64,000 bases of DNA from Fibrella aestuarina BUZ 2 (GTDB lineage Bacteria > Bacteroidota > Bacteroidia > Cytophagales > Spirosomataceae): contig NC_020054.1 in assembly GCF_000331105.1 (NCBI RefSeq), positions 5,645,815 through 5,709,814 on the forward strand, given 5' to 3'. How positions within the stretch are numbered: the stretch's first letter is position 1; each line of letters opens with the position of its first letter. The notes under the pieces were generated by a model, which was not told the origin of the DNA, made no database searches, and saw only the letters and a list, made by a program, of their open reading frames with translations. Shown here piece by piece: positions 1-64,000 of the stretch. The position numbers and the translations under genes are program-made.

Positions 1-6
1 CCCCCC

Positions 7-1269
7 CTACTCTTCCAGGAAATCCATCTCTTTGCCGTGGGTTTCGGGGATGGTGAGCACGCTGTAAATGCCGATGGCGAAGGCAATGACGCCCACAATG
101 GCACCAGCCGTGATGACGCCCTGCGTGGGTTTTACGGTCTGGTAGAGGGTCGTCATCGGGAAAACCAGTCCGCGCACCATGTTGGGCACGGTGGTGGCGG
201 CCGTGGCGCGCAGGTTCGTACCAAATTGCTCGGCCCCGATGGTTACGAACATGGCCCAGTAGCCAATGCCGAAGCCCAAGGCCAGACACGCCATGTACAG
301 GGCTGTATCGGATTGCAGCCCGCCGAACAGATACACCACGCTGGCCGCCAGCGTAAAGAGCATCAGGCCCAGCACGGCTTTCCGACGCGATGCCAGCGCC
401 TGACTGATAAACCCGCTCGCCAGGTCGCCCGTGGATAGGCCCACGTAGCACCACATGATGGCCAGCCCCGGTTTCACCTCCTGCGTAATGCCGAGCGCCG
501 TACCAAACTCGTTAGAAAACGTCGCCAGAATCCCGATCACAAACCAGGTGGGAATGCCCAGCCCGATGCATTTCATGTAGCGGCTGAAGCGGTCGGCGTT
601 GGTGAAAAAGGCGAAGAAATTTCCCTTGTTCACAGCATGGTTCGACGACACATTTTTGTACATCCCCGACTCCACCACGCCAACGCGCAGCAACAACAGA
701 CCGATGCCCATGCCGCCGCCGATAAAGTAGGCAATGTTCCAGTCGAAGAGTTTGACAGTAAAATAAGCCACCACCGCCCCAAACAGGCCAATGCCTGCCA
801 CCAGCGACGTACCGATGGCCCGTAGCCGCGTGGGTAACACCTCGCTGACGAGCGTGATACCCGCGCCCAGCTCGCCTGCCAGGCCCACGCCCGCCACAAA
901 CCGCATCAGGGCGTAGTAGGTAACCTTGTCCATGAAGGTGACGGACGGAATAAAGCCGCAGGCAATGTTGGCCAGTGAGTAGGTGATGATCGAACCAAAC
1001 AAGACCGACAACCGGCCCCGTTTATCACCCAGAATCCCCCACAGGATACCACCCAGCAGCAGGCCGATCATCTGCCAGTTGAAGATGAGCGTGCCGTCGG
1101 TGGAAATCTGCTCGGGGGTCAGCCCCAGCGATTGCAGGCTGGGAACCCGCACGATACCGAAGAGCAACAGATCGTAGATATCGACAAAGTAGCCCAAAGC
1201 GGCCACAATAACGGGTAGGCTGAATAAGCCCGTTGTCTGTACAGGTTTAGAGGTAAGGGAGGATTGCAT
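7..1269 (-). CDS. MFS transporter
   Basis: A 420-residue inner-membrane protein of the major facilitator superfamily, expected to move a small organic solute by proton symport. The loop between the second and third membrane helices carries the MFS signature GDKRGRLSVL at residues 81-90. A later stretch, AGELGAGITLVSEVLPTRLRA, has the Gly-rich, E..P.R.R pattern of metabolite/sugar:proton symporters. About twelve hydrophobic segments are visible with a polar central loop near residue 205. The start is an ATG just before a long hydrophilic lead of about 14 residues. It is the last of three minus-strand genes (M1 peptidase, membrane protein, this gene) separated by 56-67 nt, so they may be co-transcribed. 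The substrate cannot be read from the sequence. Confidence 0.85.
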   Translation of the reverse strand: MQSSLTSKPVQTTGLFSLPVIVAALGYFVDIYDLLLFGIVRVPSLQSLGLTPEQISTDGTLIFNWQMIGLLLGGILWGILGDKRGRLSVLFGSIITYSLANIACGFIPSVTFMDKVTYYALMRFVAGVGLAGELGAGITLVSEVLPTRLRAIGTSLVAGIGLFGAVVAYFTVKLFDWNIAYFIGGGMGIGLLLLRVGVVESGMYKNVSSNHAVNKGNFFAFFTNADRFSRYMKCIGLGIPTWFVIGILATFSNEFGTALGITQEVKPGLAIMWCYVGLSTGDLASGFISQALASRRKAVLGLMLFTLAASVVYLFGGLQSDTALYMACLALGFGIGYWAMFVTIGAEQFGTNLRATAATTVPNMVRGLVFPMTTLYQTVKPTQGVITAGAIVGVIAFAIGIYSVLTIPETHGKEMDFLEE

Positions 1270-1325
1270 AGGGCAAGTTTACAAAGGAAAGGCCTTTTCT
1301 GGTAGACAGACAAGTAAGAACCCCA

Positions 1326-2174
1326 TTAACCCGGAAGGCGTACCGAACTAAGCAGTTGCCCACTCACTGTGTAGGCCACACGCAGCATCACGATTTTCAG
1401 CAATAGTCGCCCCAGGATGATGGCTTGTTGCAGCACCACCATCAGCAAAATCAGCGGCCAGTTGCGCATCGGGAGCAGGTCATCGATCAGCAGGTACAGG
1501 CCCATCAGCCCGGCCACCAGCGCCACCAGCAGCAGGTACCGGCCAAACGTGTTTCGCAGATGGCTCAACACAAATCGGCCCGCCAGTCCAAACGCCCGGA
1601 AAGCCCCCTGCTCGTCGGTGCGGAACATGTGCACTTTGGCGTAATCGGCCACGCACCAGACCAGCAACGTACCCAGCCCGCCCACGGCAAACCCGCCGAA
1701 ACCCAGCCAGAATAGTCCCCGCTCGGTAAGCGAATCGGCGAAGGCCGTAGCCAGCAAAATCCCGATCAGGAACGGTACCAGAAACACGGCCAGTGTAAAC
1801 AGCGCTGTCACGCCCAGCAACCGAACGTACCTGGCCAGGTAGTGCGTGCCCGCCTGCCAGAACGATGGCAGAGGAATCGGGGCCGTCAGTTGAAAGCTGT
1901 AGAGCAACCCGCCCGACGCCCAGGTCCAGACCAGCACAAACAGCAGCGACGTCAACACGCCCGCCCGCAACGCCGGCCCAATCGCCTTGTCGTTATGTTG
2001 CATGAAATCGCTGACGACCGTGTAGTCGAATCCGGCGAGCAGTTGCAGTGGTGCCCGTGAGCCATCGGCCACCTCGTTCAGGCTCACAAACAGGGCATAC
2101 GTACCCGGCAGGGCCAGCAGCAGGGCAATCCCGTACAACAGCAGCAACACGCGGGGCGACGAAAGACGAAACAT
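1326..2174 (-). CDS. Integral membrane protein of unknown function
   Basis: A 282-residue protein with about six hydrophobic segments (residues roughly 8-28, 72-92, 115-140, 155-175, 210-230 and 240-262) and an Arg-rich carboxyl end. I do not recognise a defined family. A cytoplasmic loop near residues 178-208 contains charged residues between membrane spans (KVHMFRTDEQGAFRAFGLAGR), a layout seen in uncharacterised Bacteroidota membrane proteins. It lies 67 nt downstream of the M1 peptidase and 56 nt upstream of the MFS gene on the same strand, so an operon is plausible, but no functional link can be argued from content. Confidence 0.7.
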   Translation of the reverse strand: MFRLSSPRVLLLLYGIALLLALPGTYALFVSLNEVADGSRAPLQLLAGFDYTVVSDFMQHNDKAIGPALRAGVLTSLLFVLVWTWASGGLLYSFQLTAPIPLPSFWQAGTHYLARYVRLLGVTALFTLAVFLVPFLIGILLATAFADSLTERGLFWLGFGGFAVGGLGTLLVWCVADYAKVHMFRTDEQGAFRAFGLAGRFVLSHLRNTFGRYLLLVALVAGLMGLYLLIDDLLPMRNWPLILLMVVLQQAIILGRLLLKIVMLRVAYTVSGQLLSSVRLPG

Positions 2175-2241
2175 AGACGGGCAGTGAATTAAGAAACAGT
2201 AGCAGGAATGGTGAAGAGGCTTCGCTTCGTAAGAGTCAGGG

Positions 2242-4152
2242 TCACGCCAGCATCAGCCATTCGAGCCAGAAAAGAAACTTGGCGGCAAACTTGGCGGCGG
2301 GGGCCGATGACGATCTCAACGTCAGGCTGTTGTTCGTAAAATCGGTATCCATATACAGCTTTTGCTTCGGGTCGACTTCGGCCCAGTCGATGCGTCCTTT
2401 GCCACCCACCGCGAAGGTGTGCGTGCGCGCCTTTCCATCCCAGCGCAGCGTTTGTTCCCTGCCGTCGCTGAAATGAATCAGTACCTCAACGGGTAGCTGC
2501 ATATCGCCCAGCCGATCGACGCGCACCGTGGGCGAACTACCGTTGCGGATGGTGGCCAGTTTGTAGTCGCAGACCTGATCACCGAACAGCACCTGCTCGA
2601 AAAACCAGTTCATGTCAGATCCGTATTGGGCGCCCAGACGGCGCGGCACCAGCTCATTCACCACGTCAATAAAGCTCTGCGCATTAGGGTGTTTGAATCG
2701 CCATCGCAGGAAGTACGTCTGCATGATCTCGTCCATAAGTGGGCGCCCCACCAACCCGTCCAGCGTGCGCAGCCAGGTGGCCGTTTTCTGGTAGGTCAAC
2801 GAGCCATAATAACCCGCCGGTAGCTGCCACACATTTCCGTAAGCTGGCCCAATCGCCGGATTGTCGAGGTGGACGTACCCATCGCGCGATGCTTCCAGAT
2901 CGCCCATCCGAAACCCGAACCAGTCGATCTGACTTTGCCGGGGGCCATACCATTCATCCATGATTCGGCCTTCGTAATACTGGTTGAAGCCCTCGTCGAG
3001 CCAGGCTTCCTCAAACTCATTACTGGCCAATAGCTGCATAAAATATTGATGCCCAAACTCATGCACCGTCACCAGTTCCGGGAAGCGCATACCGGCGGGC
3101 AGGCCCCAGCTCGTCCCCGCCGTGATGAACGTGGGATACTCCATCCCCGCCGCCCCAGAGGCGTGCAGAGGCGGGTCCACGATCGTCAGCGTGTTGTGGG
3201 GGTACGTACCCAGGTGCCGGTCGAAGTAGGTAAGGGCTGTTTTGGCGGCGTCGAGGTGGCGTTGGGCCTGCGCGCTGTGTTCGGGTTGCAGCAGCAGCCG
3301 GATACGTACCTGATTACCCGCCCGGCCTTTCCAGGTATCGTTGACTACCTCGAACTGGGGCGAGGCGGTCCAGGCAAAATCGACCACATCGGCCGCCTGC
3401 CAGCGCTGGGTTTTGGTGCCATCGCGGTTTACGGTTTCGCGTAGCAACTGCCCCGTCGCTCCGATTTGCAGGGTTTTATCCGTCGTAATCGACACGTCGT
3501 AAGTACCGTAATCAGCGTAGAACTCCGAGTGCGCGTGAAACTGGTGGCAGTTCCAACCGCCCTGGGTACGTCCCCGCACGCCCGCCGCTTCGTAAACCGC
3601 GATCTTGGGAAACCACTGGCCGACCAGAAAAAAATCGCGGCTGAAGCCCGTCCGGGCAAAGATTTTAGGCAGCTTGGCCTCGAACGCCATATCGAGTTCA
3701 ATGGTCTCGCCGGGGCGTACTGGGCGGCTTAGCGGCACCCGCATCACCGTCCGGTCGTCGGGGTTGAGGTCGTCAGGCTGGGCAAAACGCATCGCGCCCG
3801 TCAGGCGCTCGCCGGTGCGGCGGTCGGTGAGGGTTGTGACCTTCGTCCAGCCGTAATTGGCCTGCTCTGATTTGTCCATCTGATCGCCCCGCAACTGCCC
3901 GCCCGACTCGCGCATGAACGTCGATTTCTGATCCCGAAACGCGTTGAGATACAAGTGGAACCAAAGCTCACGAATCGGGTCGGTCGAGGTATTGCGCCAG
4001 GTGAGCGTCTGCCGCCCATCGAGGCGCCTGGTCGTCGGGTTAAGCCGCACGTCGATCCGGTAATTGGCTATGCGCGGACTCAGGGCAACGTCGGCCCGGG
4101 CCAGGCTGGCCCAGAGGCATAAAGGCAGCAGAAGCAGGTACAGGCGAGGCAT
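2242..4152 (-). CDS. M1 family zinc metallopeptidase, exported
   Basis: A 636-residue exported aminopeptidase-type enzyme. From the chosen ATG the protein opens with a clear signal peptide (MPRLYLLLLPLCLWASLARA). An in-frame ATG 78 nt upstream would put a polar lead in front of it and is unlikely. The M1 zinc site is intact: HEFGH at residues 364-368 and the third ligand Glu in WLDEGF at 387, exactly 18 residues after the second His. An upstream HASGAAGMEYP segment corresponds to the GxMEN substrate loop, with Tyr-Pro following the Met-Glu. The N-terminal part is the beta-rich M1 saddle domain. It probably trims peptides in the periplasm or on the surface. It diverges from the small membrane protein at 4216, with promoter-like elements between them. 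Confidence 0.88.
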   Translation of the reverse strand: MPRLYLLLLPLCLWASLARADVALSPRIANYRIDVRLNPTTRRLDGRQTLTWRNTSTDPIRELWFHLYLNAFRDQKSTFMRESGGQLRGDQMDKSEQANYGWTKVTTLTDRRTGERLTGAMRFAQPDDLNPDDRTVMRVPLSRPVRPGETIELDMAFEAKLPKIFARTGFSRDFFLVGQWFPKIAVYEAAGVRGRTQGGWNCHQFHAHSEFYADYGTYDVSITTDKTLQIGATGQLLRETVNRDGTKTQRWQAADVVDFAWTASPQFEVVNDTWKGRAGNQVRIRLLLQPEHSAQAQRHLDAAKTALTYFDRHLGTYPHNTLTIVDPPLHASGAAGMEYPTFITAGTSWGLPAGMRFPELVTVHEFGHQYFMQLLASNEFEEAWLDEGFNQYYEGRIMDEWYGPRQSQIDWFGFRMGDLEASRDGYVHLDNPAIGPAYGNVWQLPAGYYGSLTYQKTATWLRTLDGLVGRPLMDEIMQTYFLRWRFKHPNAQSFIDVVNELVPRRLGAQYGSDMNWFFEQVLFGDQVCDYKLATIRNGSSPTVRVDRLGDMQLPVEVLIHFSDGREQTLRWDGKARTHTFAVGGKGRIDWAEVDPKQKLYMDTDFTNNSLTLRSSSAPAAKFAAKFLFWLEWLMLA

Positions 4153-4160
4153 CGGTTCGG

Positions 4161-4168
4161 TATTTTTG
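4161..4168 (+). promoter_or_regulatory. Putative -7 promoter element, plus strand
   Basis: TATTTTTG followed by C matches the Bacteroidota primary-sigma -7 consensus TAnnTTTGC. It would give a leader of roughly 45 nt for the small membrane protein at 4216. No well-spaced TTG -33 box was found. Confidence 0.45.
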
Positions 4169-4172
4169 CGAC

Positions 4173-4201
4173 TAAAAGTAAAACTTTGTCCGTTCTGGCC
4201 A
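4173..4201 (-). promoter_or_regulatory. Putative promoter of the M1 peptidase
   Basis: On the minus strand a TTG (4201-4199) lies 18 nt before TACTTTTA (4180-4173), one base off the TAnnTTTG consensus. The expected transcript would start about 15-20 nt before the ATG at 4152. It overlaps the region of the opposing plus-strand -7 element, so the two divergent genes may compete for polymerase. Confidence 0.4.
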
Positions 4202-4215
4202 ATGCCGCTTCCCTT

Positions 4216-4476
4216 ATGACAAATGCCCAACTGACCTGGCTTGGTAAACTCCTCCTCAACCTGTTGGGCTTGGCGGTGGCGATCTGGTTTGTGTACCGGG
4301 CCGGGCTTAACATACTGTTGCTATTCAGTTACCGGTCGTTGGCCACCAACCCGCTGTATGGGTTTCTGGTGCATGATCTGGTCATCATCGTCATCGGGCT
4401 TATTGCCATCTGGTCTTGCTTCCGGCTGGTCGAAAATCTCTACAAGCTCGCCATCAACCCGCCCCGCAACGCCTAG
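4216..4476 (+). CDS. Small membrane protein, two transmembrane segments
   Basis: An 86-residue protein with two hydrophobic helices (about residues 10-40 and 53-75) joined by a short polar loop and ending in NPPRNA. I recognise no named family. An in-frame TTG ten codons upstream is possible, but the ATG is preferred because the protein then begins MTNAQLTWLGKLLLNLL, close to the first helix. It sits between the divergent M1 peptidase and the downstream helicase (66 nt gap) and may share a transcript with the helicase. Confidence 0.6.
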   Translation: MTNAQLTWLGKLLLNLLGLAVAIWFVYRAGLNILLLFSYRSLATNPLYGFLVHDLVIIVIGLIAIWSCFRLVENLYKLAINPPRNA

Positions 4477-4542
4477 CGGTCCAACGCTGGCTCGTCGCTC
4501 ATTCCGTCGTATTTTAGCAGACAAATTTGAGCCTGCCGTCCG

Positions 4543-7038
4543 TTGAAGTCTGCTTCCCCCATCAATCAGCGCCTTGAACTAGCGCACAGCTACGTCCTGC
4601 ACACCAACCAGAATGTGTTTCTAACTGGTAAAGCGGGCACGGGCAAGACCACCTTTCTGCACCAGATCAAGCAGTTATCGGCCAAACGGCTGGTGGTCGT
4701 CGCACCAACGGGCGTGGCCGCTATCAACGCCGGCGGTGTCACCATTCATTCGCTGTTTCAGCTTCCCTTCGGGCCGATTATTCCGGGCGCCAAACAGGAA
4801 AACCGGAAGTTCTCCCGCGAAAAAATCCGTCTGCTCCGTACGCTCGATCTGCTCGTTATCGACGAAATCAGCATGGTTCGGGCCGACGTGCTCGACGGTA
4901 TTGATGAGGTGTTGCGGCGCTACCGCTACAGCCAGGAACCGTTTGGTGGGGTGCAACTGCTACTTATCGGCGACATGCAACAACTGCCGCCCGTGATCCG
5001 CGACGACGATTGGGCGCTGCTTCGCCCCTACTATGAATCGGGTTATTTTTTCAGCAGCCACGCCCTGCGCGAAACGCCCTATGTGTCGATCGAACTGACA
5101 CACATCTATCGGCAGGCCGACCAACGCTTTATCAATCTGCTTAACGGTATTCGCGAGAAGACGATCACCGCTGAAGGCCTCGCCGACCTCAACCAACGCT
5201 ACGTACCTGATTTTACCCCCAACGACCGCGACGGCTACATCACGCTGGCGACCCACAACCAGACTGCCCAGCAGATCAACAGCCAGAAACTCACCGACCT
5301 CACCACCCGCCTGCATACCTACGAAGCCGTAGTCACCGACGACTTTCCCGAGCCGATGTACCCGGCCGAATTCTCGCTCGAACTGAAAGTGGGCGCGCAG
5401 GTGATGTTTGTCAAAAACGACAGCTCGCCCGATAAGCAGTACTACAACGGCAAGATTGGCCAGATCGCCGAACTTGGCTCTGACTACGTGAGCGTGAAAT
5501 GCGCGGGTGAGTTTGTGCCCATCGTGACCGGGCCCGTCGAGTGGCAGAACATCCGCTACAGCCTCGACGCCAAAACCGGCGAGATCCAGAGCGAAATCAT
5601 CGGTACGTTCACGCAGTATCCGCTGCGGCTGGCCTGGGCCATCACCATTCACAAAAGCCAGGGGCTCACGTTCGAGCGGGCCATCATCGACGCCGGGCGG
5701 GCCTTCGCACACGGGCAGGTGTATGTGGCGCTCAGCCGCTGCAAAACCCTCGACGGCCTCGTGTTGCGCACGCCCATTCCGGCCAGCAGTATCAAAACCG
5801 AGTTTGATCTGGAGCGTTTTCACGAAGACGTGCAGACCAAAACACCCACCGAGCAACACCTGCACAACGCCAAACGCGCCAATCAGGAGCAGTTGCTGCA
5901 CGATCTGTTTGCGTTCGAACAGGCCGCTTACCTGCTGAGCCGCGTCCGCAAGGTCGTCGACGACAACGTCCGCACGCTGCCGGCTCCGTTGGTGGAGCAG
6001 TTGAACGAACTCCAGACTACGCTGACCGATAAAGCGCGGGTGGTGGGGCACCGGTTCCGGAAACAGTTACCCAATTATTTTGGTCAGGAGCCCCTCCCCG
6101 AAGCCAACACCGACCTGCAACAGCGCATCCAGAAAGCTGGAGCCTATTTCAAAACCGTGCTCGCCGACGAATTGCTCCCGCTGATCTACGACGCCCCCAC
6201 CGATACCGACAACAAGCAGGTACGAACCGATCTGCTCGAAGCCCTCGACGAACTGGAACGCGAGCTGACCACAAAACTAGCCCTCTTTACTCGCTGCGCC
6301 GAGGGCTTCGATGCGCTGGCCTATCTGCAGGTACGTAACCAGGCCGAACTGGCCTTTATGCCCAACCGCAAAAAAGTGGAGCGCGCCGCCGGGCAACCCG
6401 ATAAAGCCCCGAAAGCGGGTGACCGCAGCAATCGGCCCAGCAGCCTCTATTTCGAATTACTGAAATGGCGGGGCCGCATGGCCGAAGAGCACAACAGCCC
6501 GGCCTATTTCATCATGAGCCAGCAAACCGTGACCGAGATTGCGACCAAGCGCCCGGAAACGATCGACGCGCTTGCCAAGATCAAGGGCGTCGGGAAGGCT
6601 AAGGCCAAACGCATCGGCGACGAAATCCTGGCCATCATCGAACAGAATCCGGCCGATGGCCGCCCGGATGGACCACCGGCTCCAAAAGCCAATGTGTACG
6701 CCAAAGCAGGCGAAGCACCCGCCAGAAAAGCAACGAACAAGGCTGACAAAGAGCCCGTGTACGAAGCTACCCTGAAACTGTTTCTGCTGGGCAAGTCGAT
6801 TGCCGCGATTGCCGAGCTGCGCGGCGTCACGGAGCAGACAATCGAGAATCACCTCACCCGTTGCATTAACCTCGGCCTACTGCCCGTCGAAGCAGTCCTG
6901 TCCGCCGAGAAACTGACGCTCATCTACAATACCCTTGGCTCCAAACGCCCCGCCAGCCTCACCGACGCTGTGCAGCAACTGGACGGCCTGGTCAGCTACA
7001 CCGACCTGCGCTTTGCTTACGCAGCGGTAGGTCGCTAG
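4543..7038 (+). CDS. PIF1/RecD-like helicase with HRDC and HTH C-terminal domains
   Basis: An 831-residue superfamily 1 DNA helicase. Walker A is GKAGTGKT at residues 29-36, Walker B is LLVIDEISM, and the PIF1-type GDMQQLPPV motif follows. The distal motor domain contains RLAWAITIHKSQGLTFE, the RecD/PIF1 motif with the conserved H-K-S-Q-G. After a helical region comes an HRDC-like domain (about residues 630-710, with IKGVGKAKAKRIGDEIL) and then a helix-turn-helix tail (SIAAIAELRGVTEQTIENHL) like the one ending RecQ proteins. It probably unwinds DNA during repair or replication restart. The start appears to be TTG: an in-frame stop lies 13 nt upstream and the first internal ATG is beyond Walker A. 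The gene stands alone, followed by an AT-rich promoter region. Confidence 0.88.
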   Translation: MKSASPINQRLELAHSYVLHTNQNVFLTGKAGTGKTTFLHQIKQLSAKRLVVVAPTGVAAINAGGVTIHSLFQLPFGPIIPGAKQENRKFSREKIRLLRTLDLLVIDEISMVRADVLDGIDEVLRRYRYSQEPFGGVQLLLIGDMQQLPPVIRDDDWALLRPYYESGYFFSSHALRETPYVSIELTHIYRQADQRFINLLNGIREKTITAEGLADLNQRYVPDFTPNDRDGYITLATHNQTAQQINSQKLTDLTTRLHTYEAVVTDDFPEPMYPAEFSLELKVGAQVMFVKNDSSPDKQYYNGKIGQIAELGSDYVSVKCAGEFVPIVTGPVEWQNIRYSLDAKTGEIQSEIIGTFTQYPLRLAWAITIHKSQGLTFERAIIDAGRAFAHGQVYVALSRCKTLDGLVLRTPIPASSIKTEFDLERFHEDVQTKTPTEQHLHNAKRANQEQLLHDLFAFEQAAYLLSRVRKVVDDNVRTLPAPLVEQLNELQTTLTDKARVVGHRFRKQLPNYFGQEPLPEANTDLQQRIQKAGAYFKTVLADELLPLIYDAPTDTDNKQVRTDLLEALDELERELTTKLALFTRCAEGFDALAYLQVRNQAELAFMPNRKKVERAAGQPDKAPKAGDRSNRPSSLYFELLKWRGRMAEEHNSPAYFIMSQQTVTEIATKRPETIDALAKIKGVGKAKAKRIGDEILAIIEQNPADGRPDGPPAPKANVYAKAGEAPARKATNKADKEPVYEATLKLFLLGKSIAAIAELRGVTEQTIENHLTRCINLGLLPVEAVLSAEKLTLIYNTLGSKRPASLTDAVQQLDGLVSYTDLRFAYAAVGR

Positions 7039-7228
7039 GTACGGTCATCTGTAAACAGAGACTAGTTACTTATCAACAGGCTCGCCTTCTACGACTGTTT
7101 GTTAAACAGCTGGCAGTCAATCCATACAAAAATATCGTCATATAAGTAAAACTATTTAGTTAGTTTCCTATAGATTTAGTAGTCAACTATTGGTTACGAA
7201 ACATTTTTCATCTTTTACCGCATAGTGC

Positions 7229-7259
7229 TTGCGCACAAGCTGTTAGCCGCCTAGTTTTG
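7229..7259 (+). promoter_or_regulatory. Putative Bacteroidota promoter for the TPR gene
   Basis: A TTG at 7229-7231 and TAGTTTTG at 7252-7259 are separated by 20 nt, fitting the TTG-(19-21)-TAnnTTTG arrangement of Bacteroidota. They lie at the end of the AT-rich gap 7039-7300, in which I see no gene. The predicted leader is about 40 nt. Confidence 0.55.
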
Positions 7260-7300
7260 AGTGCCTAACAGAAATTTTTAACTGCCACAAACCAGCTTCA

Positions 7301-8653
7301 ATGAAAAAATTCTATGCCTCCCTTTTTGCTGTCAGCTTGGCCTTGTTGACGTCGACAGGGGCCTTCAGCCAACAGACAGCTGTTGATTTTTTTAATGAAG
7401 GTATCCAGAAAAGTAACGCCAAAGACTTCACGGGTGCGCTTCAGGCGTTCACTACAGCCATCATCATGAACCCGGAAAATGCCCCTAGTTATTACAACCG
7501 GGCATTGGCCAAAACGAGCCTGAACGACATCCAGGGAGCCGTGTCGGATCTCGACCAGGCGATTGAGTTAAATCCGCAGGAAGCCAATGCGTATCTTTAC
7601 CGGGGTATAAATCGGTCGAAACTGGAAGACAACCGGGGCGCCATGCAGGATTTCAACCGGGCCGTTGAACTCAGCCCCAATGATGCATTCCTGTACTACA
7701 ATCGGGGTCTTTGCAAACTACAGCTGGGCTACTCAGCCGCAGCGTTGAACGACTTCAACCGGGCCTCGTCACTATCACCCAACGATGCCAACATCCTCAC
7801 GGCACGGGGTAACTGCAAAAATGGCCTGAACGACTTCCGCGGTGCACTGGCCGATTTTGGTCTGGCGCTGGAAAAATCGCCCAACAAAACGACGGCACTC
7901 TCGGGCCGGGGCTACTCACGCTTCAAGTTGGAAGATTACAAGGGCTCGCTGGCTGATTTCTCGCGGGCTATTGAACTGGCCCCCACCGATGCCGATCTGT
8001 TTTACAAGCGTGGTCTGGTCAAAACCCGCATGGGCGAATTCGACAACGCCGTTGTGGATTACAACAAAACGCTTGAACTGAACCCCAATCATTATAAGGC
8101 GTATTTCAGCCGGGGCTTCTGCCGCAGCCGCACGGGCAATGCCAAAGTGGCGCTCGGCGACCTCGACAAGTCGATCGAAATGGACAACCGTTCTATCCAG
8201 ACCAAAGCGTATTACAGCGAGTTTATCACCCAAAACATGCTGCCTCTGTTCGCCACCGTGGTACAGGAGCGGTATAAAGTGGCTGAACTTGGCGACGACC
8301 GCGCCGATGCCTACATCGTTCGGGGTATGCTGAAAAACGCCAACGGCGACAGCAAGCCAGCGCTACTCGATCTGAACCGCGCCGTTGAACTGAACCCCAC
8401 GAGCGCCGAGTCGTATTTTATCCGCGGCATCATCCGCTCATCGCTTGGCGACCAGAAAGGGGCCATGATCGATTGCAACAGCACGGTTCGGCTGAACCCG
8501 CGCCACGCGGAAGCCTATTACCTGCGCGGCCTCATCCGCTACGATACGGGCGATGAGGTGAGCGGTTGCGCCGACCTCAGCCGTTCGGGTGAACTAGGCT
8601 ATGTGCAGGCCTACAAAATCATCACCGAACGGTGTAATAAGACAGTACGTTAG
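7301..8653 (+). CDS. Exported tetratricopeptide repeat protein
   Basis: A 450-residue protein with a cleavable signal peptide (MKKFYASLFAVSLALLTSTGAFS) followed by about eleven consecutive TPR units of 34 residues. Their repeating pattern A..Y..RG....L.D..GA..D...A..L.P is plain throughout. One irregular spacer near residues 300-330 breaks the run. The array should form a superhelical scaffold for protein contacts in the periplasm or on the outer membrane. No enzymatic domain is present. It is monocistronic, with its own promoter and a strong terminator immediately downstream. Confidence 0.85.
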   Translation: MKKFYASLFAVSLALLTSTGAFSQQTAVDFFNEGIQKSNAKDFTGALQAFTTAIIMNPENAPSYYNRALAKTSLNDIQGAVSDLDQAIELNPQEANAYLYRGINRSKLEDNRGAMQDFNRAVELSPNDAFLYYNRGLCKLQLGYSAAALNDFNRASSLSPNDANILTARGNCKNGLNDFRGALADFGLALEKSPNKTTALSGRGYSRFKLEDYKGSLADFSRAIELAPTDADLFYKRGLVKTRMGEFDNAVVDYNKTLELNPNHYKAYFSRGFCRSRTGNAKVALGDLDKSIEMDNRSIQTKAYYSEFITQNMLPLFATVVQERYKVAELGDDRADAYIVRGMLKNANGDSKPALLDLNRAVELNPTSAESYFIRGIIRSSLGDQKGAMIDCNSTVRLNPRHAEAYYLRGLIRYDTGDEVSGCADLSRSGELGYVQAYKIITERCNKTVR

Positions 8654-8672
8654 CCTCAATGCCCAATGCGAA

Positions 8673-8705
8673 AGGCCCGGCTCATCCAGAGCCGGGCCTC
8701 TTTGT
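8673..8705 (+). terminator. Rho-independent terminator of the TPR gene
   Basis: A perfect 11-bp GC-rich stem (AGGCCCGGCTC, 5-nt loop) is followed by CTTTGTTTT. It lies 20 nt after the TPR stop codon and faces the convergent vanZ-like gene. Confidence 0.85.
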
Positions 8706-8730
8706 TTTACGCTGGTTGCCAGCTGATCAA

Positions 8731-9180
8731 CTAGCTGAATTTACGACTGAATGTCGCCAGCAACCGAGCCAGCAACAGGCCAATCAACAACCCAATCACA
8801 TCAGCTAGTGCATCTTGCCAATCGCCCGACCGGCCAATGGGCATCACGGCCTGATACACTTCCGACAGCACAGCGTAGGCCACGCCCCAAGCCAGTGTAC
8901 GACGCTCCGAGAGCCCCGCCCAGCGCCACAGAAAGGCAAACCCTGCGAAGATGATTGTGTGTACGTTTTTGTCACTTCCCCCAACGTCAGGAGCCACATC
9001 CGTCGGCAGTGACAGACCAGCAAAAATGGCAATCGACCAGGCGATTGCGGCAGCACGCTGCCAATGAATATGAACGACCAGCCACATGATCAGGAAGGCA
9101 ACAGAAACGACGGCCGCTGCTATGGCCTGATACCAATTTAGGCCCAGATAAGCCAGTATTGATTCGAGAGACTGGATCAC
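8731..9180 (-). CDS. VanZ-like membrane protein
   Basis: A 149-residue protein with four membrane segments and the VanZ pattern: a DKNVHTIIFAGFAF segment, then SEVYQAVMPIGRSGDWQDALADVIG, where Glu, Gln, Arg and Asp residues are the family's conserved polar positions. The chosen start is GTG at 9180, which overlaps the gldF stop codon as GTGA and implies translational coupling. Longer readings run through the gldF frame and give a Pro/Arg-rich lead. VanZ-family proteins are associated with lipoglycopeptide resistance or envelope functions in other phyla; the role here is unknown. It occupies the position directly after gldF where gldG would be expected. Confidence 0.75.
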   Translation of the reverse strand: MIQSLESILAYLGLNWYQAIAAAVVSVAFLIMWLVVHIHWQRAAAIAWSIAIFAGLSLPTDVAPDVGGSDKNVHTIIFAGFAFLWRWAGLSERRTLAWGVAYAVLSEVYQAVMPIGRSGDWQDALADVIGLLIGLLLARLLATFSRKFS

Positions 9181-9899
9181 AAGCGTTGAAGTCGCCGTTC
9201 GGCCAGGGCCAGGAACAGCACGGCCAGGCAAACCAGGTAGATGATGTTGCGCGTATCGAGCAGGCCCCGGCCCAACGCGCTGTACTGTTGGTCGAGGCTC
9301 AGGTATTCCAGCCAATAAGCGAGATCGGTAGTGCCAAACAGGGTGCTCAGCGTGCTCAGACCGGCGTAGAGCAGCAGGCAGGCCAACGCCCCCACCACAA
9401 ACGCCACGACCTGATTGTCGTTAAGCGACGAAGCCCACAGCCCCACCGCGACAAATACACCAGCCAACAGCAACAGGCCGACATACGACCCTGCCACCAC
9501 GGCCATGTCGATGGAACCGACCGGGTTGCCGAGCTGATAAAGCGAGTAGGCATACAACAGTGTGGGAGCGATCGTGAGAGCGACCAGCAGCCAGTTGGCG
9601 CCAAATTTACCCAGTACAATGCCCCACCGGCCTACGGGTTTGGTCAGTAGCCATTCGAGCGTACCGGCCCGCCGTTCATCGGCGATGGAGCGCATGGTAA
9701 TGGCCGGTGCCAGAAACACCAGTACGTAGGGCGTCAGCACAAAAAACTGCCCCAGATCGGCGTATCCGTAGTCGAGCAGGTTGGTTTGCGGGAATACCCA
9801 CAGCAGCAGCCCCACCACCGTCAGGAACGTACCCATGATGATGTAGGCGATCGCCGACCCAAAAAATTGATTGATTTCTTTCCGGAAAATAGCTACCAC
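9177..9899 (-). CDS. gldF: Gliding-motility ABC transporter permease GldF
   Basis: A 240-residue ABC-2 type permease with six membrane helices. It shows features I associate with the GldF family: KEINQFF near the amino end, WVFPQTNLLDYGYADL, APAITMRSIADERRAGTLEWLLTKP and YQLGNPVGSID. GldF works with the ATPase GldA and with GldG in the gliding/type IX secretion context of Bacteroidota. The start is taken as GTG at 9899, one base after the stop of the upstream DUF4199 gene; starting at the ATG at 9947 would overlap that gene by 47 nt and add a non-hydrophobic lead. The gene ends with a GTGA overlap into a vanZ-like gene and not into gldG. The assignment is by recall of the family; a generic ABC-2 permease is the alternative. 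Confidence 0.78.
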   Translation of the reverse strand: MVAIFRKEINQFFGSAIAYIIMGTFLTVVGLLLWVFPQTNLLDYGYADLGQFFVLTPYVLVFLAPAITMRSIADERRAGTLEWLLTKPVGRWGIVLGKFGANWLLVALTIAPTLLYAYSLYQLGNPVGSIDMAVVAGSYVGLLLLAGVFVAVGLWASSLNDNQVVAFVVGALACLLLYAGLSTLSTLFGTTDLAYWLEYLSLDQQYSALGRGLLDTRNIIYLVCLAVLFLALAERRLQRL

Positions 9900-9900
9900 A

Positions 9901-10449
9901 TCAATCAAACGGATTGTCTTTACGGCGGCGCATAAAGAGCGACACAATTAATGTTACGATGGTGCCGGCAAACGTCCACCAGAGTATGCTGAGCAGGAAC
10001 GCCCCACCCGATGCCCCTTTCTTACGCTGCTGCGCTTCCAGCTCGCCCATCTGATCGTCGAACTTATCGAGTGCCTCGTCGGGAACACCCTGTGCTTCCA
10101 TGAAGTCACGGGTTTGCTGCAAGGTCTTCGCGATGAGGTTCGGGTCGATAAACGCCTGATAAAATTGGGCGAAGGTGGTGTCGAGCAGGCCCATAATGGT
10201 GAACATCAGCGACCCCAGCCCAACGGCCTCACCAACCGACATATAGCCTTTGTTGAGGCTGCGGAATTCGCGCAGTGCCAGTACCAGCCCCGTCACGATG
10301 ATAATGCCGTTGAGCACGCCGAAGAGGGTGCCCCCCATGCCGGAGTAGTAGCCCAGCGCGTAGCGGATGGTCGTAACCAGAATTTCAACGAGGCCAACGA
10401 GGCCACCCCATTTCAGGGCTAAGCGGGCGGTAGAGGGTTTTTCTTCCAT
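9901..10449 (-). CDS. DUF4199 membrane protein (first of pair)
   Basis: A 182-residue protein with four hydrophobic segments: LALKWGGLVGLVEILVTTIRYALGYY, a GVLNGIIIVTGLVLAL helix, GSLMFTIMGLLDTTFAQFYQ, and a carboxyl helix ending in a basic tail RRRKDN. An intervening acidic, Gln-rich helical stretch covers residues 110-145. This is the DUF4199 layout common in Bacteroidota, with no known function. Its ATG overlaps the stop of the upstream DUF4199 paralogue by one base (TAATG), and gldF starts one base after its own stop, so the three genes are tightly coupled. Confidence 0.75.
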   Translation of the reverse strand: MEEKPSTARLALKWGGLVGLVEILVTTIRYALGYYSGMGGTLFGVLNGIIIVTGLVLALREFRSLNKGYMSVGEAVGLGSLMFTIMGLLDTTFAQFYQAFIDPNLIAKTLQQTRDFMEAQGVPDEALDKFDDQMGELEAQQRKKGASGGAFLLSILWWTFAGTIVTLIVSLFMRRRKDNPFD

Positions 10450-10994
10450 TAGTCCAATGCACTATAATCCTGCTTGCGAAATACCAGCGAAATAATCAGA
10501 ATGGGCAGAATACCCAGCAGTGTTTTTTTGCCCAACATACTGAGTGGCAGCACGTCGGGCGTGGTGGCGGCCGTCTGCGCCAGTTGGGCTTTGTAGGCCT
10601 CTTCACCAAACGTTTTCACGTAGTTGGCTTTGTCATGCAGTTGAAACTGCGTCAGCTCGTTGATGTAGCGCGTAAACTCCGACGGATCAACCCAGGTTAC
10701 GAAGGCGTAGATGAGCCAGCCCGCCACCAGTGCCGCCACCGTGTTGACCACGTAGCAGATGGTGAGGCCTTCCCACATGTGCAGCAACCCCTTGCCCACG
10801 TTTCGGCGGTAATACCAGACGGCCGCGATCATCACGATCAGGTGGATGCCAAAGTCGAACGGGTATTTCTCGTAGACGTACAACGCCGTAATGCCCAGCG
10901 TGTGTAGCCCCAGAAACAGCAGGAACGCCGCCAGACCGGCCCCCAGGCCAAACAGCAGCGGGACTCGTAGAAGTGGGTGATTGAAGTAGTTCAT
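10449..10994 (-). CDS. DUF4199 membrane protein (second of pair)
   Basis: A 181-residue membrane protein starting MNYFNHPLLRVPLLFGLG. It resembles its downstream neighbour in length and helix arrangement: a paired amino-terminal helix, a Tyr/Arg-rich cytoplasmic turn (WYYRRNVGKG), a long soluble helix with TQFQLHDKANYVKTFGEEAY, and a carboxyl membrane helix. An in-frame ATG at 11051 would add 19 polar residues and is rejected. It is 72 nt downstream of the dihydroorotase-like gene, so all five genes 12425-8731 could form one operon. Confidence 0.72.
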   Translation of the reverse strand: MNYFNHPLLRVPLLFGLGAGLAAFLLFLGLHTLGITALYVYEKYPFDFGIHLIVMIAAVWYYRRNVGKGLLHMWEGLTICYVVNTVAALVAGWLIYAFVTWVDPSEFTRYINELTQFQLHDKANYVKTFGEEAYKAQLAQTAATTPDVLPLSMLGKKTLLGILPILIISLVFRKQDYSALD

Positions 10995-11066
10995 GGCAGA
11001 AAGCGCTTGGCTGTCGTCTCGAAACCCACCCGCCGGAAGCCGGATAGCCAACGGCAGCCCGGCGCG

Positions 11067-12425
11067 TTACAGGATTGTGGTGATGACCCTACCTGTGAGG
11101 GTCTTGCCCAGGAAGGGTGAATTTTTGGCGGGCGTAATCGGCCTTTCATACGTCCAGGTGGCCGTGGGGTCAAACAGAGTCAGCGTAGCCGGTTGCCCCT
11201 CGGCGATGGAAACGGCTGGTAACCCCAATACCCGGCGCGGCCCCACCGTAAAGCGATCAACCAACGTACCCAGTATGGACGTACCCAGTGTGGATACACC
11301 CGGTATGGACGTACCCGCCGATTCGGGTCGTATGGACGTACCTGACGCTGACTGTTGCTCGTTGGCTTTTGTCAGCAGCGCTACGAAGGCCGTTTCCAGG
11401 CCCGTAATGCCAAACTCCGCCATGTCGAACTCGATGTTCTTGCTTTCCTCGTCGTGGGGGTGGTGGTCCGTCACGATCAGGTCAATGGTACCATCGGCGA
11501 GCCCATCCCAGAGCGCCGCCACGTCCTCGGCCGACCGGAAAGGCGGATTCACCTTCAGGTTGGTGTCGAATCCGGCCAGATCGGCATCGGTGAAAAGGAG
11601 CTGATGGGCCGCGACATCGCAGCTCACGGGTAAGCCCTGCGCTTTAGCCTGCCGTACCAGCGCTACCGATTCGGCCGACGACAGACAGGCAAAATGCAGC
11701 ATCGGCGTCGACGGTCGGGTTGGTTGTCCATCGAGTACGTAGGTCAGCAGCCGTAGGTCGCGGGCAATCAGTATGGCTTCGGCCATGGCGGGCATTCCTT
11801 TCAGGCCCAGCCGGGTGCTTTGCTCGCCTTCGTGCATCTGCCCGTAGCGCGTCAGCAGGGTATCTTCGGGCCGGTTGATCAGCAACCCGCCAAACGGTTG
11901 CAGGTATTGCAGCGTCTTGAGCAGCAGATCGGGGTTTTGCAGCGGGTGGTCGCCATCCGTGAAGGCAATGGCACCGGCCCGGTGCAGGTCGATCATGTCG
12001 GTGAAGTCCTCGCCTTTGGTGCCCTTCGTGATCGCCGCCGTCGGGTGTAGGCGGGCCGGTTGCCCTTCGCCCATCCGCCGCACGTACCCCAGCGTATCTT
12101 TCGAGTCGATAACGGGGTGCGTGTTGGGCAGTAGTACCACGTCGGTAAACCCACCGGCGGCGGCCGCTTTGGCCAGGTCAGTGAGCGTTTCGCGGTGTTC
12201 ATGGCCGGGGTCGTTGGCGGCGGCCCGCCCATCGACCCAACCCGCCGACACGTGCAGATTGGCCCCTTCGATGACCCGCGCCCCGTCGGGAACAGGCATC
12301 GGCGAACCCGATCCGGATGGACTCAACTGCCGGATAAGGCCGTTTTCGAGGTGCAGGTCAACAACCTGATTATTGAGCGGCGAGGCCGCATCGACCACGC
12401 GGGCCGACCGGATGAGCAGGTGCAT
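11067..12425 (-). CDS. Dihydroorotase-like amidohydrolase (PyrC/PyrX type)
   Basis: A 452-residue amidohydrolase-fold protein of the dihydroorotase family of pyrimidine biosynthesis. Recognisable parts are GGFTDVVLLPNTHPVIDSKD, MIDLHRAGAIAFTDGDHP, LHFACLSSAESVALV, CDVAAHQLLFTD and TDHHPHDEESKN. The amino-terminal metal-binding HxH is not there: the equivalent position reads DGRAAANDPG. Many Bacteroidota family members share this lack, so the protein may be a non-catalytic partner or a divergent enzyme. Near residues 360-388 there is an unusual run of GTS-containing pentapeptides encoded by a 15-bp tandem repeat. The start is the ATG before HLLIRSARVVD; an upstream in-frame ATG adds only seven residues. 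Confidence 0.8.
   Translation of the reverse strand: MHLLIRSARVVDAASPLNNQVVDLHLENGLIRQLSPSGSGSPMPVPDGARVIEGANLHVSAGWVDGRAAANDPGHEHRETLTDLAKAAAAGGFTDVVLLPNTHPVIDSKDTLGYVRRMGEGQPARLHPTAAITKGTKGEDFTDMIDLHRAGAIAFTDGDHPLQNPDLLLKTLQYLQPFGGLLINRPEDTLLTRYGQMHEGEQSTRLGLKGMPAMAEAILIARDLRLLTYVLDGQPTRPSTPMLHFACLSSAESVALVRQAKAQGLPVSCDVAAHQLLFTDADLAGFDTNLKVNPPFRSAEDVAALWDGLADGTIDLIVTDHHPHDEESKNIEFDMAEFGITGLETAFVALLTKANEQQSASGTSIRPESAGTSIPGVSTLGTSILGTLVDRFTVGPRRVLGLPAVSIAEGQPATLTLFDPTATWTYERPITPAKNSPFLGKTLTGRVITTIL
11266..11345. repeat. 15-bp tandem repeat carrying the ACGTACC motif inside a gene
   Basis: Three successive 15-base units of the form CGTACCCAGTATGGA begin at 11266, 11281 and 11296 (the third degenerate). 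A fourth, expanded to 27 bases, follows at 11311, and a partial unit starts at 11338. The repeat keeps the reading frame (5 residues per unit). Four of the five unit starts complete an ACGTACC core, which is the octamer family over-represented in the whole window. Confidence 0.85.
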
Positions 12426-12438
12426 AGGCGTAAAAAAA

Positions 12439-12515
12439 ACGTCCAATGTTCAACAGACAAGGCACAACGTGCGACACGCTGCGAACCTTCACCTTGAACG
12501 TTGAACGCTGAACGT
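12439..12515. repeat. Intergenic inverted repeat, GTCCAATGTTCAAC vocabulary
   Basis: The arm ACGTCCAATGTTCAAC (12439-12454) pairs imperfectly (13 of 16) with 12500-12515, across a loop of about 45 nt in the gcvH/dihydroorotase gap. The right side also contains tandem TTGAACG units. The word recurs near 50100 and 52230. Confidence 0.6.
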
Positions 12516-12526
12516 ACTACTAAGTC

Positions 12527-12910
12527 TTATTGACCAACCAGGTCTTTGTATGCCTCGGCCGTCATCAATTCGTCGAGGGCGGTACCTTCGGTTGGCTTCA
12601 TGCGGATGATCCAGCCCCGGCCATACGGATCGGTATTGACCAGTTCGGGGCTTTTTTCGGTTTCGTCGTTGACCTCGAGCACCTCGCCGCTGATGGGCAG
12701 GAACAGGTCCGACACCGTTTTCACGGCTTCAACCGAACCGAAGATCTCGCCTTTTTCGAGCGATTGACCAACCGTCGTAATGTCTACGTACACGATGTCG
12801 CCCAGTTCATGCTGCGCGAAATCGGTAATGCCCACCGTGGCGGTGCCGTCGGCTTCCAGGCGAATCCACTCGTGGTCCTGGGTGTATTTGAGTTCGTCGG
12901 GGAACGTCAT
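12527..12910 (-). CDS. gcvH: Glycine cleavage system H protein
   Basis: A 127-residue lipoyl carrier protein that shuttles the aminomethyl intermediate between the P, T and L proteins of glycine cleavage. The lipoylation site is Lys64 in [12 protein letters not shown], within the family pattern G.VE.VK. Other hallmarks are HEWI near residue 13, [17 protein letters not shown] and a C-terminal [10 protein letters not shown] segment. Length and layout are those of a complete cytosolic H protein. Other gcv genes are not in the window. A TAnnTTTGC element lies just upstream. Confidence 0.95.
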
Positions 12911-12933
12911 TGGTTTCGGTAATTACTGAGCCG

Positions 12934-12941
12934 CAAAAATA
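12934..12941 (-). promoter_or_regulatory. Putative -7 promoter element of gcvH
   Basis: On the minus strand TATTTTTG followed by C matches TAnnTTTGC. It lies 24 nt before the gcvH ATG. No TTG with good spacing is seen upstream. Confidence 0.45.
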
Positions 12942-13075
12942 GGGCTAGAAGTGGTAAGTCCTATCCGAAAAGTCGGATCGATGCAGCCACCCGCCGTATC
13001 TTCGCCCCGTGGCCAATAAACCGGCCTGCCGCCTGCGGGTTCCAACCCGGCGGCGCACCGATTCCAACTCTATTT

Positions 13076-14602
13076 ATGCAACCCGACGTTCAGGTAGCGA
13101 TCATTGGCGCTGGCTTTGCCGGCCTGGGTGCCGCCATCCGGCTTTCGCTGAGTGGGCGCCGTTCCTTTCTTGTCTTCGAACGGGGCAACGACGTAGGGGG
13201 CACCTGGCGCGAGAATACGTACCCCGGCTGTGCCTGCGACGTACCCTCCCACCTCTATTCGTTTTCGTTTGCGCCCAATCCGGCTTGGTCGAAAGCCTAT
13301 TCGCCACAGCCCGAAATTCAGCAATACCTTCGGCACTGCGTCGATCAGTTCAACCTGCGCAGCCAGATTCGCTTCCAGACGGCCATCGTCGATACCCGCT
13401 GGGATGAGGCCACGACCCGCTGGCACCTGACCGATCAGCACGGCAACCAGACCACCGCGCGCGTAGTGGTGGCCGCCACCGGCCCCTTCACCCGCCCCAG
13501 CGTGCCGAAGCTGCCCGGCCTCGATACGTTTGCAGGCGCTGTTTTTCACTCGGCCCGCTGGAACCACGACTACGACCTTCGGGGCAAACGCGTAGCCGTG
13601 ATTGGCACGGGCGCCAGCGCCATCCAGATCGTGCCCGCCCTGGCCCCGCTGGTGGCGCAGCTCACGGTTTTTCAGCGCACGCCTCCGTATGTGATGCCCC
13701 GCAATAACCGAACGTACCCAGCCTGGCAACAACGGCTCTACCGCGCGCTGCCCCTGGCGCAGCAACTGCATCGCAGCCTGCTTTACTGGATCAACGAAGC
13801 CGGTGGGCTGGCTTTTATGGGTAATGCATTATTGAATAAACTGGCGACCGGACAGGCCCGCAGGCACCTCGAAGCCCAGGTTAGCGACCCCGAACTACGC
13901 CGCCGCCTGTGGCCCACCTACACGCTCGGCTGCAAACGCGTGCTGGTGTCCGACGACTATTACCCTGCACTCACGCGCCCTAACGTGACGCTGGTGACCG
14001 ACCCCATCGACACTGTTACGCCCACGGGTATCCGCACCACCGGCGCGGCCGGCCCGGCTGCCGAACAACCATTCGACGCCTTAATTTTTAGTACGGGTTT
14101 TCAGGTTGCCGACGTGCCCGTCGTTCAGCTCCCCAACGGCCGCACGGCGTTCTCATTCACCGGCCGAAACGGGCGCGACCTGCTGACCGAATGGGCCCAA
14201 ACCGGCCCACAGGCACTGTATGGCATGACGGCATCGGGTTTTCCGAATCTGTTGTTTCTGCTGGGGCCCAACACCGGTTTGGGGCATACGTCGGTGATTC
14301 ACATGATTGAGTCGCAGCTCAATTACCTGCTCAGTTACCTGCATACCCTCGAGCAGGCGGGCGACGATGCCTTTCTCGACGTAAAACCCGATCGCCAACG
14401 TACCCACAACGACGCGCTTCAGCAGCAAATGACGGGCACGGTCTGGGCGTCGGGATGCCAGAGCTGGTACATGGATGCCCAGGGCCGGAACACCACCCTT
14501 TGGCCCGCCCTGACGGTCACCTACCGCCAACGTACCCGGCGCGTTACGCTGGCCGATTACGTGATCGAACAGGCTGCGCCAGCCGTGAGCCAGGTGGTTT
14601 GA
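13076..14602 (+). CDS. FAD-dependent Baeyer-Villiger-type monooxygenase
   Basis: A 508-residue class B flavoprotein monooxygenase using FAD and NADPH. The FAD-binding Rossmann motif GAGFAG is at residues 11-16, with ERGNDVGGTWRENTYPGCACDVPSHLYSFSF characteristic of BVMO/FMO enzymes. The family fingerprint appears as FAGAVFHSARWNHD before the second Rossmann site VIGTGASAIQ. A later SVIHMIESQLNYLL segment is also typical. It may oxidise ketones or other lipophilic substrates; the natural substrate is not deducible. The start is the ATG next to QPDVQVAIIGAG. It converges with the SNF2 gene, with only 14 nt between the stops and no obvious terminator. Confidence 0.87.
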   Translation: MQPDVQVAIIGAGFAGLGAAIRLSLSGRRSFLVFERGNDVGGTWRENTYPGCACDVPSHLYSFSFAPNPAWSKAYSPQPEIQQYLRHCVDQFNLRSQIRFQTAIVDTRWDEATTRWHLTDQHGNQTTARVVVAATGPFTRPSVPKLPGLDTFAGAVFHSARWNHDYDLRGKRVAVIGTGASAIQIVPALAPLVAQLTVFQRTPPYVMPRNNRTYPAWQQRLYRALPLAQQLHRSLLYWINEAGGLAFMGNALLNKLATGQARRHLEAQVSDPELRRRLWPTYTLGCKRVLVSDDYYPALTRPNVTLVTDPIDTVTPTGIRTTGAAGPAAEQPFDALIFSTGFQVADVPVVQLPNGRTAFSFTGRNGRDLLTEWAQTGPQALYGMTASGFPNLLFLLGPNTGLGHTSVIHMIESQLNYLLSYLHTLEQAGDDAFLDVKPDRQRTHNDALQQQMTGTVWASGCQSWYMDAQGRNTTLWPALTVTYRQRTRRVTLADYVIEQAAPAVSQVV

Positions 14603-14616
14603 TCGACCGGGTCTGC

Positions 14617-17600
14617 CTACTCCAGCAGCACCAGCACGTCTTCTTTAGTCAGCGACTTCACGAAGCTCTCTTCGCTCGTGACGAGTTCGCTGGCGAGACG
14701 TTGCTTGTTGCGTTGTAGCGCCAGAATCTTCTCCTCGACGGTGTTCTTCGTAATGAATTTGTAGGTAAACACGGGTTTCTGCTGCCCGATGCGGTGCGCC
14801 CGGTCGACGGCCTGCGCCTCGATGGCGGGGTTCCACCAGGGGTCGAGCAGGAAGACGTAGTCGGCAGCGGTGAGGTTATGCCCCAACCCACCGGCTTTGA
14901 GCGAAATCAGGAAGAGTTGCACCGAATCGTCGGTCTGGAAGCGCGCGACCTGCTCTTGCCGGTCGGTGCTGCCGCCGTCGAGGTAGGCGTAGCGGATCTG
15001 CTTCTCCTTCAGGTACTGTTTCACCACCGCCAGGTGTTTAATAAACTGGCTGAAGATCAGAATCTTGTGCCCTTCACCCAGCGCCGTTTCGAGCCGCATC
15101 CATACGTCCTGCAACTTGCCCGACTCGCCTTTGTAGTCCAGATCGACCAGGCGCGGGTGGTTGGCAATCTGCCGCAGTTTGGTCAGGCCCTGCAACACCA
15201 CCATCTGCGATTTGGCCATGCCGTCGGCTTCGATGCGCTCCAGAATCAGGTTGCGGTAGTATGACTTGGCCTCTTCGTAGGTTTTTTCCTGCTCCGCCGT
15301 CATGTCGCAATACAGTACCGACTCCACTTTGGGCGGCAGATCGGTCGCGACCTGCTTTTTGTTACGGCGCAGCATGAACGGCTTAATCAGGCTGTAGAGC
15401 TTCTGCATTTTCTGCTCGTCGTTGCGTTTTTCGATTGGAACCTGGTAGGTGTTCCGGAAAAACGACTGACTGCCCAACAGACCGGGGTTGATGAACGTCA
15501 TCTGCGTCCAGAGATCCATCGTGCTGTTTTCGAGCGGTGTACCCGTCAGAATGAGCCGGTGCGCCGAATTCAGTTGCATCACCGCCCGAGTAATGTACGA
15601 ATTGGGATTTTTGATCGCCTGCGACTCGTCCATGATCACGTAGTCAAAGCGGTAATTTTTCAGCAGGTCAATGTCGATGCGCACGATGCCATACGACGTC
15701 AGGATCAGGTCATACCCGTCAAACTGGGCGGTATTTTTGTCGCGGTACGTACCCGTGTACACCAGCACGCGCAGGTCGGGCGTAAAGCGGCGGGCTTCCA
15801 GCTCCCAGTTGTAGAGCAGCGACGTGGGCATCACCAGCAACGACGGGCAGTGGTCGGACGACGACTCGTTTTCCTGATTCGCTTCTTTGCGCCCCTGCAA
15901 CATCGCCAGCGTCATCACGGTCTTGCCCAGGCCCATATCGTCGGCCAGACAGCCGCCAAAGTGGTATTGCCGCAGGAAATTCATCCAGTCATAACCGGCT
16001 TTCTGATAGGGCCGCAACGTACCCAGGAAATGGTTGGGCATCGGAAACTCGTCGATCCCCTCAAACTCGCGCAACCCCTCCAGCCGCCGACTGATGACCG
16101 TCTCGGCCAGCGATTCGTTGTCCAGTTCCTGCACCAGCGACAAGTGATGTTTGGGCAGCACCACCCGCTCGCCAAACTGCCCACTGAGGCCCAGTTCGTC
16201 GTTTAGCGTCGAGAGTTCGGTAAAACCCACCAGCTCGGCGTACTTCACGAACCACGCTTCGGGAATCACCGCGATCTCACCGTTGGGCAGCGCAAACTCC
16301 CGTTTGTTGTTCAGGATCAGGTTACGCAGCTTCAGAAACGGAATCTCAAAGTCGCCGAACCGCACCTTGGCGTGAATATCAAACCAGTCGCGGCTTTCGC
16401 GGATGGAGATATCCAGGCTCGAATACCCCAGGAAATAGCGCCGCGTGTCGTCGGCGTTTTGCCGTAGTTGAAAGCCCGAGTCGATAAGCGCCTGCCGGTG
16501 GTCGTTGAGCCAGCTGAACGCCTGGGTTTTGGGCATCGCCAGCCGCCCGTTGCGCAGGTCGAGGCCCTGATCGCGCAGCAGCGAAAACCGTTGGCGTTCG
16601 GCTTTCAGATCGCGCTTGATTTTGTGGAAGACAAACTCGTCGCCGACCTGTTCGAGGCTCACATTGGCCGCGTTGGCGAAGCTATCGAACCGGAACGTGA
16701 AGTCGCCGTACTGAAACGACAGATCGAACACCACCTCCGTGCTACCCGTATCGTCGGCGTCGGCCACGTCGATCTGGTTAAGATCGCCGAACAAGGCCGC
16801 CGACGGCACTGCCTGCTGCGCACCAACCCGCTCCGACAAGGTCAGCACGGGCGAGGGGCTGAGGGCCGCATAGCGGATTTCAAAGCCTTTGGCAAACACA
16901 TCGTACTGCGCAATGAGCGGCACCATAAACCGCTGATAATACTGCGCTTCCATGTTTTTGGGCACCACAATGTGGTTCTTGTTCAGGAAGGGGCGCAGTT
17001 TTTTACCGTCGACCTCCACGCCCGCGTCGCCCTTGCCCAGCCGGGCAAAATGATACAGCTTGTTATTGACCAGCAGCCAGGCGGGTTCGTCGCAAAGAAT
17101 CAGGGCGTTGCGGTGCTGAAACTCAACCCGCTCGGTGGTGGGTTTGCCGGTAGCATCTACCCCAGTCGGGTAGCGGATGATCGGGTAATAATGAGTGGCG
17201 TTGGGGTTACGGTCGAAATGAAAAAAGACACGCGCCGGTTCGGGCATAAACGTCACGGCCTCGCCCACCGGATCGCCATCGTTAGTCATCAGGAAGATCG
17301 TCTTCCCCGCCAGCAGCGGGAAAATCTGGGCTTTGGTGCGCTCTACGTAATCGCAGATCGCGTCCTGCATCACCTTGTCGCCCTTTTGCGGGTCATATAC
17401 TTTCAGAAAGAAATCGACCGCCGACAGTTTTTTGGTATTGAAACGCCGCAGCAGGGTGTCCTGACAGATGTAATCGGTGAGGCGTACCAGTTCAAAATCA
17501 CGTTCGTCGAGACCCGCCGAAAATTCGCGCACGTTTTGGGGCGACAGGCTTTGCGTTTGCAGGGTCAACTCGCCCTTTGCATTCAGATGCACCACAAACG

Positions 17601-17679
17601 CCTCGACCAAAAAGCCAAGGTATTCATGTTCGAGCAGCGAGTAAACGACCTGGAACGGTTCTGACGGTGAGACTTTCAT
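14617..17679 (-). CDS. SNF2 family DEAD/DEAH helicase
   Basis: A 1020-residue ATP-dependent DNA translocase. The carboxyl half holds both RecA lobes: Walker A DDMGLGKT (GLGKT at about 583-587), the Walker B variant VIMDESQAIKN near residue 680, LTGTPLENSTMDLW, and the SNF2 C-lobe FLISLKAGGLGHNLTAADYVFLLDPWWNP with DRAHRIGQ. The amino half (about 550 residues) is the long, poorly conserved region of bacterial SNF2 proteins. Such proteins remodel protein-DNA complexes or RNA polymerase, but the exact role here is unknown. The ATG before KVSPSEPF is preferred; an ATG 30 nt upstream adds a hydrophobic/Cys lead. Confidence 0.9.
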   Translation of the reverse strand: MKVSPSEPFQVVYSLLEHEYLGFLVEAFVVHLNAKGELTLQTQSLSPQNVREFSAGLDERDFELVRLTDYICQDTLLRRFNTKKLSAVDFFLKVYDPQKGDKVMQDAICDYVERTKAQIFPLLAGKTIFLMTNDGDPVGEAVTFMPEPARVFFHFDRNPNATHYYPIIRYPTGVDATGKPTTERVEFQHRNALILCDEPAWLLVNNKLYHFARLGKGDAGVEVDGKKLRPFLNKNHIVVPKNMEAQYYQRFMVPLIAQYDVFAKGFEIRYAALSPSPVLTLSERVGAQQAVPSAALFGDLNQIDVADADDTGSTEVVFDLSFQYGDFTFRFDSFANAANVSLEQVGDEFVFHKIKRDLKAERQRFSLLRDQGLDLRNGRLAMPKTQAFSWLNDHRQALIDSGFQLRQNADDTRRYFLGYSSLDISIRESRDWFDIHAKVRFGDFEIPFLKLRNLILNNKREFALPNGEIAVIPEAWFVKYAELVGFTELSTLNDELGLSGQFGERVVLPKHHLSLVQELDNESLAETVISRRLEGLREFEGIDEFPMPNHFLGTLRPYQKAGYDWMNFLRQYHFGGCLADDMGLGKTVMTLAMLQGRKEANQENESSSDHCPSLLVMPTSLLYNWELEARRFTPDLRVLVYTGTYRDKNTAQFDGYDLILTSYGIVRIDIDLLKNYRFDYVIMDESQAIKNPNSYITRAVMQLNSAHRLILTGTPLENSTMDLWTQMTFINPGLLGSQSFFRNTYQVPIEKRNDEQKMQKLYSLIKPFMLRRNKKQVATDLPPKVESVLYCDMTAEQEKTYEEAKSYYRNLILERIEADGMAKSQMVVLQGLTKLRQIANHPRLVDLDYKGESGKLQDVWMRLETALGEGHKILIFSQFIKHLAVVKQYLKEKQIRYAYLDGGSTDRQEQVARFQTDDSVQLFLISLKAGGLGHNLTAADYVFLLDPWWNPAIEAQAVDRAHRIGQQKPVFTYKFITKNTVEEKILALQRNKQRLASELVTSEESFVKSLTKEDVLVLLE

Positions 17680-18081
17680 ACAAATACATAGAAAGCGATA
17701 CCGAGCCATGGAATTGGCACGGGTAAGGCTATTCGTCTAAAAACGCTGAGTTAGTTAAAGCAACGCTGCGGAGACAGTTCAGTTGGGCACGTACCAGCAT
17801 GAACTCGTATGTGCACATCTTGTAAATTAACTAGTTAATTCCCCAATTCCGCAACGTATACTGAGGTAACGGTGCCAAATATACGACAAGGCCACAGATG
17901 ACCAAGCCCTACTATGTACAGGTGTAGGTAAATCAACTAAGCGCGCTACCTGGTCGATTCGGCAATCTGGTTGAGCAGGGTTCACGTACGTTGCCTACAG
18001 CCTGTCCCAGTGGCTCATAAAAACAGCCGGTTAGCTGTTATTCAGGTAAGGTTCCGTTTTTTTGCAGCAGTTACCCCCATT
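17680..18081. other. Gene-free divergent intergenic region
   Basis: Between the divergent SNF2 and DUF2064 genes. It is AT-rich around 17820-17850 (TTAACTAGTTAA is a 12-base palindrome at 17827-17838) and holds an ACGTACGTTG copy of the iterated motif near 17985. A T-rich GTTTTTTTGC near 18055 resembles a degenerate -7 box for the plus-strand gene. I see no convincing ORF. Confidence 0.5.
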
Positions 18082-18801
18082 ATGCACTCGTCAATGTCGT
18101 CTGTCGCCATACTGCTATTCGCCCGTCCGGCGGTGCAGGAAGCTGTCTGCAAACCGCTTACGGGCGCCAGACAGCGCGACGAACGTACCTGGCAGGCGCT
18201 GGAAGCCCTGACATGGGCTAAGATCAAGGCCACCAACCTGCCCGCGTTTGTGTCGCATCAGCTGGTGACTCAGCCGCAGGGCGATTCGTTCGGGCGGCAA
18301 TTGCGCCGGGCCGCGCAGGCCGTGCTCGACCAGGGCTATGAAACGGTGCTGTGTATCGGTAATGACTCCCCCAGCCTGCGCGTCAGCGACCTGAAAGCCG
18401 CTGCCCAACTGGCCCAATCGGATGGCCCGGATCAGCTGGGTACGTTGCCCATCGGCGCCGATGGCCGGGGTGGGGTTTATCTCGTTGGGCTTAACCGGGC
18501 TTCTCTGGCCCATGCCGACGCGTTTGAGACGCTCCCCTGGCAAACCAACCAGCTGGCCTCCGCGCTGACCAGCTACCTCCGGCAGCAAGGCCAATCGTGC
18601 CCATCGCTCACGGCCACCCACCACGACTGGAACCATCGGTACGATATTCGGTTGGGTGAACTGGTTGGCGAATGGCGCTGGCTTCACGCGCTGACCGATG
18701 CCCTGCAAGCCACTCGTCGGGGTGTATACACGGGCAAGCTGGCTTTTGAGCCGTTTCGCTCCCTAGCCCCCTCCGGGCTCCGCGCGCCACCCCTGGCGTA
18801 G
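18082..18801 (+). CDS. DUF2064 family glycosyltransferase-like protein
   Basis: A 239-residue protein resembling DUF2064 (TIGR04282, rSAM/selenodomain-associated transferase 1), a GT-A-like fold. Signature stretches are AILLFARPAVQEAVCKPL, QGDSFGRQLRRAAQAVLDQG, VLCIGNDSPSLRVSDL, and GADGRGGVYLVGLNR followed by FETLPWQTNQL. The family's usual GSDCPG and DGGYYLIG motifs appear as GNDSPS and GRGGVYLVG, so Asp and Gly positions are kept while a Cys is replaced by Ser. Start: the ATG before HSSMSS, or the next ATG 12 nt later; longer readings have no ATG. It is 70 nt upstream of the TonB-dependent receptor, so co-transcription is possible. Confidence 0.75.
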   Translation: MHSSMSSVAILLFARPAVQEAVCKPLTGARQRDERTWQALEALTWAKIKATNLPAFVSHQLVTQPQGDSFGRQLRRAAQAVLDQGYETVLCIGNDSPSLRVSDLKAAAQLAQSDGPDQLGTLPIGADGRGGVYLVGLNRASLAHADAFETLPWQTNQLASALTSYLRQQGQSCPSLTATHHDWNHRYDIRLGELVGEWRWLHALTDALQATRRGVYTGKLAFEPFRSLAPSGLRAPPLA

Positions 18802-18871
18802 CTTTCCCCACTTTTCAGTACCTATTTTCTACTTTATCCTCGTCGGCTATCGGCGGGGCTTATCAACACGT

Positions 18872-21800
18872 ATGACCAAACGTTTCCTGTACAGCATCCT
18901 GCTGGGGTGCTTTCTACCCCTTATTGCGCTCGCCCAAACCACCGACATCGACGTGTCGGTGCGCGAACTGACCCGTCAGCAGCCCATTTCGGGCATGACG
19001 GTTTACCTCGAAAATACCGCGATCGGCGATAGCCGGCAGGCCATTACCGACCAGAACGGGCAGGTCCGCTTCGCCGCCGTTTCGCTGAACGGGGCATACC
19101 GCGTTTTCACCAAAGCCACCGATACGTACCTGGAAGGCGAAGCCAGCAACGTGGTGTTGCGGGCCAACTTCCGGCAAAGCATTACGTTGCAACTGCCCAC
19201 CAAACGCGAGGTAAACCTGAACGAGGTGCAGGTACGTGGCCGCAGCACCACGCAGATCAATACAATCAACGCCGAAGTGGCTTCGCAGCTGACCATCAAG
19301 CAGGTGGAAGAGCTTCCCGTAGAAGGGCGCGACATCACGCGGGTGCTCTACCGGCTGCCCAACGTGAGCCAGGCAACGGGCTTCTTCCCCGAGGCGCCCA
19401 ACGTGAGCATCAACGGCGCCAACGGCCTGTTCAACAATTACCTGATCGACGGCATGGACAACAACGAGCGCTTTCTGGGCGGGCAGAAGTTTGCCATTCC
19501 GGTGGGGTTCACGCGCAACGTTTCGGTGCTGACCAACAACTACTCGGTCGAGTTTGGCAACACGGGCAACGGCATCATCAACATCACCAGCAAGTCGGGC
19601 AGCAACAACACGACGGGTGAAGTGTTTGTGCTGACCCGCCCCGGCGCGGCCATCGACGCCCAGACCAGCTACCCGCTGCGCGATCTGTCGGGCAACCAGG
19701 TACGCGACGGCTTCCAGCGCTACCAGGCGGGTTTTGGCATCGGTGGGGCCATCGTGAAAAACAAAACGTTCTATTACCTGAACGTGGAGCACACCACCGA
19801 CATCAAAGACAACCTGCTCAACTCGCCCCAACTGGGTGTAAACGAGACCATCCGGGGTACCAACCGCTTCACCTATATCTCAGGTAAAATTGACCAGTTC
19901 TGGAACACCCGCTTCAAATCATCACTGCGGCTCAACGTGGGGCAGGTGGCCATTGGGCGGCAGGCCGGCGGCCTGGTGGGCGGCAATACCTTTCCCTCGG
20001 CAGCCAACGCGCAGGACCGTAACTCGCTGCTGATTGCGTCGCGGAATACCTACGCCACCGAGCGCTTTGCGTCGGAAACCAACGTGCAGTACAGCCGCTT
20101 CCGCTGGAACTACGCCCGCCCCGAAAACCCCACTAGCCCCGACGTTACGGTGCTCGACCCGACCGGGCAAGGCATCGCTTATCTGGGCCACCCCGGTTAC
20201 CTGTTCGATTCGCACGAGAGTACCGTTCAGGTGCAGCAGAAGCTGTCGTTCTACAGGGGCGACCACACCATCCGGGGCGGCGTCGAACTGATTTCGTCGG
20301 CCCACCTGCTCTATGGCGGCGGCAACCCCAACGGCAGCTACACGGTGCAACTCACGGCGGGCCAACTGGCGGCACTGCGCGAACGTCGGCTGGGCAGCAA
20401 CCTAAGCGTAACCGATATTCCGGCGGATGCGCAGGTGCTGGGTTATTCGGTCGAGCTGCGGCCGGCCGCTTATGGCACCACGCAGAACATCATCACTGGG
20501 TACGTTGAAGATCAGTGGGCCGCGTCGCCCCGCCTGAACCTGACGCTGGGTGTTCGGTACGATTACGACAACCTGAGTAAGGGTGGCGCGGCGACCGGCG
20601 ATCTTAACAACATAGCGCCGCGCTTCAGCGTCAACTACAAAACCGGCAACCGCTCGACGGTGCGCGGGGGTATCGGGGCGTTCTACGACAAAATCCTGTA
20701 TACGATCTACAGCGACGCGCTGCAACAGAACAACACCAGCCCCGATTTCCGCAGCGAGTTGCAGTACTTCATCGATCGGGGTATTCTGCCCGCCAACACC
20801 AGCCTCGACCGCGTTACCTTCGACGGTAACCTGACCGTGGGCGGGTCCAACAACGCGGGGGTGCCCATCCGGTATTTGCAGGGCCCGGCCGCCTCGACGT
20901 TTGCCAACCAGCGGAACCTGCCCAGCGGCGAACGGCGCATCCTGAACCCCAACGGTTATCAGAACCCGTACACGATTCAGAGCACGCTGGGTTACCAGTA
21001 TCAGGTAAGCGACAACCTGCTGATTTACGCCGACGCCGTTTATAACGAATCGTATAACCTCTTCCGGACCCGCAACCTCAACGCCCCGGCGGCCTACGAT
21101 TACGGCATCAGCGCCCGCAACGGCACCGCCCGCTCCAGCACGGCGGCCAACGCCACGCGCCCACTGCCCATCAACGCCGACGGATCGGGCGTGCTGAACG
21201 GCCAACGGCTGGCGGGGGCAGCCCAGAGCGTGGTGGTGACCGAAACAGCCGGACGCTCACGCTACACCGCCCTGAGCCTCAACCTGCAACGGGACCGGGG
21301 CGCCTCGAACTACGCCTATCGCCTCATTTACACGCTTTCGCGGTTATATAACAATACGGAAGACATCAACTTCCGGGCGATGGATGCCAACAACTTCGAC
21401 GCCGAGTGGGCACCGAGTATCAACGATCGCACGCATATCATCAACGGCATTGTCAATTACTACGTGGGCCAACGCTTCACCGTGACGGCCGCGGCGTTGC
21501 TGCAGAGCGGGCAACCCATCAACCGCATCCCCGACGCGTCGAAGTTCGTGATTGTTGATGCGCAAAACCGGCCTATCCTTGGGAGCAACGGCCAGCCACT
21601 GACCACCAACGACCTCAACGGCGATGGCGGTGCGTTTGGCGATGCTTACGTGGGCAATTCGGACCGGCAACCGGGCGAAGGCCGCAACTCAGACCGGCTT
21701 CCGTGGTCGAAGGTGGTGGACCTGAGCCTGCAATACAACGTACCCATCAACGCCCAGCGCGGGCAGCGGATCGAGGTGCGGGCCGACGTGTTCAACGTGC

Positions 21801-21943
21801 TGAATACGAATAACCTGAGCGGGTATTCAAACAATGCCACGCAAAGCAACCAGATCCAGACGGGGCCAGCCGGTAGTGGCATCGTACAACGGAATGCCGG
21901 CCCGCCACGTCAGTTTCAGTTCGGAGTACGTTACTTGTTCTAG
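18872..21943 (+). CDS. TonB-dependent receptor with carboxypeptidase-regulatory-like domain
   Basis: A 1023-residue outer-membrane receptor. It has a signal peptide (MTKRFLYSILLGCFLPLIALAQ), a Ig-like carboxypeptidase-regulatory domain (about residues 25-110, with ITDQNGQVRFAAV), a plug domain (VEELPVEGRDITRVLYRLPNV through NISINGANG-like and DGMDNNERFLGG segments), and a long beta-barrel with many N-rich extracellular loops, ending in FQFGVRYLF with a terminal aromatic residue. It resembles the Oar/CarboxypepD_reg receptors and not SusC, and no SusD partner is present. It imports an unknown substrate. The next genes downstream encode an ABC importer, but a terminator separates them. Confidence 0.88.
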   Translation: MTKRFLYSILLGCFLPLIALAQTTDIDVSVRELTRQQPISGMTVYLENTAIGDSRQAITDQNGQVRFAAVSLNGAYRVFTKATDTYLEGEASNVVLRANFRQSITLQLPTKREVNLNEVQVRGRSTTQINTINAEVASQLTIKQVEELPVEGRDITRVLYRLPNVSQATGFFPEAPNVSINGANGLFNNYLIDGMDNNERFLGGQKFAIPVGFTRNVSVLTNNYSVEFGNTGNGIINITSKSGSNNTTGEVFVLTRPGAAIDAQTSYPLRDLSGNQVRDGFQRYQAGFGIGGAIVKNKTFYYLNVEHTTDIKDNLLNSPQLGVNETIRGTNRFTYISGKIDQFWNTRFKSSLRLNVGQVAIGRQAGGLVGGNTFPSAANAQDRNSLLIASRNTYATERFASETNVQYSRFRWNYARPENPTSPDVTVLDPTGQGIAYLGHPGYLFDSHESTVQVQQKLSFYRGDHTIRGGVELISSAHLLYGGGNPNGSYTVQLTAGQLAALRERRLGSNLSVTDIPADAQVLGYSVELRPAAYGTTQNIITGYVEDQWAASPRLNLTLGVRYDYDNLSKGGAATGDLNNIAPRFSVNYKTGNRSTVRGGIGAFYDKILYTIYSDALQQNNTSPDFRSELQYFIDRGILPANTSLDRVTFDGNLTVGGSNNAGVPIRYLQGPAASTFANQRNLPSGERRILNPNGYQNPYTIQSTLGYQYQVSDNLLIYADAVYNESYNLFRTRNLNAPAAYDYGISARNGTARSSTAANATRPLPINADGSGVLNGQRLAGAAQSVVVTETAGRSRYTALSLNLQRDRGASNYAYRLIYTLSRLYNNTEDINFRAMDANNFDAEWAPSINDRTHIINGIVNYYVGQRFTVTAAALLQSGQPINRIPDASKFVIVDAQNRPILGSNGQPLTTNDLNGDGGAFGDAYVGNSDRQPGEGRNSDRLPWSKVVDLSLQYNVPINAQRGQRIEVRADVFNVLNTNNLSGYSNNATQSNQIQTGPAGSGIVQRNAGPPRQFQFGVRYLF

Positions 21944-22023
21944 CGATTCGGTATGAACGGAAAGCGGCAAGGCCTACGCCGCCGAAACAAGTAACGCGAT
22001 AGCTTGGGCCGCTATACAGTAAG

Positions 22024-22072
22024 TAGTCACTCGGTAGTGCAGAAACCCTTCCTGGGCTCAGGGAGGGTTTTT
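22024..22072 (+). terminator. TAGTCACTCGGTAGTG box plus terminator hairpin
   Basis: The 16-base box at 22024-22039 contains CACT/AGTG as a small inverted repeat. It is followed, at a fixed spacing, by the hairpin AAACCCTTCCTG / CAGGGAGGGTTT (22043-22070, one T-G pair) and a short T run. The same box and spacing recur at 28213 after the radical SAM gene. Confidence 0.75.
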
Positions 22073-22130
22073 ATCCCTCCAACTGGCTACACTAACGATG
22101 CAATATTATCCATTTCGACAACTATTCGGT

Positions 22131-23348
22131 ATGCGAATACTGGTTTCAGGCCTATTTTTTTTTACTGTACTGGTTAGCTGTTCTTCCAGGCAGTCCCGTG
22201 ACTCGGCCGAGATCCTGAACCAATCGTGGGCGCAGGTGGAACAACGGGGTCGCAATCAGCCCGTAACGTTGCTGATGTGGCAGGGCGATCCGTACATAAA
22301 CAAGTATATGGCAGGCTACGTGAAGCCCATGCTCAAACAACGCTACGGCATCGACCTGACTGTGGCGGGTGGGCAGGGGGCGCAGCTTGTGCAGACGCTG
22401 GCGGCCGAACGCGATGCCGACCAGCCCAGCCAGCTGGACATGGCCTGGATCAACGGCGAAACCTTTTATCAACTCCGGCAGATCGATGCGCTGCTTGGCC
22501 CCGTGACCGACAAAATGCCCAACGCCCGCTACGTCGATTTCAGCAATCCGTTTATTGGCACCGATTTCCAGCAACCGGTGGCGGGCATGGAAGTGCCGTG
22601 GGGCAACGTACAGCTGGCATTCATCTACGATTCGCAACGGGTGCCTACGCCGCCCCGCTCCTTTGCCGATCTGCCCGCCTACGTGCGCAGCCACCCCGGT
22701 CAGTTCACGATTCCGAATGAGTTTACGGGCATGACGATCCTGAAATCGTGGATGATCGCGCTGTCGGGCAACCCGGCGCTGTTTCGGGGCGAGTTTAAGC
22801 CCGAGGTCTACGCGCGCTGGTCGGGTGAATTATGGAAGCAGATCAACGCGCTCAGGCCGTATTTCTGGAAGCAGGGCCGCACCTTTCCCGAACAGCTGAC
22901 GACCCTGCACCAACTGTTTGCCAACGGCGAAGTGGCCTTTACGTTCTCGAACAACGACGCCGAAGTCGACAACAAAATCAATCTGGGCTTTTTTCCGACC
23001 ACGGCCCGCGCTTACGTACCCACGCCCGGCACCATCCAGAATTCGCACTACATGGGCATCATCAGGCAGGCGCAGCACCCCGAAGCGGCGATGCTTGTCG
23101 CCAATTTTCTGCTCTCGCCCGAAGCCCAGCTCAAAAAGATGGATCCCAACGTGTGGGGCGACCATACCGTGCTGGACCTGCGCAAGCTATCGCCCGCCCA
23201 ACGTACCCAGTTCGAGAACCTGCCCACACGTCGCTACGCCCCCAGGCGTGAAGCCATTCAGGGCATGGCTTTCGAGGAGCCTGCTCCCGAGTACATGACC
23301 CGCCTCTACGCCGACTTCCGCAAACAGGTAATCGAAGCGCAGCCATGA
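22131..23348 (+). CDS. YnjB-like ABC transporter substrate-binding lipoprotein
   Basis: A 405-residue periplasmic lipoprotein. The signal MRILVSGLFFFTVLVSC ends in a lipobox with Cys17, so it should be membrane-anchored. An ATG 33 nt upstream also gives a valid signal. The body matches the YnjB type of extracellular solute-binding protein: MWQGDPYINKYM, LDMAWINGETFYQL, GMEVPWGNVQLAFIYDS, FTIPNEFTGMTILKSWM, and a late GTIQNSHYMGIIRQAQHPEAA. Ligand identity is unknown even for the E. coli relative. Its stop overlaps the first permease ATG as ATGA, so the importer genes are translationally coupled. Confidence 0.82.
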   Translation: MRILVSGLFFFTVLVSCSSRQSRDSAEILNQSWAQVEQRGRNQPVTLLMWQGDPYINKYMAGYVKPMLKQRYGIDLTVAGGQGAQLVQTLAAERDADQPSQLDMAWINGETFYQLRQIDALLGPVTDKMPNARYVDFSNPFIGTDFQQPVAGMEVPWGNVQLAFIYDSQRVPTPPRSFADLPAYVRSHPGQFTIPNEFTGMTILKSWMIALSGNPALFRGEFKPEVYARWSGELWKQINALRPYFWKQGRTFPEQLTTLHQLFANGEVAFTFSNNDAEVDNKINLGFFPTTARAYVPTPGTIQNSHYMGIIRQAQHPEAAMLVANFLLSPEAQLKKMDPNVWGDHTVLDLRKLSPAQRTQFENLPTRRYAPRREAIQGMAFEEPAPEYMTRLYADFRKQVIEAQP

Positions 23349-24184
23349 CCCGACCCTTGACGCTAACCCTCTACGGCCTGCTGGTGCTGGGCGTCCCCCT
23401 GCTAGGACTGGCCTATGCGCTGGCCTACAGCCTGGGGGTAGCCGGGCCACTGGCGACCGGGCCAACGCTCACCTATTGGCAGCGCCTCCCCACCGAAACA
23501 AGCCTCCTGACTTCGCTGGGATTCAGCCTGTATATCGCGCTGGCCACGCTTTCAGTAGCGACGGGGGTGGCGCTGTGGCTGGTATTGAGTCGGCAAGACA
23601 TGCTGCGGCAGCGGCCTTTCCCGACCCTGCTCTACGTACCCCTGCTGTTTCCGTCGCTGGTGGTAGGCTTCTATTTATTTCAGTTGCTCAGCGGGGCGGG
23701 CTGGGCTTCCCGACTGACGACCACGCTGGGCCTCACCCACCGTCCCGATCAGTTTCCCGAGCTGGTGCAGGACGGGGCCGGGCTGGGGATCATTCTGGCG
23801 CAGATGGTGCTGGCCTTTCCGTTTTTCACGCTGCTTTTTCAGGCGCTGTATGCCGATGCCCGCCTCGACGACCTGCGCAACCTGACCCGGACACTCGGAG
23901 CCAGCCCCGGTCAGTTCAACCGGCGGGTGGCTGCTCCTATTCTGCTGCGGCGGGCCGCCCCTACCCTGGTGCTGTATGGCGTGGCGGTGCTGGGTGCCTA
24001 CGATGTGCCGCTGCTGCTGGGCCGTAATTACCCGCAAATGCTGTCGGTCTACATTACCACGCGCCTACAGCGATTCGATCTGGCCGACCTGCCCATGGGC
24101 TACCTCATCGGTTTTCTGCTGACGCTGCTGCTGATGGCCCTCATCTACCAAACCACCCGCTGGACCCAACGCCATGCGCTCTAA
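23345..24184 (+). CDS. ABC transporter permease 1 (YnjC-like, first half)
   Basis: A 279-residue BPD-type permease with six membrane helices (first at residues 5-27). The cytoplasmic coupling loop is seen in DLRNLTRTLGASPGQFNRRVAAPILLRR, the EAA-type motif (family pattern EAA...G......F..i..P). It overlaps the lipoprotein stop by 4 nt and the next permease by 11 nt. In YnjBCD systems the two permease units can be fused in one protein; here they are separate. It should form the inner-membrane channel with permease 2 and the ATPase at 26493. Confidence 0.85.
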   Translation: MTRPLTLTLYGLLVLGVPLLGLAYALAYSLGVAGPLATGPTLTYWQRLPTETSLLTSLGFSLYIALATLSVATGVALWLVLSRQDMLRQRPFPTLLYVPLLFPSLVVGFYLFQLLSGAGWASRLTTTLGLTHRPDQFPELVQDGAGLGIILAQMVLAFPFFTLLFQALYADARLDDLRNLTRTLGASPGQFNRRVAAPILLRRAAPTLVLYGVAVLGAYDVPLLLGRNYPQMLSVYITTRLQRFDLADLPMGYLIGFLLTLLLMALIYQTTRWTQRHAL

Positions 24185-24938
24185 CCCCCTTCTGACCAGC
24201 CTGCTGGCCCTGCTCTTCGGCCTGCCCTTCGTGTTGCTGGGGTTGCTGGCCGTGGGGCAATACTGGCGCTACCCGGATCTGCTGCCGCCAACCTACGCCC
24301 TCGATCTGCTGAGCACGCTCGTCAGCACCGACGGCGATCTGCTCACGGGTCTGCTGCTGAGCCTGATCTTGGCCACAACGGTATCGGTGCTGGCTACGGG
24401 GCTGGGGTTCTGGGTGGCCCGCGCCCTGAGCCGCAGCCGTCACCCCAACTGCTGGACCACGATCAGCTACCTGCCCTATGCCCTGCCACCCGTGCTGCTG
24501 GCGGTGTTGATTCAGCCACTCATTATCCGGCTACATCTGTCAGGTACGTTGGTCGGGGTTGGCCTGGGGTTACTACTGATTACGGTGCCATTTTGCACGC
24601 TCTTCTTCCGGTCGTTCTGGAACCAACAGGCCACGCAATACGAGCAGCTCAGCCGGACGCTGGGTTGCTCGACCGCCCAAACCATCTGGCGGGTGCTCGT
24701 GCCGCTGGCTCGTCCGTTGCTAATCACCTGCCTGTTCCAGACCTTTCTCATCGCCTGGTTCGATTTCGGCCTGACCAATTACCTGAGCGTTGGCAAAGCC
24801 CGCACGTTGACCGTACAGGTGTACCAGTTTGTGGGTGAAGCCAATAGCCGGCTGGCGGCGTTGGCCTCACTGCTCTTGCTATTGCCGCCCGCCCTGTTGC
24901 TGTGGCTGAACCAACGCGCCATCGTCCGGCGTGTCTAA
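24174..24938 (+). CDS. ABC transporter permease 2 (YnjC-like, second half)
   Basis: A 254-residue permease with six membrane helices. The EAA-type loop reads QLSRTLGCSTAQTIWRVLVPLARPLL. It starts 11 nt inside permease 1 (ATG within the Ala-Met-Arg-Ser region) and ends 41 nt before the first GATase-like gene. Pairing with permease 1 gives a heterodimeric channel. The conserved FDFGLTNYLSVG segment near residues 196-207 is typical of thiamine/iron/spermidine-class permeases. Confidence 0.84.
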   Translation: MRSNPLLTSLLALLFGLPFVLLGLLAVGQYWRYPDLLPPTYALDLLSTLVSTDGDLLTGLLLSLILATTVSVLATGLGFWVARALSRSRHPNCWTTISYLPYALPPVLLAVLIQPLIIRLHLSGTLVGVGLGLLLITVPFCTLFFRSFWNQQATQYEQLSRTLGCSTAQTIWRVLVPLARPLLITCLFQTFLIAWFDFGLTNYLSVGKARTLTVQVYQFVGEANSRLAALASLLLLLPPALLLWLNQRAIVRRV

Positions 24939-24979
24939 CCAAACCTCTTGCCCCTACCTCAAAAACAAAGCTCAAAACC

Positions 24980-25603
24980 ATGCTCAACGCCCTTCTGATT
25001 TCCAACAACATCGCACGCCTGACCGACTATTTTGTCTCGAACGACCTGGTCACCTACACCGTCGCGGCGGTCTCGAAACCCTTTGATCCCGACCTGACGC
25101 CCTACGACCTGCTGGTGGTACCCAACGGTTCCGACCACGTTGCCATGCTCGCCATCAAAGACAAGGTCAGGGCCTTTCTCGATGCGGGTAAAACGGTCAT
25201 CTGCGCCGACGGCTGGTTTACCGACTGGGTACCGGGCAACCAATGGGTGATGAACAACACCAAACGCACCATCGAGGTCCGTTACACGCTCAAAACGGAT
25301 CGATACGGCCTGTTCGATGGCGTAAACGTTGACGACCTGACGTTCTCGCACGGCATGAGCGGCTGGTGGTCGTGTGGCTACGTCGAACCCAGCCCCGAGG
25401 CCGACGTGCTGTTGGACGACACCTGGGGCCGGGCCATCGTGGTGCTCGATGAAACCAGCACCAACGGCACCCTTTTCCTGACCGCCAGCGGCCCCCTTGC
25501 CGACGTCACCTACGCCGGCAAGCAGGATAGCGCGCTGGTCATCCTATACCGCAACCTGATCCGCCACATCGCCCGGCAGCAGCAACCAACCCCAACGGTT
25601 TAA
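24980..25603 (+). CDS. GATase-like/ThuA-like protein, paralogue A
   Basis: A 207-residue cytosolic protein without signal or membrane segment. The chain LLISNNIARLTDYF, YDLLVVPNGSDHVAM and FLDAGKTVICADGWFTDW suggests an alpha/beta flavodoxin-like class I glutamine amidotransferase-like (ThuA-like) fold. The later GMSGWWSCGY and NGTLFLTASGPL match the same positions of the neighbour at 25809, so the two are paralogues. I see no catalytic Cys-His-Glu triad, so ligand binding or a lyase-type role is as likely as hydrolysis. The ATG before LNALLISNN is preferred; an ATG at 24902 lies inside the permease gene and adds a basic lead. Confidence 0.7.
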   Translation: MLNALLISNNIARLTDYFVSNDLVTYTVAAVSKPFDPDLTPYDLLVVPNGSDHVAMLAIKDKVRAFLDAGKTVICADGWFTDWVPGNQWVMNNTKRTIEVRYTLKTDRYGLFDGVNVDDLTFSHGMSGWWSCGYVEPSPEADVLLDDTWGRAIVVLDETSTNGTLFLTASGPLADVTYAGKQDSALVILYRNLIRHIARQQQPTPTV

Positions 25604-25610
25604 AGAAGTG

Positions 25611-25774
25611 GTCATTGGTAGTCATTTGCCTTCGGCGTCATTGGTTGTCATTCATAGTCATTGATGTCATTCATGGTTTCCCAACTTTAATAAGTGATAC
25701 AATGAATGACAACTAATGACCATGAATGACCACCAATGACTATGAACGACAACCAATGACCATGAATCACAACT
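25611..25774. repeat. Intergenic TCATTGGT/ACCAATGA array (copy 1)
   Basis: The 205-bp gap between the two paralogous genes is filled by words of the form GTCATTGGT, GTCATTCAT and GGCGTCATTG on the left (25611-25675), and by their reverse complements AATGACCACCAATGAC on the right (25701-25774). The result is a large imperfect inverted repeat. Related elements are at 36900 and 41791. Confidence 0.75.
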
Positions 25775-25808
25775 CACTCAATCGTAAACCTATACACTAA
25801 CAACGACA

Positions 25809-26471
25809 ATGATTGGTCTCATTTTCAACGGCGTCTGGTCGCACTACGCCATGGCAACTGCCCCCAAGTACCGCGACATCTACAAACTCATCTACGTCTA
25901 CGACCTCACCGACGAGGCGGTGGCTGACCTCGACGCCTTGGTGATTCCGTTCCAGTCGAATCAGGGCGAGCTGGCGGCGCGGCAGGCCGTGATTTACGAT
26001 TTCCTGAACCAGGGCAAAAAAGTATTTGTGGAAGGCGACAGCACCGCCGACTGGCTCGATGCCCAATGGGAAGACCGCCCCGTCAATAACTACTGGTGGG
26101 TCGAAAACCCCAACAATCCGCCCGTTTCCGACACCAATTACGACCACCCAATTTATCAGGGCCTCACGCCCCGGCAGGCCTGCTGGCATACGCACGGTGT
26201 GTATACGCGCATTCCCCAGCACGCCGACGTAGTGCAGACCAGCGCTGACGGTGACGTGATCTCGTGGGAAACGAACCACTACGGCGGCACCCTGTTTGCC
26301 ACTACGCTCGACCCCATCGTGGAGCATGGCGTACAGCAGATCAGCCACCTGGATAACTACGTCGATCGCCTTACCACCTGGCTGTCGGGCGTAACACCAA
26401 CTCCCGGCCGCATGACCATCGACCCGTCGGTGTATGGGGCCGGTGCCATTGCGGAATTGGGCCATGCGTAG
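25809..26471 (+). CDS. GATase-like/ThuA-like protein, paralogue B
   Basis: A 220-residue cytosolic protein paralogous to the product at 24980. It begins MIGLIFNGVWSHYAMATAPKY, a ThuA-like first strand. Shared blocks are DLDALVIPFQSNQ against YDLLVVPNGSD, FLNQGKKVFVEGDSTADW against FLDAGKTVICADGWFTDW, and YGGTLFATTLDPI against NGTLFLTASGPL. It is rich in Trp and His (NYWWVENP, CWHTHGVY), which could form an aromatic ligand pocket. No signal peptide. It lies between the permeases and the ATPase of the importer, separated from the ATPase by 21 nt, which argues for a role tied to the imported compound. Confidence 0.7.
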   Translation: MIGLIFNGVWSHYAMATAPKYRDIYKLIYVYDLTDEAVADLDALVIPFQSNQGELAARQAVIYDFLNQGKKVFVEGDSTADWLDAQWEDRPVNNYWWVENPNNPPVSDTNYDHPIYQGLTPRQACWHTHGVYTRIPQHADVVQTSADGDVISWETNHYGGTLFATTLDPIVEHGVQQISHLDNYVDRLTTWLSGVTPTPGRMTIDPSVYGAGAIAELGHA

Positions 26472-26492
26472 TATGTTAGCCATCGGAGAAGC

Positions 26493-27218
26493 ATGCTGAG
26501 CGTTTCTGCCTTATCCAAATCATTTGGTAATACCCCCGTGTTGCAGTCGTGTTCGTTTACGCTACCCGTGGGCGACGTGCTGGCCGTGCTGGGGCGGTCT
26601 GGTTGTGGCAAAACAACGCTGTTGAAAGTCCTGGCGGGCCTCGAAGCGCCCGATTCGGGCGATGTGCAGTTTGATGGCCGGTCGGTGCTGGGTATCCCCG
26701 CGGAGCGGCGGCAGGTGGTGTATCTGTATCAGGAACCGCTGCTGTTTCCGCACCTCAACGTGTTCGAAAACGTTGCCTTTGGCCTGCGTATTCGGAACGT
26801 ACCTGGCCCGGACGTAACGGCGCAGGTGGAGGCTATGCTGGCCAGTCTGGAGCTGAGCGATCAGGCCCGAAAGCAGCCGAATCAGCTTTCGGGTGGGCAG
26901 CGGCAGCGAGTATCGTTTGGGCGGGCGCTCATCATCAGGCCCCGGCTGCTGCTGCTCGACGAACCCTTTGGCAACCTCGACGCCCAGACACGCGCAACCA
27001 TGCAGGATCTGTTTCGGACGGTGGCGGCGGCGTACGCCATGACGGCCCTGTTCGTTACGCACGACACCCGCGAAGCCCTGACCATCGGCACCCGGTTTGG
27101 CTACCTCGAAGCCGGGCAATTAACCACCTACGATAGCCGCTCGGCTTTCATCGACGACCCACGCACCGGCATACAGGCCGACGTCAACTTCTGGACGTCG
27201 ATGTACGCGGGGCAGTAA
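26493..27218 (+). CDS. ABC transporter ATP-binding protein (YnjD-like)
   Basis: A 241-residue nucleotide-binding subunit. Walker A GRSGCGKT is at residues 34-41, the Q-loop is in VYLYQEPLLFPHL, the signature LSGGQRQRVSFGRAL follows, Walker B is LLLLDEPFGNLD and the switch His is in FVTHDTREAL. It powers the importer formed by the permeases at 23345 and 24174. No additional regulatory domain is present. It is unusual that two GATase-like genes separate it from the permeases. The radical SAM gene begins 17 nt after its stop. Confidence 0.88.
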   Translation: MLSVSALSKSFGNTPVLQSCSFTLPVGDVLAVLGRSGCGKTTLLKVLAGLEAPDSGDVQFDGRSVLGIPAERRQVVYLYQEPLLFPHLNVFENVAFGLRIRNVPGPDVTAQVEAMLASLELSDQARKQPNQLSGGQRQRVSFGRALIIRPRLLLLDEPFGNLDAQTRATMQDLFRTVAAAYAMTALFVTHDTREALTIGTRFGYLEAGQLTTYDSRSAFIDDPRTGIQADVNFWTSMYAGQ

Positions 27219-27235
27219 CCGTCTTCTTGTTTCTT

Positions 27236-28210
27236 ATGCGCGACTTCAATCACATCGAATCAGTATACTGGGTGTTCACGCAGCTGTGCAACGACCAGTG
27301 TGCCCACTGCTATAACCTCTCGGGACCCAAAGGGCAGCGCATCAGTGAGGCCGATTGCATGGCCATCATTGCCAATCTGCCCGACCGCATCGACCGGCTT
27401 ATTCTGTCGGGCGGAGAACCTCTGGCCGACAAAAAACTGCTCTACGCCATCCTGGATCGCCTCAACGATCGGTACGGTGATCTACCCCTGCCCGAGCGGC
27501 CGCAACTGATGCTGCAAACCAACGGCGACCTCCTGACGGGTGAGATACTGGATACGCTCATCGACAAAGGCATCACCCGCTTCGACATCGCCAGCATCGA
27601 CCGCTTCCACAAACACGCGGGCGGGCGACTGCTGGAACTGGCCGATCTGTTTGCCTCGCGCGGGGTCAGCGGCGACGAGAAAGACCCGCTGATCGAGCGT
27701 GATACGTACCTGAAACCCCAACTAAGCTGGGGCTGCTGGGGCGCTACCGACGATATGTGGCTGGGTGGCAACTGGGCGCGGGGCCGGGCCTACGAAACGG
27801 GCCTCTGGAAACGCGACCCCAACCATAATTTCTGCGCTATTCTGTCGGGGGCCATCGGGTTCCTTAATGGTGGCGATCAGATCCCGCAGGAGATTTCCAT
27901 TCAACTCTGGCGCATTAACCCTTGTTGCCCCGGCACCAAACTGCCGCTGGGCGATGCCCGCACCGAACGCGTGGCCGACGTGCTACAACGCGTAGCCGAA
28001 TTGCCCGTTTACCAGTCGCTCGACCGGGGCGACCCTTACCGGATGGGTGAAAGCGTGGGCGTCTCCGAAGACTATGCCCGCAAGCGATGCGGCGAGTTGG
28101 GCAACGTTTGCCTGTGGTGCGATGAATTTTTCACCAAACACCACTTACCTAATCAACCTACTTCCGATAAAACCCCGGAGCCAATACGACAAAACTCGTT
28201 AACGCTTTGA
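27236..28210 (+). CDS. Radical SAM protein with Cys-rich C-terminus
   Basis: A 324-residue radical SAM enzyme. The 4Fe-4S site is CNDQCAHC (Cys18, Cys22, Cys25, the CxxxCxxC pattern), and the SAM contact is the GGEP motif at 59-62. The carboxyl half holds further cysteines in WGCWG, NFCA, NPCCPG, KRCGE and VCLWC, enough for one or two auxiliary Fe-S clusters as in SPASM-like enzymes. I do not recognise its subfamily. Start: the ATG before RDFNHIES, with a TTG three codons upstream as the alternative. It closes the importer locus; the terminator box after it is shared with the start of the locus. Substrate and reaction are unknown; no precursor peptide gene was seen nearby. Confidence 0.82.
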   Translation: MRDFNHIESVYWVFTQLCNDQCAHCYNLSGPKGQRISEADCMAIIANLPDRIDRLILSGGEPLADKKLLYAILDRLNDRYGDLPLPERPQLMLQTNGDLLTGEILDTLIDKGITRFDIASIDRFHKHAGGRLLELADLFASRGVSGDEKDPLIERDTYLKPQLSWGCWGATDDMWLGGNWARGRAYETGLWKRDPNHNFCAILSGAIGFLNGGDQIPQEISIQLWRINPCCPGTKLPLGDARTERVADVLQRVAELPVYQSLDRGDPYRMGESVGVSEDYARKRCGELGNVCLWCDEFFTKHHLPNQPTSDKTPEPIRQNSLTL

Positions 28211-28212
28211 TA

Positions 28213-28266
28213 TAGTCACTTGGTAGTGTATAAACCCCGCCCCTCTTTCGGCTGGGGTTTTTTGTT
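28213..28266 (+). terminator. TAGTCACTTGGTAGTG box plus terminator hairpin
   Basis: The box at 28213-28228 differs from the one at 22024 by one base. At the same spacing follows the hairpin AAACCCC ... GGGGTTT (28232-28260) and a run of T. It terminates the radical SAM transcript. Confidence 0.8.
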
Positions 28267-28294
28267 TTTGGTCACGTGCCACAGTCGGCGGGAA

Positions 28295-28852
28295 TCATTC
28301 TGTACCCGATGCGCCCAGCGGAATATCGAATAACGGCTGCCCGGTTTTATCCCGGTATCGAAACACGATCTCGACGCCATTGCGGCGCAGGTCGGCCACT
28401 ACCGGCTGCTTGTCGGCCGTAATCGACGCCATCAGTGATTTGCGGGTTTCATCTTTTTTGGGCTCGATCTCCGACGACCCAGCCACGTAATTCCGGATGC
28501 GCATGTTGAACTGCACCTTGCGGGTGTCGAGCACGCGCGTACTGTCCAGGTAAATGACGGGCGTAAACGACACGGGGCAGGCGCGGTTGATCGTCGCCGA
28601 CAGGTTGCGCAGCTTGGTGGCGTAGGCGGTTTGGGAAGCCAGCGCCGCCGCCAGTGAATCGGCCTGTCGCTGCCGGTCCAGTACCTGCGTGCTGGTGTCG
28701 GAAACCATACCCGAGGTATCGGCTCCCGAGGCGTCTGTCTTTTCTTTGGCGGAGGGTTCGCAGGCGGTCAGCATGGCCACAAGGGTCGAAAGGGCCAGCA
28801 GATGCCGATACGTAGTGGAGGTTTGGCGGTTCAAAACAACCCGACTCTTCAT
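28295..28852 (-). CDS. Hypothetical lipoprotein
   Basis: A 185-residue protein with a lipoprotein signal (LALSTLVAMLTAC, Cys at residue 31), preceded by a longer than usual polar lead. A Thr/Ser/Asp-rich linker follows, then a helical segment (LDRQRQADSLAAALASQTAYATKLRNL) and a C-terminal beta-rich domain with VSFTPVIYLDSTRV and EIVFRYRDKTGQPLFDIPLG. I recognise no family. It probably sits in the outer or inner membrane facing the periplasm. It converges on the radical SAM terminator and diverges from the DUF4159 gene. Confidence 0.65.
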   Translation of the reverse strand: MKSRVVLNRQTSTTYRHLLALSTLVAMLTACEPSAKEKTDASGADTSGMVSDTSTQVLDRQRQADSLAAALASQTAYATKLRNLSATINRACPVSFTPVIYLDSTRVLDTRKVQFNMRIRNYVAGSSEIEPKKDETRKSLMASITADKQPVVADLRRNGVEIVFRYRDKTGQPLFDIPLGASGTE

Positions 28853-28955
28853 TCGTGCGTATTTTTAATGGGAAACATACAACGTCAACCGCCGAGTTTA
28901 CTCGACAAGTTAGTTAAGGGTAGTTTGCTGGGCGTTTCCGGCTTATATTGGTCCT

Positions 28956-29576
28956 GTGAAACCGTTCATCTTCACCCGGCTCCAATATACATCCGGCGAT
29001 TGGGATACCGACCAGCGCATGCCTGCCAACCTGCTGCATTCGCTGATCGAGTATACGACCATTCCCGTCGACGAGAAGGAGCGGGTTGTGCAGCTCAACA
29101 GCACCGACATCTTCAGGAGTCCCTTTTGTTACCTCAGCGGCCATAAGCTCGTCGAGTTTTCGACCGTCGAGCGCGATCACTTTCGCCGGTACGTGCAAAA
29201 CGGCGGCTTTGTGTTCGTCGATGATTGTAACCACGATATCGACGGGCTGTTTGCCAAATCGTTTGAGCAGGAAATGGCCCGGACCTTTGGCCCCAAGGCG
29301 TTGCAGAAGATTCCGAACAACCACGCCCTCTACAAATCGTTTTTCCCGTTTCCCGATGGCCCGCCCACCACGTCGTTTGAACTCAACGGCTGGGGCGACG
29401 ACCTCGTGCACGATTATCTCAAAGCCATTGTCGTCAACGGCCGCATCGGCGTACTCTACAGCAACAAAGATTATGGCTGCGAGTGGGACTACGATTTTCG
29501 CAACAAACGCTTTCTGGCCGAAGACAACACCAAATTCGGCGTTAACATTGTGGTTTACGCTCTGACGGCAGTCTAA
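28956..29576 (+). CDS. DUF4159 protein
   Basis: A 206-residue protein matching DUF4159 (a GATase1-like fold found in MoxR/BatA loci): FTRLQYTSGDWDTDQRMPANLLHSL, DIFRSPFCYLSGH, RYVQNGGFVFVDDCNHD and GRIGVLYSNKDYGCEWDY. Start is GTG, just before KPFIFTRLQYTSGDWD, since no ATG is available upstream in frame. No signal peptide. It begins a run of six plus-strand genes ending at 36893 and is separated from MoxR by a long hairpin. Function is unknown; gene context suggests assembly or quality control of an envelope complex. Confidence 0.82.
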   Translation: MKPFIFTRLQYTSGDWDTDQRMPANLLHSLIEYTTIPVDEKERVVQLNSTDIFRSPFCYLSGHKLVEFSTVERDHFRRYVQNGGFVFVDDCNHDIDGLFAKSFEQEMARTFGPKALQKIPNNHALYKSFFPFPDGPPTTSFELNGWGDDLVHDYLKAIVVNGRIGVLYSNKDYGCEWDYDFRNKRFLAEDNTKFGVNIVVYALTAV

Positions 29577-29667
29577 GTCGGCAGAAGTCAACCGTGCTCA
29601 GTCTGGAAAGTCGCGATAGCGTTACTGAAACGACTTTCCAGACTGAGTACGGTCGACTTCTGCCGAC
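29577..29667. repeat. Long inverted repeat between DUF4159 and moxR genes
   Basis: The arms 29577-29613 and 29631-29667 are 37 nt each with two mismatches and a 17-nt loop. The hairpin begins at the base after the DUF4159 stop codon and ends 8 nt before the MoxR ATG. There is no T run, so it does not look like a simple terminator. Confidence 0.85.
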
Positions 29668-29675
29668 TACAACTT

Positions 29676-30647
29676 ATGGATACAACACAGATGAAAGCCC
29701 TTGTGGCGAAGCTTCCGCAGCTGAAAGCGGAGATTGGAAAGGTGATCATCGGGCAGGAAGAAGCCGTCGATCAGGTGCTGATAACGCTGCTGGCGGGCGG
29801 ACACTGCCTGCTGGAAGGCGTGCCGGGGCTCGCCAAAACCCTGTTGGTCAGCACCCTGTCGAAGACCCTGAGCATGTCGTTCAAGCGGATTCAGTTTACG
29901 CCCGACCTCATGCCCGGCGACATCATGGGTACCGAGGTGCTGGAAGAAGACCACAACACGGGCAAGAAATTTTTCCAGTTCAACAAAGGCCCGATTTTCG
30001 CCAACGTCGTACTGGCCGATGAGATCAACCGGACGCCACCCAAAACGCAGGCGGCCCTGCTCGAAGCCATGCAGGAATACAAGATCACGTATGGCGGCAC
30101 CGACTACCCCCTACCCCGTCCATTCCTGCTGATTGCCACGCAGAACCCCATCGAGCAGGCGGGCACGTACCCACTGCCCGAAGCCCAGCTCGACCGGTTC
30201 CTGCTGTACATCCGGCTCGGCTACCCCTCAGAGCAGGAAGAATTGGCCGTGTTGCGTGCCACCACCGGCACCGACCGCCCCAAGCTGTCGACTATCCTGA
30301 CCGACGCCGAAGTGATTGAGCTACAAACCCTCACCCGGCAGGTGTTTATCTCCGACGAACTGCTGGGGTACGTCAATAAACTAGTACGCAGCAGCCGCCC
30401 CGCCGATACGCCGGTAGCCTACGTAAAGCAATGGTGCGACTGGGGCGCTGGCCCCCGCGCCGGTCAGGCCTTGATTCTGTGCGCCAAAGCCCGCGCCGTG
30501 CTGAATGGTCGGTTTTCGGTCATTCCCGAGGATTTGCAGACGCTGGCCTACCCCGTGCTACGCCACCGCGTCGCGCTCAACTTCCGCGCTGAGTCGGAAG
30601 GCATCACCACCGACAAGGTGATCGAAGCGATTATAAAAGACCAATAG
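29676..30647 (+). CDS. MoxR family AAA+ ATPase
   Basis: A 323-residue MoxR-type AAA+ ATPase, thought to act as a chaperone that matures VWA-domain partner proteins. Walker A GVPGLAKT is at residues 48-55, Walker B is VVLADEINR, and further family stretches are TPDLMPGDIMGTEV, PPKTQAALLEAMQE and ATQNPIEQAGTYPLPEAQLDRFL. The C-terminal lid ends VALNFRAESEGITTDKVIEAII. The neighbours are the expected DUF58 protein and BatA-like membrane proteins, so it probably serves them. It is 61 nt from the DUF58 gene. Confidence 0.92.
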   Translation: MDTTQMKALVAKLPQLKAEIGKVIIGQEEAVDQVLITLLAGGHCLLEGVPGLAKTLLVSTLSKTLSMSFKRIQFTPDLMPGDIMGTEVLEEDHNTGKKFFQFNKGPIFANVVLADEINRTPPKTQAALLEAMQEYKITYGGTDYPLPRPFLLIATQNPIEQAGTYPLPEAQLDRFLLYIRLGYPSEQEELAVLRATTGTDRPKLSTILTDAEVIELQTLTRQVFISDELLGYVNKLVRSSRPADTPVAYVKQWCDWGAGPRAGQALILCAKARAVLNGRFSVIPEDLQTLAYPVLRHRVALNFRAESEGITTDKVIEAIIKDQ

Positions 30648-30708
30648 CCATTTATCATCTTCTGTCAGGTACGTTGTCACGGGTTTTATGAAACCTGCTG
30701 CTTAACAC

Positions 30709-31557
30709 ATGAACGCGCTCGAACTTATACGCCTTAATAACCTGCCGCTGGTGGGGCAGTTGCTCAGCGACGAAACGACGCTGGGGCTACACCACAGCCG
30801 ACGCAATGGGGCGGGCGTTGAATTTGCGCAGTTCCGAACGTATCAGCCTGGCGACGACCCGCGTCTCATCGACTGGAAACGCTACGCCCAGACGGGTAAA
30901 CACCTGGTGCGCGAGTCGGAAGCCGAAAGCAGCCGACAGGTTCGGTTGCTGGTCGATCTGTCGGGGTCGATGAACTACGAGGAGGGCGGTATCCGGCGGC
31001 TCGATTACGCCAAAGTGCTGCTCGCATCGCTGGCCTACATCGCCAACCGGCAGGGCGACCCCATCAGCCTCTACGGCGTTCGCGACGGGCGAATCGAGGC
31101 GCTGGTTCCGGCAGGCAAGCAGGCTTTTCAGAAAGTATTGGGTACGTTGGCGGGCCTGACGGCGTCGGGCGGCTGGCCCGAGCACACGGCGGGTTTTCCT
31201 GAACTGCAACGCCGCCAATCGGAACTGCTGGTGCTGGTATCCGACCTGCTTCAGCTCAACGACGAATGGCTGGCGCTGCTCCGGCAGGCAGCCTCGCCCC
31301 GCCGCGAAATCCTGCTGGTGCAGGTGCTGGGGCAGCAGGAAGTCGACTTCACGCTGTCAGGCTTCTACCAGTTCCAGGACCTGGAAACGAACCAGACCGT
31401 CGAGGTGCAGGCCGAAGCGGTGCGGGCGCAGGTACGTGACGCCGCCACTACCTACTTTGCGCAACTGGATACACACTTAACCCTCCCCCACCTCCGCCGC
31501 GTTCGGGCCATGCTCATCGACCCGCCCGCGCTGGTGTTGCGGGAGTTGCTGGGATGA
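30709..31557 (+). CDS. DUF58 protein
   Basis: A 282-residue cytosolic DUF58 protein. Its hallmark is RRNGAGVEFAQFRTYQPGDDPRLIDWKRYAQTGKHLVRE (the Y.PGDD.R.IDW motif). A von Willebrand A-like core follows with LLVDLSGSMNY, a DxSxS metal-ion site. No membrane segment is apparent. DUF58 proteins are regular partners of MoxR ATPases, as here. The gap to MoxR contains a CAGGTACGTT copy of the iterated octamer at 30667. Confidence 0.88.
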   Translation: MNALELIRLNNLPLVGQLLSDETTLGLHHSRRNGAGVEFAQFRTYQPGDDPRLIDWKRYAQTGKHLVRESEAESSRQVRLLVDLSGSMNYEEGGIRRLDYAKVLLASLAYIANRQGDPISLYGVRDGRIEALVPAGKQAFQKVLGTLAGLTASGGWPEHTAGFPELQRRQSELLVLVSDLLQLNDEWLALLRQAASPRREILLVQVLGQQEVDFTLSGFYQFQDLETNQTVEVQAEAVRAQVRDAATTYFAQLDTHLTLPHLRRVRAMLIDPPALVLRELLG

Positions 31558-31642
31558 AAAATCGTTAACCGGTTGAGGTCTACTGTTAGCCGCGTCCGCA
31601 AACGGTAGCCGTTACACCTTAAACGCCAAACCATTAACCGTC

Positions 31643-32863
31643 ATGCTTTTTCAGAATCCGGGTTTGCTTTGGGGAATGCTGGCCGTGGCCGTACCGATTG
31701 CGCTGCACTTTTGGCATCAGCAGCAGGCAAAGCCTATGCCCTGGGCCATGTTGCGCTGGCTCGAAACGCCCAACCAGCCTCCCAAACGCGGCTTTCGGTT
31801 CGATAACCTGTGGCTACTGCTGCTGCGGTGTCTGCTGCTGATGGTGCTAGCGTTGCTGCTGGCCCGGCCCGAGCTACCACAGGCCGATACGGCCAAAAAA
31901 GGAGCGCTTCATCTGGTCGAGCCAAATCGGCAGGTTGTCGACGCCTTCAAGTTTGAGTTGGAACAGGCCCGGCAACGCGGCGAACAGCTAGTCTGGGCGA
32001 CCGATACGCCCACGCCCGTCGACGAGCTGGGTACGTTGCCAACCACCGGCCAACCCGCCGACGCGCTGAACCCGTTAACCGTACAGGCCGCTGTGGCACA
32101 GGTTGGGTCGCCGCAAAACCGGCTGCATCTGTACCTGCGAAACACCACCTCCTGGACGGATGCGCCGCCCATCAACGTACCGCCCGGCTTTGTGCTTCAC
32201 GCCCTTCCAGTGCGGGCAGCGGCCGCTACGTCGGATCGGGTCGTGGCGCTGGCGGGGGGCCGTTTTTTAGGGACGGATCGCAACGGGCGACTCACGACAC
32301 TGACTCAGAAAACACCCGGTCAGCGGGTTGTTGCGACGGCACCGTTGCCCGTGCTGGTACAGTTTCGCCAGCCCGACGAACGCCGTACGGTGCGGGCAGC
32401 ACTGGCTGCGCTCACCTCGGCCTATGGCCTCACTTTCCTGATCGACGAGCAGACCGTGGCCAACAAGACCTACCGCTGGGTACTGACCGAACAGCCCGTC
32501 CGTCAGCCCAACCCGGCTACGGCTTACCTGACAACGGCACCGCTCACCCAAGCCAACGACCCCGCCGTGACGTACCTGACCCGCCCACTCACCACCGCCA
32601 ACCCGCTCGTTGCCAATGGGCAACTGCCCGAACAGTTGGGCAACGCGCTGGCCCGTTCGCTGGGCCTAGCGGCAGCCCCCGCCCCCCTGTCACAACGGGC
32701 CTTTTCGAGTTTGTTCGTGCCCACACCGACGCTGTCGACCAAAGCGACTATGGCGGCATCACTTGCCGCCCATCCCAGAAATCCTCTACAGACCGGCTTG
32801 CTGGTGTTATTTTTAAGCTTACTCCTTGTGGAACGCTGGTGGGCGCTACGCCGGGGGATCTGA
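31643..32863 (+). CDS. BatA-like membrane protein
   Basis: A 406-residue protein beginning with the TIGR02226-type amino terminus (LLWGMLAVAVPIALHFWHQQQAKPMPWAMLRWLE), followed by a second helix LLLLRCLLLMVLALLLARPELP. Family knowledge links this amino terminus to the aerotolerance-associated Bat proteins. The periplasmic region is Thr/Pro-rich and lacks an evident VWA metal site. A single carboxyl helix (TGLLVLFLSLLLVERWW) ends the protein. It follows the DUF58 gene by 85 nt. Confidence 0.82.
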   Translation: MLFQNPGLLWGMLAVAVPIALHFWHQQQAKPMPWAMLRWLETPNQPPKRGFRFDNLWLLLLRCLLLMVLALLLARPELPQADTAKKGALHLVEPNRQVVDAFKFELEQARQRGEQLVWATDTPTPVDELGTLPTTGQPADALNPLTVQAAVAQVGSPQNRLHLYLRNTTSWTDAPPINVPPGFVLHALPVRAAAATSDRVVALAGGRFLGTDRNGRLTTLTQKTPGQRVVATAPLPVLVQFRQPDERRTVRAALAALTSAYGLTFLIDEQTVANKTYRWVLTEQPVRQPNPATAYLTTAPLTQANDPAVTYLTRPLTTANPLVANGQLPEQLGNALARSLGLAAAPAPLSQRAFSSLFVPTPTLSTKATMAASLAAHPRNPLQTGLLVLFLSLLLVERWWALRRGI

Positions 32864-32939
32864 TACAACCGATGATTTTACGGCCAAAGGCAGTCTTTGG
32901 CTGGACTTAGAAAGCAGGGCAGCCCCTGCGTCATACAGG

Positions 32940-35189
32940 ATGCAACAACTTCATCAACTGATTCAGTCAACCAGTGCGCAACTGCGGCTCAACGGGCTGC
33001 TGAAAGGCTTGCTGATCGGGCTGGCGGCCGGTTTGCTGCTGGCCCTGCTCCCCGTTACCGTTGGGCTGGCTATCGTGGGCGGACTACTCGTCGCGGGGGT
33101 GGCCGCCTGGCAGTTGGGCGCTTTCCGGCCACAGCGCGACGTGGCGATTGGCCTGCTCCACCGGTCGCTGGGCGATACCGAGTACAGTTTGCCACTGCTG
33201 ACCAAACCCGAGCTTAATCTGGCCGAGCAGCTTCAGTTGGAGCGGCTGGCCCAGCAGGCAGCGCAGTTGCCCCGGCCGTTTGTCGGCCTGCAGAACCTGC
33301 GCCCCTACGCCCTCCTTTTCGCAGCGGCGCTGGCCGTTTTTCTGGTGGCCCGCTACTGGCCGTCGAGCCCCGACCATCGGCTCGCAGGCGCGGGCAGTCG
33401 GCAACAGGCGGTCGGAGGTAAAGCCCAAACGGCGAGCGCAGTGCCGCCCTCCTTCGAATCGGCCAGGCTGGCCATTCAGCCACCGGCTTACACCGAGTTG
33501 CCTCAACGCACCTCCAGCGACCTGAACGTAACGGCTTACGTCGGGTCGGTGTTGCGCTGGACGGTGCAGCTTAGCCAGACCGCTGGGGTGCGGGTAACGC
33601 TCGTTAACAGCCGGGGCGATGAATTGGCCTTCTCGCGCCAGAATGAGACCTTCACCTACCAGGACCGGGTACTCAACTCGGGTCTGTACGCGCTGCGGGC
33701 CTACTGGACCACCCCGGCGCGGCGCGACTCGCTCGTGTACCAATCGGATTTTTACCGGCTCGAAGCCCGCCCCGATGCCCCGCCCGTGATCCGGCCGTCG
33801 GCGAAAGACCTGTACCGGTTTCATCGCCTCGGCGACCCCACGTTGTTGAGCGTCGATGCACAGATTTCCGACGACTTCCGCGTGCTGGGTGCCTACATTG
33901 TGGCTACGCTGGCGCGGGGCTCAGGCGAAAACGTGAAATTTCGGGAAACTCGCTTTCCGGTGGCAACGCGGCCTTTCAAGGGGGCAAAAGTGGGCCACAC
34001 CCTCGACCTGGCGAAGCTCGGTTTTGCGCCCGGCGATGAACTCTATTACTACTGGGCCGCCCTCGACAATCGGCGCCCCGAACCGCAACTGACCAAATCG
34101 GATACGTATTTCGTTGTCTTCAAAGACACTGCCCGCACCGACGACGCCCAGCTCGCCACGATGGCCGTCAACGTGATGCCCGAATACTTCCGGAGTCAGC
34201 GGCAGATTATTATCGATACCGACAAGCTGATTGCTAAACGCAAGCGGCTGCCCAAGGCGGCGTTCAACAGTGAATCGAACGAAATTGGGTTCGACCAGAA
34301 AGTGCTGCGCCTGCGCTACGGGCAGTATCTGGGCGAAGAATTTGAAAACCAGATTGGTGGCCACGAACCGCTACCCGACAACGACGCCGATTTGCTCGAA
34401 GCCTATTCGCACAAACACGATAGCGGTGAAAAAGACCCGAATGGCGACGTGAAATCGCCCAAAGAGGCCCACGAACACGAAAACGAACATGGGCACGGCG
34501 GACATGACCACGACGACCACGGCCCGCAGAAACTCGGCGAAGAGCAGGACCCCCTGGCCGCGCTGATGGAGCAGTATGTGCACAACCACGACAACGGCGA
34601 GGTAAACACCTTCTACGAACAGTCGACGCGGAGTTTGTTAAAAATGGCCTTGGAGCAGATGTGGCAGTCGGAGTTGCATTTACGGCTCTATGAACCCGAA
34701 AAAGCCCGCCCCTACGAGCAGAAGGCGCTCGAATACCTGAAAATCGCCCAGCAAAAAGCGCGGGCTTACGCCAAGAAAAGCGGCTACGATCCGCCGCCGT
34801 TGAAAGAAAAAGAAACCCGCCTGACAGGCGAACTGGGCAAGGTCGACAGCCAGCATCGGCAGACCCGCCAATACAGCAACGTACCAACGGCCACGCTGAT
34901 CGCCGAGGTGCTTGGGTACGTTGACTTGCCCAACCTCTCGGTCTCGCAACGCCAGACAGTCAGCGCGTTGAGCGCGGCGCTTAGTGGTCCGCTGCTCCAG
35001 AGTGGCCTCAACAACTGGGCGGTGGTGGGTCAATTGCAGCAACTGGCCAGCGGGCGGCGGCTGTCGGCCGAAGCCATCGGGCAACTGAAGACCAAACTGG
35101 CTGGTTTCAGCACCCGCCCCACCACCCCGACGCGCCCCACAGCCACCGCTGATAAAGCATTGGAAGCGGCCTTCTGGCGCAATTTATAA
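32940..35189 (+). CDS. Large membrane protein of the MoxR/BatA locus, DUF4175-like, with His-rich loop
   Basis: A 749-residue protein. Two adjacent amino-terminal helices (about residues 20-60) and a third near 120-140 anchor a long periplasmic part with beta-rich repeats (PPAYTELPQRTSSDLNVTAY, FYRLEARPDAPPVI). At residues 491-528 there is a His/Asp/Glu-rich insert with HEHENEHGHGGHDHDDHG, well suited to bind zinc, nickel or copper. A helical carboxyl part with QSELHLRLYEPEKARPYEQKALEYLKIAQ resembles DUF4175-type proteins, though I am unsure of the assignment. The ATG before QQLHQL is chosen; the longer frame runs into the BatA-like gene. Confidence 0.72.
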   Translation: MQQLHQLIQSTSAQLRLNGLLKGLLIGLAAGLLLALLPVTVGLAIVGGLLVAGVAAWQLGAFRPQRDVAIGLLHRSLGDTEYSLPLLTKPELNLAEQLQLERLAQQAAQLPRPFVGLQNLRPYALLFAAALAVFLVARYWPSSPDHRLAGAGSRQQAVGGKAQTASAVPPSFESARLAIQPPAYTELPQRTSSDLNVTAYVGSVLRWTVQLSQTAGVRVTLVNSRGDELAFSRQNETFTYQDRVLNSGLYALRAYWTTPARRDSLVYQSDFYRLEARPDAPPVIRPSAKDLYRFHRLGDPTLLSVDAQISDDFRVLGAYIVATLARGSGENVKFRETRFPVATRPFKGAKVGHTLDLAKLGFAPGDELYYYWAALDNRRPEPQLTKSDTYFVVFKDTARTDDAQLATMAVNVMPEYFRSQRQIIIDTDKLIAKRKRLPKAAFNSESNEIGFDQKVLRLRYGQYLGEEFENQIGGHEPLPDNDADLLEAYSHKHDSGEKDPNGDVKSPKEAHEHENEHGHGGHDHDDHGPQKLGEEQDPLAALMEQYVHNHDNGEVNTFYEQSTRSLLKMALEQMWQSELHLRLYEPEKARPYEQKALEYLKIAQQKARAYAKKSGYDPPPLKEKETRLTGELGKVDSQHRQTRQYSNVPTATLIAEVLGYVDLPNLSVSQRQTVSALSAALSGPLLQSGLNNWAVVGQLQQLASGRRLSAEAIGQLKTKLAGFSTRPTTPTRPTATADKALEAAFWRNL

Positions 35190-35228
35190 GCACTCAACGC
35201 CTTCGCTGATCCCGTTTTGCCTGCCCCA

Positions 35229-36893
35229 ATGATCATCCCCCCCATCGACTACACTGCTCCGTTGTTCTGGATTATTGGCCTGCTATTGCTGGCGTTGCTG
35301 GTGCTGCCTGTCTGGCTAATTAGCCGTCAAGAAGGGGTGTCAACGGCCCGGCGGGCCATTCGGCTGGCGTTGCATGGGTTGCTCTGGCTGGTGCTGCTGG
35401 GTATCGCCTTACAACCTCGCTGGCGCTCCCAGCTCCCCGCAGGCCGTGTGCTGGTAGTGGCCGACAACGTACCTGGCGCCACCGCCGATCAAGTGCGCGA
35501 TAGCTTGCGCCTTCGCCAGGTGATTCGGGCAAGAGCGTTTCGGGGCGCTACCGATACGGTGGTGTTGCTGGGGCAGACCTTCCCCGATGCCCTGTTGGCT
35601 CAGCTTGCCCAACAGGTGGTCACCTGGATTCCCTACGACGCGCCCAATCAACTGCAGGCACTAAGCTGGCAGGGGGTGGTGCGCCGGGGCGACCTACAAA
35701 CCGTGGCGGGGCAGGTGCAGACGGCCGACGGCGGGATGCTGCGGTTGCGGTATGGGCAGCAGTTGCTCGACAGCACCCGGCTTGTTGGCGCCAACGGCAC
35801 GTTTTTACTGCATTACCCGGTCTTCACGCAGGGCCAGACCAGCCTTACCCTCTGGCTCGATAATACGCTGCTCGACACGCTCCGTTTCGTAGCGCGTCCG
35901 CTCGACCGGCTGCGGGTGCGGTTTGTGCTCGATGCGCCCGATTTTGAAACCCGCGCACTCGCCAACTGGCTGGGGCAACAGGGGCACCGCGTCGAACTCA
36001 CCAACACCCTGTCGAAAGGGATTGGCAATGCTCTTACGATCAACACGCCGACAACAAGTGCCAGCACCTTGCCCGATCTGGTTATTACCGATCCGGCCAA
36101 CGTCGGCAACGCACTGGTGAGCCGGGCACTCGCCGCTAGCAAGAGCGTGTTCGTGCTGAACCTCAGCCGCCCCGAAACCGACGTTGCCGCCATTAACCGG
36201 GCCTTGTCGACACGCTGGCAGGTGCGGCGAATCCCCGGCAAAGATAGCGTGTTGGTGGGGCCGTCGCTCGTGGCTCTCCCCTACCGGTTTGTGCCCACGC
36301 CAGGTACGTTGCCCATTGCCACATACCCGGTTATGGTACAGCCCACGACAGGTCGGGCGGGGAGCAGCCGGGTCGCCGTGAGCCTGCTGACCGAAACCTT
36401 CCCCATGCGCCTAAGTGGCGACAGTGCCACCTACGACCGGCTCTGGCTCAGCCTGCTGGCCCCCTTGCAACCCACGTCGGCCAACAACGTGGGCGTGGGC
36501 GCTCCGCTCATGCAGCAGCAACCAACGTACCTGACGCTCAACAACCCGACCAACGTACCCAGCACGTTACGCGTCGGTTCAGATACGCTCGCCCTGCGGC
36601 CTACACCCATCAACGCCCGCTCCTGGGCAGGGCTGGTTCGCCCCATGCAGGCGGGCTGGCAGCCCATCCAGGATACGCTGTCGGGGTACGTATACGCCCC
36701 CTCGAAGGCCGGGGCGCTGGCCGAACTGGCCCAGCGCAAAAAAATAGCGGCGATGGCTGCCAGCCACCACCGCTACGATATGCATCGGCCCAGTACGGCC
36801 CGTTTTGTTGAAACGCCCATCCCCGATTGGGTCTGGTTTATGGCCGTCTTGCTGCTGCTAGCCAGCCTCTGGGTCGAGCCCAAACTGGGCTAG
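35229..36893 (+). CDS. BatA/VWA-like membrane-anchored protein
   Basis: A 554-residue protein with two amino-terminal helices (residues about 11-32 and 47-63) and one carboxyl helix (DWVWFMAVLLLLASLWVE), so the large central region faces the periplasm. The central region has alternating beta/alpha blocks such as GRVLVVADNVPGATADQVRD and PDLVITDPANVGNALVSRAL, suggesting a GATase1-like or VWA-like domain as in planctomycete and Bacteroidota MoxR loci. No active-site motif is evident. Start: ATG before IIPPIDYTAP, with TTG four codons upstream as the alternative. It is the last gene of the run and is followed by the 58-bp-arm inverted repeat. Confidence 0.72.
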   Translation: MIIPPIDYTAPLFWIIGLLLLALLVLPVWLISRQEGVSTARRAIRLALHGLLWLVLLGIALQPRWRSQLPAGRVLVVADNVPGATADQVRDSLRLRQVIRARAFRGATDTVVLLGQTFPDALLAQLAQQVVTWIPYDAPNQLQALSWQGVVRRGDLQTVAGQVQTADGGMLRLRYGQQLLDSTRLVGANGTFLLHYPVFTQGQTSLTLWLDNTLLDTLRFVARPLDRLRVRFVLDAPDFETRALANWLGQQGHRVELTNTLSKGIGNALTINTPTTSASTLPDLVITDPANVGNALVSRALAASKSVFVLNLSRPETDVAAINRALSTRWQVRRIPGKDSVLVGPSLVALPYRFVPTPGTLPIATYPVMVQPTTGRAGSSRVAVSLLTETFPMRLSGDSATYDRLWLSLLAPLQPTSANNVGVGAPLMQQQPTYLTLNNPTNVPSTLRVGSDTLALRPTPINARSWAGLVRPMQAGWQPIQDTLSGYVYAPSKAGALAELAQRKKIAAMAASHHRYDMHRPSTARFVETPIPDWVWFMAVLLLLASLWVEPKLG

Positions 36894-36899
36894 AGTGTG

Positions 36900-37042
36900 A
36901 TTGGCCTGCGGCGTCATTGATGGTGATCGTTGTCATTGGTTGTCATTGGTTGTCATTGGTAGTCATTCGTTGTAAAAAACAATTAATGACAACCAATGAC
37001 AACCAATGACAACGATCACCATCAATGACGCCGTAGGCCAAT
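36900..37042. repeat. Giant intergenic hairpin of TCATTGGT units (copy 2)
   Basis: The arms 36900-36957 and 36985-37042 are 58 nt each with one mismatch and a 27-nt loop. They contain three tandem TTGTCATTGG units plus GGCGTCATTGATGG. The left side has one additional unit in the loop. It separates two convergent genes, so it may serve as a bidirectional terminator, although its size is far beyond need. Confidence 0.9.
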
Positions 37043-37051
37043 GACATTCCC

Positions 37052-38302
37052 TTAATTCACCACCCGAATAGCGTGCACACCGCGCGTTACGCTGATACGG
37101 CCGGGTTGTTTGGTGAGGCTGGGCTGGGCGCCTTTCGTCACTTTGTAGAACTCGATACCGCCGTTTCGCATGCCGTAGTCCATGTATTCCGACACGCCAA
37201 CGGCCAGGTTATCGCCCGATTTGTCGAACTCAACGGCCTGCGGCATGATCCCGTCGACAGTGGTCTTGCTGCCAGCGGCCAACTGCCCGCCCTGCAAACC
37301 AAACAAGGCGATTTCGCTCTTACCCGCCGCCGCATTGGTAAACGGCTGACCAGACTGCAACGAGCTCACTACGGCAACCGTAGCGCCGTCGGGGCTGATC
37401 GCCAGGGCTTCCGGCGTTTCGCCCACCGCTACCTGCGAGGCAATTTTAGCGTCGGCTGGCGTGTCTTCGGTGCTAAATTCAACGGCAAACACCTTGTTGT
37501 CTTTGCTATCGGCGATGATGAAGTACTTGCCGTCGGGCGTGAACTTGCCCGAGCCGGGTTGCGACCCCACTTTCACCGCTTTGCCGTGCGCAATCACATA
37601 CGGCTTCTTCGTTTTGTCGTCGATGGCGTACTTCATCAGGCCCACCTCGCCAGCGGCGGTCGTGTAGGCGACAAACTGCCCGCCGGGATGGAAGGCCACG
37701 TCGGTGATGGCAACACCCTGTGCCGGTGACCCCGCTGTAAGTACCCGCGTGGGTTTACCGGTGGCGTCAACGTCGATCATCTTGATTTCTTTACCAGCCT
37801 CGCCCGACGCCACAATCAGGCTGGTGCCGTTGGGGGCCAGCGCTACCGCCGACAGCCCGCCCGTACCCGTCGGGAAGCGGTATTTCACCACGGGTTTCTG
37901 CGGCGCGCTCATGTCGACGATAAACATGTAGTTGCTCGGCGCAAAATCATTGATGCCTTTGATGGTGGCGAGGCTATCGCTCAGTTGCCCGCGGCCTTCA
38001 ACCACGAAACCAACGCGACCGTTGTTGCTAACGGCCAGTACCTTGTCGGTGAGGGCCATTGAACTCGACACGTTGGCCGTACCGATGCCCTGCCCGTTTC
38101 GGTTGAGCGGCAATTGAATGTAGGTAAGCTGATCACGGACGCCGGGCGTGGTGTACCGGTTTCCGTCGACTAACGCCGAGGCCGACAGATCGGCATCGGA
38201 AATGGCTACGATGGCTTTTGCATTGAACTGAACTGGCGACTGCGCGTAGCCTGTACCCGCGGCAAGCATCAGCCACGCAGCCAGAAAATGGGGTTTTTTC
38301 AT
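37052..38302 (-). CDS. Exported beta-propeller (lactonase/YVTN-like) protein
   Basis: A 416-residue exported protein with signal peptide MKKPHFLAAWLMLAAGTGYA. Repeating strands such as GLSAVALAPNGTSLIVASGE, ITDVAFHPGGQFVAYTT, GKFTPDGKYFIIADSKDNKVF and PEALAISPDGATVAVVSSLQS form a seven-bladed propeller of the YVTN/6-phosphogluconolactonase type. No metal or catalytic site can be assigned, so it may bind protein or polysaccharide. It is monocistronic, with a -7 element upstream. Confidence 0.78.
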   Translation of the reverse strand: MKKPHFLAAWLMLAAGTGYAQSPVQFNAKAIVAISDADLSASALVDGNRYTTPGVRDQLTYIQLPLNRNGQGIGTANVSSSMALTDKVLAVSNNGRVGFVVEGRGQLSDSLATIKGINDFAPSNYMFIVDMSAPQKPVVKYRFPTGTGGLSAVALAPNGTSLIVASGEAGKEIKMIDVDATGKPTRVLTAGSPAQGVAITDVAFHPGGQFVAYTTAAGEVGLMKYAIDDKTKKPYVIAHGKAVKVGSQPGSGKFTPDGKYFIIADSKDNKVFAVEFSTEDTPADAKIASQVAVGETPEALAISPDGATVAVVSSLQSGQPFTNAAAGKSEIALFGLQGGQLAAGSKTTVDGIMPQAVEFDKSGDNLAVGVSEYMDYGMRNGGIEFYKVTKGAQPSLTKQPGRISVTRGVHAIRVVN

Positions 38303-38337
38303 GTTTAGAAAGGGAATTTAAAAATTCAGGTGACCCA

Positions 38338-38345
38338 CAAAGATA
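38338..38345 (-). promoter_or_regulatory. Putative -7 promoter element of the beta-propeller gene
   Basis: On the minus strand TATCTTTG matches TAnnTTTG, 35 nt before the ATG at 38302. No well-spaced TTG is evident. Confidence 0.45.
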
Positions 38346-38695
38346 ATCGGCATGGTCGGATTACCTAACGCAGCCAAAGCCGCTAATCGTATGTGAATCA
38401 GTCGGTAAAAAACCGCCTCAATTGGGCACTTTTCAGGTTCTCAAAGCGCGGTTTACGAGGCGGTAATCAGGTCGACAATCTGCTCATGTTACCAAAATTG
38501 GCTCTGTGAATCTGTGGGTTACGCATTTCTAGACTTTCCGAAGAAGAAGTAGGGGAATACGAAGGAGCCAAAACCAATTACTACGCGAAGCGGTTGACAG
38601 TGACAATTGGTTTGGTTCGGGAGCGGTCTGGCTGGCATGAATATGCCCTGCGCTTTTCCGACCAAAGCCGTTCTACCTCAACGTCTTTTCCTTTC
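38346..38695. other. Gene-free region upstream of malQ
   Basis: About 350 bases with no convincing gene. An 8-bp inverted repeat (ACCGCCTC near 38411, GAGGCGGT near 38459) is separated by about 40 nt and may be an operator or chance. The malQ frame stays open for about 150 nt upstream but has no ATG and no malQ-like sequence. Confidence 0.4.
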
Positions 38696-40204
38696 ATGCT
38701 TCAACTTCGCTCGAGCGGTTTGCTGCTCCATATTACATCGCTGCCTTCACCCCACGGGGTAGGCGATCTGGGCCCCGAGGCCTACCGTTTCGCCGATTTT
38801 CTGGCTCAGTCGGGTCAGACCTATTGGCAAATTCTTCCCCTAACGCCCCTCGACCCCGGTGCCGGGTTCTCGCCCTACAGCAGCCCGTCGGCCTTTGCGG
38901 GCAATACGTTGCTCATCAGTTTCGACCGGCTGGTTGAACAGGGGCTGCTGCCCGCCGAAGACGTAGCCGTGCTAGGTGCCGAATGGCAAAGCTCGCCGGC
39001 TTCGATGGCCACGGCCTGGAGCAAAAAGCAGCCGCTGCTGCGCAAAGCCGCCGAAACCTTCATCGAACAGGGCCTGACCACCGCCGGTCTGGGCTTCGAT
39101 TCGTTTTGCTACCGGCAGGCCGAGTGGCTCGACGACTACGCCCTGTTTGTGGCCCTTCAGCAAGACCTGAACGTACCGGTCTGGACCAATTGGCCGGATG
39201 CGCTGGTGCGGCGCGACCCCGACGAACTGGCCTGCCAAACCGATCGGCTGGCGCACGAGATTACGGTGGTGAAGGTATTGCAGTACCTGTTTTATCAGCA
39301 ATGGAACGACCTGATCCGATACTGCTACAATCGTAAGGTCCACCTCATCGGCGATATTCCCATCTACGTGCAGCAAAACAGCGCCGACGTGTGGGGCAAC
39401 AAAACGTTGTTCAAACTCGACGAGCACGGGCTGCCCAGGTACGTTGCCGGCTCACCGCCCGATTATTTTTCGGCCGACGGACAACGCTGGGGGAACCCCA
39501 TTTACGATTGGGCCGAGCACGAACGTACGGGGTTTGCCTGGTGGATCCGGCGGTTGCGGCATCAGATGTCGCTCTACAGCCTCACCCGCCTCGATCACTT
39601 CTTGGGCTTCGATATGTACTGGGAAATTCCGTCGACGGAACCGACCGCCAAGGTAGGTACGTGGGTGAAAGCGCCGACCGAGGCCTTCATTCAGGCCATG
39701 TACCGGCAATTTGTGCAATTACCCATGATCGCGGAAGATTTGGGTGCCCGGTCGGCGGAGATTCAGCCCCTGCTGGCGCATTACAACATTCCGGGCATGC
39801 GCGTGGCCCAGTTTGGCTATGGCGAAGACCTGCCCACTTCGTCACACATTGTGCACAATCACACGTTCAACAACGTAGTCTACACCGGCACGCACGACAA
39901 CAACACGACGCTGGGCTGGTTCCGGCAGGGGGAGCCGGAGTTGCACCAACGCCTGAACGACTACCTGGGGACTACCGTCACGGAAGAAAACGTGGTTGCG
40001 CTGCTTACCCGTCAGGCGATGCAGTCAGTGGCCCGGCTGGCTATTCTGCCGGTGCAGGATCTGCTGAATCTGGACGAAAATCACCGCATGAACACGCCGG
40101 GTCTGGGTGGCTACAGCTGGCAATGGCGGCTTCAGCCCGGTCAGCTCACTACCGACGTAAGCGAACAATTACTGGCACTGACCAAAATGACGGGGAGATT
40201 GTAA
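38696..40204 (+). CDS. malQ: 4-alpha-glucanotransferase (amylomaltase)
   Basis: A 502-residue GH77 enzyme that transfers alpha-1,4-glucan segments between maltodextrins. The family opening SSGLLLHITSLPSPHGVGDLG and GDIPIYVQQNSADVW are clear. The nucleophile is Asp300 in LTRLDHFLGF, the acid/base Glu347 in MIAEDLG, and the third Asp401 in GTHDNNT; these spacings match the short bacterial amylomaltases. The ATG just before LQLRSSG gives the standard length; a TTG 102 nt upstream adds non-family residues. It stands alone between convergent hairpins. Confidence 0.95.
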   Translation: MLQLRSSGLLLHITSLPSPHGVGDLGPEAYRFADFLAQSGQTYWQILPLTPLDPGAGFSPYSSPSAFAGNTLLISFDRLVEQGLLPAEDVAVLGAEWQSSPASMATAWSKKQPLLRKAAETFIEQGLTTAGLGFDSFCYRQAEWLDDYALFVALQQDLNVPVWTNWPDALVRRDPDELACQTDRLAHEITVVKVLQYLFYQQWNDLIRYCYNRKVHLIGDIPIYVQQNSADVWGNKTLFKLDEHGLPRYVAGSPPDYFSADGQRWGNPIYDWAEHERTGFAWWIRRLRHQMSLYSLTRLDHFLGFDMYWEIPSTEPTAKVGTWVKAPTEAFIQAMYRQFVQLPMIAEDLGARSAEIQPLLAHYNIPGMRVAQFGYGEDLPTSSHIVHNHTFNNVVYTGTHDNNTTLGWFRQGEPELHQRLNDYLGTTVTEENVVALLTRQAMQSVARLAILPVQDLLNLDENHRMNTPGLGGYSWQWRLQPGQLTTDVSEQLLALTKMTGRL

Positions 40205-40208
40205 TGAA

Positions 40209-40290
40209 TAATGCACGATGACTAATGAATACTGGGCTTACGCAACACTACACTGGCGTCAGCCCATTATTCATTAGTCATCGCGCATTA
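40209..40290. repeat. Intergenic inverted repeat, AATGACTAATGAAT vocabulary
   Basis: The arms 40209-40238 and 40261-40290 are 30 nt with two mismatches and a 22-nt loop, starting a few bases after the malQ stop. They separate malQ from the convergent DUF1569 gene. Confidence 0.85.
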
Positions 40291-40298
40291 GTCAGTCA

Positions 40299-40736
40299 TC
40301 ACACGCCAAACTGCCGCAGGTGGTGATCCAGGTGAATGGCTGACAGCTTGATGGCTTCGGCTTTGGTGAGCGGGCCAAACACAGGGTGCGCGAACCGATG
40401 GCTTTCAGGTACGTTGCCGAGGCGATTCAGGGTGGCCAACAGCGTCGCCCGATCGTCGGCAAAGGTGGTGGGTTGCGTCATCAGCGGGCGGTTTGGGTCA
40501 AGCTCCGCGATGGTTTTCATGTTTTTGGGCAACTGCATGGGCAGGTACAGCCCCACCCATTTCGTAAGTAGCCGGGTAAGGGCCGACCCACGCAGCTTCA
40601 TGTCTTTTTCACCCAGCACGATCCGTAGCTGATCGGTGCAGTGGGTCATCATCTGGCCTACGCTCATGCTACCCCACAGCCGTTGGCTATCAGGCGTTAG
40701 CAGCGCAATGCGGTTGGTTAAATCGGTGAGGGTCAT
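40299..40736 (-). CDS. DUF1569 (DinB-like) protein
   Basis: A 145-residue cytosolic helical protein of the DUF1569/DinB-like group: LWGSMSVGQMMTHCTDQLRI, and the tail HPVFGPLTKAEAIKLSAIHLDHHLRQFG with three His that can bind a metal as in DinB-fold enzymes (His33, and the H-x2-HH cluster near 137-141). The gene starts 8 nt after the fasciclin lipoprotein gene ends, so the two are likely co-transcribed. Substrate unknown. Confidence 0.78.
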   Translation of the reverse strand: MTLTDLTNRIALLTPDSQRLWGSMSVGQMMTHCTDQLRIVLGEKDMKLRGSALTRLLTKWVGLYLPMQLPKNMKTIAELDPNRPLMTQPTTFADDRATLLATLNRLGNVPESHRFAHPVFGPLTKAEAIKLSAIHLDHHLRQFGV

Positions 40737-40744
40737 GCCGCAAA

Positions 40745-41704
40745 TTACGGCAACAAAACCTGATCGATCACATGGATAACGGCGTTCCCACTGATAATGT
40801 CGGCCTCTTTGATCGTAGCAGCAACGGCGTTGCTATTCCCCTTGACGGTCAGCATGTTATTGGTTAGCGCCAACGTAATTTTGTTGTTGGCGGCACTGTT
40901 GAGCGTGGTGAGTTGCCCTACCTTAAGCTGATTGGAAAACACAAAGCCCTGAACGGTGTGGTAGGTCAGGATATTCGCCAACGTAGCGGCCGGTGCCGCG
41001 TTGATATCGGCCACCGTGCGGTACCCTGCCGCCGCGAAAGCAGCATCGTTCGGCGCGAAGACCGTGATCTGACGCAGGTTGGCGTTGGTAGTCGTGCCGT
41101 TCAGGATCGTCAGCAAATCGGGGCGAACGGTGGCGGCGCGGGCAACGGCCGCTGAGAGCAGCGACACATCGGTACGCAGTTTGAGCGCACTCACCACATC
41201 GGCGGCGGGTGGCATCAGCACTTTGCCAATCGTATGCACGAATCCGTTGGCGACGATCTGATCGGGCTGTGTCACGCGGTTGCCGTTTACGAACAGCCCA
41301 TCTGCCGAATTCGTCACGAACAGAATTTTCTTGTCGCCCGCCTCCACGGCTACGTTTGTCGCGCCGGCTACTTCCGGCGTTTTGCTCGAGACGGCCCCCG
41401 TAATCAGATGATACCGCAAAATCGCCTTCATTTGATCGGCAGAGATGTTCTGAAACGACTCCGGCGTACTGAACCCGATGGCCTTGAATGCGTCATCGGT
41501 CGGGGCAAACAACGTCAGTTGTGCGCCCTTCAGGGCATCGGCCATGCCCGCCTGCTGCACCGCCGCCCGCAGCAACGAGAACGTCGGCGTTTCGGTCAGT
41601 AAGTCGCTGATTGTCTTGGGTTGCGCATTGGTGGGGTCGTCGGTTTTCTTGCAACCCGCCAGCAACGCCAGCAGCACGGTAAAGGAGAGTAAGAGACGAT
41701 TCAT
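40745..41704 (-). CDS. Fasciclin-domain lipoprotein
   Basis: A 319-residue lipoprotein with signal MNRLLLSFTVLLALLAGC and Cys18 in the lipobox. Two FAS1 domains follow (about residues 30-165 and 170-319). Both show the family blocks: TLFAPTDDAF...ILRYHLITGAV and TVFAPNDAAF...ILTYHTVQGFV, with VHTIGKVLMPP and IHVIDQVLLP at the ends. FAS1 domains mediate cell-surface adhesion. The ATG of the lipoprotein signal is chosen over one 54 nt upstream. Confidence 0.9.
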   Translation of the reverse strand: MNRLLLSFTVLLALLAGCKKTDDPTNAQPKTISDLLTETPTFSLLRAAVQQAGMADALKGAQLTLFAPTDDAFKAIGFSTPESFQNISADQMKAILRYHLITGAVSSKTPEVAGATNVAVEAGDKKILFVTNSADGLFVNGNRVTQPDQIVANGFVHTIGKVLMPPAADVVSALKLRTDVSLLSAAVARAATVRPDLLTILNGTTTNANLRQITVFAPNDAAFAAAGYRTVADINAAPAATLANILTYHTVQGFVFSNQLKVGQLTTLNSAANNKITLALTNNMLTVKGNSNAVAATIKEADIISGNAVIHVIDQVLLP

Positions 41705-41743
41705 AAGGGACACATTACGGGAATGGCTTGTCTGTCTAACGCG

Positions 41744-41751
41744 CAAAGGTA
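41744..41751 (-). promoter_or_regulatory. Putative -7 promoter element of the fasciclin gene
   Basis: On the minus strand TACCTTTG followed by C is a full match to TAnnTTTGC, about 40 nt before the ATG. The upstream TTG is not well placed. Confidence 0.5.
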
Positions 41752-41790
41752 TAATCAACTTGTGTGCCAGAGTGGATATTGGGGGTGTTT

Positions 41791-41896
41791 ATAGTCATTG
41801 ATGGTCATGTATTGCCAAAACAAGAAATGACGCCGGAGGCAACTGACGACCAATGACGGCGAAGCCGAATGACAACAAATGATTATTAATGACTAT
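41791..41896. repeat. Intergenic TCATTG/ATGAC element (copy 3)
   Basis: ATAGTCATTGATGGTCAT (41791-41808) pairs imperfectly with 41879-41896 (14 of 18). Between them lie AATGACGCCGGAGGC and CCAATGACGGCG words, also used in copies 1 and 2. Divergent genes flank it, so termination is an unlikely role at this place. Confidence 0.65.
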
Positions 41897-41928
41897 CACT
41901 GACCCTTTTCCTACTCAACCGGTATATT

Positions 41929-41958
41929 TTGAAACGGGTGCCGGGTTGTGTAACTTCG
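41929..41958 (+). promoter_or_regulatory. Putative promoter of uppS
   Basis: TTG at 41929-41931 is followed after 19 nt by TAACTTCG (then CA), one base off TAnnTTTG. The predicted leader is about 65 nt. It lies in the divergent uppS/fasciclin gap. Confidence 0.45.
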
Positions 41959-42027
41959 CAGTCCGGTAGGCGGCGTTGGGAAACGTTGCTAACCTTACTT
42001 AAAAGTTGTTAAAAATCAATCGGTTGA

Positions 42028-42765
42028 ATGAAAGACCACATTGACCCGAGCAATCTCCCCCAACACATCGCCGTTATCATGGACGGAAACGGACGGTGGG
42101 CCAAACAACAGGGAGCCGCTCGGGTATTCGGGCATCGGAATGCGATTAAAGCCGTTCGCGAAACCACAGAAGGCTGCGCCGAACTGGGCATTAAGTACCT
42201 GACGCTCTATGCCTTTTCGACCGAGAACTGGAACCGGCCCAAGCTGGAAGTAGACGCCTTGATGACCCTGCTGGTCCACACCATTCGGGGGGAAATCAAA
42301 ACCTTGATGGATAACAATGTGCGCCTGGCCACGATCGGCAACACGGAGAGCTTACCTTCTGATTGTCAGCGTGAATTGCAGGAAGCCATCCGGGCCACCG
42401 AGCAAAATACCGGCCTGACGCTCACGCTCGCCCTCAGCTACAGCGGGCGGTGGGAAATTATTGAGGCCGTCCGGCGAATTTCTACCGAAGTACAGCAAGG
42501 GCGATTCCAACCCGGCGACATTGATGAGGGTCTATTCAGCAGCTACTTAGCAACCGGTGGGATGCCCGACCCGGAATTGATGATTCGGACCAGCGGTGAA
42601 ATGCGCATCAGCAATTTTCTACTCTGGCAATTAGCCTATTCCGAGTTCTACATGCCCGACGTGCTATGGCCCGATTTCCGACGCGAACACCTCTGGGAAG
42701 CCATCCTGACTTACCAGAAACGGGAACGCCGCTTCGGAAAAACGTCTGAGCAAGTCATAAAATGA
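42028..42765 (+). CDS. uppS: Undecaprenyl diphosphate synthase
   Basis: A 245-residue cis-prenyltransferase that makes the C55 lipid carrier for peptidoglycan and surface glycans. The catalytic Asp19 is in HIAVIMDGNGRWA; YLTLYAFSTENWNRP and LMIRTSGEMRISNFLLWQLAYSE complete the family core. Length is standard. It heads the run uppS, bamA, two ompH/skp, an arrangement common in Bacteroidota, joining lipid-carrier synthesis to outer-membrane assembly. Confidence 0.95.
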   Translation: MKDHIDPSNLPQHIAVIMDGNGRWAKQQGAARVFGHRNAIKAVRETTEGCAELGIKYLTLYAFSTENWNRPKLEVDALMTLLVHTIRGEIKTLMDNNVRLATIGNTESLPSDCQRELQEAIRATEQNTGLTLTLALSYSGRWEIIEAVRRISTEVQQGRFQPGDIDEGLFSSYLATGGMPDPELMIRTSGEMRISNFLLWQLAYSEFYMPDVLWPDFRREHLWEAILTYQKRERRFGKTSEQVIK

Positions 42766-42850
42766 GTTTCCAGTTTGCCGTTTGCCGTGAACTCCGCCCA
42801 CACGGAGCTTCTCGCTAAGCAGCGCAACTGAAGCCTGAAAACTGAAAACT
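42765..42850. repeat. Imperfect inverted repeat between uppS and bamA
   Basis: AGTTTCCAGTTT (42765-42776) pairs with AAACTGAAAACT (42839-42850), 11 of 12 bases. The inner part (CCGTTTGCCG, CACACGGAGC) has no clean pairing. It sits between two co-directional genes. Confidence 0.5.
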
Positions 42851-42857
42851 AATTTCC

Positions 42858-45437
42858 GTGAAACACTTTCTCTGTGCCGGTCTTTTACTGACAGCAGCGC
42901 TCACTGCCACCACAGGGGCCTGGGCACAAGTACGCGTAGGCTACGGTGCACCGGCGGCTGCCCAACCCGCACCGACCAATACCCTAACCGACTACGCCAA
43001 CCCCAAGGAGTACACCATCGCCGGGCTTACCCTCACGGGAACGCGCTTTCTGGACCCCAACTCGCTGCTCTCGCTGACGGGCTTGCGGAAGGGCGACAAG
43101 ATCCGGTTGCCGGGCGAAGCACAGGGGTCGGCTATTCGGAAGCTGATGGACTCGGGGCTGCTTTACGACGCCGAAATGGTGGCCACCAAAGTAGAAGGTA
43201 ACAGCCTGTGGCTGCGCTTCAAAGTCAACGAGCGGCCGCGCCTGTTCCAGATTACCTACGCGGGCATTCGGAAAGGCGAATCGGAGTCGCTTAAAGACAA
43301 GGTGAAGCTGACGCGCGGTAAGATCATTACCAACACTGACATTAAGAATGCGCAGCTGGCGGTGAAAAAATACTACATCGAGAAAGGCTACCTGAACGCG
43401 AAAGTGAAGGTGACGACCATTCCCGACAGCACACGTAACAACGCCACCATGCGGATTCAGATCGCGAAGGGCGAGAAGGTAAAAATCAGCGACATCGAAT
43501 TTGCCGGGCGTGAGGAAGTAGCCGAAAGTGCCCTGCGCAGCAAGATGAAAGGCACCAAGCAAATGCGCTTTGGCCGGGTGTTCTCGCCGTCGAAGTTCGT
43601 GCCGAAGAAATTTGAAGAAGATAAAGGCAAGGTTGTCGATTACTACAACAAGCTAGGTTACCGCGACGCTGTCATCGAAAAAGATTCGATCGCTAACAGT
43701 GGCGGGCGCACCGTGGGTATCAAGCTGACGCTCTCGGAAGGCAACAAGTATTATTACCGAAACGTAAATTTCGAAGGTAACTACCTGCATACCAGCGATC
43801 GGCTGCGCGAGGTACTCGGTATCAAGAAAGGCGACGTCTATAGCCCGGAAGAGCTGGACAAGAGGCTGAACGGCAACCCCGGTCAGGACCTAAGCTCGCT
43901 CTACATGGACGATGGCTACCTCTACTACCGGGCCGAGCCCGTGGAGCGGGCCGTGGTGGGTGACTCCATCGACCTGGATATCCGGATTTACGAAGGCAAG
44001 CAGGCGACCATTAACCGCATCATCCTGAACGGCAATACCAAGACGTCGGACCACGTGGTGATGCGTCAGATCAGGACGCTGCCCGGTCAGAAGTTCTCGA
44101 AGACGGCCATCATACGTACCCAGCGCGAACTCTCGACGCTCGGCTATTTCGACCCGGAAAAGATTGGTATCAACCCGATTCCGCAGGCCGACGGTACCGT
44201 TGACATTGAATACAACGTCGAGGAAAAACCGAATGACCAGATCGAACTCTCGGGTGGCTGGGGTGGCTACATCGGCTTCGTGGGTACGTTAGGCCTTACG
44301 TTCAACAACTTCTCGGCCCGCAACATTACCAACCTGAGTGCCTGGCGCCCGCTGCCAGCCGGTGACGGCCAACGTCTGTCGATCCGTTTTCAGGCCAATG
44401 GCAAGCAGTTCCAGACCTATTCGCTGTCGTTTGTAGAACCTTGGCTGGGTGGCCGCAAGCCCAATGCTCTGTCGGTGAGCCTGAGCCATACGGTCTACCG
44501 GTCGTATAACTACTACGATCTCTACAGCCGGAACAGCGGTAACGCCGTTCCCATTGGCTCATACACCAACACGGCCATTACGGTGGGGCTGGGTCGTCAG
44601 TTGAAAGTGCCCGATGATTACTTCTCGCTGAGCAACTCGGTCACCTATCAGCAGTATGACCTCAACAACCTGAATATTTTCGGGAATGGCTACAGCAACG
44701 GGGTATCGAACAACTTCACGTTCAACACGACGCTGTCACGCAACAGCATCGATCAACCGCAGTTTCCGCGCCTGGGCTCATCGTTTACGCTGAGCGGCTC
44801 GTTTACGCCGCCTTACTCGGTGTTTCGGTCGAAAGATTACCAGCCCGACGCCGCTAACCCCTACCGTTGGGTCGAGTATCACAAATGGATGTTCGACGCC
44901 AGCTGGTTCCAGACGGCGGTGGGCAAGTTTGTGCTGAACGCCCGCGCTCACATGGGCTTCCTGGGCAGCTACAACTCGCGCACGCCCATCGGTCCGTTCG
45001 AGCGGTTCGTGCTGGGAGGCTCAGGTTTGGCTGGGCAAGGGCAGTTTGCGCTGGCGCAGGACATCATCGGTCTGCGGGGTTACCCCGACCGCCGCGTGCT
45101 GACGCTCGACAACAACCGCGTGGCTACCGGCAACGAGGCCAACCAAGGTGGGGTTGTTTACAGCAAGTACGTAGCCGAACTGCGCTACCCGGTATCACTG
45201 AACCCATCGGCTACGATCTTCGTGCTGGGCTTCCTGGAAGCAGGCAACAACTGGGCGACCTACAAGCAATATAACCCCTTCGACCTACGCCGTTCGGCGG
45301 GTGCGGGTGCCCGTATCTTCATGCCGGCCTTTGGTCTGATCGGGATCGACTACGGCTGGGGCTTCGACGAAATTCCGGGTGTTCAGAAAGCCGGCACCGG
45401 TCAGTTCCACTTCACCATCGGGCAGCAGTTCCGGTAG
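42858..45437 (+). CDS. bamA: Outer-membrane assembly factor BamA
   Basis: An 859-residue Omp85 protein with signal peptide (MKHFLCAGLLLTAALTATTGAWA), several POTRA domains (about residues 45-480; examples are ITYAGIRKGESESLKDKVKL and TINRIILNGNTKTSDHVVMRQI) and a C-terminal beta-barrel. The barrel carries the Omp85 lid-lock pattern in FVLGGSGLAGQGQFALAQDIIGLRGYPDR and ends in FHFTIGQQFR. It inserts beta-barrel proteins into the outer membrane. Start is GTG; no in-frame ATG precedes the signal. Neighbouring ompH/skp genes are its periplasmic helpers. Confidence 0.92.
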   Translation: MKHFLCAGLLLTAALTATTGAWAQVRVGYGAPAAAQPAPTNTLTDYANPKEYTIAGLTLTGTRFLDPNSLLSLTGLRKGDKIRLPGEAQGSAIRKLMDSGLLYDAEMVATKVEGNSLWLRFKVNERPRLFQITYAGIRKGESESLKDKVKLTRGKIITNTDIKNAQLAVKKYYIEKGYLNAKVKVTTIPDSTRNNATMRIQIAKGEKVKISDIEFAGREEVAESALRSKMKGTKQMRFGRVFSPSKFVPKKFEEDKGKVVDYYNKLGYRDAVIEKDSIANSGGRTVGIKLTLSEGNKYYYRNVNFEGNYLHTSDRLREVLGIKKGDVYSPEELDKRLNGNPGQDLSSLYMDDGYLYYRAEPVERAVVGDSIDLDIRIYEGKQATINRIILNGNTKTSDHVVMRQIRTLPGQKFSKTAIIRTQRELSTLGYFDPEKIGINPIPQADGTVDIEYNVEEKPNDQIELSGGWGGYIGFVGTLGLTFNNFSARNITNLSAWRPLPAGDGQRLSIRFQANGKQFQTYSLSFVEPWLGGRKPNALSVSLSHTVYRSYNYYDLYSRNSGNAVPIGSYTNTAITVGLGRQLKVPDDYFSLSNSVTYQQYDLNNLNIFGNGYSNGVSNNFTFNTTLSRNSIDQPQFPRLGSSFTLSGSFTPPYSVFRSKDYQPDAANPYRWVEYHKWMFDASWFQTAVGKFVLNARAHMGFLGSYNSRTPIGPFERFVLGGSGLAGQGQFALAQDIIGLRGYPDRRVLTLDNNRVATGNEANQGGVVYSKYVAELRYPVSLNPSATIFVLGFLEAGNNWATYKQYNPFDLRRSAGAGARIFMPAFGLIGIDYGWGFDEIPGVQKAGTGQFHFTIGQQFR

Positions 45438-45438
45438 G

Positions 45439-45540
45439 AAAATGTACGATGTATACTAAACGATGAACAATGAGCTAGCGCCGGAACAGTTAGTTGCGCG
45501 CTAGCTCATTGTTCATCGTTTAGTATACATCGTACATTTT
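45439..45540. repeat. Perfect 43-bp-arm inverted repeat after bamA
   Basis: The arms 45439-45481 and 45498-45540 are exact reverse complements with a 16-nt loop. Key words are ATGTACGATGTATAC, ATGAACAATGAG and CTAGCGC. It begins right after the bamA stop and ends in TTTTTT, so it could terminate bamA, but ompH lies 60 nt further on in the same direction. Confidence 0.95.
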
Positions 45541-45603
45541 TTAACGCCATTAAACGTTCTCTACCTAAACACATCTAACCAACAGACAGCCGCCCGCGCA
45601 ACT

Positions 45604-46185
45604 ATGAAAAGGGGTTTGTTCTTAGTAACTTTGTGGCTAATTGGTGGAGCTGTTCCGGCCGTTGCTCAGAAGTTTGGGTACGTTGATATGGAGTTCATAT
45701 TCAGCAAATTACCTGAATACAAGAAAGCGCAGGATGGGATCGACCAATTTGCAGACCGGTGGTCGAAAGACATTCTGGACAAGCAGGCCGAGATTGAAAA
45801 AATGCAACGCGCCTACCAGGCCGAAGAGATTTTGCTGACCGACGACATGAAACGGGAACGGCAGCGGGTCATCAACGACAAGGAGCGCGAAGCACGGGAA
45901 TACAACAACAAAGTGTTTGGCTATGAGGGCCTTCTCTTTCAAAAAAAGAAGGAACTCATGAAAGCGCCGATGGAGTTAGTACAACGAGCCCTCGATAAAG
46001 TAGCCACGCAGCGTAAGCTCGATTTTCTGTTTGACAAATCGAGCGAGGGCATGATGATGCTTTACACCAACCCCCGTCACGACTATACCGATTACGTGAT
46101 GGAGGAGCTGGGTCTCGACCCTGACAGCCAGAAAGCGAAAGCGGCACCTGCCAGGCCGGCAGCCGCCCAACAGCAAAAGCAGTAA
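45604..46185 (+). CDS. OmpH/Skp family periplasmic chaperone 1
   Basis: A 193-residue Skp-like chaperone with signal peptide (MKRGLFLVTLWLIGGAVPAVA) and the family opening KFGYVDMEFIFSKLPEYKKAQ. A long charged helical hairpin (about residues 50-125) forms the jellyfish-like tentacle, followed by DKVATQRKLDFLFDKSSEGMMMLYTNPRHDYT. It should hold unfolded outer-membrane proteins for BamA, encoded just upstream. The Ala/Gln-rich tail is disordered. Confidence 0.88.
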   Translation: MKRGLFLVTLWLIGGAVPAVAQKFGYVDMEFIFSKLPEYKKAQDGIDQFADRWSKDILDKQAEIEKMQRAYQAEEILLTDDMKRERQRVINDKEREAREYNNKVFGYEGLLFQKKKELMKAPMELVQRALDKVATQRKLDFLFDKSSEGMMMLYTNPRHDYTDYVMEELGLDPDSQKAKAAPARPAAAQQQKQ

Positions 46186-46216
46186 AACCTAACTAAACAA
46201 TCCAATACACAGTCGA

Positions 46217-46873
46217 ATGAAAAAGAATCTGGTCATGGCGCTTGGCGCAGCCCTGTTAATGGGGGGCCTGAGCGCACGGGCACAAGCCCAGGCGTCAACG
46301 CCGGTAACGGCTGCTCCGTCAGCCTCAACGTCCTCTGCCCCCCGGGCAACGGCCGCAACTCCGCTTAAAATCGGATATACCAGCATGGACTATCTGCTCC
46401 AGCAGGCTCCTGAAGCGAAAGACATCCAAAACCAACTGACGATTACGCGCACTCAACTCGAAAACGAGTCAAAGCGCCTTCAGAAAGAGTTTGAAGATAA
46501 ATATAAGGCCTACGAAGCAGGACAGGCTCAGATGTCAGAAGTGATCAAGGCTGACCGCGAAAAAGAGCTACAAGGCCTGCAAACGCGCTTGCAGGAGTTT
46601 CAGCGCAATGCTGAAGGCACGCTGCAGAAGAAATATCAGGACCTAGTTAGCCCCGTGTTGCAGAAAATTCAGAAGAACGTAGATGCCGTAGCTAAAGAAA
46701 ATGGCTACTCGCACATCTTCAACCTCGACGCGGGCGCCGGTACGGCCGTTATCCTGTTATATGCACCCGAAGATGGCAATATCTCGGATCTGGTAGCGAA
46801 GAAAATGGGCGTAACGCCGAAGCCGGCTGGTGCTGCCACTGGCGCAGCAACGACCCCGGCTCCGAAGAAGTAG
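46217..46873 (+). CDS. OmpH/Skp family periplasmic chaperone 2
   Basis: A 218-residue Skp-like chaperone with signal (MKKNLVMALGAALLMGGLSARAQA), an Ala/Thr/Ser-rich linker (residues 25-52), the family entry LKIGYTSMDYLLQQAPEAKDIQ, a coiled-coil (residues 75-140) and the ending VAKENGYSHIFNLDAGAGTAVILLYAPEDGNISDLVAKKMG. It lies 31 nt downstream of its paralogue and ends in an Ala/Pro-rich tail. Two tandem ompH genes after bamA are common in this phylum. Confidence 0.88.
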   Translation: MKKNLVMALGAALLMGGLSARAQAQASTPVTAAPSASTSSAPRATAATPLKIGYTSMDYLLQQAPEAKDIQNQLTITRTQLENESKRLQKEFEDKYKAYEAGQAQMSEVIKADREKELQGLQTRLQEFQRNAEGTLQKKYQDLVSPVLQKIQKNVDAVAKENGYSHIFNLDAGAGTAVILLYAPEDGNISDLVAKKMGVTPKPAGAATGAATTPAPKK

Positions 46874-46887
46874 TCAGTAGGGTTTGA

Positions 46888-46977
46888 AAGGGTTTGCGGT
46901 CTACCGTTTAACGTCTGATGTTGGTTTACTACCTGAGTAAGCAACAACAGGCCTTAAACGGTAAACAGCAAACCCTT
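46888..46977. repeat. Imperfect inverted repeat after the second ompH
   Basis: AAGGGTTTGCGGTCTACCGT... (46888-46911) pairs with 46954-46977 over 24 nt with two mismatches, around a 42-nt loop. It separates convergent genes and may be a bidirectional terminator. Confidence 0.7.
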
Positions 46978-46979
46978 CT

Positions 46980-48014
46980 TCATGCCACTGCGGCTTCCAG
47001 CAGCCGGATGGTGCCTTTCGTGGCGTCAATTTCGGCGTTGATGCCGAGCGGAATCGTGAATTTGTCGACGATGTGGCCAATCATAGCGCCCGAAAACGCG
47101 GGGACCTTCAGCGGTTCCAGGTACGTTGCCAATACGTCTTCCAGCGTGAGCGAGCCGTAGCTACCCTCGGTTTCGCACTTGGTGCATTTGCCAAATACAA
47201 CACCGGCCACCTGATCGAGCACGCCCGCCAATTTGAGTTGAGTCAGCATTCGATCAACGCTGTAGGGTTCTTCGTGAACATCTTCCAGAAACAAAATAGC
47301 CCCTTTCCAATCAGGTACGTAGGGCGTGCCGATGAGGTGGCTCAGCACCGTGAGGTTGCCGCCCAGTAGTCGCCCGCGGGCTATACCGGGGTTCAGCGTG
47401 GTGATGCGGTCGCGGGTTTGCGTGAGCGTATCGCCCTTGTCGGTTGGATTCTGGAAGAGCGTCGCTTCCCCATCCATTAGCACCCGCCGCAGCCAATCGA
47501 CCGTAAACCGATTCCAGGTAGCGGCCCCTTCCGGTCCGTGCATGGTGGCTAACCCGGCTTTGGCGTTGATGGCCAGCAGCAGGGCGGTAATGTCGCTGTA
47601 GCCGATCAGAATTTTGGGGGTGCGGCGCATCTGTTCGTAATTGAGCAGGGGCAGCAGGCGGGCACAGCCCCACCCGCCGTGCATCGCCATCAGGGCGTGG
47701 ATCGACGGGTCGGCGAAGAACGCATTCAAATCGGCGGCCCGGTCGGCATCCCGACCCGCCAGATAGCCGTAACGGTCATAGAAATGGGGTGCTAGCCGGG
47801 CTTTCAGGCCAAGTGCCTGTAGCGACTCAATCGTAATCTGCACCTGCTCACGGCTGTAGGCGGGCGCCGCCGGGCAGAACAGCCCGACCGTATCGCCGGG
47901 TTTCAGCCGCGGCGGTTTTTGCAGGGGTAGCGGGAGGGGTCGGGCCTCAGCGGGCCACTGCCTGACCAAGGGAGCCAGTAAGGCCGATTTAAGCAGCGTT
48001 CGGCGGGATAACAT
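46980..48014 (-). CDS. LD-carboxypeptidase (peptidase family S66)
   Basis: A 344-residue exported serine peptidase that removes the terminal D-Ala from murein tetrapeptides during recycling. The amino terminus MLSRRTLLKSALLAPL has twin-arginine-like character. The nucleophile is Ser140 in ILIGYSDIT, and the other triad residues are the Glu of LFLEDVHEEPYSVDRML and the His of MIGHIVDKFTIPLG. MAMHGGWGCARLLPLL is the family substrate loop. Length agrees with S66 enzymes plus a signal. It is monocistronic. Confidence 0.92.
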   Translation of the reverse strand: MLSRRTLLKSALLAPLVRQWPAEARPLPLPLQKPPRLKPGDTVGLFCPAAPAYSREQVQITIESLQALGLKARLAPHFYDRYGYLAGRDADRAADLNAFFADPSIHALMAMHGGWGCARLLPLLNYEQMRRTPKILIGYSDITALLLAINAKAGLATMHGPEGAATWNRFTVDWLRRVLMDGEATLFQNPTDKGDTLTQTRDRITTLNPGIARGRLLGGNLTVLSHLIGTPYVPDWKGAILFLEDVHEEPYSVDRMLTQLKLAGVLDQVAGVVFGKCTKCETEGSYGSLTLEDVLATYLEPLKVPAFSGAMIGHIVDKFTIPLGINAEIDATKGTIRLLEAAVA

Positions 48015-48178
48015 AGATCAATTTAGATGAAGAATAGCCGCTAAAAGAAGGGTATTTTACGTTTATACCCACCTAATAGGCGGAGAAAGATACCTTTTAA
48101 ACGAGTAAAGTAGAAAGCATTTTTGCCGCCCTTTCGCAACATATATCCACCCGGTAAAGCCGGTCTGTTTTCGATTGA

Positions 48179-48982
48179 ATGAAGCCTTACGCGCTGTATA
48201 CTGCCGAAGAGTTGGCGGCTGATGATCTATTCGTTCGTTGGGTGCAACACCCCTACGACGAAGAGGTGTCGGCTTTCTGGCAACAGCTGCTCAATCAGCA
48301 GCCGCGGTTGTCGGCCCGCTTCGACGAGGCTCGTTCGTTGATTCTGCACGCGGGTAGCTCGCTATCGTTGCCGGCCCTGCTGCCCGACGAGTCCGATACG
48401 CTATGGCGGCGCATCCGGGGGTCCTTGCAGGACATGGAAGATGTGCGGAGCCTGCGGCCCGAGGTACGTCGGTTTATTGGCTGGTGGTACTTCGTCAGGG
48501 CGATCGCGGCCACGGCCTGCATTGCCTCGCTGCTAGGGCTGGCGGTCTACAAACAGTATACACAGGAAGCCTCCCGGCTTATCACCACGACCACACAGGC
48601 CCGGCTCATCACCTTGCCCGACGGCTCACAGGTACGTCTGTTTCCGCACAGTAGCCTGCGGTTTACGCCGCGCGGATTCGCGCGCGAGAGCACAGCCGAG
48701 GGCAGCGTGCACACCGAGCTAACCCGCGCGGTATGGCTCGATGGCACCGCCGAATTCGATGTAGTGAACTCACCGGCGGGGGGCGTTACCAACGCGTTTC
48801 GGGTGCATACCGAACACCTGACCGCCGAAGCGACGGGCACGCATTTCAAGGTTACCCACACCGACGCCCAAACAAATGTGGCCTTGCGCGAGGGCCATTT
48901 GAACCTCTTGCTGGGTCATCAGCAGGTGCGGCAACTCAACCCCGGCGAGGTCGTTTCGGTAGCGGGTGGCGAAATACGTTAG
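48179..48982 (+). CDS. FecR-like anti-sigma protein, C-terminally short
   Basis: A 267-residue protein with a cytoplasmic N-terminal region (ELAADDLFVRWVQHPYDEEVSAFW), a single helix at residues 103-122 (WYFVRAIAATACIASLLGLAVY) and the periplasmic FecR domain (ARLITLPDGSQVRLFPHSSLRF, ATGTHFKV, LNPGEVVSVAGGE). Bacteroidota FecR proteins usually continue with a DUF4974 domain of about 70 residues; this one stops right after the FecR domain. No ECF sigma gene and no TonB receptor lie next to it, so it looks like an orphan or degenerate regulator. The next gene starts 68 nt later. Confidence 0.8.
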   Translation: MKPYALYTAEELAADDLFVRWVQHPYDEEVSAFWQQLLNQQPRLSARFDEARSLILHAGSSLSLPALLPDESDTLWRRIRGSLQDMEDVRSLRPEVRRFIGWWYFVRAIAATACIASLLGLAVYKQYTQEASRLITTTTQARLITLPDGSQVRLFPHSSLRFTPRGFARESTAEGSVHTELTRAVWLDGTAEFDVVNSPAGGVTNAFRVHTEHLTAEATGTHFKVTHTDAQTNVALREGHLNLLLGHQQVRQLNPGEVVSVAGGEIR

Positions 48983-49050
48983 TTAACTAGCAAAAACCTT
49001 TCTCTACTAAGCCGGTTGTTTTTGGTGAGAAACCAAACAAACCTCAACCG

Positions 49051-50082
49051 ATGGAAAAGCAGACCGGCACCCATGTAGACAAGACAGTTCTCGTAACAGG
49101 AGCCACCAGCGGTATTGGCCGCGAGCTCGCCACCCTTTTCGCCAAAGACGGCTATAACCTCGTCCTGGTTGCCCGTAGCGACGAAAATCTGTCGCAGGTA
49201 GCTGATGGACTCGAGCAACAATATGGTATAAAGGTGACGCAGATCGCCAAGAATCTGGCCGACGAACAGGCTCCGCAGCAGATCTACGACGAGATCAACG
49301 GCAAGGGCGTGCAGATCGATGTGCTGGTCAACAACGCCGGTATGGGTGAATACGGCAAGTTTGCGACCGAAACCGATTTGCAGAAGGAAATGGACATCAT
49401 CCGGATCAACGTATCGGCGCTGGTGGGCCTGACCAAGCTGTTTCTGCGCGACATGGTGCAACGCAACGAAGGCAAGATTCTGATGCTGGGATCGGTGGCC
49501 TCGGTAGTCCCCAACCCATTGATGGCCGTTTACGGAGCTACGAAGTCGTTCATTTATTCGTTTTCGGAAGCACTCCGCAACGAGATCAAGGATACCAATG
49601 TGACGCTGACCGTGCTGATGCCCGGCGCTACCGACACCGACTTTTTCAACAAAGCCGGCGCGATGAACACCAAAGCGCAGGATAAAGCCCGCGACACATC
49701 GCCCGCCGACGTGGCAAAGACCGGCTATGAGGCCTTGATGAGTGGCAAAGACAAAGTTGTACACGGAGTGGCCAACAAAGCCACGGTGGCGATGGCGCAC
49801 CTGCTGCCCGACTCAGCCGTAACGAATCAATCGCGGCAGGATATGAAGGATATCAACGAAGCCGAAGAAGAATCGCATACTGCCCAGAACGTGGCGCTGA
49901 GCCTTGGCATCGCGGCGCTGGCTATTGCGGGTTTGTTTGTGCTGAAAGTCTGGAACGACCGCAGCCCCGTTGAAAACGCTTACGACGAAACACGCCTTCG
50001 GTACAAGGCCAACCGGCTGAAAAACCGGGCCCAAACTGGTCTGGAAGACCTGAAAGAAACCGTATTGAACGCGGTAAATTAA
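49051..50082 (+). CDS. Short-chain dehydrogenase/reductase with C-terminal membrane segment
   Basis: A 343-residue NAD(P)-dependent oxidoreductase. The Rossmann motif TGATSGIG is at residues 16-23, NNAG at about 93-96, and the catalytic Ser and YxxxK are in MLGSVASVVPNPLMAVYGATK. After the SDR core (about 265 residues) a hydrophobic helix follows (AQNVALSLGIAALAIAGLFVLKVW) and then a basic amphipathic tail. This extension suggests membrane association and is longer than classical SDRs. Substrate unknown. Confidence 0.85.
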   Translation: MEKQTGTHVDKTVLVTGATSGIGRELATLFAKDGYNLVLVARSDENLSQVADGLEQQYGIKVTQIAKNLADEQAPQQIYDEINGKGVQIDVLVNNAGMGEYGKFATETDLQKEMDIIRINVSALVGLTKLFLRDMVQRNEGKILMLGSVASVVPNPLMAVYGATKSFIYSFSEALRNEIKDTNVTLTVLMPGATDTDFFNKAGAMNTKAQDKARDTSPADVAKTGYEALMSGKDKVVHGVANKATVAMAHLLPDSAVTNQSRQDMKDINEAEEESHTAQNVALSLGIAALAIAGLFVLKVWNDRSPVENAYDETRLRYKANRLKNRAQTGLEDLKETVLNAVN

Positions 50083-50099
50083 GCGCGCAGTTAGTCATC

Positions 50100-50151
50100 A
50101 AGGTCCAATGTTCAACGATCCTCGCTATCTTGGACATTGGACCTTGACTCT
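50100..50151. repeat. Hairpin AAGGTCCAATGT before the amino-acid permease
   Basis: AAGGTCCAATGT (50100-50111) pairs exactly with ACATTGGACCTT (50134-50145). It is followed by GACTC and a T run, so it should terminate the SDR transcript. The TTG start of the permease is 16 nt past the stem. Confidence 0.8.
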
Positions 50152-50160
50152 TTTTTCCGC

Positions 50161-51579
50161 TTGACACCTGCTTCCTCCGCGCCGACTACTGCCACATCGC
50201 TCGACAACCGGCCCAAGATTGGCCTTTCGTCGGCCATCATTTTTGTCATCAGCTCGGTCGTTGGCACCGGGGTCTTCAAAAAAGTAGTCCCCATGGCTGC
50301 CGAGCTGGGCTCGCCCACGCTGGTGTTGCTGGCTTGGTTGCTGGCCGGGCTGGTGAGTCTGGCCGGTACGTTGAGCAACGCCGAAGTAGCCAGTATGCTC
50401 GCCAGCGAAGGCGGCGAATACGTTTACTTCCGCATCATTTATAACCGCTTCTTCGCTTTTCTCTTCGGCTGGACCAACTTCGCCGTTATCCGTACGGCTT
50501 CCATCGCCTCCATTGCCTACGTCTTTGCGCAATCGGTCAATTCACTGATTCCGCTACCGGCTACCCCCGCCGCCTGGGCCGATTTTTCGCTGCTGGGCCT
50601 GCACCCGCTCGAAAATAGCAGCGTTAAGCTGTTGGCTATCGCGCTGGTTTGGGGGCAAACCGCGTTCAATATCCGGGGCCTACGCACCGGCGAAGCCATC
50701 AGTCGCGCGCTCACCGCTATCATGGTTATTGTGATGGTGGGTTTTGTCATCATGGGTCTGGTGTCCGGGGTTGGCAGCGTGGCCAACCTGCAACCCATCG
50801 ATACGGGCTTGTCGGGGAGCTCGTTGCTGAGCGCCATGGCACTGGCCTGCCTCAGCGCCTTTTGGCCCTATGAAGGCTGGAATACGGTCGGGTATATTGG
50901 TGGGGAGATCAAAAATCCATCCCGCAATTTGCCGTGGGCGCTTACCATCGGTACGCTGGCCATTATGGTGTTGTACCTGCTGATGAATCTGGTGTATCTG
51001 TATGTGGTGCCGGTGGGTGATTTGGCTGCGCTCAAAGGCCAACCCAACAGCATTGCCGCCGTGACGGTAGCGGGGACCATGGCGGGTTCAATAGGGTCGC
51101 TGGTGCTGTCGTGTCTGCTGCTGGTGACGACCTTCAACTGTTGCAGCATCACTATCCTGATGGCGTCGCGACTCTTCTACGCCATGTCGAAAGACGGTCA
51201 GTTCTTCAGCCGTATCGATTACCTCCACCCTACGTTCCAGACGCCATCGCGCTCGTTGCTGCTTCAGGCCGCCTGGACAACGCTCATGGTGTTGTCGGGA
51301 TCATTCGACACGCTGACCGACATGCTCATTTTTGCGGCGTTCATTTTCTACGGGGCCACCACCGTTGGCGTGTTCATCCTCCGCAAACGCATGCCCGATA
51401 CCGAACGGCCTTACCGGGTGATCGGCTACCCTATCGTGCCGGGTTTGTTTATCGCGTTCTGCGCTTATCTGGTGATCAACACGCTCATCAACCGTCCCTA
51501 CGAAGCGGGCGTAGGCCTCTTGCTTATGGCGACAGGCGTGCCTTTCTACTTTTACTGGAAACGAAAGCAACCGGCCTGA
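50161..51579 (+). CDS. APC family amino-acid permease
   Basis: A 472-residue transporter with about twelve membrane helices. It opens with IGLSSAIIFVISSVVGTGVFKK, the APC-superfamily unwound first helix (GxGxF), and has ACLSAFWPYEGWNTVGYIGGEIKNPSRNLPWAL, typical of LAT/heteromeric amino-acid transporters. The start is likely TTG at 50161, just past the hairpin; the only other options are a TTG inside the hairpin or an ATG inside the second helix. Substrate: probably a neutral amino acid. The convergent MazG-like gene ends 7 nt after its stop. Confidence 0.85.
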   Translation: MTPASSAPTTATSLDNRPKIGLSSAIIFVISSVVGTGVFKKVVPMAAELGSPTLVLLAWLLAGLVSLAGTLSNAEVASMLASEGGEYVYFRIIYNRFFAFLFGWTNFAVIRTASIASIAYVFAQSVNSLIPLPATPAAWADFSLLGLHPLENSSVKLLAIALVWGQTAFNIRGLRTGEAISRALTAIMVIVMVGFVIMGLVSGVGSVANLQPIDTGLSGSSLLSAMALACLSAFWPYEGWNTVGYIGGEIKNPSRNLPWALTIGTLAIMVLYLLMNLVYLYVVPVGDLAALKGQPNSIAAVTVAGTMAGSIGSLVLSCLLLVTTFNCCSITILMASRLFYAMSKDGQFFSRIDYLHPTFQTPSRSLLLQAAWTTLMVLSGSFDTLTDMLIFAAFIFYGATTVGVFILRKRMPDTERPYRVIGYPIVPGLFIAFCAYLVINTLINRPYEAGVGLLLMATGVPFYFYWKRKQPA

Positions 51580-51586
51580 TGCCGCG

Positions 51587-51913
51587 CTAACGAAGCTTTT
51601 CGTTGTCCAGATGCCGGGTGGCGTCCCGGATGTTTTTCTTATCGAGGTTCTTGGCCAGCGCCTCCGTCAGGTCGATGCCCGTTTGGTTGGCCAGGCAGAT
51701 CAGCACCCAGAGCACGTCGGCTATTTCGTCGCCGAGATCACGGTTCTTATCCGATTCTTTCTCCGACTGCTCACCATACCGACGAGCCATAATGCGCGCC
51801 AGCTCGCCAACTTCCTCGGTGAGGATCGCCATATTGGTCAGTTCGTTGAAATAGCGTACACCAACGGTTTTGATCCATTGATCGACGGTATCCTGTGCTT
51901 CGCGAAGAGTCAT
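51587..51913 (-). CDS. MazG-like nucleotide pyrophosphohydrolase
   Basis: A 108-residue all-alpha NTP pyrophosphatase. The Mg-binding motif is seen as EEVGELARIMARRYG followed by DLGDEIADVLWVLICLANQTGIDL (ExxE then ExxD). It should hydrolyse (d)NTPs to monophosphates as a house-cleaning enzyme. Length is that of the short MazG-like family. It has no linked partner. Confidence 0.9.
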   Translation of the reverse strand: MTLREAQDTVDQWIKTVGVRYFNELTNMAILTEEVGELARIMARRYGEQSEKESDKNRDLGDEIADVLWVLICLANQTGIDLTEALAKNLDKKNIRDATRHLDNEKLR

Positions 51914-52016
51914 TTTTGATCGTGTATGTGGTCAGCTACTTCTGAAAGCATTCCAAATAATGGCTGAATTTAGCCAGATCAAATTGGAGTCTGGCTAAAC
52001 TAGCCAAACGCTTCGC

Positions 52017-52190
52017 CTAGTAGTGACGAATTTCGTAAGGATTGTACAGTAAAGGATCTTTAGGGAGAGGGACAAACAACTTTTTTAAGCTAGTTAGCGG
52101 AATATGATCCACGTTTATTTCTCCTGCTAAAGCTTCAGTGCTCTTATCGTACCAGCTTATTAGCCTCTGAATTTTCACACGATGCAACAC
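52017..52190 (-). CDS. Hypothetical small protein, WYDK...GEI type (57 residues)
   Basis: A short minus-strand frame in the AT-rich gap 51914-52305 encodes 57 residues, with ISWYDKSTEALAGEI in the first half and DPLLYNPYEI near the end. The pattern WYDK.TE.L.GEI..D.IPL..L..LF..P.DP..YN.Y.I looks protein-like and recalls a small-protein family (I believe DUF7683, not certain) often found near toxin/immunity loci. Start: GTG (52190) is assumed; TTG and GTG follow within 5 codons, and no ATG exists. Its base composition is clearly more AT-rich than the neighbours, suggesting acquisition. It could be complete or the remnant of a larger protein. Confidence 0.5.
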   Translation of the reverse strand: MLHRVKIQRLISWYDKSTEALAGEINVDHIPLTSLKKLFVPLPKDPLLYNPYEIRHY

Positions 52191-52229
52191 GAGTCTATTT
52201 AGTCTTTTACAGCACTACTAGCCAAAAGC

Positions 52230-52286
52230 TTGAGGTCCAGAGTTCAAAGTTAGCTACCGCATAAAACCTTGAACCCTGGACCTCAA
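52230..52286. repeat. Inverted repeat GAGGTCCA...GTTCAA after the T9SS protein gene
   Basis: The arms 52230-52251 and 52265-52286 pair over 22 nt with two mismatches, around a 13-nt loop. They share the GGTCCA..GTTCAA word with the elements at 12439 and 50100. It lies at the 3' end of the minus-strand gene at 52306. Confidence 0.8.
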
Positions 52287-52305
52287 CTATTGCACAACAA
52301 AGAAA

Positions 52306-52851
52306 TTACTGTTTCAGCAGGCGGATCGTTTTCGTCTGGTTGCCTGTCTGAATCTGATACAGGTAGATACCCGTCGACAAGTTCGTGCCTTCCACACCGA
52401 TGCGGTGTTTGCCAGCGGGCTGCACACCGTCTGACTGGTTCTGGCGAATGATGCCACCACGGGCGTCGGTCAGGGTGTGTTTTACCGTGCTGGCTTCGGG
52501 GAGTGTGTATTCAATAACCGTCTGCTCCTGGAAGGGGTTGGGCGTAGCCGACACGAGCAACTCTGGGCGCACTTCCGACGATGGAGCGGTCACATTGGCG
52601 ATAGTCGCCTGAAAGACCGAACCGGCGCGGGCCTCGAACCCCGGCGTGAGGGTGATGGCTTTGCCCGCCGTGTAACTAGCCGTCCCGGAGCGCTCGACTA
52701 CGTTGCGGGCCGAGATCGCTTCAAACGCCTGTACATCGACCGCCTGACCGGCTGAGATTGTCCGTTCAACTGTTGTCCGTTGAGAAATGTCCTGAGCCTG
52801 AGTGGCGGCGGCAATCAGACAGAAAGAACAAAGAAGTAGCGATTGTTTCAT
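52306..52851 (-). CDS. Exported protein with T9SS type A sorting domain
   Basis: A 181-residue secreted protein: signal peptide (MKQSLLLCSFCLIAAATQA), a coathanger-like repeat region (SAGQAVDVQAFEAISARNVV, TAGKAITLTPGFEARAGSVFQATI), then the type IX secretion C-terminal domain with SATPNPFQEQTVIEYTLPEAS and GIYLYQIQTGNQTKTIRLLKQ. The passenger is very short, so it is perhaps an adhesin fragment or a minimal surface protein. It should be exported by the T9SS and attached to the cell surface. The ATG at 52851 gives the signal directly. Confidence 0.88.
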   Translation of the reverse strand: MKQSLLLCSFCLIAAATQAQDISQRTTVERTISAGQAVDVQAFEAISARNVVERSGTASYTAGKAITLTPGFEARAGSVFQATIANVTAPSSEVRPELLVSATPNPFQEQTVIEYTLPEASTVKHTLTDARGGIIRQNQSDGVQPAGKHRIGVEGTNLSTGIYLYQIQTGNQTKTIRLLKQ

Positions 52852-52934
52852 AGCAGTTGTGCCGGGGTGACGATCATTTATGACAAGTTTACTGATTTTA
52901 CGCAAGATTGTTGCCAATATTCACGAAAATGGCG

Positions 52935-52957
52935 CGTTTCGCGCGAAACGTTTTTTT
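52935..52957. promoter_or_regulatory. Perfect 16-base palindrome with T run
   Basis: CGTTTCGCGCGAAACG (52935-52950) is followed by seven T. It lies between divergent genes and could be a dimeric regulator's operator for the small gene at 53005, or a looplike terminator. Confidence 0.45.
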
Positions 52958-53004
52958 ACGGACGTGGTTATGGTCAAAGTCGCCCGCGCTTTCCGCCTTT
53001 GACC

Positions 53005-53169
53005 ATGAAAATCGAGCATATCCGCGAACAACTTCATCTGCTCATCGACGAGGTCGATGACATTTACGTGCTGAACGGCCTCTACCGCAATCTTCTTGCC
53101 GATAAGCGCCAACGCCTCGACTATGAGCGCGAACAGGCCCGAAAAGCCGAGAAAGAAAAGAAAAAGTAG
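53005..53169 (+). CDS. Small highly charged protein (54 residues)
   Basis: A 54-residue helical protein, MKIEHIREQLHLLIDEVDDI..., ending in a Lys/Glu-rich tail. The pattern IREQLHLLID.VDD....LNGLYRNLL resembles small Bacteroidota antitoxin-like or chaperone-like proteins, but no toxin gene is seen next to it. The ATG is preferred because upstream readings are Cys/Arg-rich. A strong terminator follows. Coding status rests on composition and context. Confidence 0.55.
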   Translation: MKIEHIREQLHLLIDEVDDIYVLNGLYRNLLADKRQRLDYEREQARKAEKEKKK

Positions 53170-53206
53170 CCTTCAGGTACGTTTCGTTCTTTATCCAGTT
53201 TACCCT

Positions 53207-53246
53207 AAAAAGGAAAGGCAGCGACTGATCGCTGCCTTTCCTTTTT
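53207..53246. terminator. Bidirectional terminator
   Basis: A perfect 18-bp stem (left 53207-53224, loop CTGA, right 53229-53246) has A and T runs on both ends. It serves the small plus-strand gene and the minus-strand DUF3109 gene. Confidence 0.9.
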
Positions 53247-53264
53247 GTCTTTCCGTGACCTTGC

Positions 53265-53834
53265 TCAACGGGCTTCGCCCTCTATTTCGGCTACAAGCTT
53301 GTCGTACCAGACCTGCCCATAGGCTCTGACGAGTGCCTCGCGGACAAATTTGTAGACAGGTACGTTCAGCTCTTTACCAAAGCCGCAGGCCGGTTTGCAG
53401 ATGGGCCAACGATCGTAGTTGAGCGCGTGGTAGCCATCGTATTTGGTAACCCGGATTGGGTACAAATGGCACGAAATGGGCTTCTTCCAGTTGATTTTCC
53501 CGTCGTTGTAGGCCGCTTCGATGCCACATTTCAAGATACCCCGATCGTCGTAGATGGCGTACACACATTCGCGCCCGCCAACGGTGGTGGTCACGTAGTC
53601 GCCGTCTTCGTCGGCCTCATACAGGCCCTGCGCTTCGATCGCCTGCACACCGGCGGGCGAGAGGTAGGGCTTCACTTCAGGGTAGACTTCGCGCAGTTTG
53701 GCTAGTTCGTCGCGTTCGAGGGGAGCCCCCATGTCGCCTTCGACGCAGCAGGCTCCTTTGCATTTATCCAGGTTGCAGACAAAAAACTGGTCGGCAACGT
53801 CGTCACTGATGACAGTATGGTCAATGAGAATCAT
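53265..53834 (-). CDS. DUF3109 Cys-rich protein
   Basis: A 189-residue protein of DUF3109. Conserved cysteines are in [39 protein letters not shown] and ICKPACGFG, a pattern consistent with an Fe-S or zinc-binding module like YkgJ/CxxCxxCC proteins. No signal peptide. The function is not established. It lies 8 nt downstream of the transglycosylase gene on the same strand, so the two may be co-transcribed. Confidence 0.88.
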
Positions 53835-53842
53835 ACCCGAAG

Positions 53843-56314
53843 TTACTCGCTAACTTTTAGTTTCTGGCCTAGGCGGGCATTCATATCGGGAAGTTTATTC
53901 CACTCCACCAATTGCTCCACCGTTACGCTGTACTGCCGGCTGATGCTATAGAGGGTTTCGCCCTTGGCCACAACGTGGTAAACGGGGCCGGTGGGTGGCG
54001 TCACGGGTGCCTCCGGCTCTTCGGTCGTGGTGGTTGTGGTAGTCGACCGGGGCGGCGTCACCGTTACGGGTTGGCCCACCGGATAGCCCGGCTGCACATT
54101 ACGAACGCTCAGCTTCTGCCCTACCGCCAGTTTGTTATCCAGCGACAGCGAATTGGCGGCGAGGAGGTCGTCGACCGTTACGCCGTAGTATTTCGAGATG
54201 CTGTAATACGTCTGGCCGGCCTCGACGGTGTGGGTCATGGTGCGGCCACCGCTGTTGGGGGCGGCTTCGGTGCGCGGCCGGGTCATGGGCGGCAACGGCG
54301 GCACACTGCCTTCCCGGCCTTGGGTCGGCGTAGCGTCGCGCTCGCTGATTGGTGTCTGCGGTAAAACCTGGGGCGACGACTGGCGTGGCTTAGTCTGCGC
54401 GGTCCGGCTTAGCTCAGGGTCGGGCGTATCGGGGTAGCTCGTGGGCTTCGGGCGGCTGATGGGCTCGTCAGGTACGTTGCCACTCTGGCTGGCTGGCGTC
54501 GAACTGCTGCGGTCTGTCTCGGCCGGGCGGCGTTTTGGCACCGTAGTGGCTACCGGTTCTGGCGAGGCGGTACTGCCTGCCCCGGCTACATCGGTACGGG
54601 CTGGCGTGGTGCGCTCCCGCAGCGGCTCCCCTTCCGACCGTACGATGATGGTCCGCTGGGGCGAACCGGCATCCGAGCGCGGCAAGGTTACTTCGGCGGG
54701 TTGGCTGCTGGGTACGTCGGCGACCATGGGTGGCACCGTCAGGGTGGGCGTGGGCGTAGCCGTGCGCGGTGTACTGGCGGTCGGTTTCGGAGCCGCAGCG
54801 ACGTCCGTAGTCGGCTGGTCGGCAGGCGTTGCCGACGGCGTGGCGCTGCCAATCAGTTTGGGCTGGTAGCGACGCCGTTCCGAGGCGTTGCGCGGAATCT
54901 GGCCGTTGCTGGCTACGGGTTGCGTGGGGGTGGTTGAAGGCGTAGCCGGCGTAGGGTCATACACGGGCGGCGTGGGGCCGTTGATAATCTCGACGGGCGT
55001 TTTGGCCGGGCGTTTCTCCCGCAACCACAGCACGCGCCCGACCTGTAGTTTTTGCACCCGGTCCATCCGGTTGTATTTCAGCAGCTTCTTCAGCCGAATT
55101 CCGTAGCGTTGCGAGATGCTGCGCATCGACTCGTCGGCGCGGGCCGTGTGGAAAGGTACCAGTGCTTTCTTGTATTTTTTGGCCAGGTAATACACCTCGC
55201 CCGTCGTGACCAGATCGCGGTCGGTGAGTTCGTTATACCGCAGGAAACTCGACAGGCTGATCTTGGCTTTGCGGGCGAGCGAACCGGGGTTGTCGCCCGC
55301 CTGCGCCTGGATCCCCGGCAACCCGTTGATCTCGTACAGAATCGGGTCATCGGCCGAGCGCGCCGTGGTGGTTACCTTCCGCAAGACCGGGAAGCCCACA
55401 TCATCCGCCGCTACGTTCTTGAGGGGCTGGTTGGAGGTTTGGGCAATGCGCTGGCGCAGGTCGTTGATCTGGCTATTGGGCGTCGGGATGGTCAGCACGT
55501 GATTGCCCGACGTGGGTACGTGGTCGATCAGCAGCCAGCGGTTGTAGGTACGTATGTCGGCGGGATTGAGGTTCAGTTCAGCGGCCAGCCCATCGATGGT
55601 TTTGCCACCCGCATTGGGGTACTCGATGAGCGAGAAGGTCGAGGTCGACTGGTGCGTTTTGAAGGCATATTCGACGGCAATCTTATGGGCAAAAAAGCGC
55701 AGAATGTACCGATCGGTGCGGCCGTCGAGCGTGATGTCTTTGGCGTTGGCCCAGTCGGGCGAGACCAGCTGGCTGATGCCGCCCGTGCCCAGGTAGAACG
55801 AGAACAGCGCCGATACCCAGTTGTTATACATGCCGTTGCTGCGGCGCAGGTAGCGGGCGGCAGCGCGGGTCGAGGCGGTGATGTTTTTGCGTTCGTCGAC
55901 TTCTTCGTTCACCTGCAGGCCATAATCCCCGGCGGTTTCGCGCTTAAACTGCCAGAAGCCCACCGCCTGCGACGACGACACGGCATCGGGCGTGAGGGAG
56001 CTTTCCTGTAGGGCCAGGTATTTAAAATCCGTGGGAATGGACTCACCCAGCAGCACACTTTCGATAATCGGGAAGTAAAGCTGCGCCCGGTCGAGTTTGG
56101 CATCCCAATACTGGCGGTTCACCATCAGGGCGTTGATGTCCTGCTGCACCAGGCGGCGGGCGTTGGGTTCAAACCGAACGGTCAGGTCAGCAAACTGCAC
56201 CTGGTCAGGTGCGTTGGGCGGCGTCATCGGCGCCGACTGGCCAAATGTAACCCCCGGTAGACCCGGCCACAGTAAGCCAACAAAGACAATCAGGTAGACA
56301 AAGCGATTTTTCAT
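53843..56314 (-). CDS. MltD-like lytic transglycosylase with LysM repeats
   Basis: An 823-residue cell-wall enzyme. Signal peptide [21 protein letters not shown]; a SLT domain with the catalytic Glu104 in [25 protein letters not shown] and [14 protein letters not shown]; then LysM-like units near 395-450, and two clear C-terminal LysM repeats ([24 protein letters not shown] and [24 protein letters not shown]). A Pro/Thr/Ser-rich linker of roughly 240 residues (about 465-700) precedes them. It should cleave peptidoglycan while the LysM units bind glycan. The ATG before KNRF is chosen; 26 upstream residues are Cys-rich and unlikely. Confidence 0.9.
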
Positions 56315-56324
56315 AGGGTATAGG

Positions 56325-56966
56325 CTACCGCTTACGAACGAGTAACAGACCGTCGCGCACGGGCAACAGGACGTTCTCGACACGGTCATCATGGTGAATT
56401 TTCTGATTAAAGGCCAGCACCGCCTGCGTATCCCGATCGGATGTTTTCACAGGCTGCACCACTTTACCGCTCCACAGCACGTTGTCGGCCAGGATAAACC
56501 CGCCGGGGCGCACCTTATCGAAAACGAGGTCGTAGTAAAGCGCGTAGTTTTCTTTATCGGCGTCTATAAAGACCAGATCGAACACCTCATCGAGTGCCGG
56601 AATCAGCGCCGCAGCCTGCCCAAGGCGCAGTTCGATCTGCGCGGCCCAGGGTGTTGTCTGCCAGTAGCTACGCGCAAAATCGGCCAGTTCTTCGTTGTTG
56701 TCGAGTGTGATCAGCCGACCGTCGGGCGCGAGGCCTTCGGCGAGGCAGAGGGCCGAATAGCCCGTGTAGGTCCCGATCTCTAGCACCCGGCGCGGGCGGA
56801 TCATCTGGGCAATCATGGCTAAAAAACGCCCCTGTATATGCCCGGAGAGCATGCGGGGCCGGAGCACATGGGCGTGGGTATCGCGGTTGAGCCGACGAAG
56901 CGTCTCGCTTTCGGGCGAGGTATGGGCATCGGCATAGGCCGCAAGATCAGCAGCAATAAACTCCAT
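56325..56966 (-). CDS. Class I SAM-dependent O-methyltransferase
   Basis: A 213-residue enzyme of the catechol/caffeoyl-CoA O-methyltransferase family (COMT-like): VLEIGTYTGYSALCLAEGL (SAM motif I), VFIDADKENYALYYD with the metal-binding Asp, and PGGFILADNVLWSGKV. It methylates a hydroxyl group using a divalent metal; substrate unknown. The gene starts 650 bases from the lytic transglycosylase stop region and ends 10 nt before the transglycosylase ATG, so they may form one transcript. Confidence 0.9.
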   Translation of the reverse strand: MEFIAADLAAYADAHTSPESETLRRLNRDTHAHVLRPRMLSGHIQGRFLAMIAQMIRPRRVLEIGTYTGYSALCLAEGLAPDGRLITLDNNEELADFARSYWQTTPWAAQIELRLGQAAALIPALDEVFDLVFIDADKENYALYYDLVFDKVRPGGFILADNVLWSGKVVQPVKTSDRDTQAVLAFNQKIHHDDRVENVLLPVRDGLLLVRKR

Positions 56967-57119
56967 TCGGTTAATCCGGGAAATCGGCGAGACAGCGAGG
57001 ATTGTACCGGTAAAGGTACGCTTTTCCAGCTAAACGAAGACGGACCCAAACGTTGGTATACAAAGTCGCTGGTTAGGGGCGACTTCTGAGTAAGCGCAAA
57101 TTTCCCGCCAAATTCGCCG

Positions 57120-57127
57120 TACTTTTG
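57120..57127 (+). promoter_or_regulatory. Putative -7 promoter element of ndk
   Basis: TACTTTTG followed by C matches TAnnTTTGC, 28 nt before the ndk ATG. No well-spaced TTG is seen. Confidence 0.5.
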
Positions 57128-57155
57128 CGGCCAAATAAACGTTGCTCACGCATCA

Positions 57156-57575
57156 ATGACGACAAACCGCACATTCACCATGATTAAGCCCGACGCCGTT
57201 GCCGAGGGCCACACGGGTGCCATTACGAAACTGATCGAGGAAGCGGGCTTCCGCATCGTAGCGATCAAAAAAACCCGGCTCACGCCTGAGCGTGCCGGCG
57301 AATTCTACGCCGTCCACAGCGAGCGGCCGTTCTACAACGACCTGAAAAACTACATGTCGTCGGGGGCTATCGTGCCGATGATTTTGGAGAAAGAAAACGC
57401 CGTGACCGATTTCCGGAAGCTCATCGGGGCCACCAACCCCGCGCAGGCCGAAGAAGGCACCATCCGTAAGCTGTTTGCCAAGTCGATCGAAGCCAACGCC
57501 ATCCACGGCTCTGACTCCGACGAAAACGCGCAGATCGAAGGCAACTTCTTCTTCTCCGGGCTGGAGCAGTTTTAA
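57156..57575 (+). CDS. ndk: Nucleoside diphosphate kinase
   Basis: A 139-residue NDP kinase balancing (d)NTP pools. The phospho-accepting His117 is in [12 protein letters not shown]; other family blocks are [30 protein letters not shown] and [18 protein letters not shown]. Length is standard and the protein ends FFFSGLEQF. It is followed by a hairpin shared with the convergent nth gene. Confidence 0.96.
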
Positions 57576-57581
57576 TGGCCA

Positions 57582-57644
57582 ATGAACGATGTATAATGTA
57601 CAATGGAGTAAGATCAACCCCATTGTACATTATACATCGTTCAT
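57582..57644. repeat. Perfect 25-bp-arm inverted repeat between ndk and nth
   Basis: The arms 57582-57606 and 57620-57644 are exact complements with a 13-nt loop. Words ATGAACGATGTATAATG and GTACAATGG relate it to the element at 45439. The right arm overlaps the last codons and the stop of nth. Confidence 0.9.
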
Positions 57645-58286
57645 AATACATTCTTTTTCGTAGTACTTACAGACGGGTTTAAGGGCACACTCGGCGCATT
57701 TGGGTGAGCGGGCTATGCACACGTAGCGGCCGTGCAGGATCAGCCAGTGGTGAAACCGGGGCACCAGTGCCGTCGGGATGTGGGCCATCAGGCTTTTCTC
57801 AACGGCCAGTGGCGTAGTGGCCGTTCTGGGCACCAGCCCAAGCCGGTGCGATACCCGAAACACGTGCGTATCGACCGCCATCGCCGGTTGGTTGTAGACC
57901 ACCGACACAATCACGTTGGCCGTCTTGCGCCCCACACCGGGCAGCCGTTGTAACTCGGCCACCGTCGCGGGAATTTCACCGCCAAATTCACTCATCAGGA
58001 GCCGGGCCATGCCGACCAGATGCTTCGCTTTGTTGTTTGGATACGACACCGAGCGGATGTAGCTAAACACCTCCTCGACAGAGGCTGCCGCCAGCGACTC
58101 GGGCTCGGGAAAACGGGCAAACAGAGCGGGCGAAATCTGGTTGATGCGCTTATCGGTACACTGCGCCGACAGGATTACCGCCACCAACAACTCATACGGA
58201 TTACTGAAGTGTAGTTCGGTTTCGGCGGTGGGGAAGTGCGTGGTAAAGTAGTCGATCAGGAAGCGGAAACGGTCTTTCTTCAGCAT
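57630..58286 (-). CDS. nth: Endonuclease III
   Basis: A 218-residue bifunctional DNA glycosylase/AP lyase removing oxidised pyrimidines. The helix-hairpin-helix is LQRLPGVGRKTANVI with catalytic Lys121, the second catalytic residue Asp139 is in AVDTHVFR, and the Fe-S cluster is CIARSPKCAECALKPVC (C-x6-C-x2-C-x5-C). The last residues (CIMNDV) and the stop codon are provided by the inverted repeat, so the tail differs from the usual end after the cluster. A TATCTTTG element ends 4 nt before the ATG. Confidence 0.93.
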   Translation of the reverse strand: MLKKDRFRFLIDYFTTHFPTAETELHFSNPYELLVAVILSAQCTDKRINQISPALFARFPEPESLAAASVEEVFSYIRSVSYPNNKAKHLVGMARLLMSEFGGEIPATVAELQRLPGVGRKTANVIVSVVYNQPAMAVDTHVFRVSHRLGLVPRTATTPLAVEKSLMAHIPTALVPRFHHWLILHGRYVCIARSPKCAECALKPVCKYYEKECIMNDV

Positions 58287-58311
58287 AGCCAAAGATACGG
58301 CTTCCGCGCCG

Positions 58312-59079
58312 CTACATAAACTCAAACCCTTTCATGAATTCGTCGCGGTACGACCGGCCAATCGGCAGGGCGTGTTTACCCACGATCACCTCGCCTTCGC
58401 TGAAGCTGTCGATGTGGCGCGTATTGACGGCGTAGGAGCGGTGAATGCGGCAGATTTCGGGGCTCTGCATTTTCTCGATTACCTTGCTGAGCACCTCGCG
58501 CAGCGTGTATTTCAGGTCGCGCGTCACGATGTCGGTGTAGTTGCCTTCCGATTGCAGGAACAGTACATCGTCGAGCCGAAACTTCACGAACCGGTAGTTC
58601 TGCTTGATAAAGAAATGATCTTTCACCAGCAGCAGCGTTTCGTTTTTCAGCATCGCCTCGCTGGCTTCGCTGGTAACGTGCCCCGGCGACAGCGCCGATT
58701 TTTGCAAGGCAAAATTGTGAATCGCCAGATCGATGGCGATGCGCAGATTGAGGTCGTTGAAGGGCTTGGTAATGTAGGCCGAAGGCGACACCTGCCGGGC
58801 GCGCTCGATGGTGGGGCCGTCGGTGAGGGCTGTCAGGAAGATAAACGGGATGGGCTGCAACTGCCGCAACCGCCGCGCCGACTCGATACCGTCCCACTCA
58901 CCTTTGATGTTGATATCGAACAGCACCAGATCGACGGTCATTTGTTTTACGATGCCCAGGGCCTGCGGGCCATTGTCGACGGTATCGACAACAGTATACC
59001 CCAGATCGGACAGCCGTTGGGCAAGGTCCATCGCCAGGATCGCCTCGTCTTCCACAATCAATATAGAAATCGCATTCAT
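58312..59079 (-). CDS. LytTR response regulator
   Basis: A 255-residue DNA-binding response regulator. The receiver domain has the acidic pair Glu10-Asp11, phospho-acceptor Asp55 in LVLFDINIKG and Lys in AYITKPFND. The LytTR domain (about residues 150-255) carries DDVLFLQSEGNYTDIVT, SPEICRIHRSYAVN and LPIGRSYRDEF. It lies 8 nt downstream of the histidine kinase gene and is its probable partner. It is followed by nth at 25 nt, which may be in the same transcript. Confidence 0.92.
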   Translation of the reverse strand: MNAISILIVEDEAILAMDLAQRLSDLGYTVVDTVDNGPQALGIVKQMTVDLVLFDINIKGEWDGIESARRLRQLQPIPFIFLTALTDGPTIERARQVSPSAYITKPFNDLNLRIAIDLAIHNFALQKSALSPGHVTSEASEAMLKNETLLLVKDHFFIKQNYRFVKFRLDDVLFLQSEGNYTDIVTRDLKYTLREVLSKVIEKMQSPEICRIHRSYAVNTRHIDSFSEGEVIVGKHALPIGRSYRDEFMKGFEFM

Positions 59080-59087
59080 AGGGTAAG

Positions 59088-61235
59088 CTAAACGAAATGA
59101 AAGGGCATGTCGAGCTGAAACACCAGCCCGTTGCCCGATCGGAACTGGCAGGTGGCCCGCAGCTGCTTTGTGAGCGACTGCACCAGCTGCATCCCGAACG
59201 TTTTTGATCGAATGGCGGGTGGCACCGTAGCCGTAACCTCGCCGGGCAACGTACCCATATCTACCAGCATCGCCTCGGTGCGAAACAGACTCGGATGGCC
59301 GTCGGGCAGGCCCGGTCCGTTGTCCTGCACCGTCAGCCGCAACTGCGCGGGTCGGCCAGCGCCCAGTATTGGCGGATCGATGGTCTCCAGCCGCACGGTC
59401 AGCGCCGGCCGGTCGACGGTACGGTAGGCATATTTAAACGAATTTGTGATTAGCTCATTAATAATCAACCCGAGCGGAATGGCCGTGTCGGTATCGAGCC
59501 GTTGTTGCGTAATGTCGAGCGTCAGGTCGAAGTCGTCGGGCCGGTAGCCGTAGGTCGTCATCAGGTTTTCGACCAGATCGGTCACGTAATTGCTGAAGTT
59601 AATGGCCGTTACGTCGTCGTTGGTGTAGAGGCGTTGATGTAACATCGACATGGCTTCGACCCGGCTCTGCCCCTCGCGCACCGCCGCCCGCGCCTGTTGA
59701 TCGGTGAGCCGCCCCGATTGCAGACTCAGCAGACTCGACACGATTTGCAGGTTGTTTTTCACGCGGTGGTGCAGTTCGCGCATGAGCAGCGTCAGTTGGT
59801 CCGACTGGCGTTCGATCTGCTCTTTCTGGCGCTGAATCCGCCGGGCGTCGCGCTGTTTGAGTCGGTACAGCGCCCATACCACCGCCAGCAACCCCACCAC
59901 CAGCAGCAACCCGGCCACCAGCCACCGCAGCTGCCATTTACGCAATTCATTCTCCCGGTCCAGAAAGGCAATCCGCTGCTCTTTCTTTTCGGTTTCGTAG
60001 GTTACCTGCAGGTACGAAAACTGATCACGAAAGCCCGCCGTGTAGAGCGAGTCGCTCAGGGCTTCGTTGGCTTTGCGCACAGCCAGCGCCTCGGCGGGCT
60101 GGCCGGCATCTTCCAGCACCTCGGCCAGGATGGTGTTGGCTTCGCGTCGTTCGTTTTTGTTGTGCGCCTGAAAAGCCGCCATTACGGCATCGCGGGCCTG
60201 CCCAATCGCCACATCCTTGCGACCCAGTGCACTGGTGGCCTTGGCCAGGTACATCAGCGATTGCGCCAGCATACCTTCGTTTTCCTGCCGGGCCAGTGCC
60301 AGCGCCTGGCGGGCGTGGCGCTCGGCCTGCAAAGCCTGCCGTTTCACCAGACACAAGCGGGCCATCAGCACGTGCGCCATGGCCAGCTGGGTCTGCATGT
60401 TGGTTTTGCGGGCCTCGCGTAAGCCCCAGTTGGCAAGCGGCTGCGCCGAATCGGGCCGGTTCATGTCGAGGTAGTTCCCAGCAATCATCAATCGGCACAA
60501 ATTAGTCGACTGCGGATCGTTGGACGCCATAAAATGACCAGCGGCCTTCCTGAGCATCTGAATGGCCCGCTGCGGATTGTCGAGTTGCGAATAGATGTTG
60601 GCGATGTTCCCCTCGGCCAGCCCCATCACGTTCTGGTCGTTTTGCCGATCGGCTTCGCGCAGGGCCCGGTGGTAATGGCTCAGCGCCTGCCCGTAGTTGC
60701 CCAGATTGTCATAGAGCATACCCAGGTTATTGACGATCAACGGCCGGATATCATCCTGCTCGGGACCAGCGGCGCGCGCGAGGGCTTCGCGCATCATGGG
60801 CAGGGCTTCGGCGTTGCGCCCTTCGTCGACGTAGGTGAGGGCCAGGTTCATCAGCATCCTCACCAGCTTGTCATTGTTGTGCTGGGTTTTGGCCAGTTGA
60901 ACGCCCACTTTGAAACATGAATCGGCGCGGTGTGTCTGCCCCATCGTCGAATAGGCCCCCGCCAGGTTATTGATGGCGATCAGGTGGAGCGTATCGTTGG
61001 GAAAGCGTTTCAGCAAGGCCAATCCCTGTAGCGCATAGTCACGGGCCTGCGTTACGTGGCTGTACAGCAGCGCATCTGACAGGCGGATGGCTAGTTCGGC
61101 ATGCCTCGGGCCAACCGGGCGGCTATACAACGTGCGCAGGCTATCGATCCGCCGCAACTCGGCCACCTGCCCGAAGGCAAGCTCAGTTGTGGCCAGCCAG
61201 CCACTAATCGACGATATGATGACCAATAAACGCAC
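59088..61235 (-). CDS. TPR sensor histidine kinase (HisKA_2 type)
   Basis: A 715-residue sensor with signal-like amino terminus, about seven to eight TPR units in the periplasmic part (residues about 40-380, for example ALSHYHRALREADRQND), one membrane helix (WLVAGLLLVVGLLAVVWALY), a coiled coil, then the HisKA_2 domain with phospho-His near residue 490 in LMRELHHRVKNNLQIVSSLLSLQ and an HATPase_c domain (INELITNSFKYAY, VQDNGPGLPDG, FGMQLVQSLTKQL). It presumably signals to the LytTR regulator next to it. Start is GTG, which lies in a hairpin; no in-frame ATG is available. Confidence 0.88.
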   Translation of the reverse strand: MRLLVIISSISGWLATTELAFGQVAELRRIDSLRTLYSRPVGPRHAELAIRLSDALLYSHVTQARDYALQGLALLKRFPNDTLHLIAINNLAGAYSTMGQTHRADSCFKVGVQLAKTQHNNDKLVRMLMNLALTYVDEGRNAEALPMMREALARAAGPEQDDIRPLIVNNLGMLYDNLGNYGQALSHYHRALREADRQNDQNVMGLAEGNIANIYSQLDNPQRAIQMLRKAAGHFMASNDPQSTNLCRLMIAGNYLDMNRPDSAQPLANWGLREARKTNMQTQLAMAHVLMARLCLVKRQALQAERHARQALALARQENEGMLAQSLMYLAKATSALGRKDVAIGQARDAVMAAFQAHNKNERREANTILAEVLEDAGQPAEALAVRKANEALSDSLYTAGFRDQFSYLQVTYETEKKEQRIAFLDRENELRKWQLRWLVAGLLLVVGLLAVVWALYRLKQRDARRIQRQKEQIERQSDQLTLLMRELHHRVKNNLQIVSSLLSLQSGRLTDQQARAAVREGQSRVEAMSMLHQRLYTNDDVTAINFSNYVTDLVENLMTTYGYRPDDFDLTLDITQQRLDTDTAIPLGLIINELITNSFKYAYRTVDRPALTVRLETIDPPILGAGRPAQLRLTVQDNGPGLPDGHPSLFRTEAMLVDMGTLPGEVTATVPPAIRSKTFGMQLVQSLTKQLRATCQFRSGNGLVFQLDMPFHFV

Positions 61236-61285
61236 AGGGAGGCGGGCAATTTCGCATAAACATACGCCGATTGCCCGCCTCCCTG
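61235..61285. repeat. 16-bp-stem hairpin over the kinase start codon
   Basis: CAGGGAGGCGGGCAAT (61235-61250) pairs perfectly with 61270-61285 across a 19-nt loop. The left arm touches the first base of the GTG start of the histidine kinase. There is no T run on the minus-strand transcript, so it may influence translation or processing and not only termination. Confidence 0.75.
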
Positions 61286-61360
61286 GCCAATTCTATTGTT
61301 CGCTTTGTTGCTTATTTGTTAAGCGGTAGGTAACTACCTAAGCGTATACTTACTTCGTTA

Positions 61361-62161
61361 TCAATGGCTCGCAGTGAGTTCGCTATAATGAGCCAGGCAG
61401 GCATCCCATAGGCCGATGCGGGCTTCGATGGACCGGATAGCCCAATCGGTGGCTTCCTGCCAGCGCCCCGACTCATCGCCGCACAGTTCGCTCACCATCT
61501 GCATGGCCAGGTGGCTGTGGTGGTCGCCGTCGACCTCGATGTGGCGCTCCAGGTAATAGCGGAACGTTTTGAGCGGGCCGGGCGCGGCTTCGTCCATCCG
61601 TTGCACGAATTCCAGAAACATGTCGGGGATGAGGTCTTCACGCCCAAACGTAAAAATCGACGCCATGATGTGCGGCTGTTGGGTGGCAATGGCCTCGAAG
61701 GTAAACGCCACGAACCGCCGAACGCCCTCTGGCAGGTCGGTCGCTTGCAGGGCGGCCTCCACCGACGTCCCCCGCCGCAACTGATCCAGGAAACCATCGA
61801 TCAGCGTGGGTTCAGCGCCCATCTGCTGCATCGCCAGCCGGTAGAGTTCGAAGTGGCTGATCCGGTCGTTGGGGTCACCGAGCCACGCGGGCATTTCGTC
61901 GCTTTCTTCGCCCGTCACGATCTCGTTAATCAGGTAGCGGGTGGTGCCGGAGCCCACGGGCATCCAGGGTACCGTTACGCAGGTCAGGTCGCGTTGCAGG
62001 GCTTTCAGCAGCGACATAAAATCCCACACGGCAAAGGCGTGGTATTTGGTCAGGTCGCGCAGGCCGTCGAGATCCTGCACGGCCTGGTAGATGGGGTGAG
62101 TCAACAAGCGTTGCCGTACTGGCGCCAGGGCGGTGTTCAGGCTGTCGATATGAGCGTTCAT
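61361..62161 (-). CDS. DUF3050 haem-oxygenase-like protein
   Basis: A 266-residue all-helical protein resembling DUF3050, with a haem-oxygenase/TenA-like fold. Conserved polar residues are in HAFAVWDFMSLLKALQRDLTCVTVPWMP, INEIVTGEESDE, HFELYRLAM, FTFGREDLIPDMFLEF, and YYLERHIEVDGDHHSHLAMQM, whose Glu and His residues could bind two metal ions as in haem-oxygenase-like diiron oxidases. No signal peptide. It is monocistronic. A diiron role is inferred from fold family only. Confidence 0.8.
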   Translation of the reverse strand: MNAHIDSLNTALAPVRQRLLTHPIYQAVQDLDGLRDLTKYHAFAVWDFMSLLKALQRDLTCVTVPWMPVGSGTTRYLINEIVTGEESDEMPAWLGDPNDRISHFELYRLAMQQMGAEPTLIDGFLDQLRRGTSVEAALQATDLPEGVRRFVAFTFEAIATQQPHIMASIFTFGREDLIPDMFLEFVQRMDEAAPGPLKTFRYYLERHIEVDGDHHSHLAMQMVSELCGDESGRWQEATDWAIRSIEARIGLWDACLAHYSELTASH

Positions 62162-62318
62162 GGAGTTGGATGATCAACTGTGATCTTGTTGATTGGGTAA
62201 TCGTTTGTTGGGGAAAATGGTTTGCGCCGTTGCTACCGAAACGGGCCTTATCCTGAACTATTCTTTCCCAAACGTTAGCAGAGGCTACGCAAACCGTTCG
62301 CAGGCCGTGCGGGCTCAT

Positions 62319-62347
62319 AAAAAAACCTGCCTCGATGCCGAGGCAGG
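62319..62347 (-). terminator. Terminator of the symporter gene
   Basis: On the minus strand a perfect 9-bp stem (CCTGCCTCG, loop of four) is followed by seven T, about 28 nt after the symporter stop. It also could stop transcripts coming the other way. Confidence 0.85.
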
Positions 62348-62374
62348 CTTCAGGTACGTTACCCGATCTCTACG

Positions 62375-63628
62375 CTATTCTTCCTGCAACACAGGTACGT
62401 GGTTGAGGTCGAGTTCGTTTTCCCACTTGGCGACCACGGTGGTTGCCACAGCATTACCCATCACCGACGTGGCCGAACGCCCCATGTCGAGGAAGGGGTC
62501 GATGCCCAGGATGAGTGCCAGCCCTTCGGTGGGCAGGTCGAACAGCGCCATCGTGCCGGCGATGACCACCAGCGACGCACGCGGTACGCCCGCAATGCCT
62601 TTGGAGGTGACCATCAGCGTGAGCAGCATCAGCACCTGCTGTTCGAGCGACAGCGGCACGCCGTAGGCCTGCGCCAGAAAACCCGTGGCAAAGGTCATGT
62701 ACATCATCGAGCCGTCGAGGTTGAACGAATAGCCCAGCGGCAGCACAAAGCCGATGATGCGGTTGGAGACGCCGAAGTTTTCCAGCACCTTGATCTGCTG
62801 CGGCAGCGACGCCTCCGACGACGCCGTACTGAACGAGAGCAGCAGGGCGTCTTTCATCACCTTCAGCAGCCGGAAGAACGGGATTTTCATGAACGTGCAG
62901 ATGGCGAACAGCACCACAAACACGAAGAACAGCAGCCCGCCGTAGAAGCACAGTAGCAGGTAGGCATACGAGACGAGGATGCTCAGGCCTTTCGACGCCA
63001 CGACGGCCGCCATCGCGCCCAGTACGGCAAACGGGGCCAGCTGCATCACGTACCCCACCATCTTGAACACCAGCTCACTAAGGGCATCGAGGGCTTTAGT
63101 AATACTCTTGCCTTTGTCGCCAATGGCGCCCAGCGCCACGCCGAAAAAGAGCGAAAACACCACGATTTGCAGGATTTCGTTCTCGGCCAGCGCCCGAAAC
63201 GCCGAGTCGGGAAAGATGTGCAGGATGAATTCTTCGATTGAGTTGAGCTTTTTGCCTTCAATGCCCACCGACGTACCGGCGGCCGGCCGTGGCCAGCTCT
63301 GAATGGAGCCCGGCTTGGTGATGTTGACGACCACCAGCCCAATGATCAGCGACAGGATGGTGGCAAAATAAAAGTAACCCAGCGTTTTGATACCGATCCG
63401 GCCAACGACTTTAAAATCACCGAGTTTGGCAATCCCCACCACCAGCGTTGAGAACACGAGCGGGCCGATGATCATCTTGATGAGCTTGAGAAACACCTTG
63501 CTGACGATCTGGAATTTTTGCCCGATGGCGGCTGCCGCGTCGGCATCGTAGGTGCTGTGCAGGATTTGGCCGATCAAAACGCCCAGCACAAAGCCGATGA
63601 CGATTTTGGTGGTAATGGTAAGTTTCAT
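62375..63628 (-). CDS. Dicarboxylate/amino acid:cation symporter (DAACS)
   Basis: A 417-residue inner-membrane symporter of the GltT/DctA family. Substrate-site motifs are clear: FSTASSEASLPQQIKVLENFGV (the SSS-containing HP1 region, here ASSEAS), GYSFNLDGSMMYMTFATGFLAQ (TM7 NMDGT-type motif as NLDGS), SKGIAGVPRASLVVIAG (HP2) and ILGIDPFLDMGRSATSVMGNAVATTVVAKWENELD (TM8). It imports dicarboxylates or acidic amino acids with sodium or protons. The ATG before KLTITTK is chosen; 28 further upstream residues are not family-like. Confidence 0.93.
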   Translation of the reverse strand: MKLTITTKIVIGFVLGVLIGQILHSTYDADAAAAIGQKFQIVSKVFLKLIKMIIGPLVFSTLVVGIAKLGDFKVVGRIGIKTLGYFYFATILSLIIGLVVVNITKPGSIQSWPRPAAGTSVGIEGKKLNSIEEFILHIFPDSAFRALAENEILQIVVFSLFFGVALGAIGDKGKSITKALDALSELVFKMVGYVMQLAPFAVLGAMAAVVASKGLSILVSYAYLLLCFYGGLLFFVFVVLFAICTFMKIPFFRLLKVMKDALLLSFSTASSEASLPQQIKVLENFGVSNRIIGFVLPLGYSFNLDGSMMYMTFATGFLAQAYGVPLSLEQQVLMLLTLMVTSKGIAGVPRASLVVIAGTMALFDLPTEGLALILGIDPFLDMGRSATSVMGNAVATTVVAKWENELDLNHVPVLQEE

Positions 63629-63638
63629 TGATGATAGG

Positions 63639-64000
63639 TTAATCGAGTGCCTGATAGACGGCAATGCGAAACTTACGAACGAAATCGGAATAATACGCGT
63701 AAGGGTGCACATTGGTGAAGACCAGCATCACGAGGTTTTCGGTGGGGTCAATGGTGTATTCGGAGCAATACATGCCGCCCCAGGTGTAGGAACCGGGCGT
63801 GGCCTGATCGCCGTAATGGCTGTTAGGCGTGATGAGTTGCAGGCCCAGCCCAAACTTATCCTGCCGGTCCCAGACGTTGGCATCGCCCAGCTGATTGCGC
63901 AGCATCATCTCCACGGTTTTGCGCCCCAGAATGCGTTTGCCGTTGAACGAGCCACCGTTGAGCAGCATTTGGCAGAAGCGGGCGTAGTCTTCGACGGTAC
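63639..64000 (-). CDS. Beta-lactamase-family serine hydrolase (partial, C-terminal end)
   Basis: The 3' part of a minus-strand gene cut by the window edge; about 120 residues are visible. FCQMLLNGGSFNGKRILGRKTVEMML and FGLGLQLITP...GSYTWGGMYCSEYTIDPTENLVMLVFTN fit the carboxyl part of class C beta-lactamase-like hydrolases (HTG motif region as TWGG). The catalytic SxxK and YxN lie outside. The gene ends 10 nt upstream of the symporter ATG, so both may be co-transcribed. Confidence 0.8.
   Translation of the reverse strand, partial: TVEDYARFCQMLLNGGSFNGKRILGRKTVEMMLRNQLGDANVWDRQDKFGLGLQLITPNSHYGDQATPGSYTWGGMYCSEYTIDPTENLVMLVFTNVHPYAYYSDFVRKFRIAVYQALD

Follow-up and report, generated by a model that had tools for sequence, protein, structure and literature searches.

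The chromosome and plasmid of Fibrella aestuarina are populated, at about one copy per kb, by a short asymmetric DNA word, YRGGTACGT(T), which we regard, with confidence somewhat above even, as a lineage-specific recognition word resembling HIP1 of cyanobacteria, subject to a weak fixation bias and read by a putative binding factor. A search of an open subset of the literature recognised no earlier report of this word.

Results

The window, by which we mean the entire 64 kb stretch of DNA analysed, contains exactly 38 copies of the octamer GGTACGTT, 19 in each orientation, in agreement with an approximate count made in a preliminary description of this DNA. The chance level of about two copies given there is borne out by 100 dinucleotide shuffles of the window (mean 1.73, maximum 6). 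At the scale of the window, the enrichment also withstands the Markov comparison named there as a possible refutation, since a third-order model fitted to the window predicts 4.05 copies where 38 are observed. All copies are exact matches. Those on the forward strand lie at 5602..5609, 18439..18446, 20499..20506, 24543..24550, 30668..30675, 31141..31148, 32030..32037, 34915..34922, 36303..36310, 39438..39445, 40408..40415, 44283..44290, 45677..45684, 47120..47127, 50365..50372, 53176..53183, 53359..53366, 54471..54478 and 62353..62360; those on the reverse strand lie at 1666..1673, 1824..1831, 9826..9833, 11263..11270, 13711..13718, 14397..14404, 14529..14536, 16016..16023, 18182..18189, 21737..21744, 23200..23207, 26796..26803, 32174..32181, 34878..34885, 35466..35473, 36524..36531, 36552..36559, 39170..39177 and 59248..59255. 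Three of them (beginning at 30668, 53176 and 62353) fall outside crude ORF calls, as had been noted with positions one base lower. Another five are embedded in the 13-mer CAGGTACGTTGCC, present at all the sites claimed for it (36301, 39436, 40406, 47118 and 54469), and the palindromic form GGTACGTACC, which has no strand, was likewise found where it had been reported, at 3201..3210 and 15744..15753; this form is rare, with 13 occurrences in 444 kb.

As the unit of this repetition, the octamer is strongly enriched but slightly misplaced in its bounds, the true unit being YRGGTACGT(T). The window holds 68 copies of the core RGGTACGT (1667..63055; 32 on the forward and 36 on the reverse strand), which include 33 of the 38 octamers, and the favoured extension of the core is YRGGTACGTT. 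Genome-wide, GGTACGTT is found 4103 times, vs 123 for the reversed word, and the core 7044 times, or 13 times its masked Markov expectation.

Several observations place the word at the level of DNA rather than codon usage, a possibility raised in the preliminary description. In 405 kb of coding sequence, comprising that of the window and of 19 chromosomal stretches, GGTACGTT occurs 255 times vs 29.9 expected under synonymous-codon shuffling, and RGGTACGT 453 times vs 60.9, an approximately 7-fold excess; the shuffle preserves proteins and per-gene codon usage, and leaves codon pairs free to vary. The word is present in all six classes of frame and orientation, its density differs little inside (1.12 per kb) and outside coding sequence (0.92 per kb), and the spacing of copies is random, or Poisson-like. 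As in HIP1-type words, the excess lies far above both Markov and codon expectations.

The same level of action is indicated by the retention of copies between species, far above codon-matched expectation. Among copies with unchanged amino acids, 130 of 169 were kept from Fibrivirga to F. forsythiae, vs 36.0 expected (3.6-fold), and 15 of 20 from F. aestuarina to F. forsythiae, vs 3.8; in the pair of species where the word is sparse, F. rubiginis to F. aquatilis, 3 of 14 were kept vs 4.4. Identity exceeds the codon-phase expectation by at least 0.05 at positions -2 to +5 and +8, and by 0.03 at +6, with no excess of at least 0.05 elsewhere between -10 and +16, so that retention centres on the word together with the two bases 5' of it. 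Copies of the forms YRGGTACGTT and YRGGTACGTV were kept in 54 of 62 (13.0 expected) and 68 of 82 cases (17.9 expected), respectively, and those with the poor flank NYGGTACGT in 5 of 15 (3.5 expected). From F. forsythiae to Fibrivirga, however, poor-flank copies too survived more often than expected (9 of 16 vs 3.0), which counts against the explanation we favour. Of 30 non-coding sites, 11 were alignable and 4 of these kept, with about 2.5 expected. The plasmid also carries the word, its sample being about as rich as the chromosome, and 11 of 19 aligned plasmid copies were identical, vs 18.4% of other 7-mers.

Rates of turnover, like the other rates given here, were derived from sampled stretches of genomes. 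Measured against a baseline of 15 control words, loss of the word proceeds at 0.23x (0.16-0.31) and gain at 2.14x (1.54-2.89), values that match the prediction for a weak fixation bias: the fitted S is 2.23 (2.04-2.43), and theory at S=2.2 gives a loss of 0.27 and a gain of 2.47. This estimate applies to one species pair and 15 hand-picked control words, with the counts of these words rebuilt from rounded rates and stationarity assumed. When the control words are replaced by the sparse pair, relative loss becomes 0.16x (0.07-0.33) and relative gain 1.08x (0.45-2.45), so that this baseline lends the raised gain no support. Biased mutation towards the word, which had been offered as another possible cause, is by itself a poor fit, given that control words are lost about 4 times faster, and the word in the sparse pair about 6 times faster; the case is less firm against a shielding of existing copies from mutation.

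The proposed survey of related genomes divided them. Fibrivirga algicola and F. forsythiae proved dense in the word, whereas F. rubiginis and F. aquatilis did not: RGGTACGT reaches 12-13 times its masked Markov expectation in the three dense species and only 2.4-2.6 times in the two sparse ones. Relatives whose mean protein identity is 73-80% in sampled orthologs are much poorer in the word. In the three dense species the core occupies 34% of the positions at which the sampled proteins would allow it, vs 7-10% in the sparse pair. Such positions are themselves more frequent in dense species (3.4-3.8 vs 2.6-2.7 per kb), giving the impression that the word has altered protein sequences as well. 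Density in genes without a sampled ortholog (0.87 per kb in Fibrivirga and 1.13 in F. forsythiae) is like that in genes with one (1.02 and 1.04, respectively); this is not an obvious outcome of a slow process, unless donors of such genes carry the word, and it too counts against our favoured explanation. A tree of one protein did not distinguish between loss of the word in the sparse Fibrella pair and its original absence there.

Discussion

The findings are most readily reconciled with a process in which ordinary mutation would make new copies of YRGGTACGT(T), seemingly slightly favoured once they arise, while each loss would be slightly disfavoured, with a 2Nes of about 2.2 per site on the control-word baseline, and existing copies would consequently disappear slowly, holding the word near its present density on both replicons. 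We infer a bias in fixation rather than mutational protection, and a putative sequence-specific DNA-binding factor that would read the word from either strand; as has been suggested for HIP1 of cyanobacteria, its role may lie in DNA maintenance, be it in repair, in recombination, in organising the nucleoid or in recognising resident replicons. The rates are fitted identically by selection and by a drive that acts through biased recombination or uptake. Dense genomes would be expected to share such a factor, which their sparse sisters should lack or carry in damaged form.

Of the known systems invoked in the preliminary description (HIP1, Chi and KOPS), HIP1 provides the best analogy. Its sites are conserved between genomes, as are copies of the Fibrella word. 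In a report on cyanobacteria, HIP1 (GCGATCGC) and alternate HIPs are described as very frequent, at about one per kb, and as lost or swapped for another word in some lineages (PMC4390886), features that the Fibrella word shares. HIP1 is palindromic and generally accompanied by GATC/CGATCG methyltransferases, according to the same source (PMC4390886). By contrast, YRGGTACGTT is asymmetric, belongs to Bacteroidota, and is tracked by none of three methyltransferase families tested. For the function of HIP1, that source offers a model rather than a demonstration (PMC4390886). The Fibrella word gains in value from this, and the coexistence of dense and sparse sister species, at least three dialects and a measurable per-site loss amounts to a natural experiment.

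A rival reading, the methylation-directed ratchet put forward by Elhai for HIP1, would have a methyltransferase mark the word and mismatch repair bias mutation towards it. The scale of about one copy per kb and the sporadic replacement of words recall the HIP1 case (PMC4390886), and separate dialects could have separate enzymes. Yet PF01555 has no match in the dense genomes G001, G142 and G164, PF02384 none in the dense genome G001, and PF00145 none in G209, G157 and G164, so that all three were rejected as a common trans factor, none being present in all dense genomes. Only PF00145 remains of the three as a candidate for the Fibrella dialect. Long C5 enzymes of Fibrella, at first sight correlated with density, were rejected as a correlate as well, those compared from G000 and G001 not being close: the one full G000 enzyme, compared without a second, short match at C2:2290159, reached at best 24% over 246 aa against those of G001. 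We hold the ratchet to be improbable.

The main rival to a fixation bias mediated by a binding factor is a DNA uptake sequence, whereby transformation would prefer word-bearing DNA and recombination accumulate the word, with dialects like those of Neisseriaceae; we think this unlikely, while giving it more weight than any other alternative. The uptake sequences DUS and USS are similar to the Fibrella word in length and density, and USS shows a surplus of near-miss copies. In Neisseriaceae (DUS) and Pasteurellaceae (USS) they number in the thousands, with dialects around a common core (PMC3630211). The Fibrella word has thousands of copies too, is asymmetric, occurs about once per kb with equal orientations, and belongs to a patchily distributed group of dialects built on a TA centre; ComEC is encoded in each of the 19 genomes, although in G023 two frames share it, and drive by uptake mathematically resembles the fitted bias. 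Against this, no convincing type IV pilus motor, that is, no PF00437 (PilB/PilT-type) ATPase, was found in the 19 genomes, 12 of which gave weak partial matches, 2 of these 12 just over the cut-off, and ComEC occurs in sparse genomes also; neither family separated dense from sparse genomes. Moreover, graded uptake bias should leave a surplus of near-misses, and its absence argues against uptake: one-mismatch neighbours of the core number 1055 in F. aestuarina vs 1310 expected, and are mildly depleted throughout (observed/expected 0.81-0.85 in dense and 0.92-0.95 in sparse species). The similar richness of the plasmid sample, and a distribution that is patchy inside a single genus, are further points of difference.

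A polar signal, such as Chi for RecBCD/AddAB or KOPS for FtsK, is very improbable. Chi and KOPS are short, asymmetric and over-represented words, as is that of Fibrella, although Chi is less enriched. What the Fibrella word lacks is polarity genome-wide, its orientations numbering 2029 vs 2074 for GGTACGTT and 3572 vs 3472 for RGGTACGT. Neighbouring copies in F. aestuarina do share orientation slightly more often than when shuffled (258 of 470 vs 234.5, p 0.015), but the window is the main source of this agreement (43 of 67 vs 33.1); with the window removed it falls to 215 of 403 vs 201.1 (p 0.09), and in Fibrivirga and F. forsythiae combined there is none (292 of 572 vs 285.3). The polarity of the window, including an apparent switch near 30 kb that we discarded as a signal, follows the GC skew of the region and stops short of the left flank, where orientations are nearly even (23 vs 21). 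Across 19 chromosomal stretches of 20 kb, orientation varies with no clear trend, and neither these nor the genome-wide counts revealed a bias with replication, the origin and terminus not having been located. Equally remote is the view that codon, codon-pair or mutational bias, including mutational protection, produced the word without function. Most copies do lie within genes, and on the sparse-pair baseline only the loss rate clearly differs, as mutational protection also predicts; nevertheless, the excess that survives shuffling (codon pairs not being preserved), the occupation of every frame class and of non-coding DNA, the scarcity of the word in close relatives, its retention, and the departure of both loss and gain from control words all speak against this view.

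Beyond Fibrella, other Spirosomataceae have related words, the dialects being YRGGTACGTT in Fibrella, YRNTACGT in Spirosoma-like genomes and RGGTASTT in G027/G020. It is conceivable, though we would not yet count it as probable, that the family possesses an unrecognised system of genome labelling, built on an asymmetric word in two parts, of which the left (RGGTA or YRNTA) and the right (CGTT or STT/YTT) vary independently from genus to genus. Its putative reader would be fast-evolving and often lost, and weak selection would act at every site of chromosome and plasmid alike, perhaps to mark self-DNA. Of 51 MalQ loci, 47 belong to other taxa, and among these only Xanthocytophaga and Mucilaginibacter contributed to the analysis, in an exploratory k-mer scan. 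Weak words in genomes G018 and G023 faded with codon shuffling of larger samples; in G021, CGCTACGT is weakly positive, with 18 copies vs 3.4 under codon shuffling.

The iterated word and its distribution

The octamer GGTACGTT occurs 38 times in the 64-kb window, 19 times in each orientation, which matches the preliminary description to the copy, and the five 13-mers and two palindromes recorded with it also lie where that description had placed them. Dinucleotide shuffles lead one to expect 1.7 copies; a third-order Markov model, the kind that the preliminary description named for the whole genome as a refuting test, predicts 4 when built on the window, and the excess stands. The word is best spelled YRGGTACGT(T). 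In a 444-kb sample of the host genome (the window and 19 chromosomal stretches), CA, TG, TA and CG precede the core GGTACGT at 4.3, 4.9, 2.0 and 1.1 times their background before GG, respectively, and T is the commonest base on its 3' side (276/561). Counted as RGGTACGT, the word has 68 copies in the window, where minus-strand copies tend to prevail up to about 30 kb and plus-strand copies beyond that point (1666-62400; cumulative range 21, against 10.3 in shuffles); this trend tracks local GC skew and has no continuation in the left flank.

The F. aestuarina genome (G000) comprises two contigs of 6775444 and 161819 bases, the window being G000:C2:5645815-5709814, and contains 4103 copies of GGTACGTT against 123 of the word read backwards. 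Its plasmid contig carries at least 83 octamers, with 20 RGGTACGT in a 20-kb sample where 1.5 are expected. The closest named loci to MalQ belong to Fibrella aquatilis, F. rubiginis, F. forsythiae and Fibrivirga algicola (83-86% identical). Genome totals of RGGTACGT are 7044 in F. aestuarina, 6261 in Fibrivirga and 7322 in F. forsythiae, or 12-13 times an order-2, motif-masked expectation scaled up from samples; on the same basis the sparse species F. rubiginis and F. aquatilis have 1261 (2.6 times) and 1190 (2.4 times), and each of the remaining 195 of the 200 family genomes searched has at most 1127.

A simple coding effect does not account for the excess. When synonymous codons were permuted inside each gene (crude longest-ORF calls), preserving proteins and codon usage though not codon pairs, RGGTACGT was observed 453 times against 60.9 in F. 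aestuarina, 92 against 9.1 in Fibrivirga and 100 against 9.9 in F. forsythiae; the sparse species gave 18 against 6.5 (F. rubiginis) and 12 against 7.0 (F. aquatilis). All six frame and orientation classes are occupied, by 44 to 113 copies apiece, and copy density is 1.12 per kb within ORFs and 0.92 outside. Spacing is near random (CV 1.05; variance/mean 1.09 in 2-kb bins).

Retention, gain and loss

The ortholog comparison covered 167 reciprocal best pairs drawn from some 273 kb of Fibrivirga and 320 kb of F. forsythiae; gap-spoiled sites were removed beforehand, and expected retention was taken from the behaviour of the same codons elsewhere in the compared genes. Identical copies make up 135 of the 217 core copies aligned; among the 169 whose covering amino acids all stay the same, 130 are identical where 36.0 would be expected. 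In the comparison of F. aestuarina with F. forsythiae, 17/38 are kept (15/20 with amino acids unchanged; 3.8 expected). Between the sparse species the figures are 3/18 from F. rubiginis to F. aquatilis (3/14 with amino acids unchanged; 4.4 expected) and, again with amino acids unchanged, 3/12 in the other direction (3.9 expected); from Fibrivirga to F. aquatilis, dense to sparse, they are 2/33 (2/16 with amino acids unchanged; 2.1 expected). Twelve control 7-mers ranged from 1 kept with 2.0 expected to 14 with 8.2. Identity in excess of codon phase is at least 0.05 at positions -2 to +5 and +8, 0.03 at +6, and at most 0.03 elsewhere from -10 to +16. Of 62 copies that have the preferred flank, 54 are kept (13.0 expected); those with a pyrimidine before the core are less clearly retained (5/15 against 3.5; in the opposite direction 9/16 against 3.0). 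Of 19 plasmid copies that could be aligned with the plasmid of Fibrella sp. ES10-3-2-2, 11 are identical there; for other 7-mers the share is 18.4%. Separately, 11 of 30 intergenic sites could be aligned, and 4 of these are identical with about 2.5 expected, which is no clear excess.

Of the places where sampled proteins allow the core, the three dense species have it in 34% and the two sparse species in 7-10%; such places number 3.4-3.8 per kb in the former and 2.6-2.7 in the latter. A two-state fit to the Fibrivirga/F. forsythiae counts (130/39/33/237), a single dense pair with stationarity assumed, was set against 15 pooled control 7-mers, whose counts were rebuilt from rounded rates. It gives a relative loss of 0.23 (0.16-0.31), a relative gain of 2.14 (1.54-2.89) and S = 2.23 (2.04-2.43); under a fixation bias held constant at S = 2.2, loss and gain would be 0.27 and 2.47. 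When the baseline is this word in the two sparse species (3/11/9/133), loss is 0.16 (0.07-0.33) and gain 1.08 (0.45-2.45). Slow loss of copies is therefore firm, and raised gain holds against the control words but not against the sparse pair, where events are few. Extra mutation towards the word is excluded as the sole cause, because such a bias would leave loss unaltered. Shielding of existing copies from mutation would account for slow loss and is only disfavoured, because gain would then remain unchanged. Selection, biased gene conversion and DNA-uptake drive are all equally compatible with the fit.

The word is real and strong, operates at the DNA level and is maintained. By analogy it appears to behave most like HIP1, the highly iterated word of cyanobacteria; unlike HIP1 it is not palindromic, and a methyltransferase link such as HIP1 has is at most a possibility. 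Uptake drive is the strongest rival to this reading. No prior report of it was recognised in the literature searched, an open subset of papers.

Dialects in other Spirosomataceae

The same codon-controlled scan was applied to other genomes of the family. In G142, of genus g5 (taken as Spirosoma), it yielded YRNTACGT words, for example TGCTACGT (73 against 4.9). YRHTACGTT numbers 14406 in G142 (8.7 Mb), 7270 in G209, 6892 in G157, 5815 in G164 and 2815 in G127, and about 700-1920 per genome in the other 31 of the 36 genomes of g5. In G027 the enriched words are GGTACTTT (98 against 12.4), AGGTACCT (47 against 4.5) and GGGTAGTT (40 against 5.0); RGGTASTTT totals 7781 there, 2854 in G020 and no more than 1094 in any of the remaining 198 of 200 genomes, and 60 kb of G020 contain GGTAGTT 37 times against 7.2 and GGTACTT 39 times against 9.5. 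In 50-kb plasmid stretches, YRHTACGT was counted 52 times against 16.0 in Spirosoma sp. KNUC1025, 14 against 17.3 in S. linguale, 27 against 20.3 in S. oryzicola and 10 against 14.7 in Runella slithyformis, and RGGTACGT 36 times against 4.6 in Fibrella sp. ES10-3-2-2.

The Fibrella word has its left part, RGGTA, in common with G027 and its right part, CGT, with G142; in our reading the two parts evolve separately. On a single-protein tree (BamA-like, 30 genomes), the 10 labels rich in any dialect, G127 included, need 8 changes, much the same number as shuffled labels (8.5). Repeated loss is suggested, because one dialect is scattered within genus g5. GGTACC stands at some 3-4 times its codon-shuffle level in 20 kb each of G016 (L143; 24 against 6.0) and G007 (L112; 21 against 7.5), and GGGTACC is possibly a further dialect there; in a second G007 stretch (L111) GGTACC is absent from the top words. 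Stretches of F. rubiginis and F. aquatilis (L082-L086, L092-L096) hold further repeated 10-mers, AGAGGTAAGA/AGAGGCAAGA in the former species and CGATGTACGA and CGAATTACGA in the latter, which are perhaps short dispersed repeats.

Search for a reading factor

No factor reading the word was identified in searches for methyltransferases, type IV pilus/type II secretion ATPases and ComEC. Three methyltransferase families were rejected as a common reader, their distribution not following the word. F. aestuarina and F. forsythiae encode C5 DNA methyltransferases of unusual length (709-780 aa), in which internal segments recur (L246 1360-3489; L248 1192-3531; L249 772-2958), 61-68% identical between the two species; the best Fibrivirga match is 24% over 246 aa. 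The ATPases gave no convincing match in the 19 genomes searched. ComEC is present in 19/19, and in one (G023:C1:2279751-2280553), unlike the other 18, its Competence domain is broken across two reading frames.

The Fibrella sp. ES10-3-2-2 plasmid (CP155472.1; L252 5913-14918) carries a defence-like island encoding an RloB family protein, an ATP-binding protein, a site-specific DNA-methyltransferase, a DEAD/DEAH helicase and a Piwi-domain protein; relatives of its methyltransferase and helicase part are present, by alignment, on the F. aestuarina plasmid contig. In the window itself, 4543-7038 (+) encodes a helicase whose N-terminal part is RecD2-like and whose C-terminal region is RecQ/RNase D-like, every match falling below curated cut-offs.
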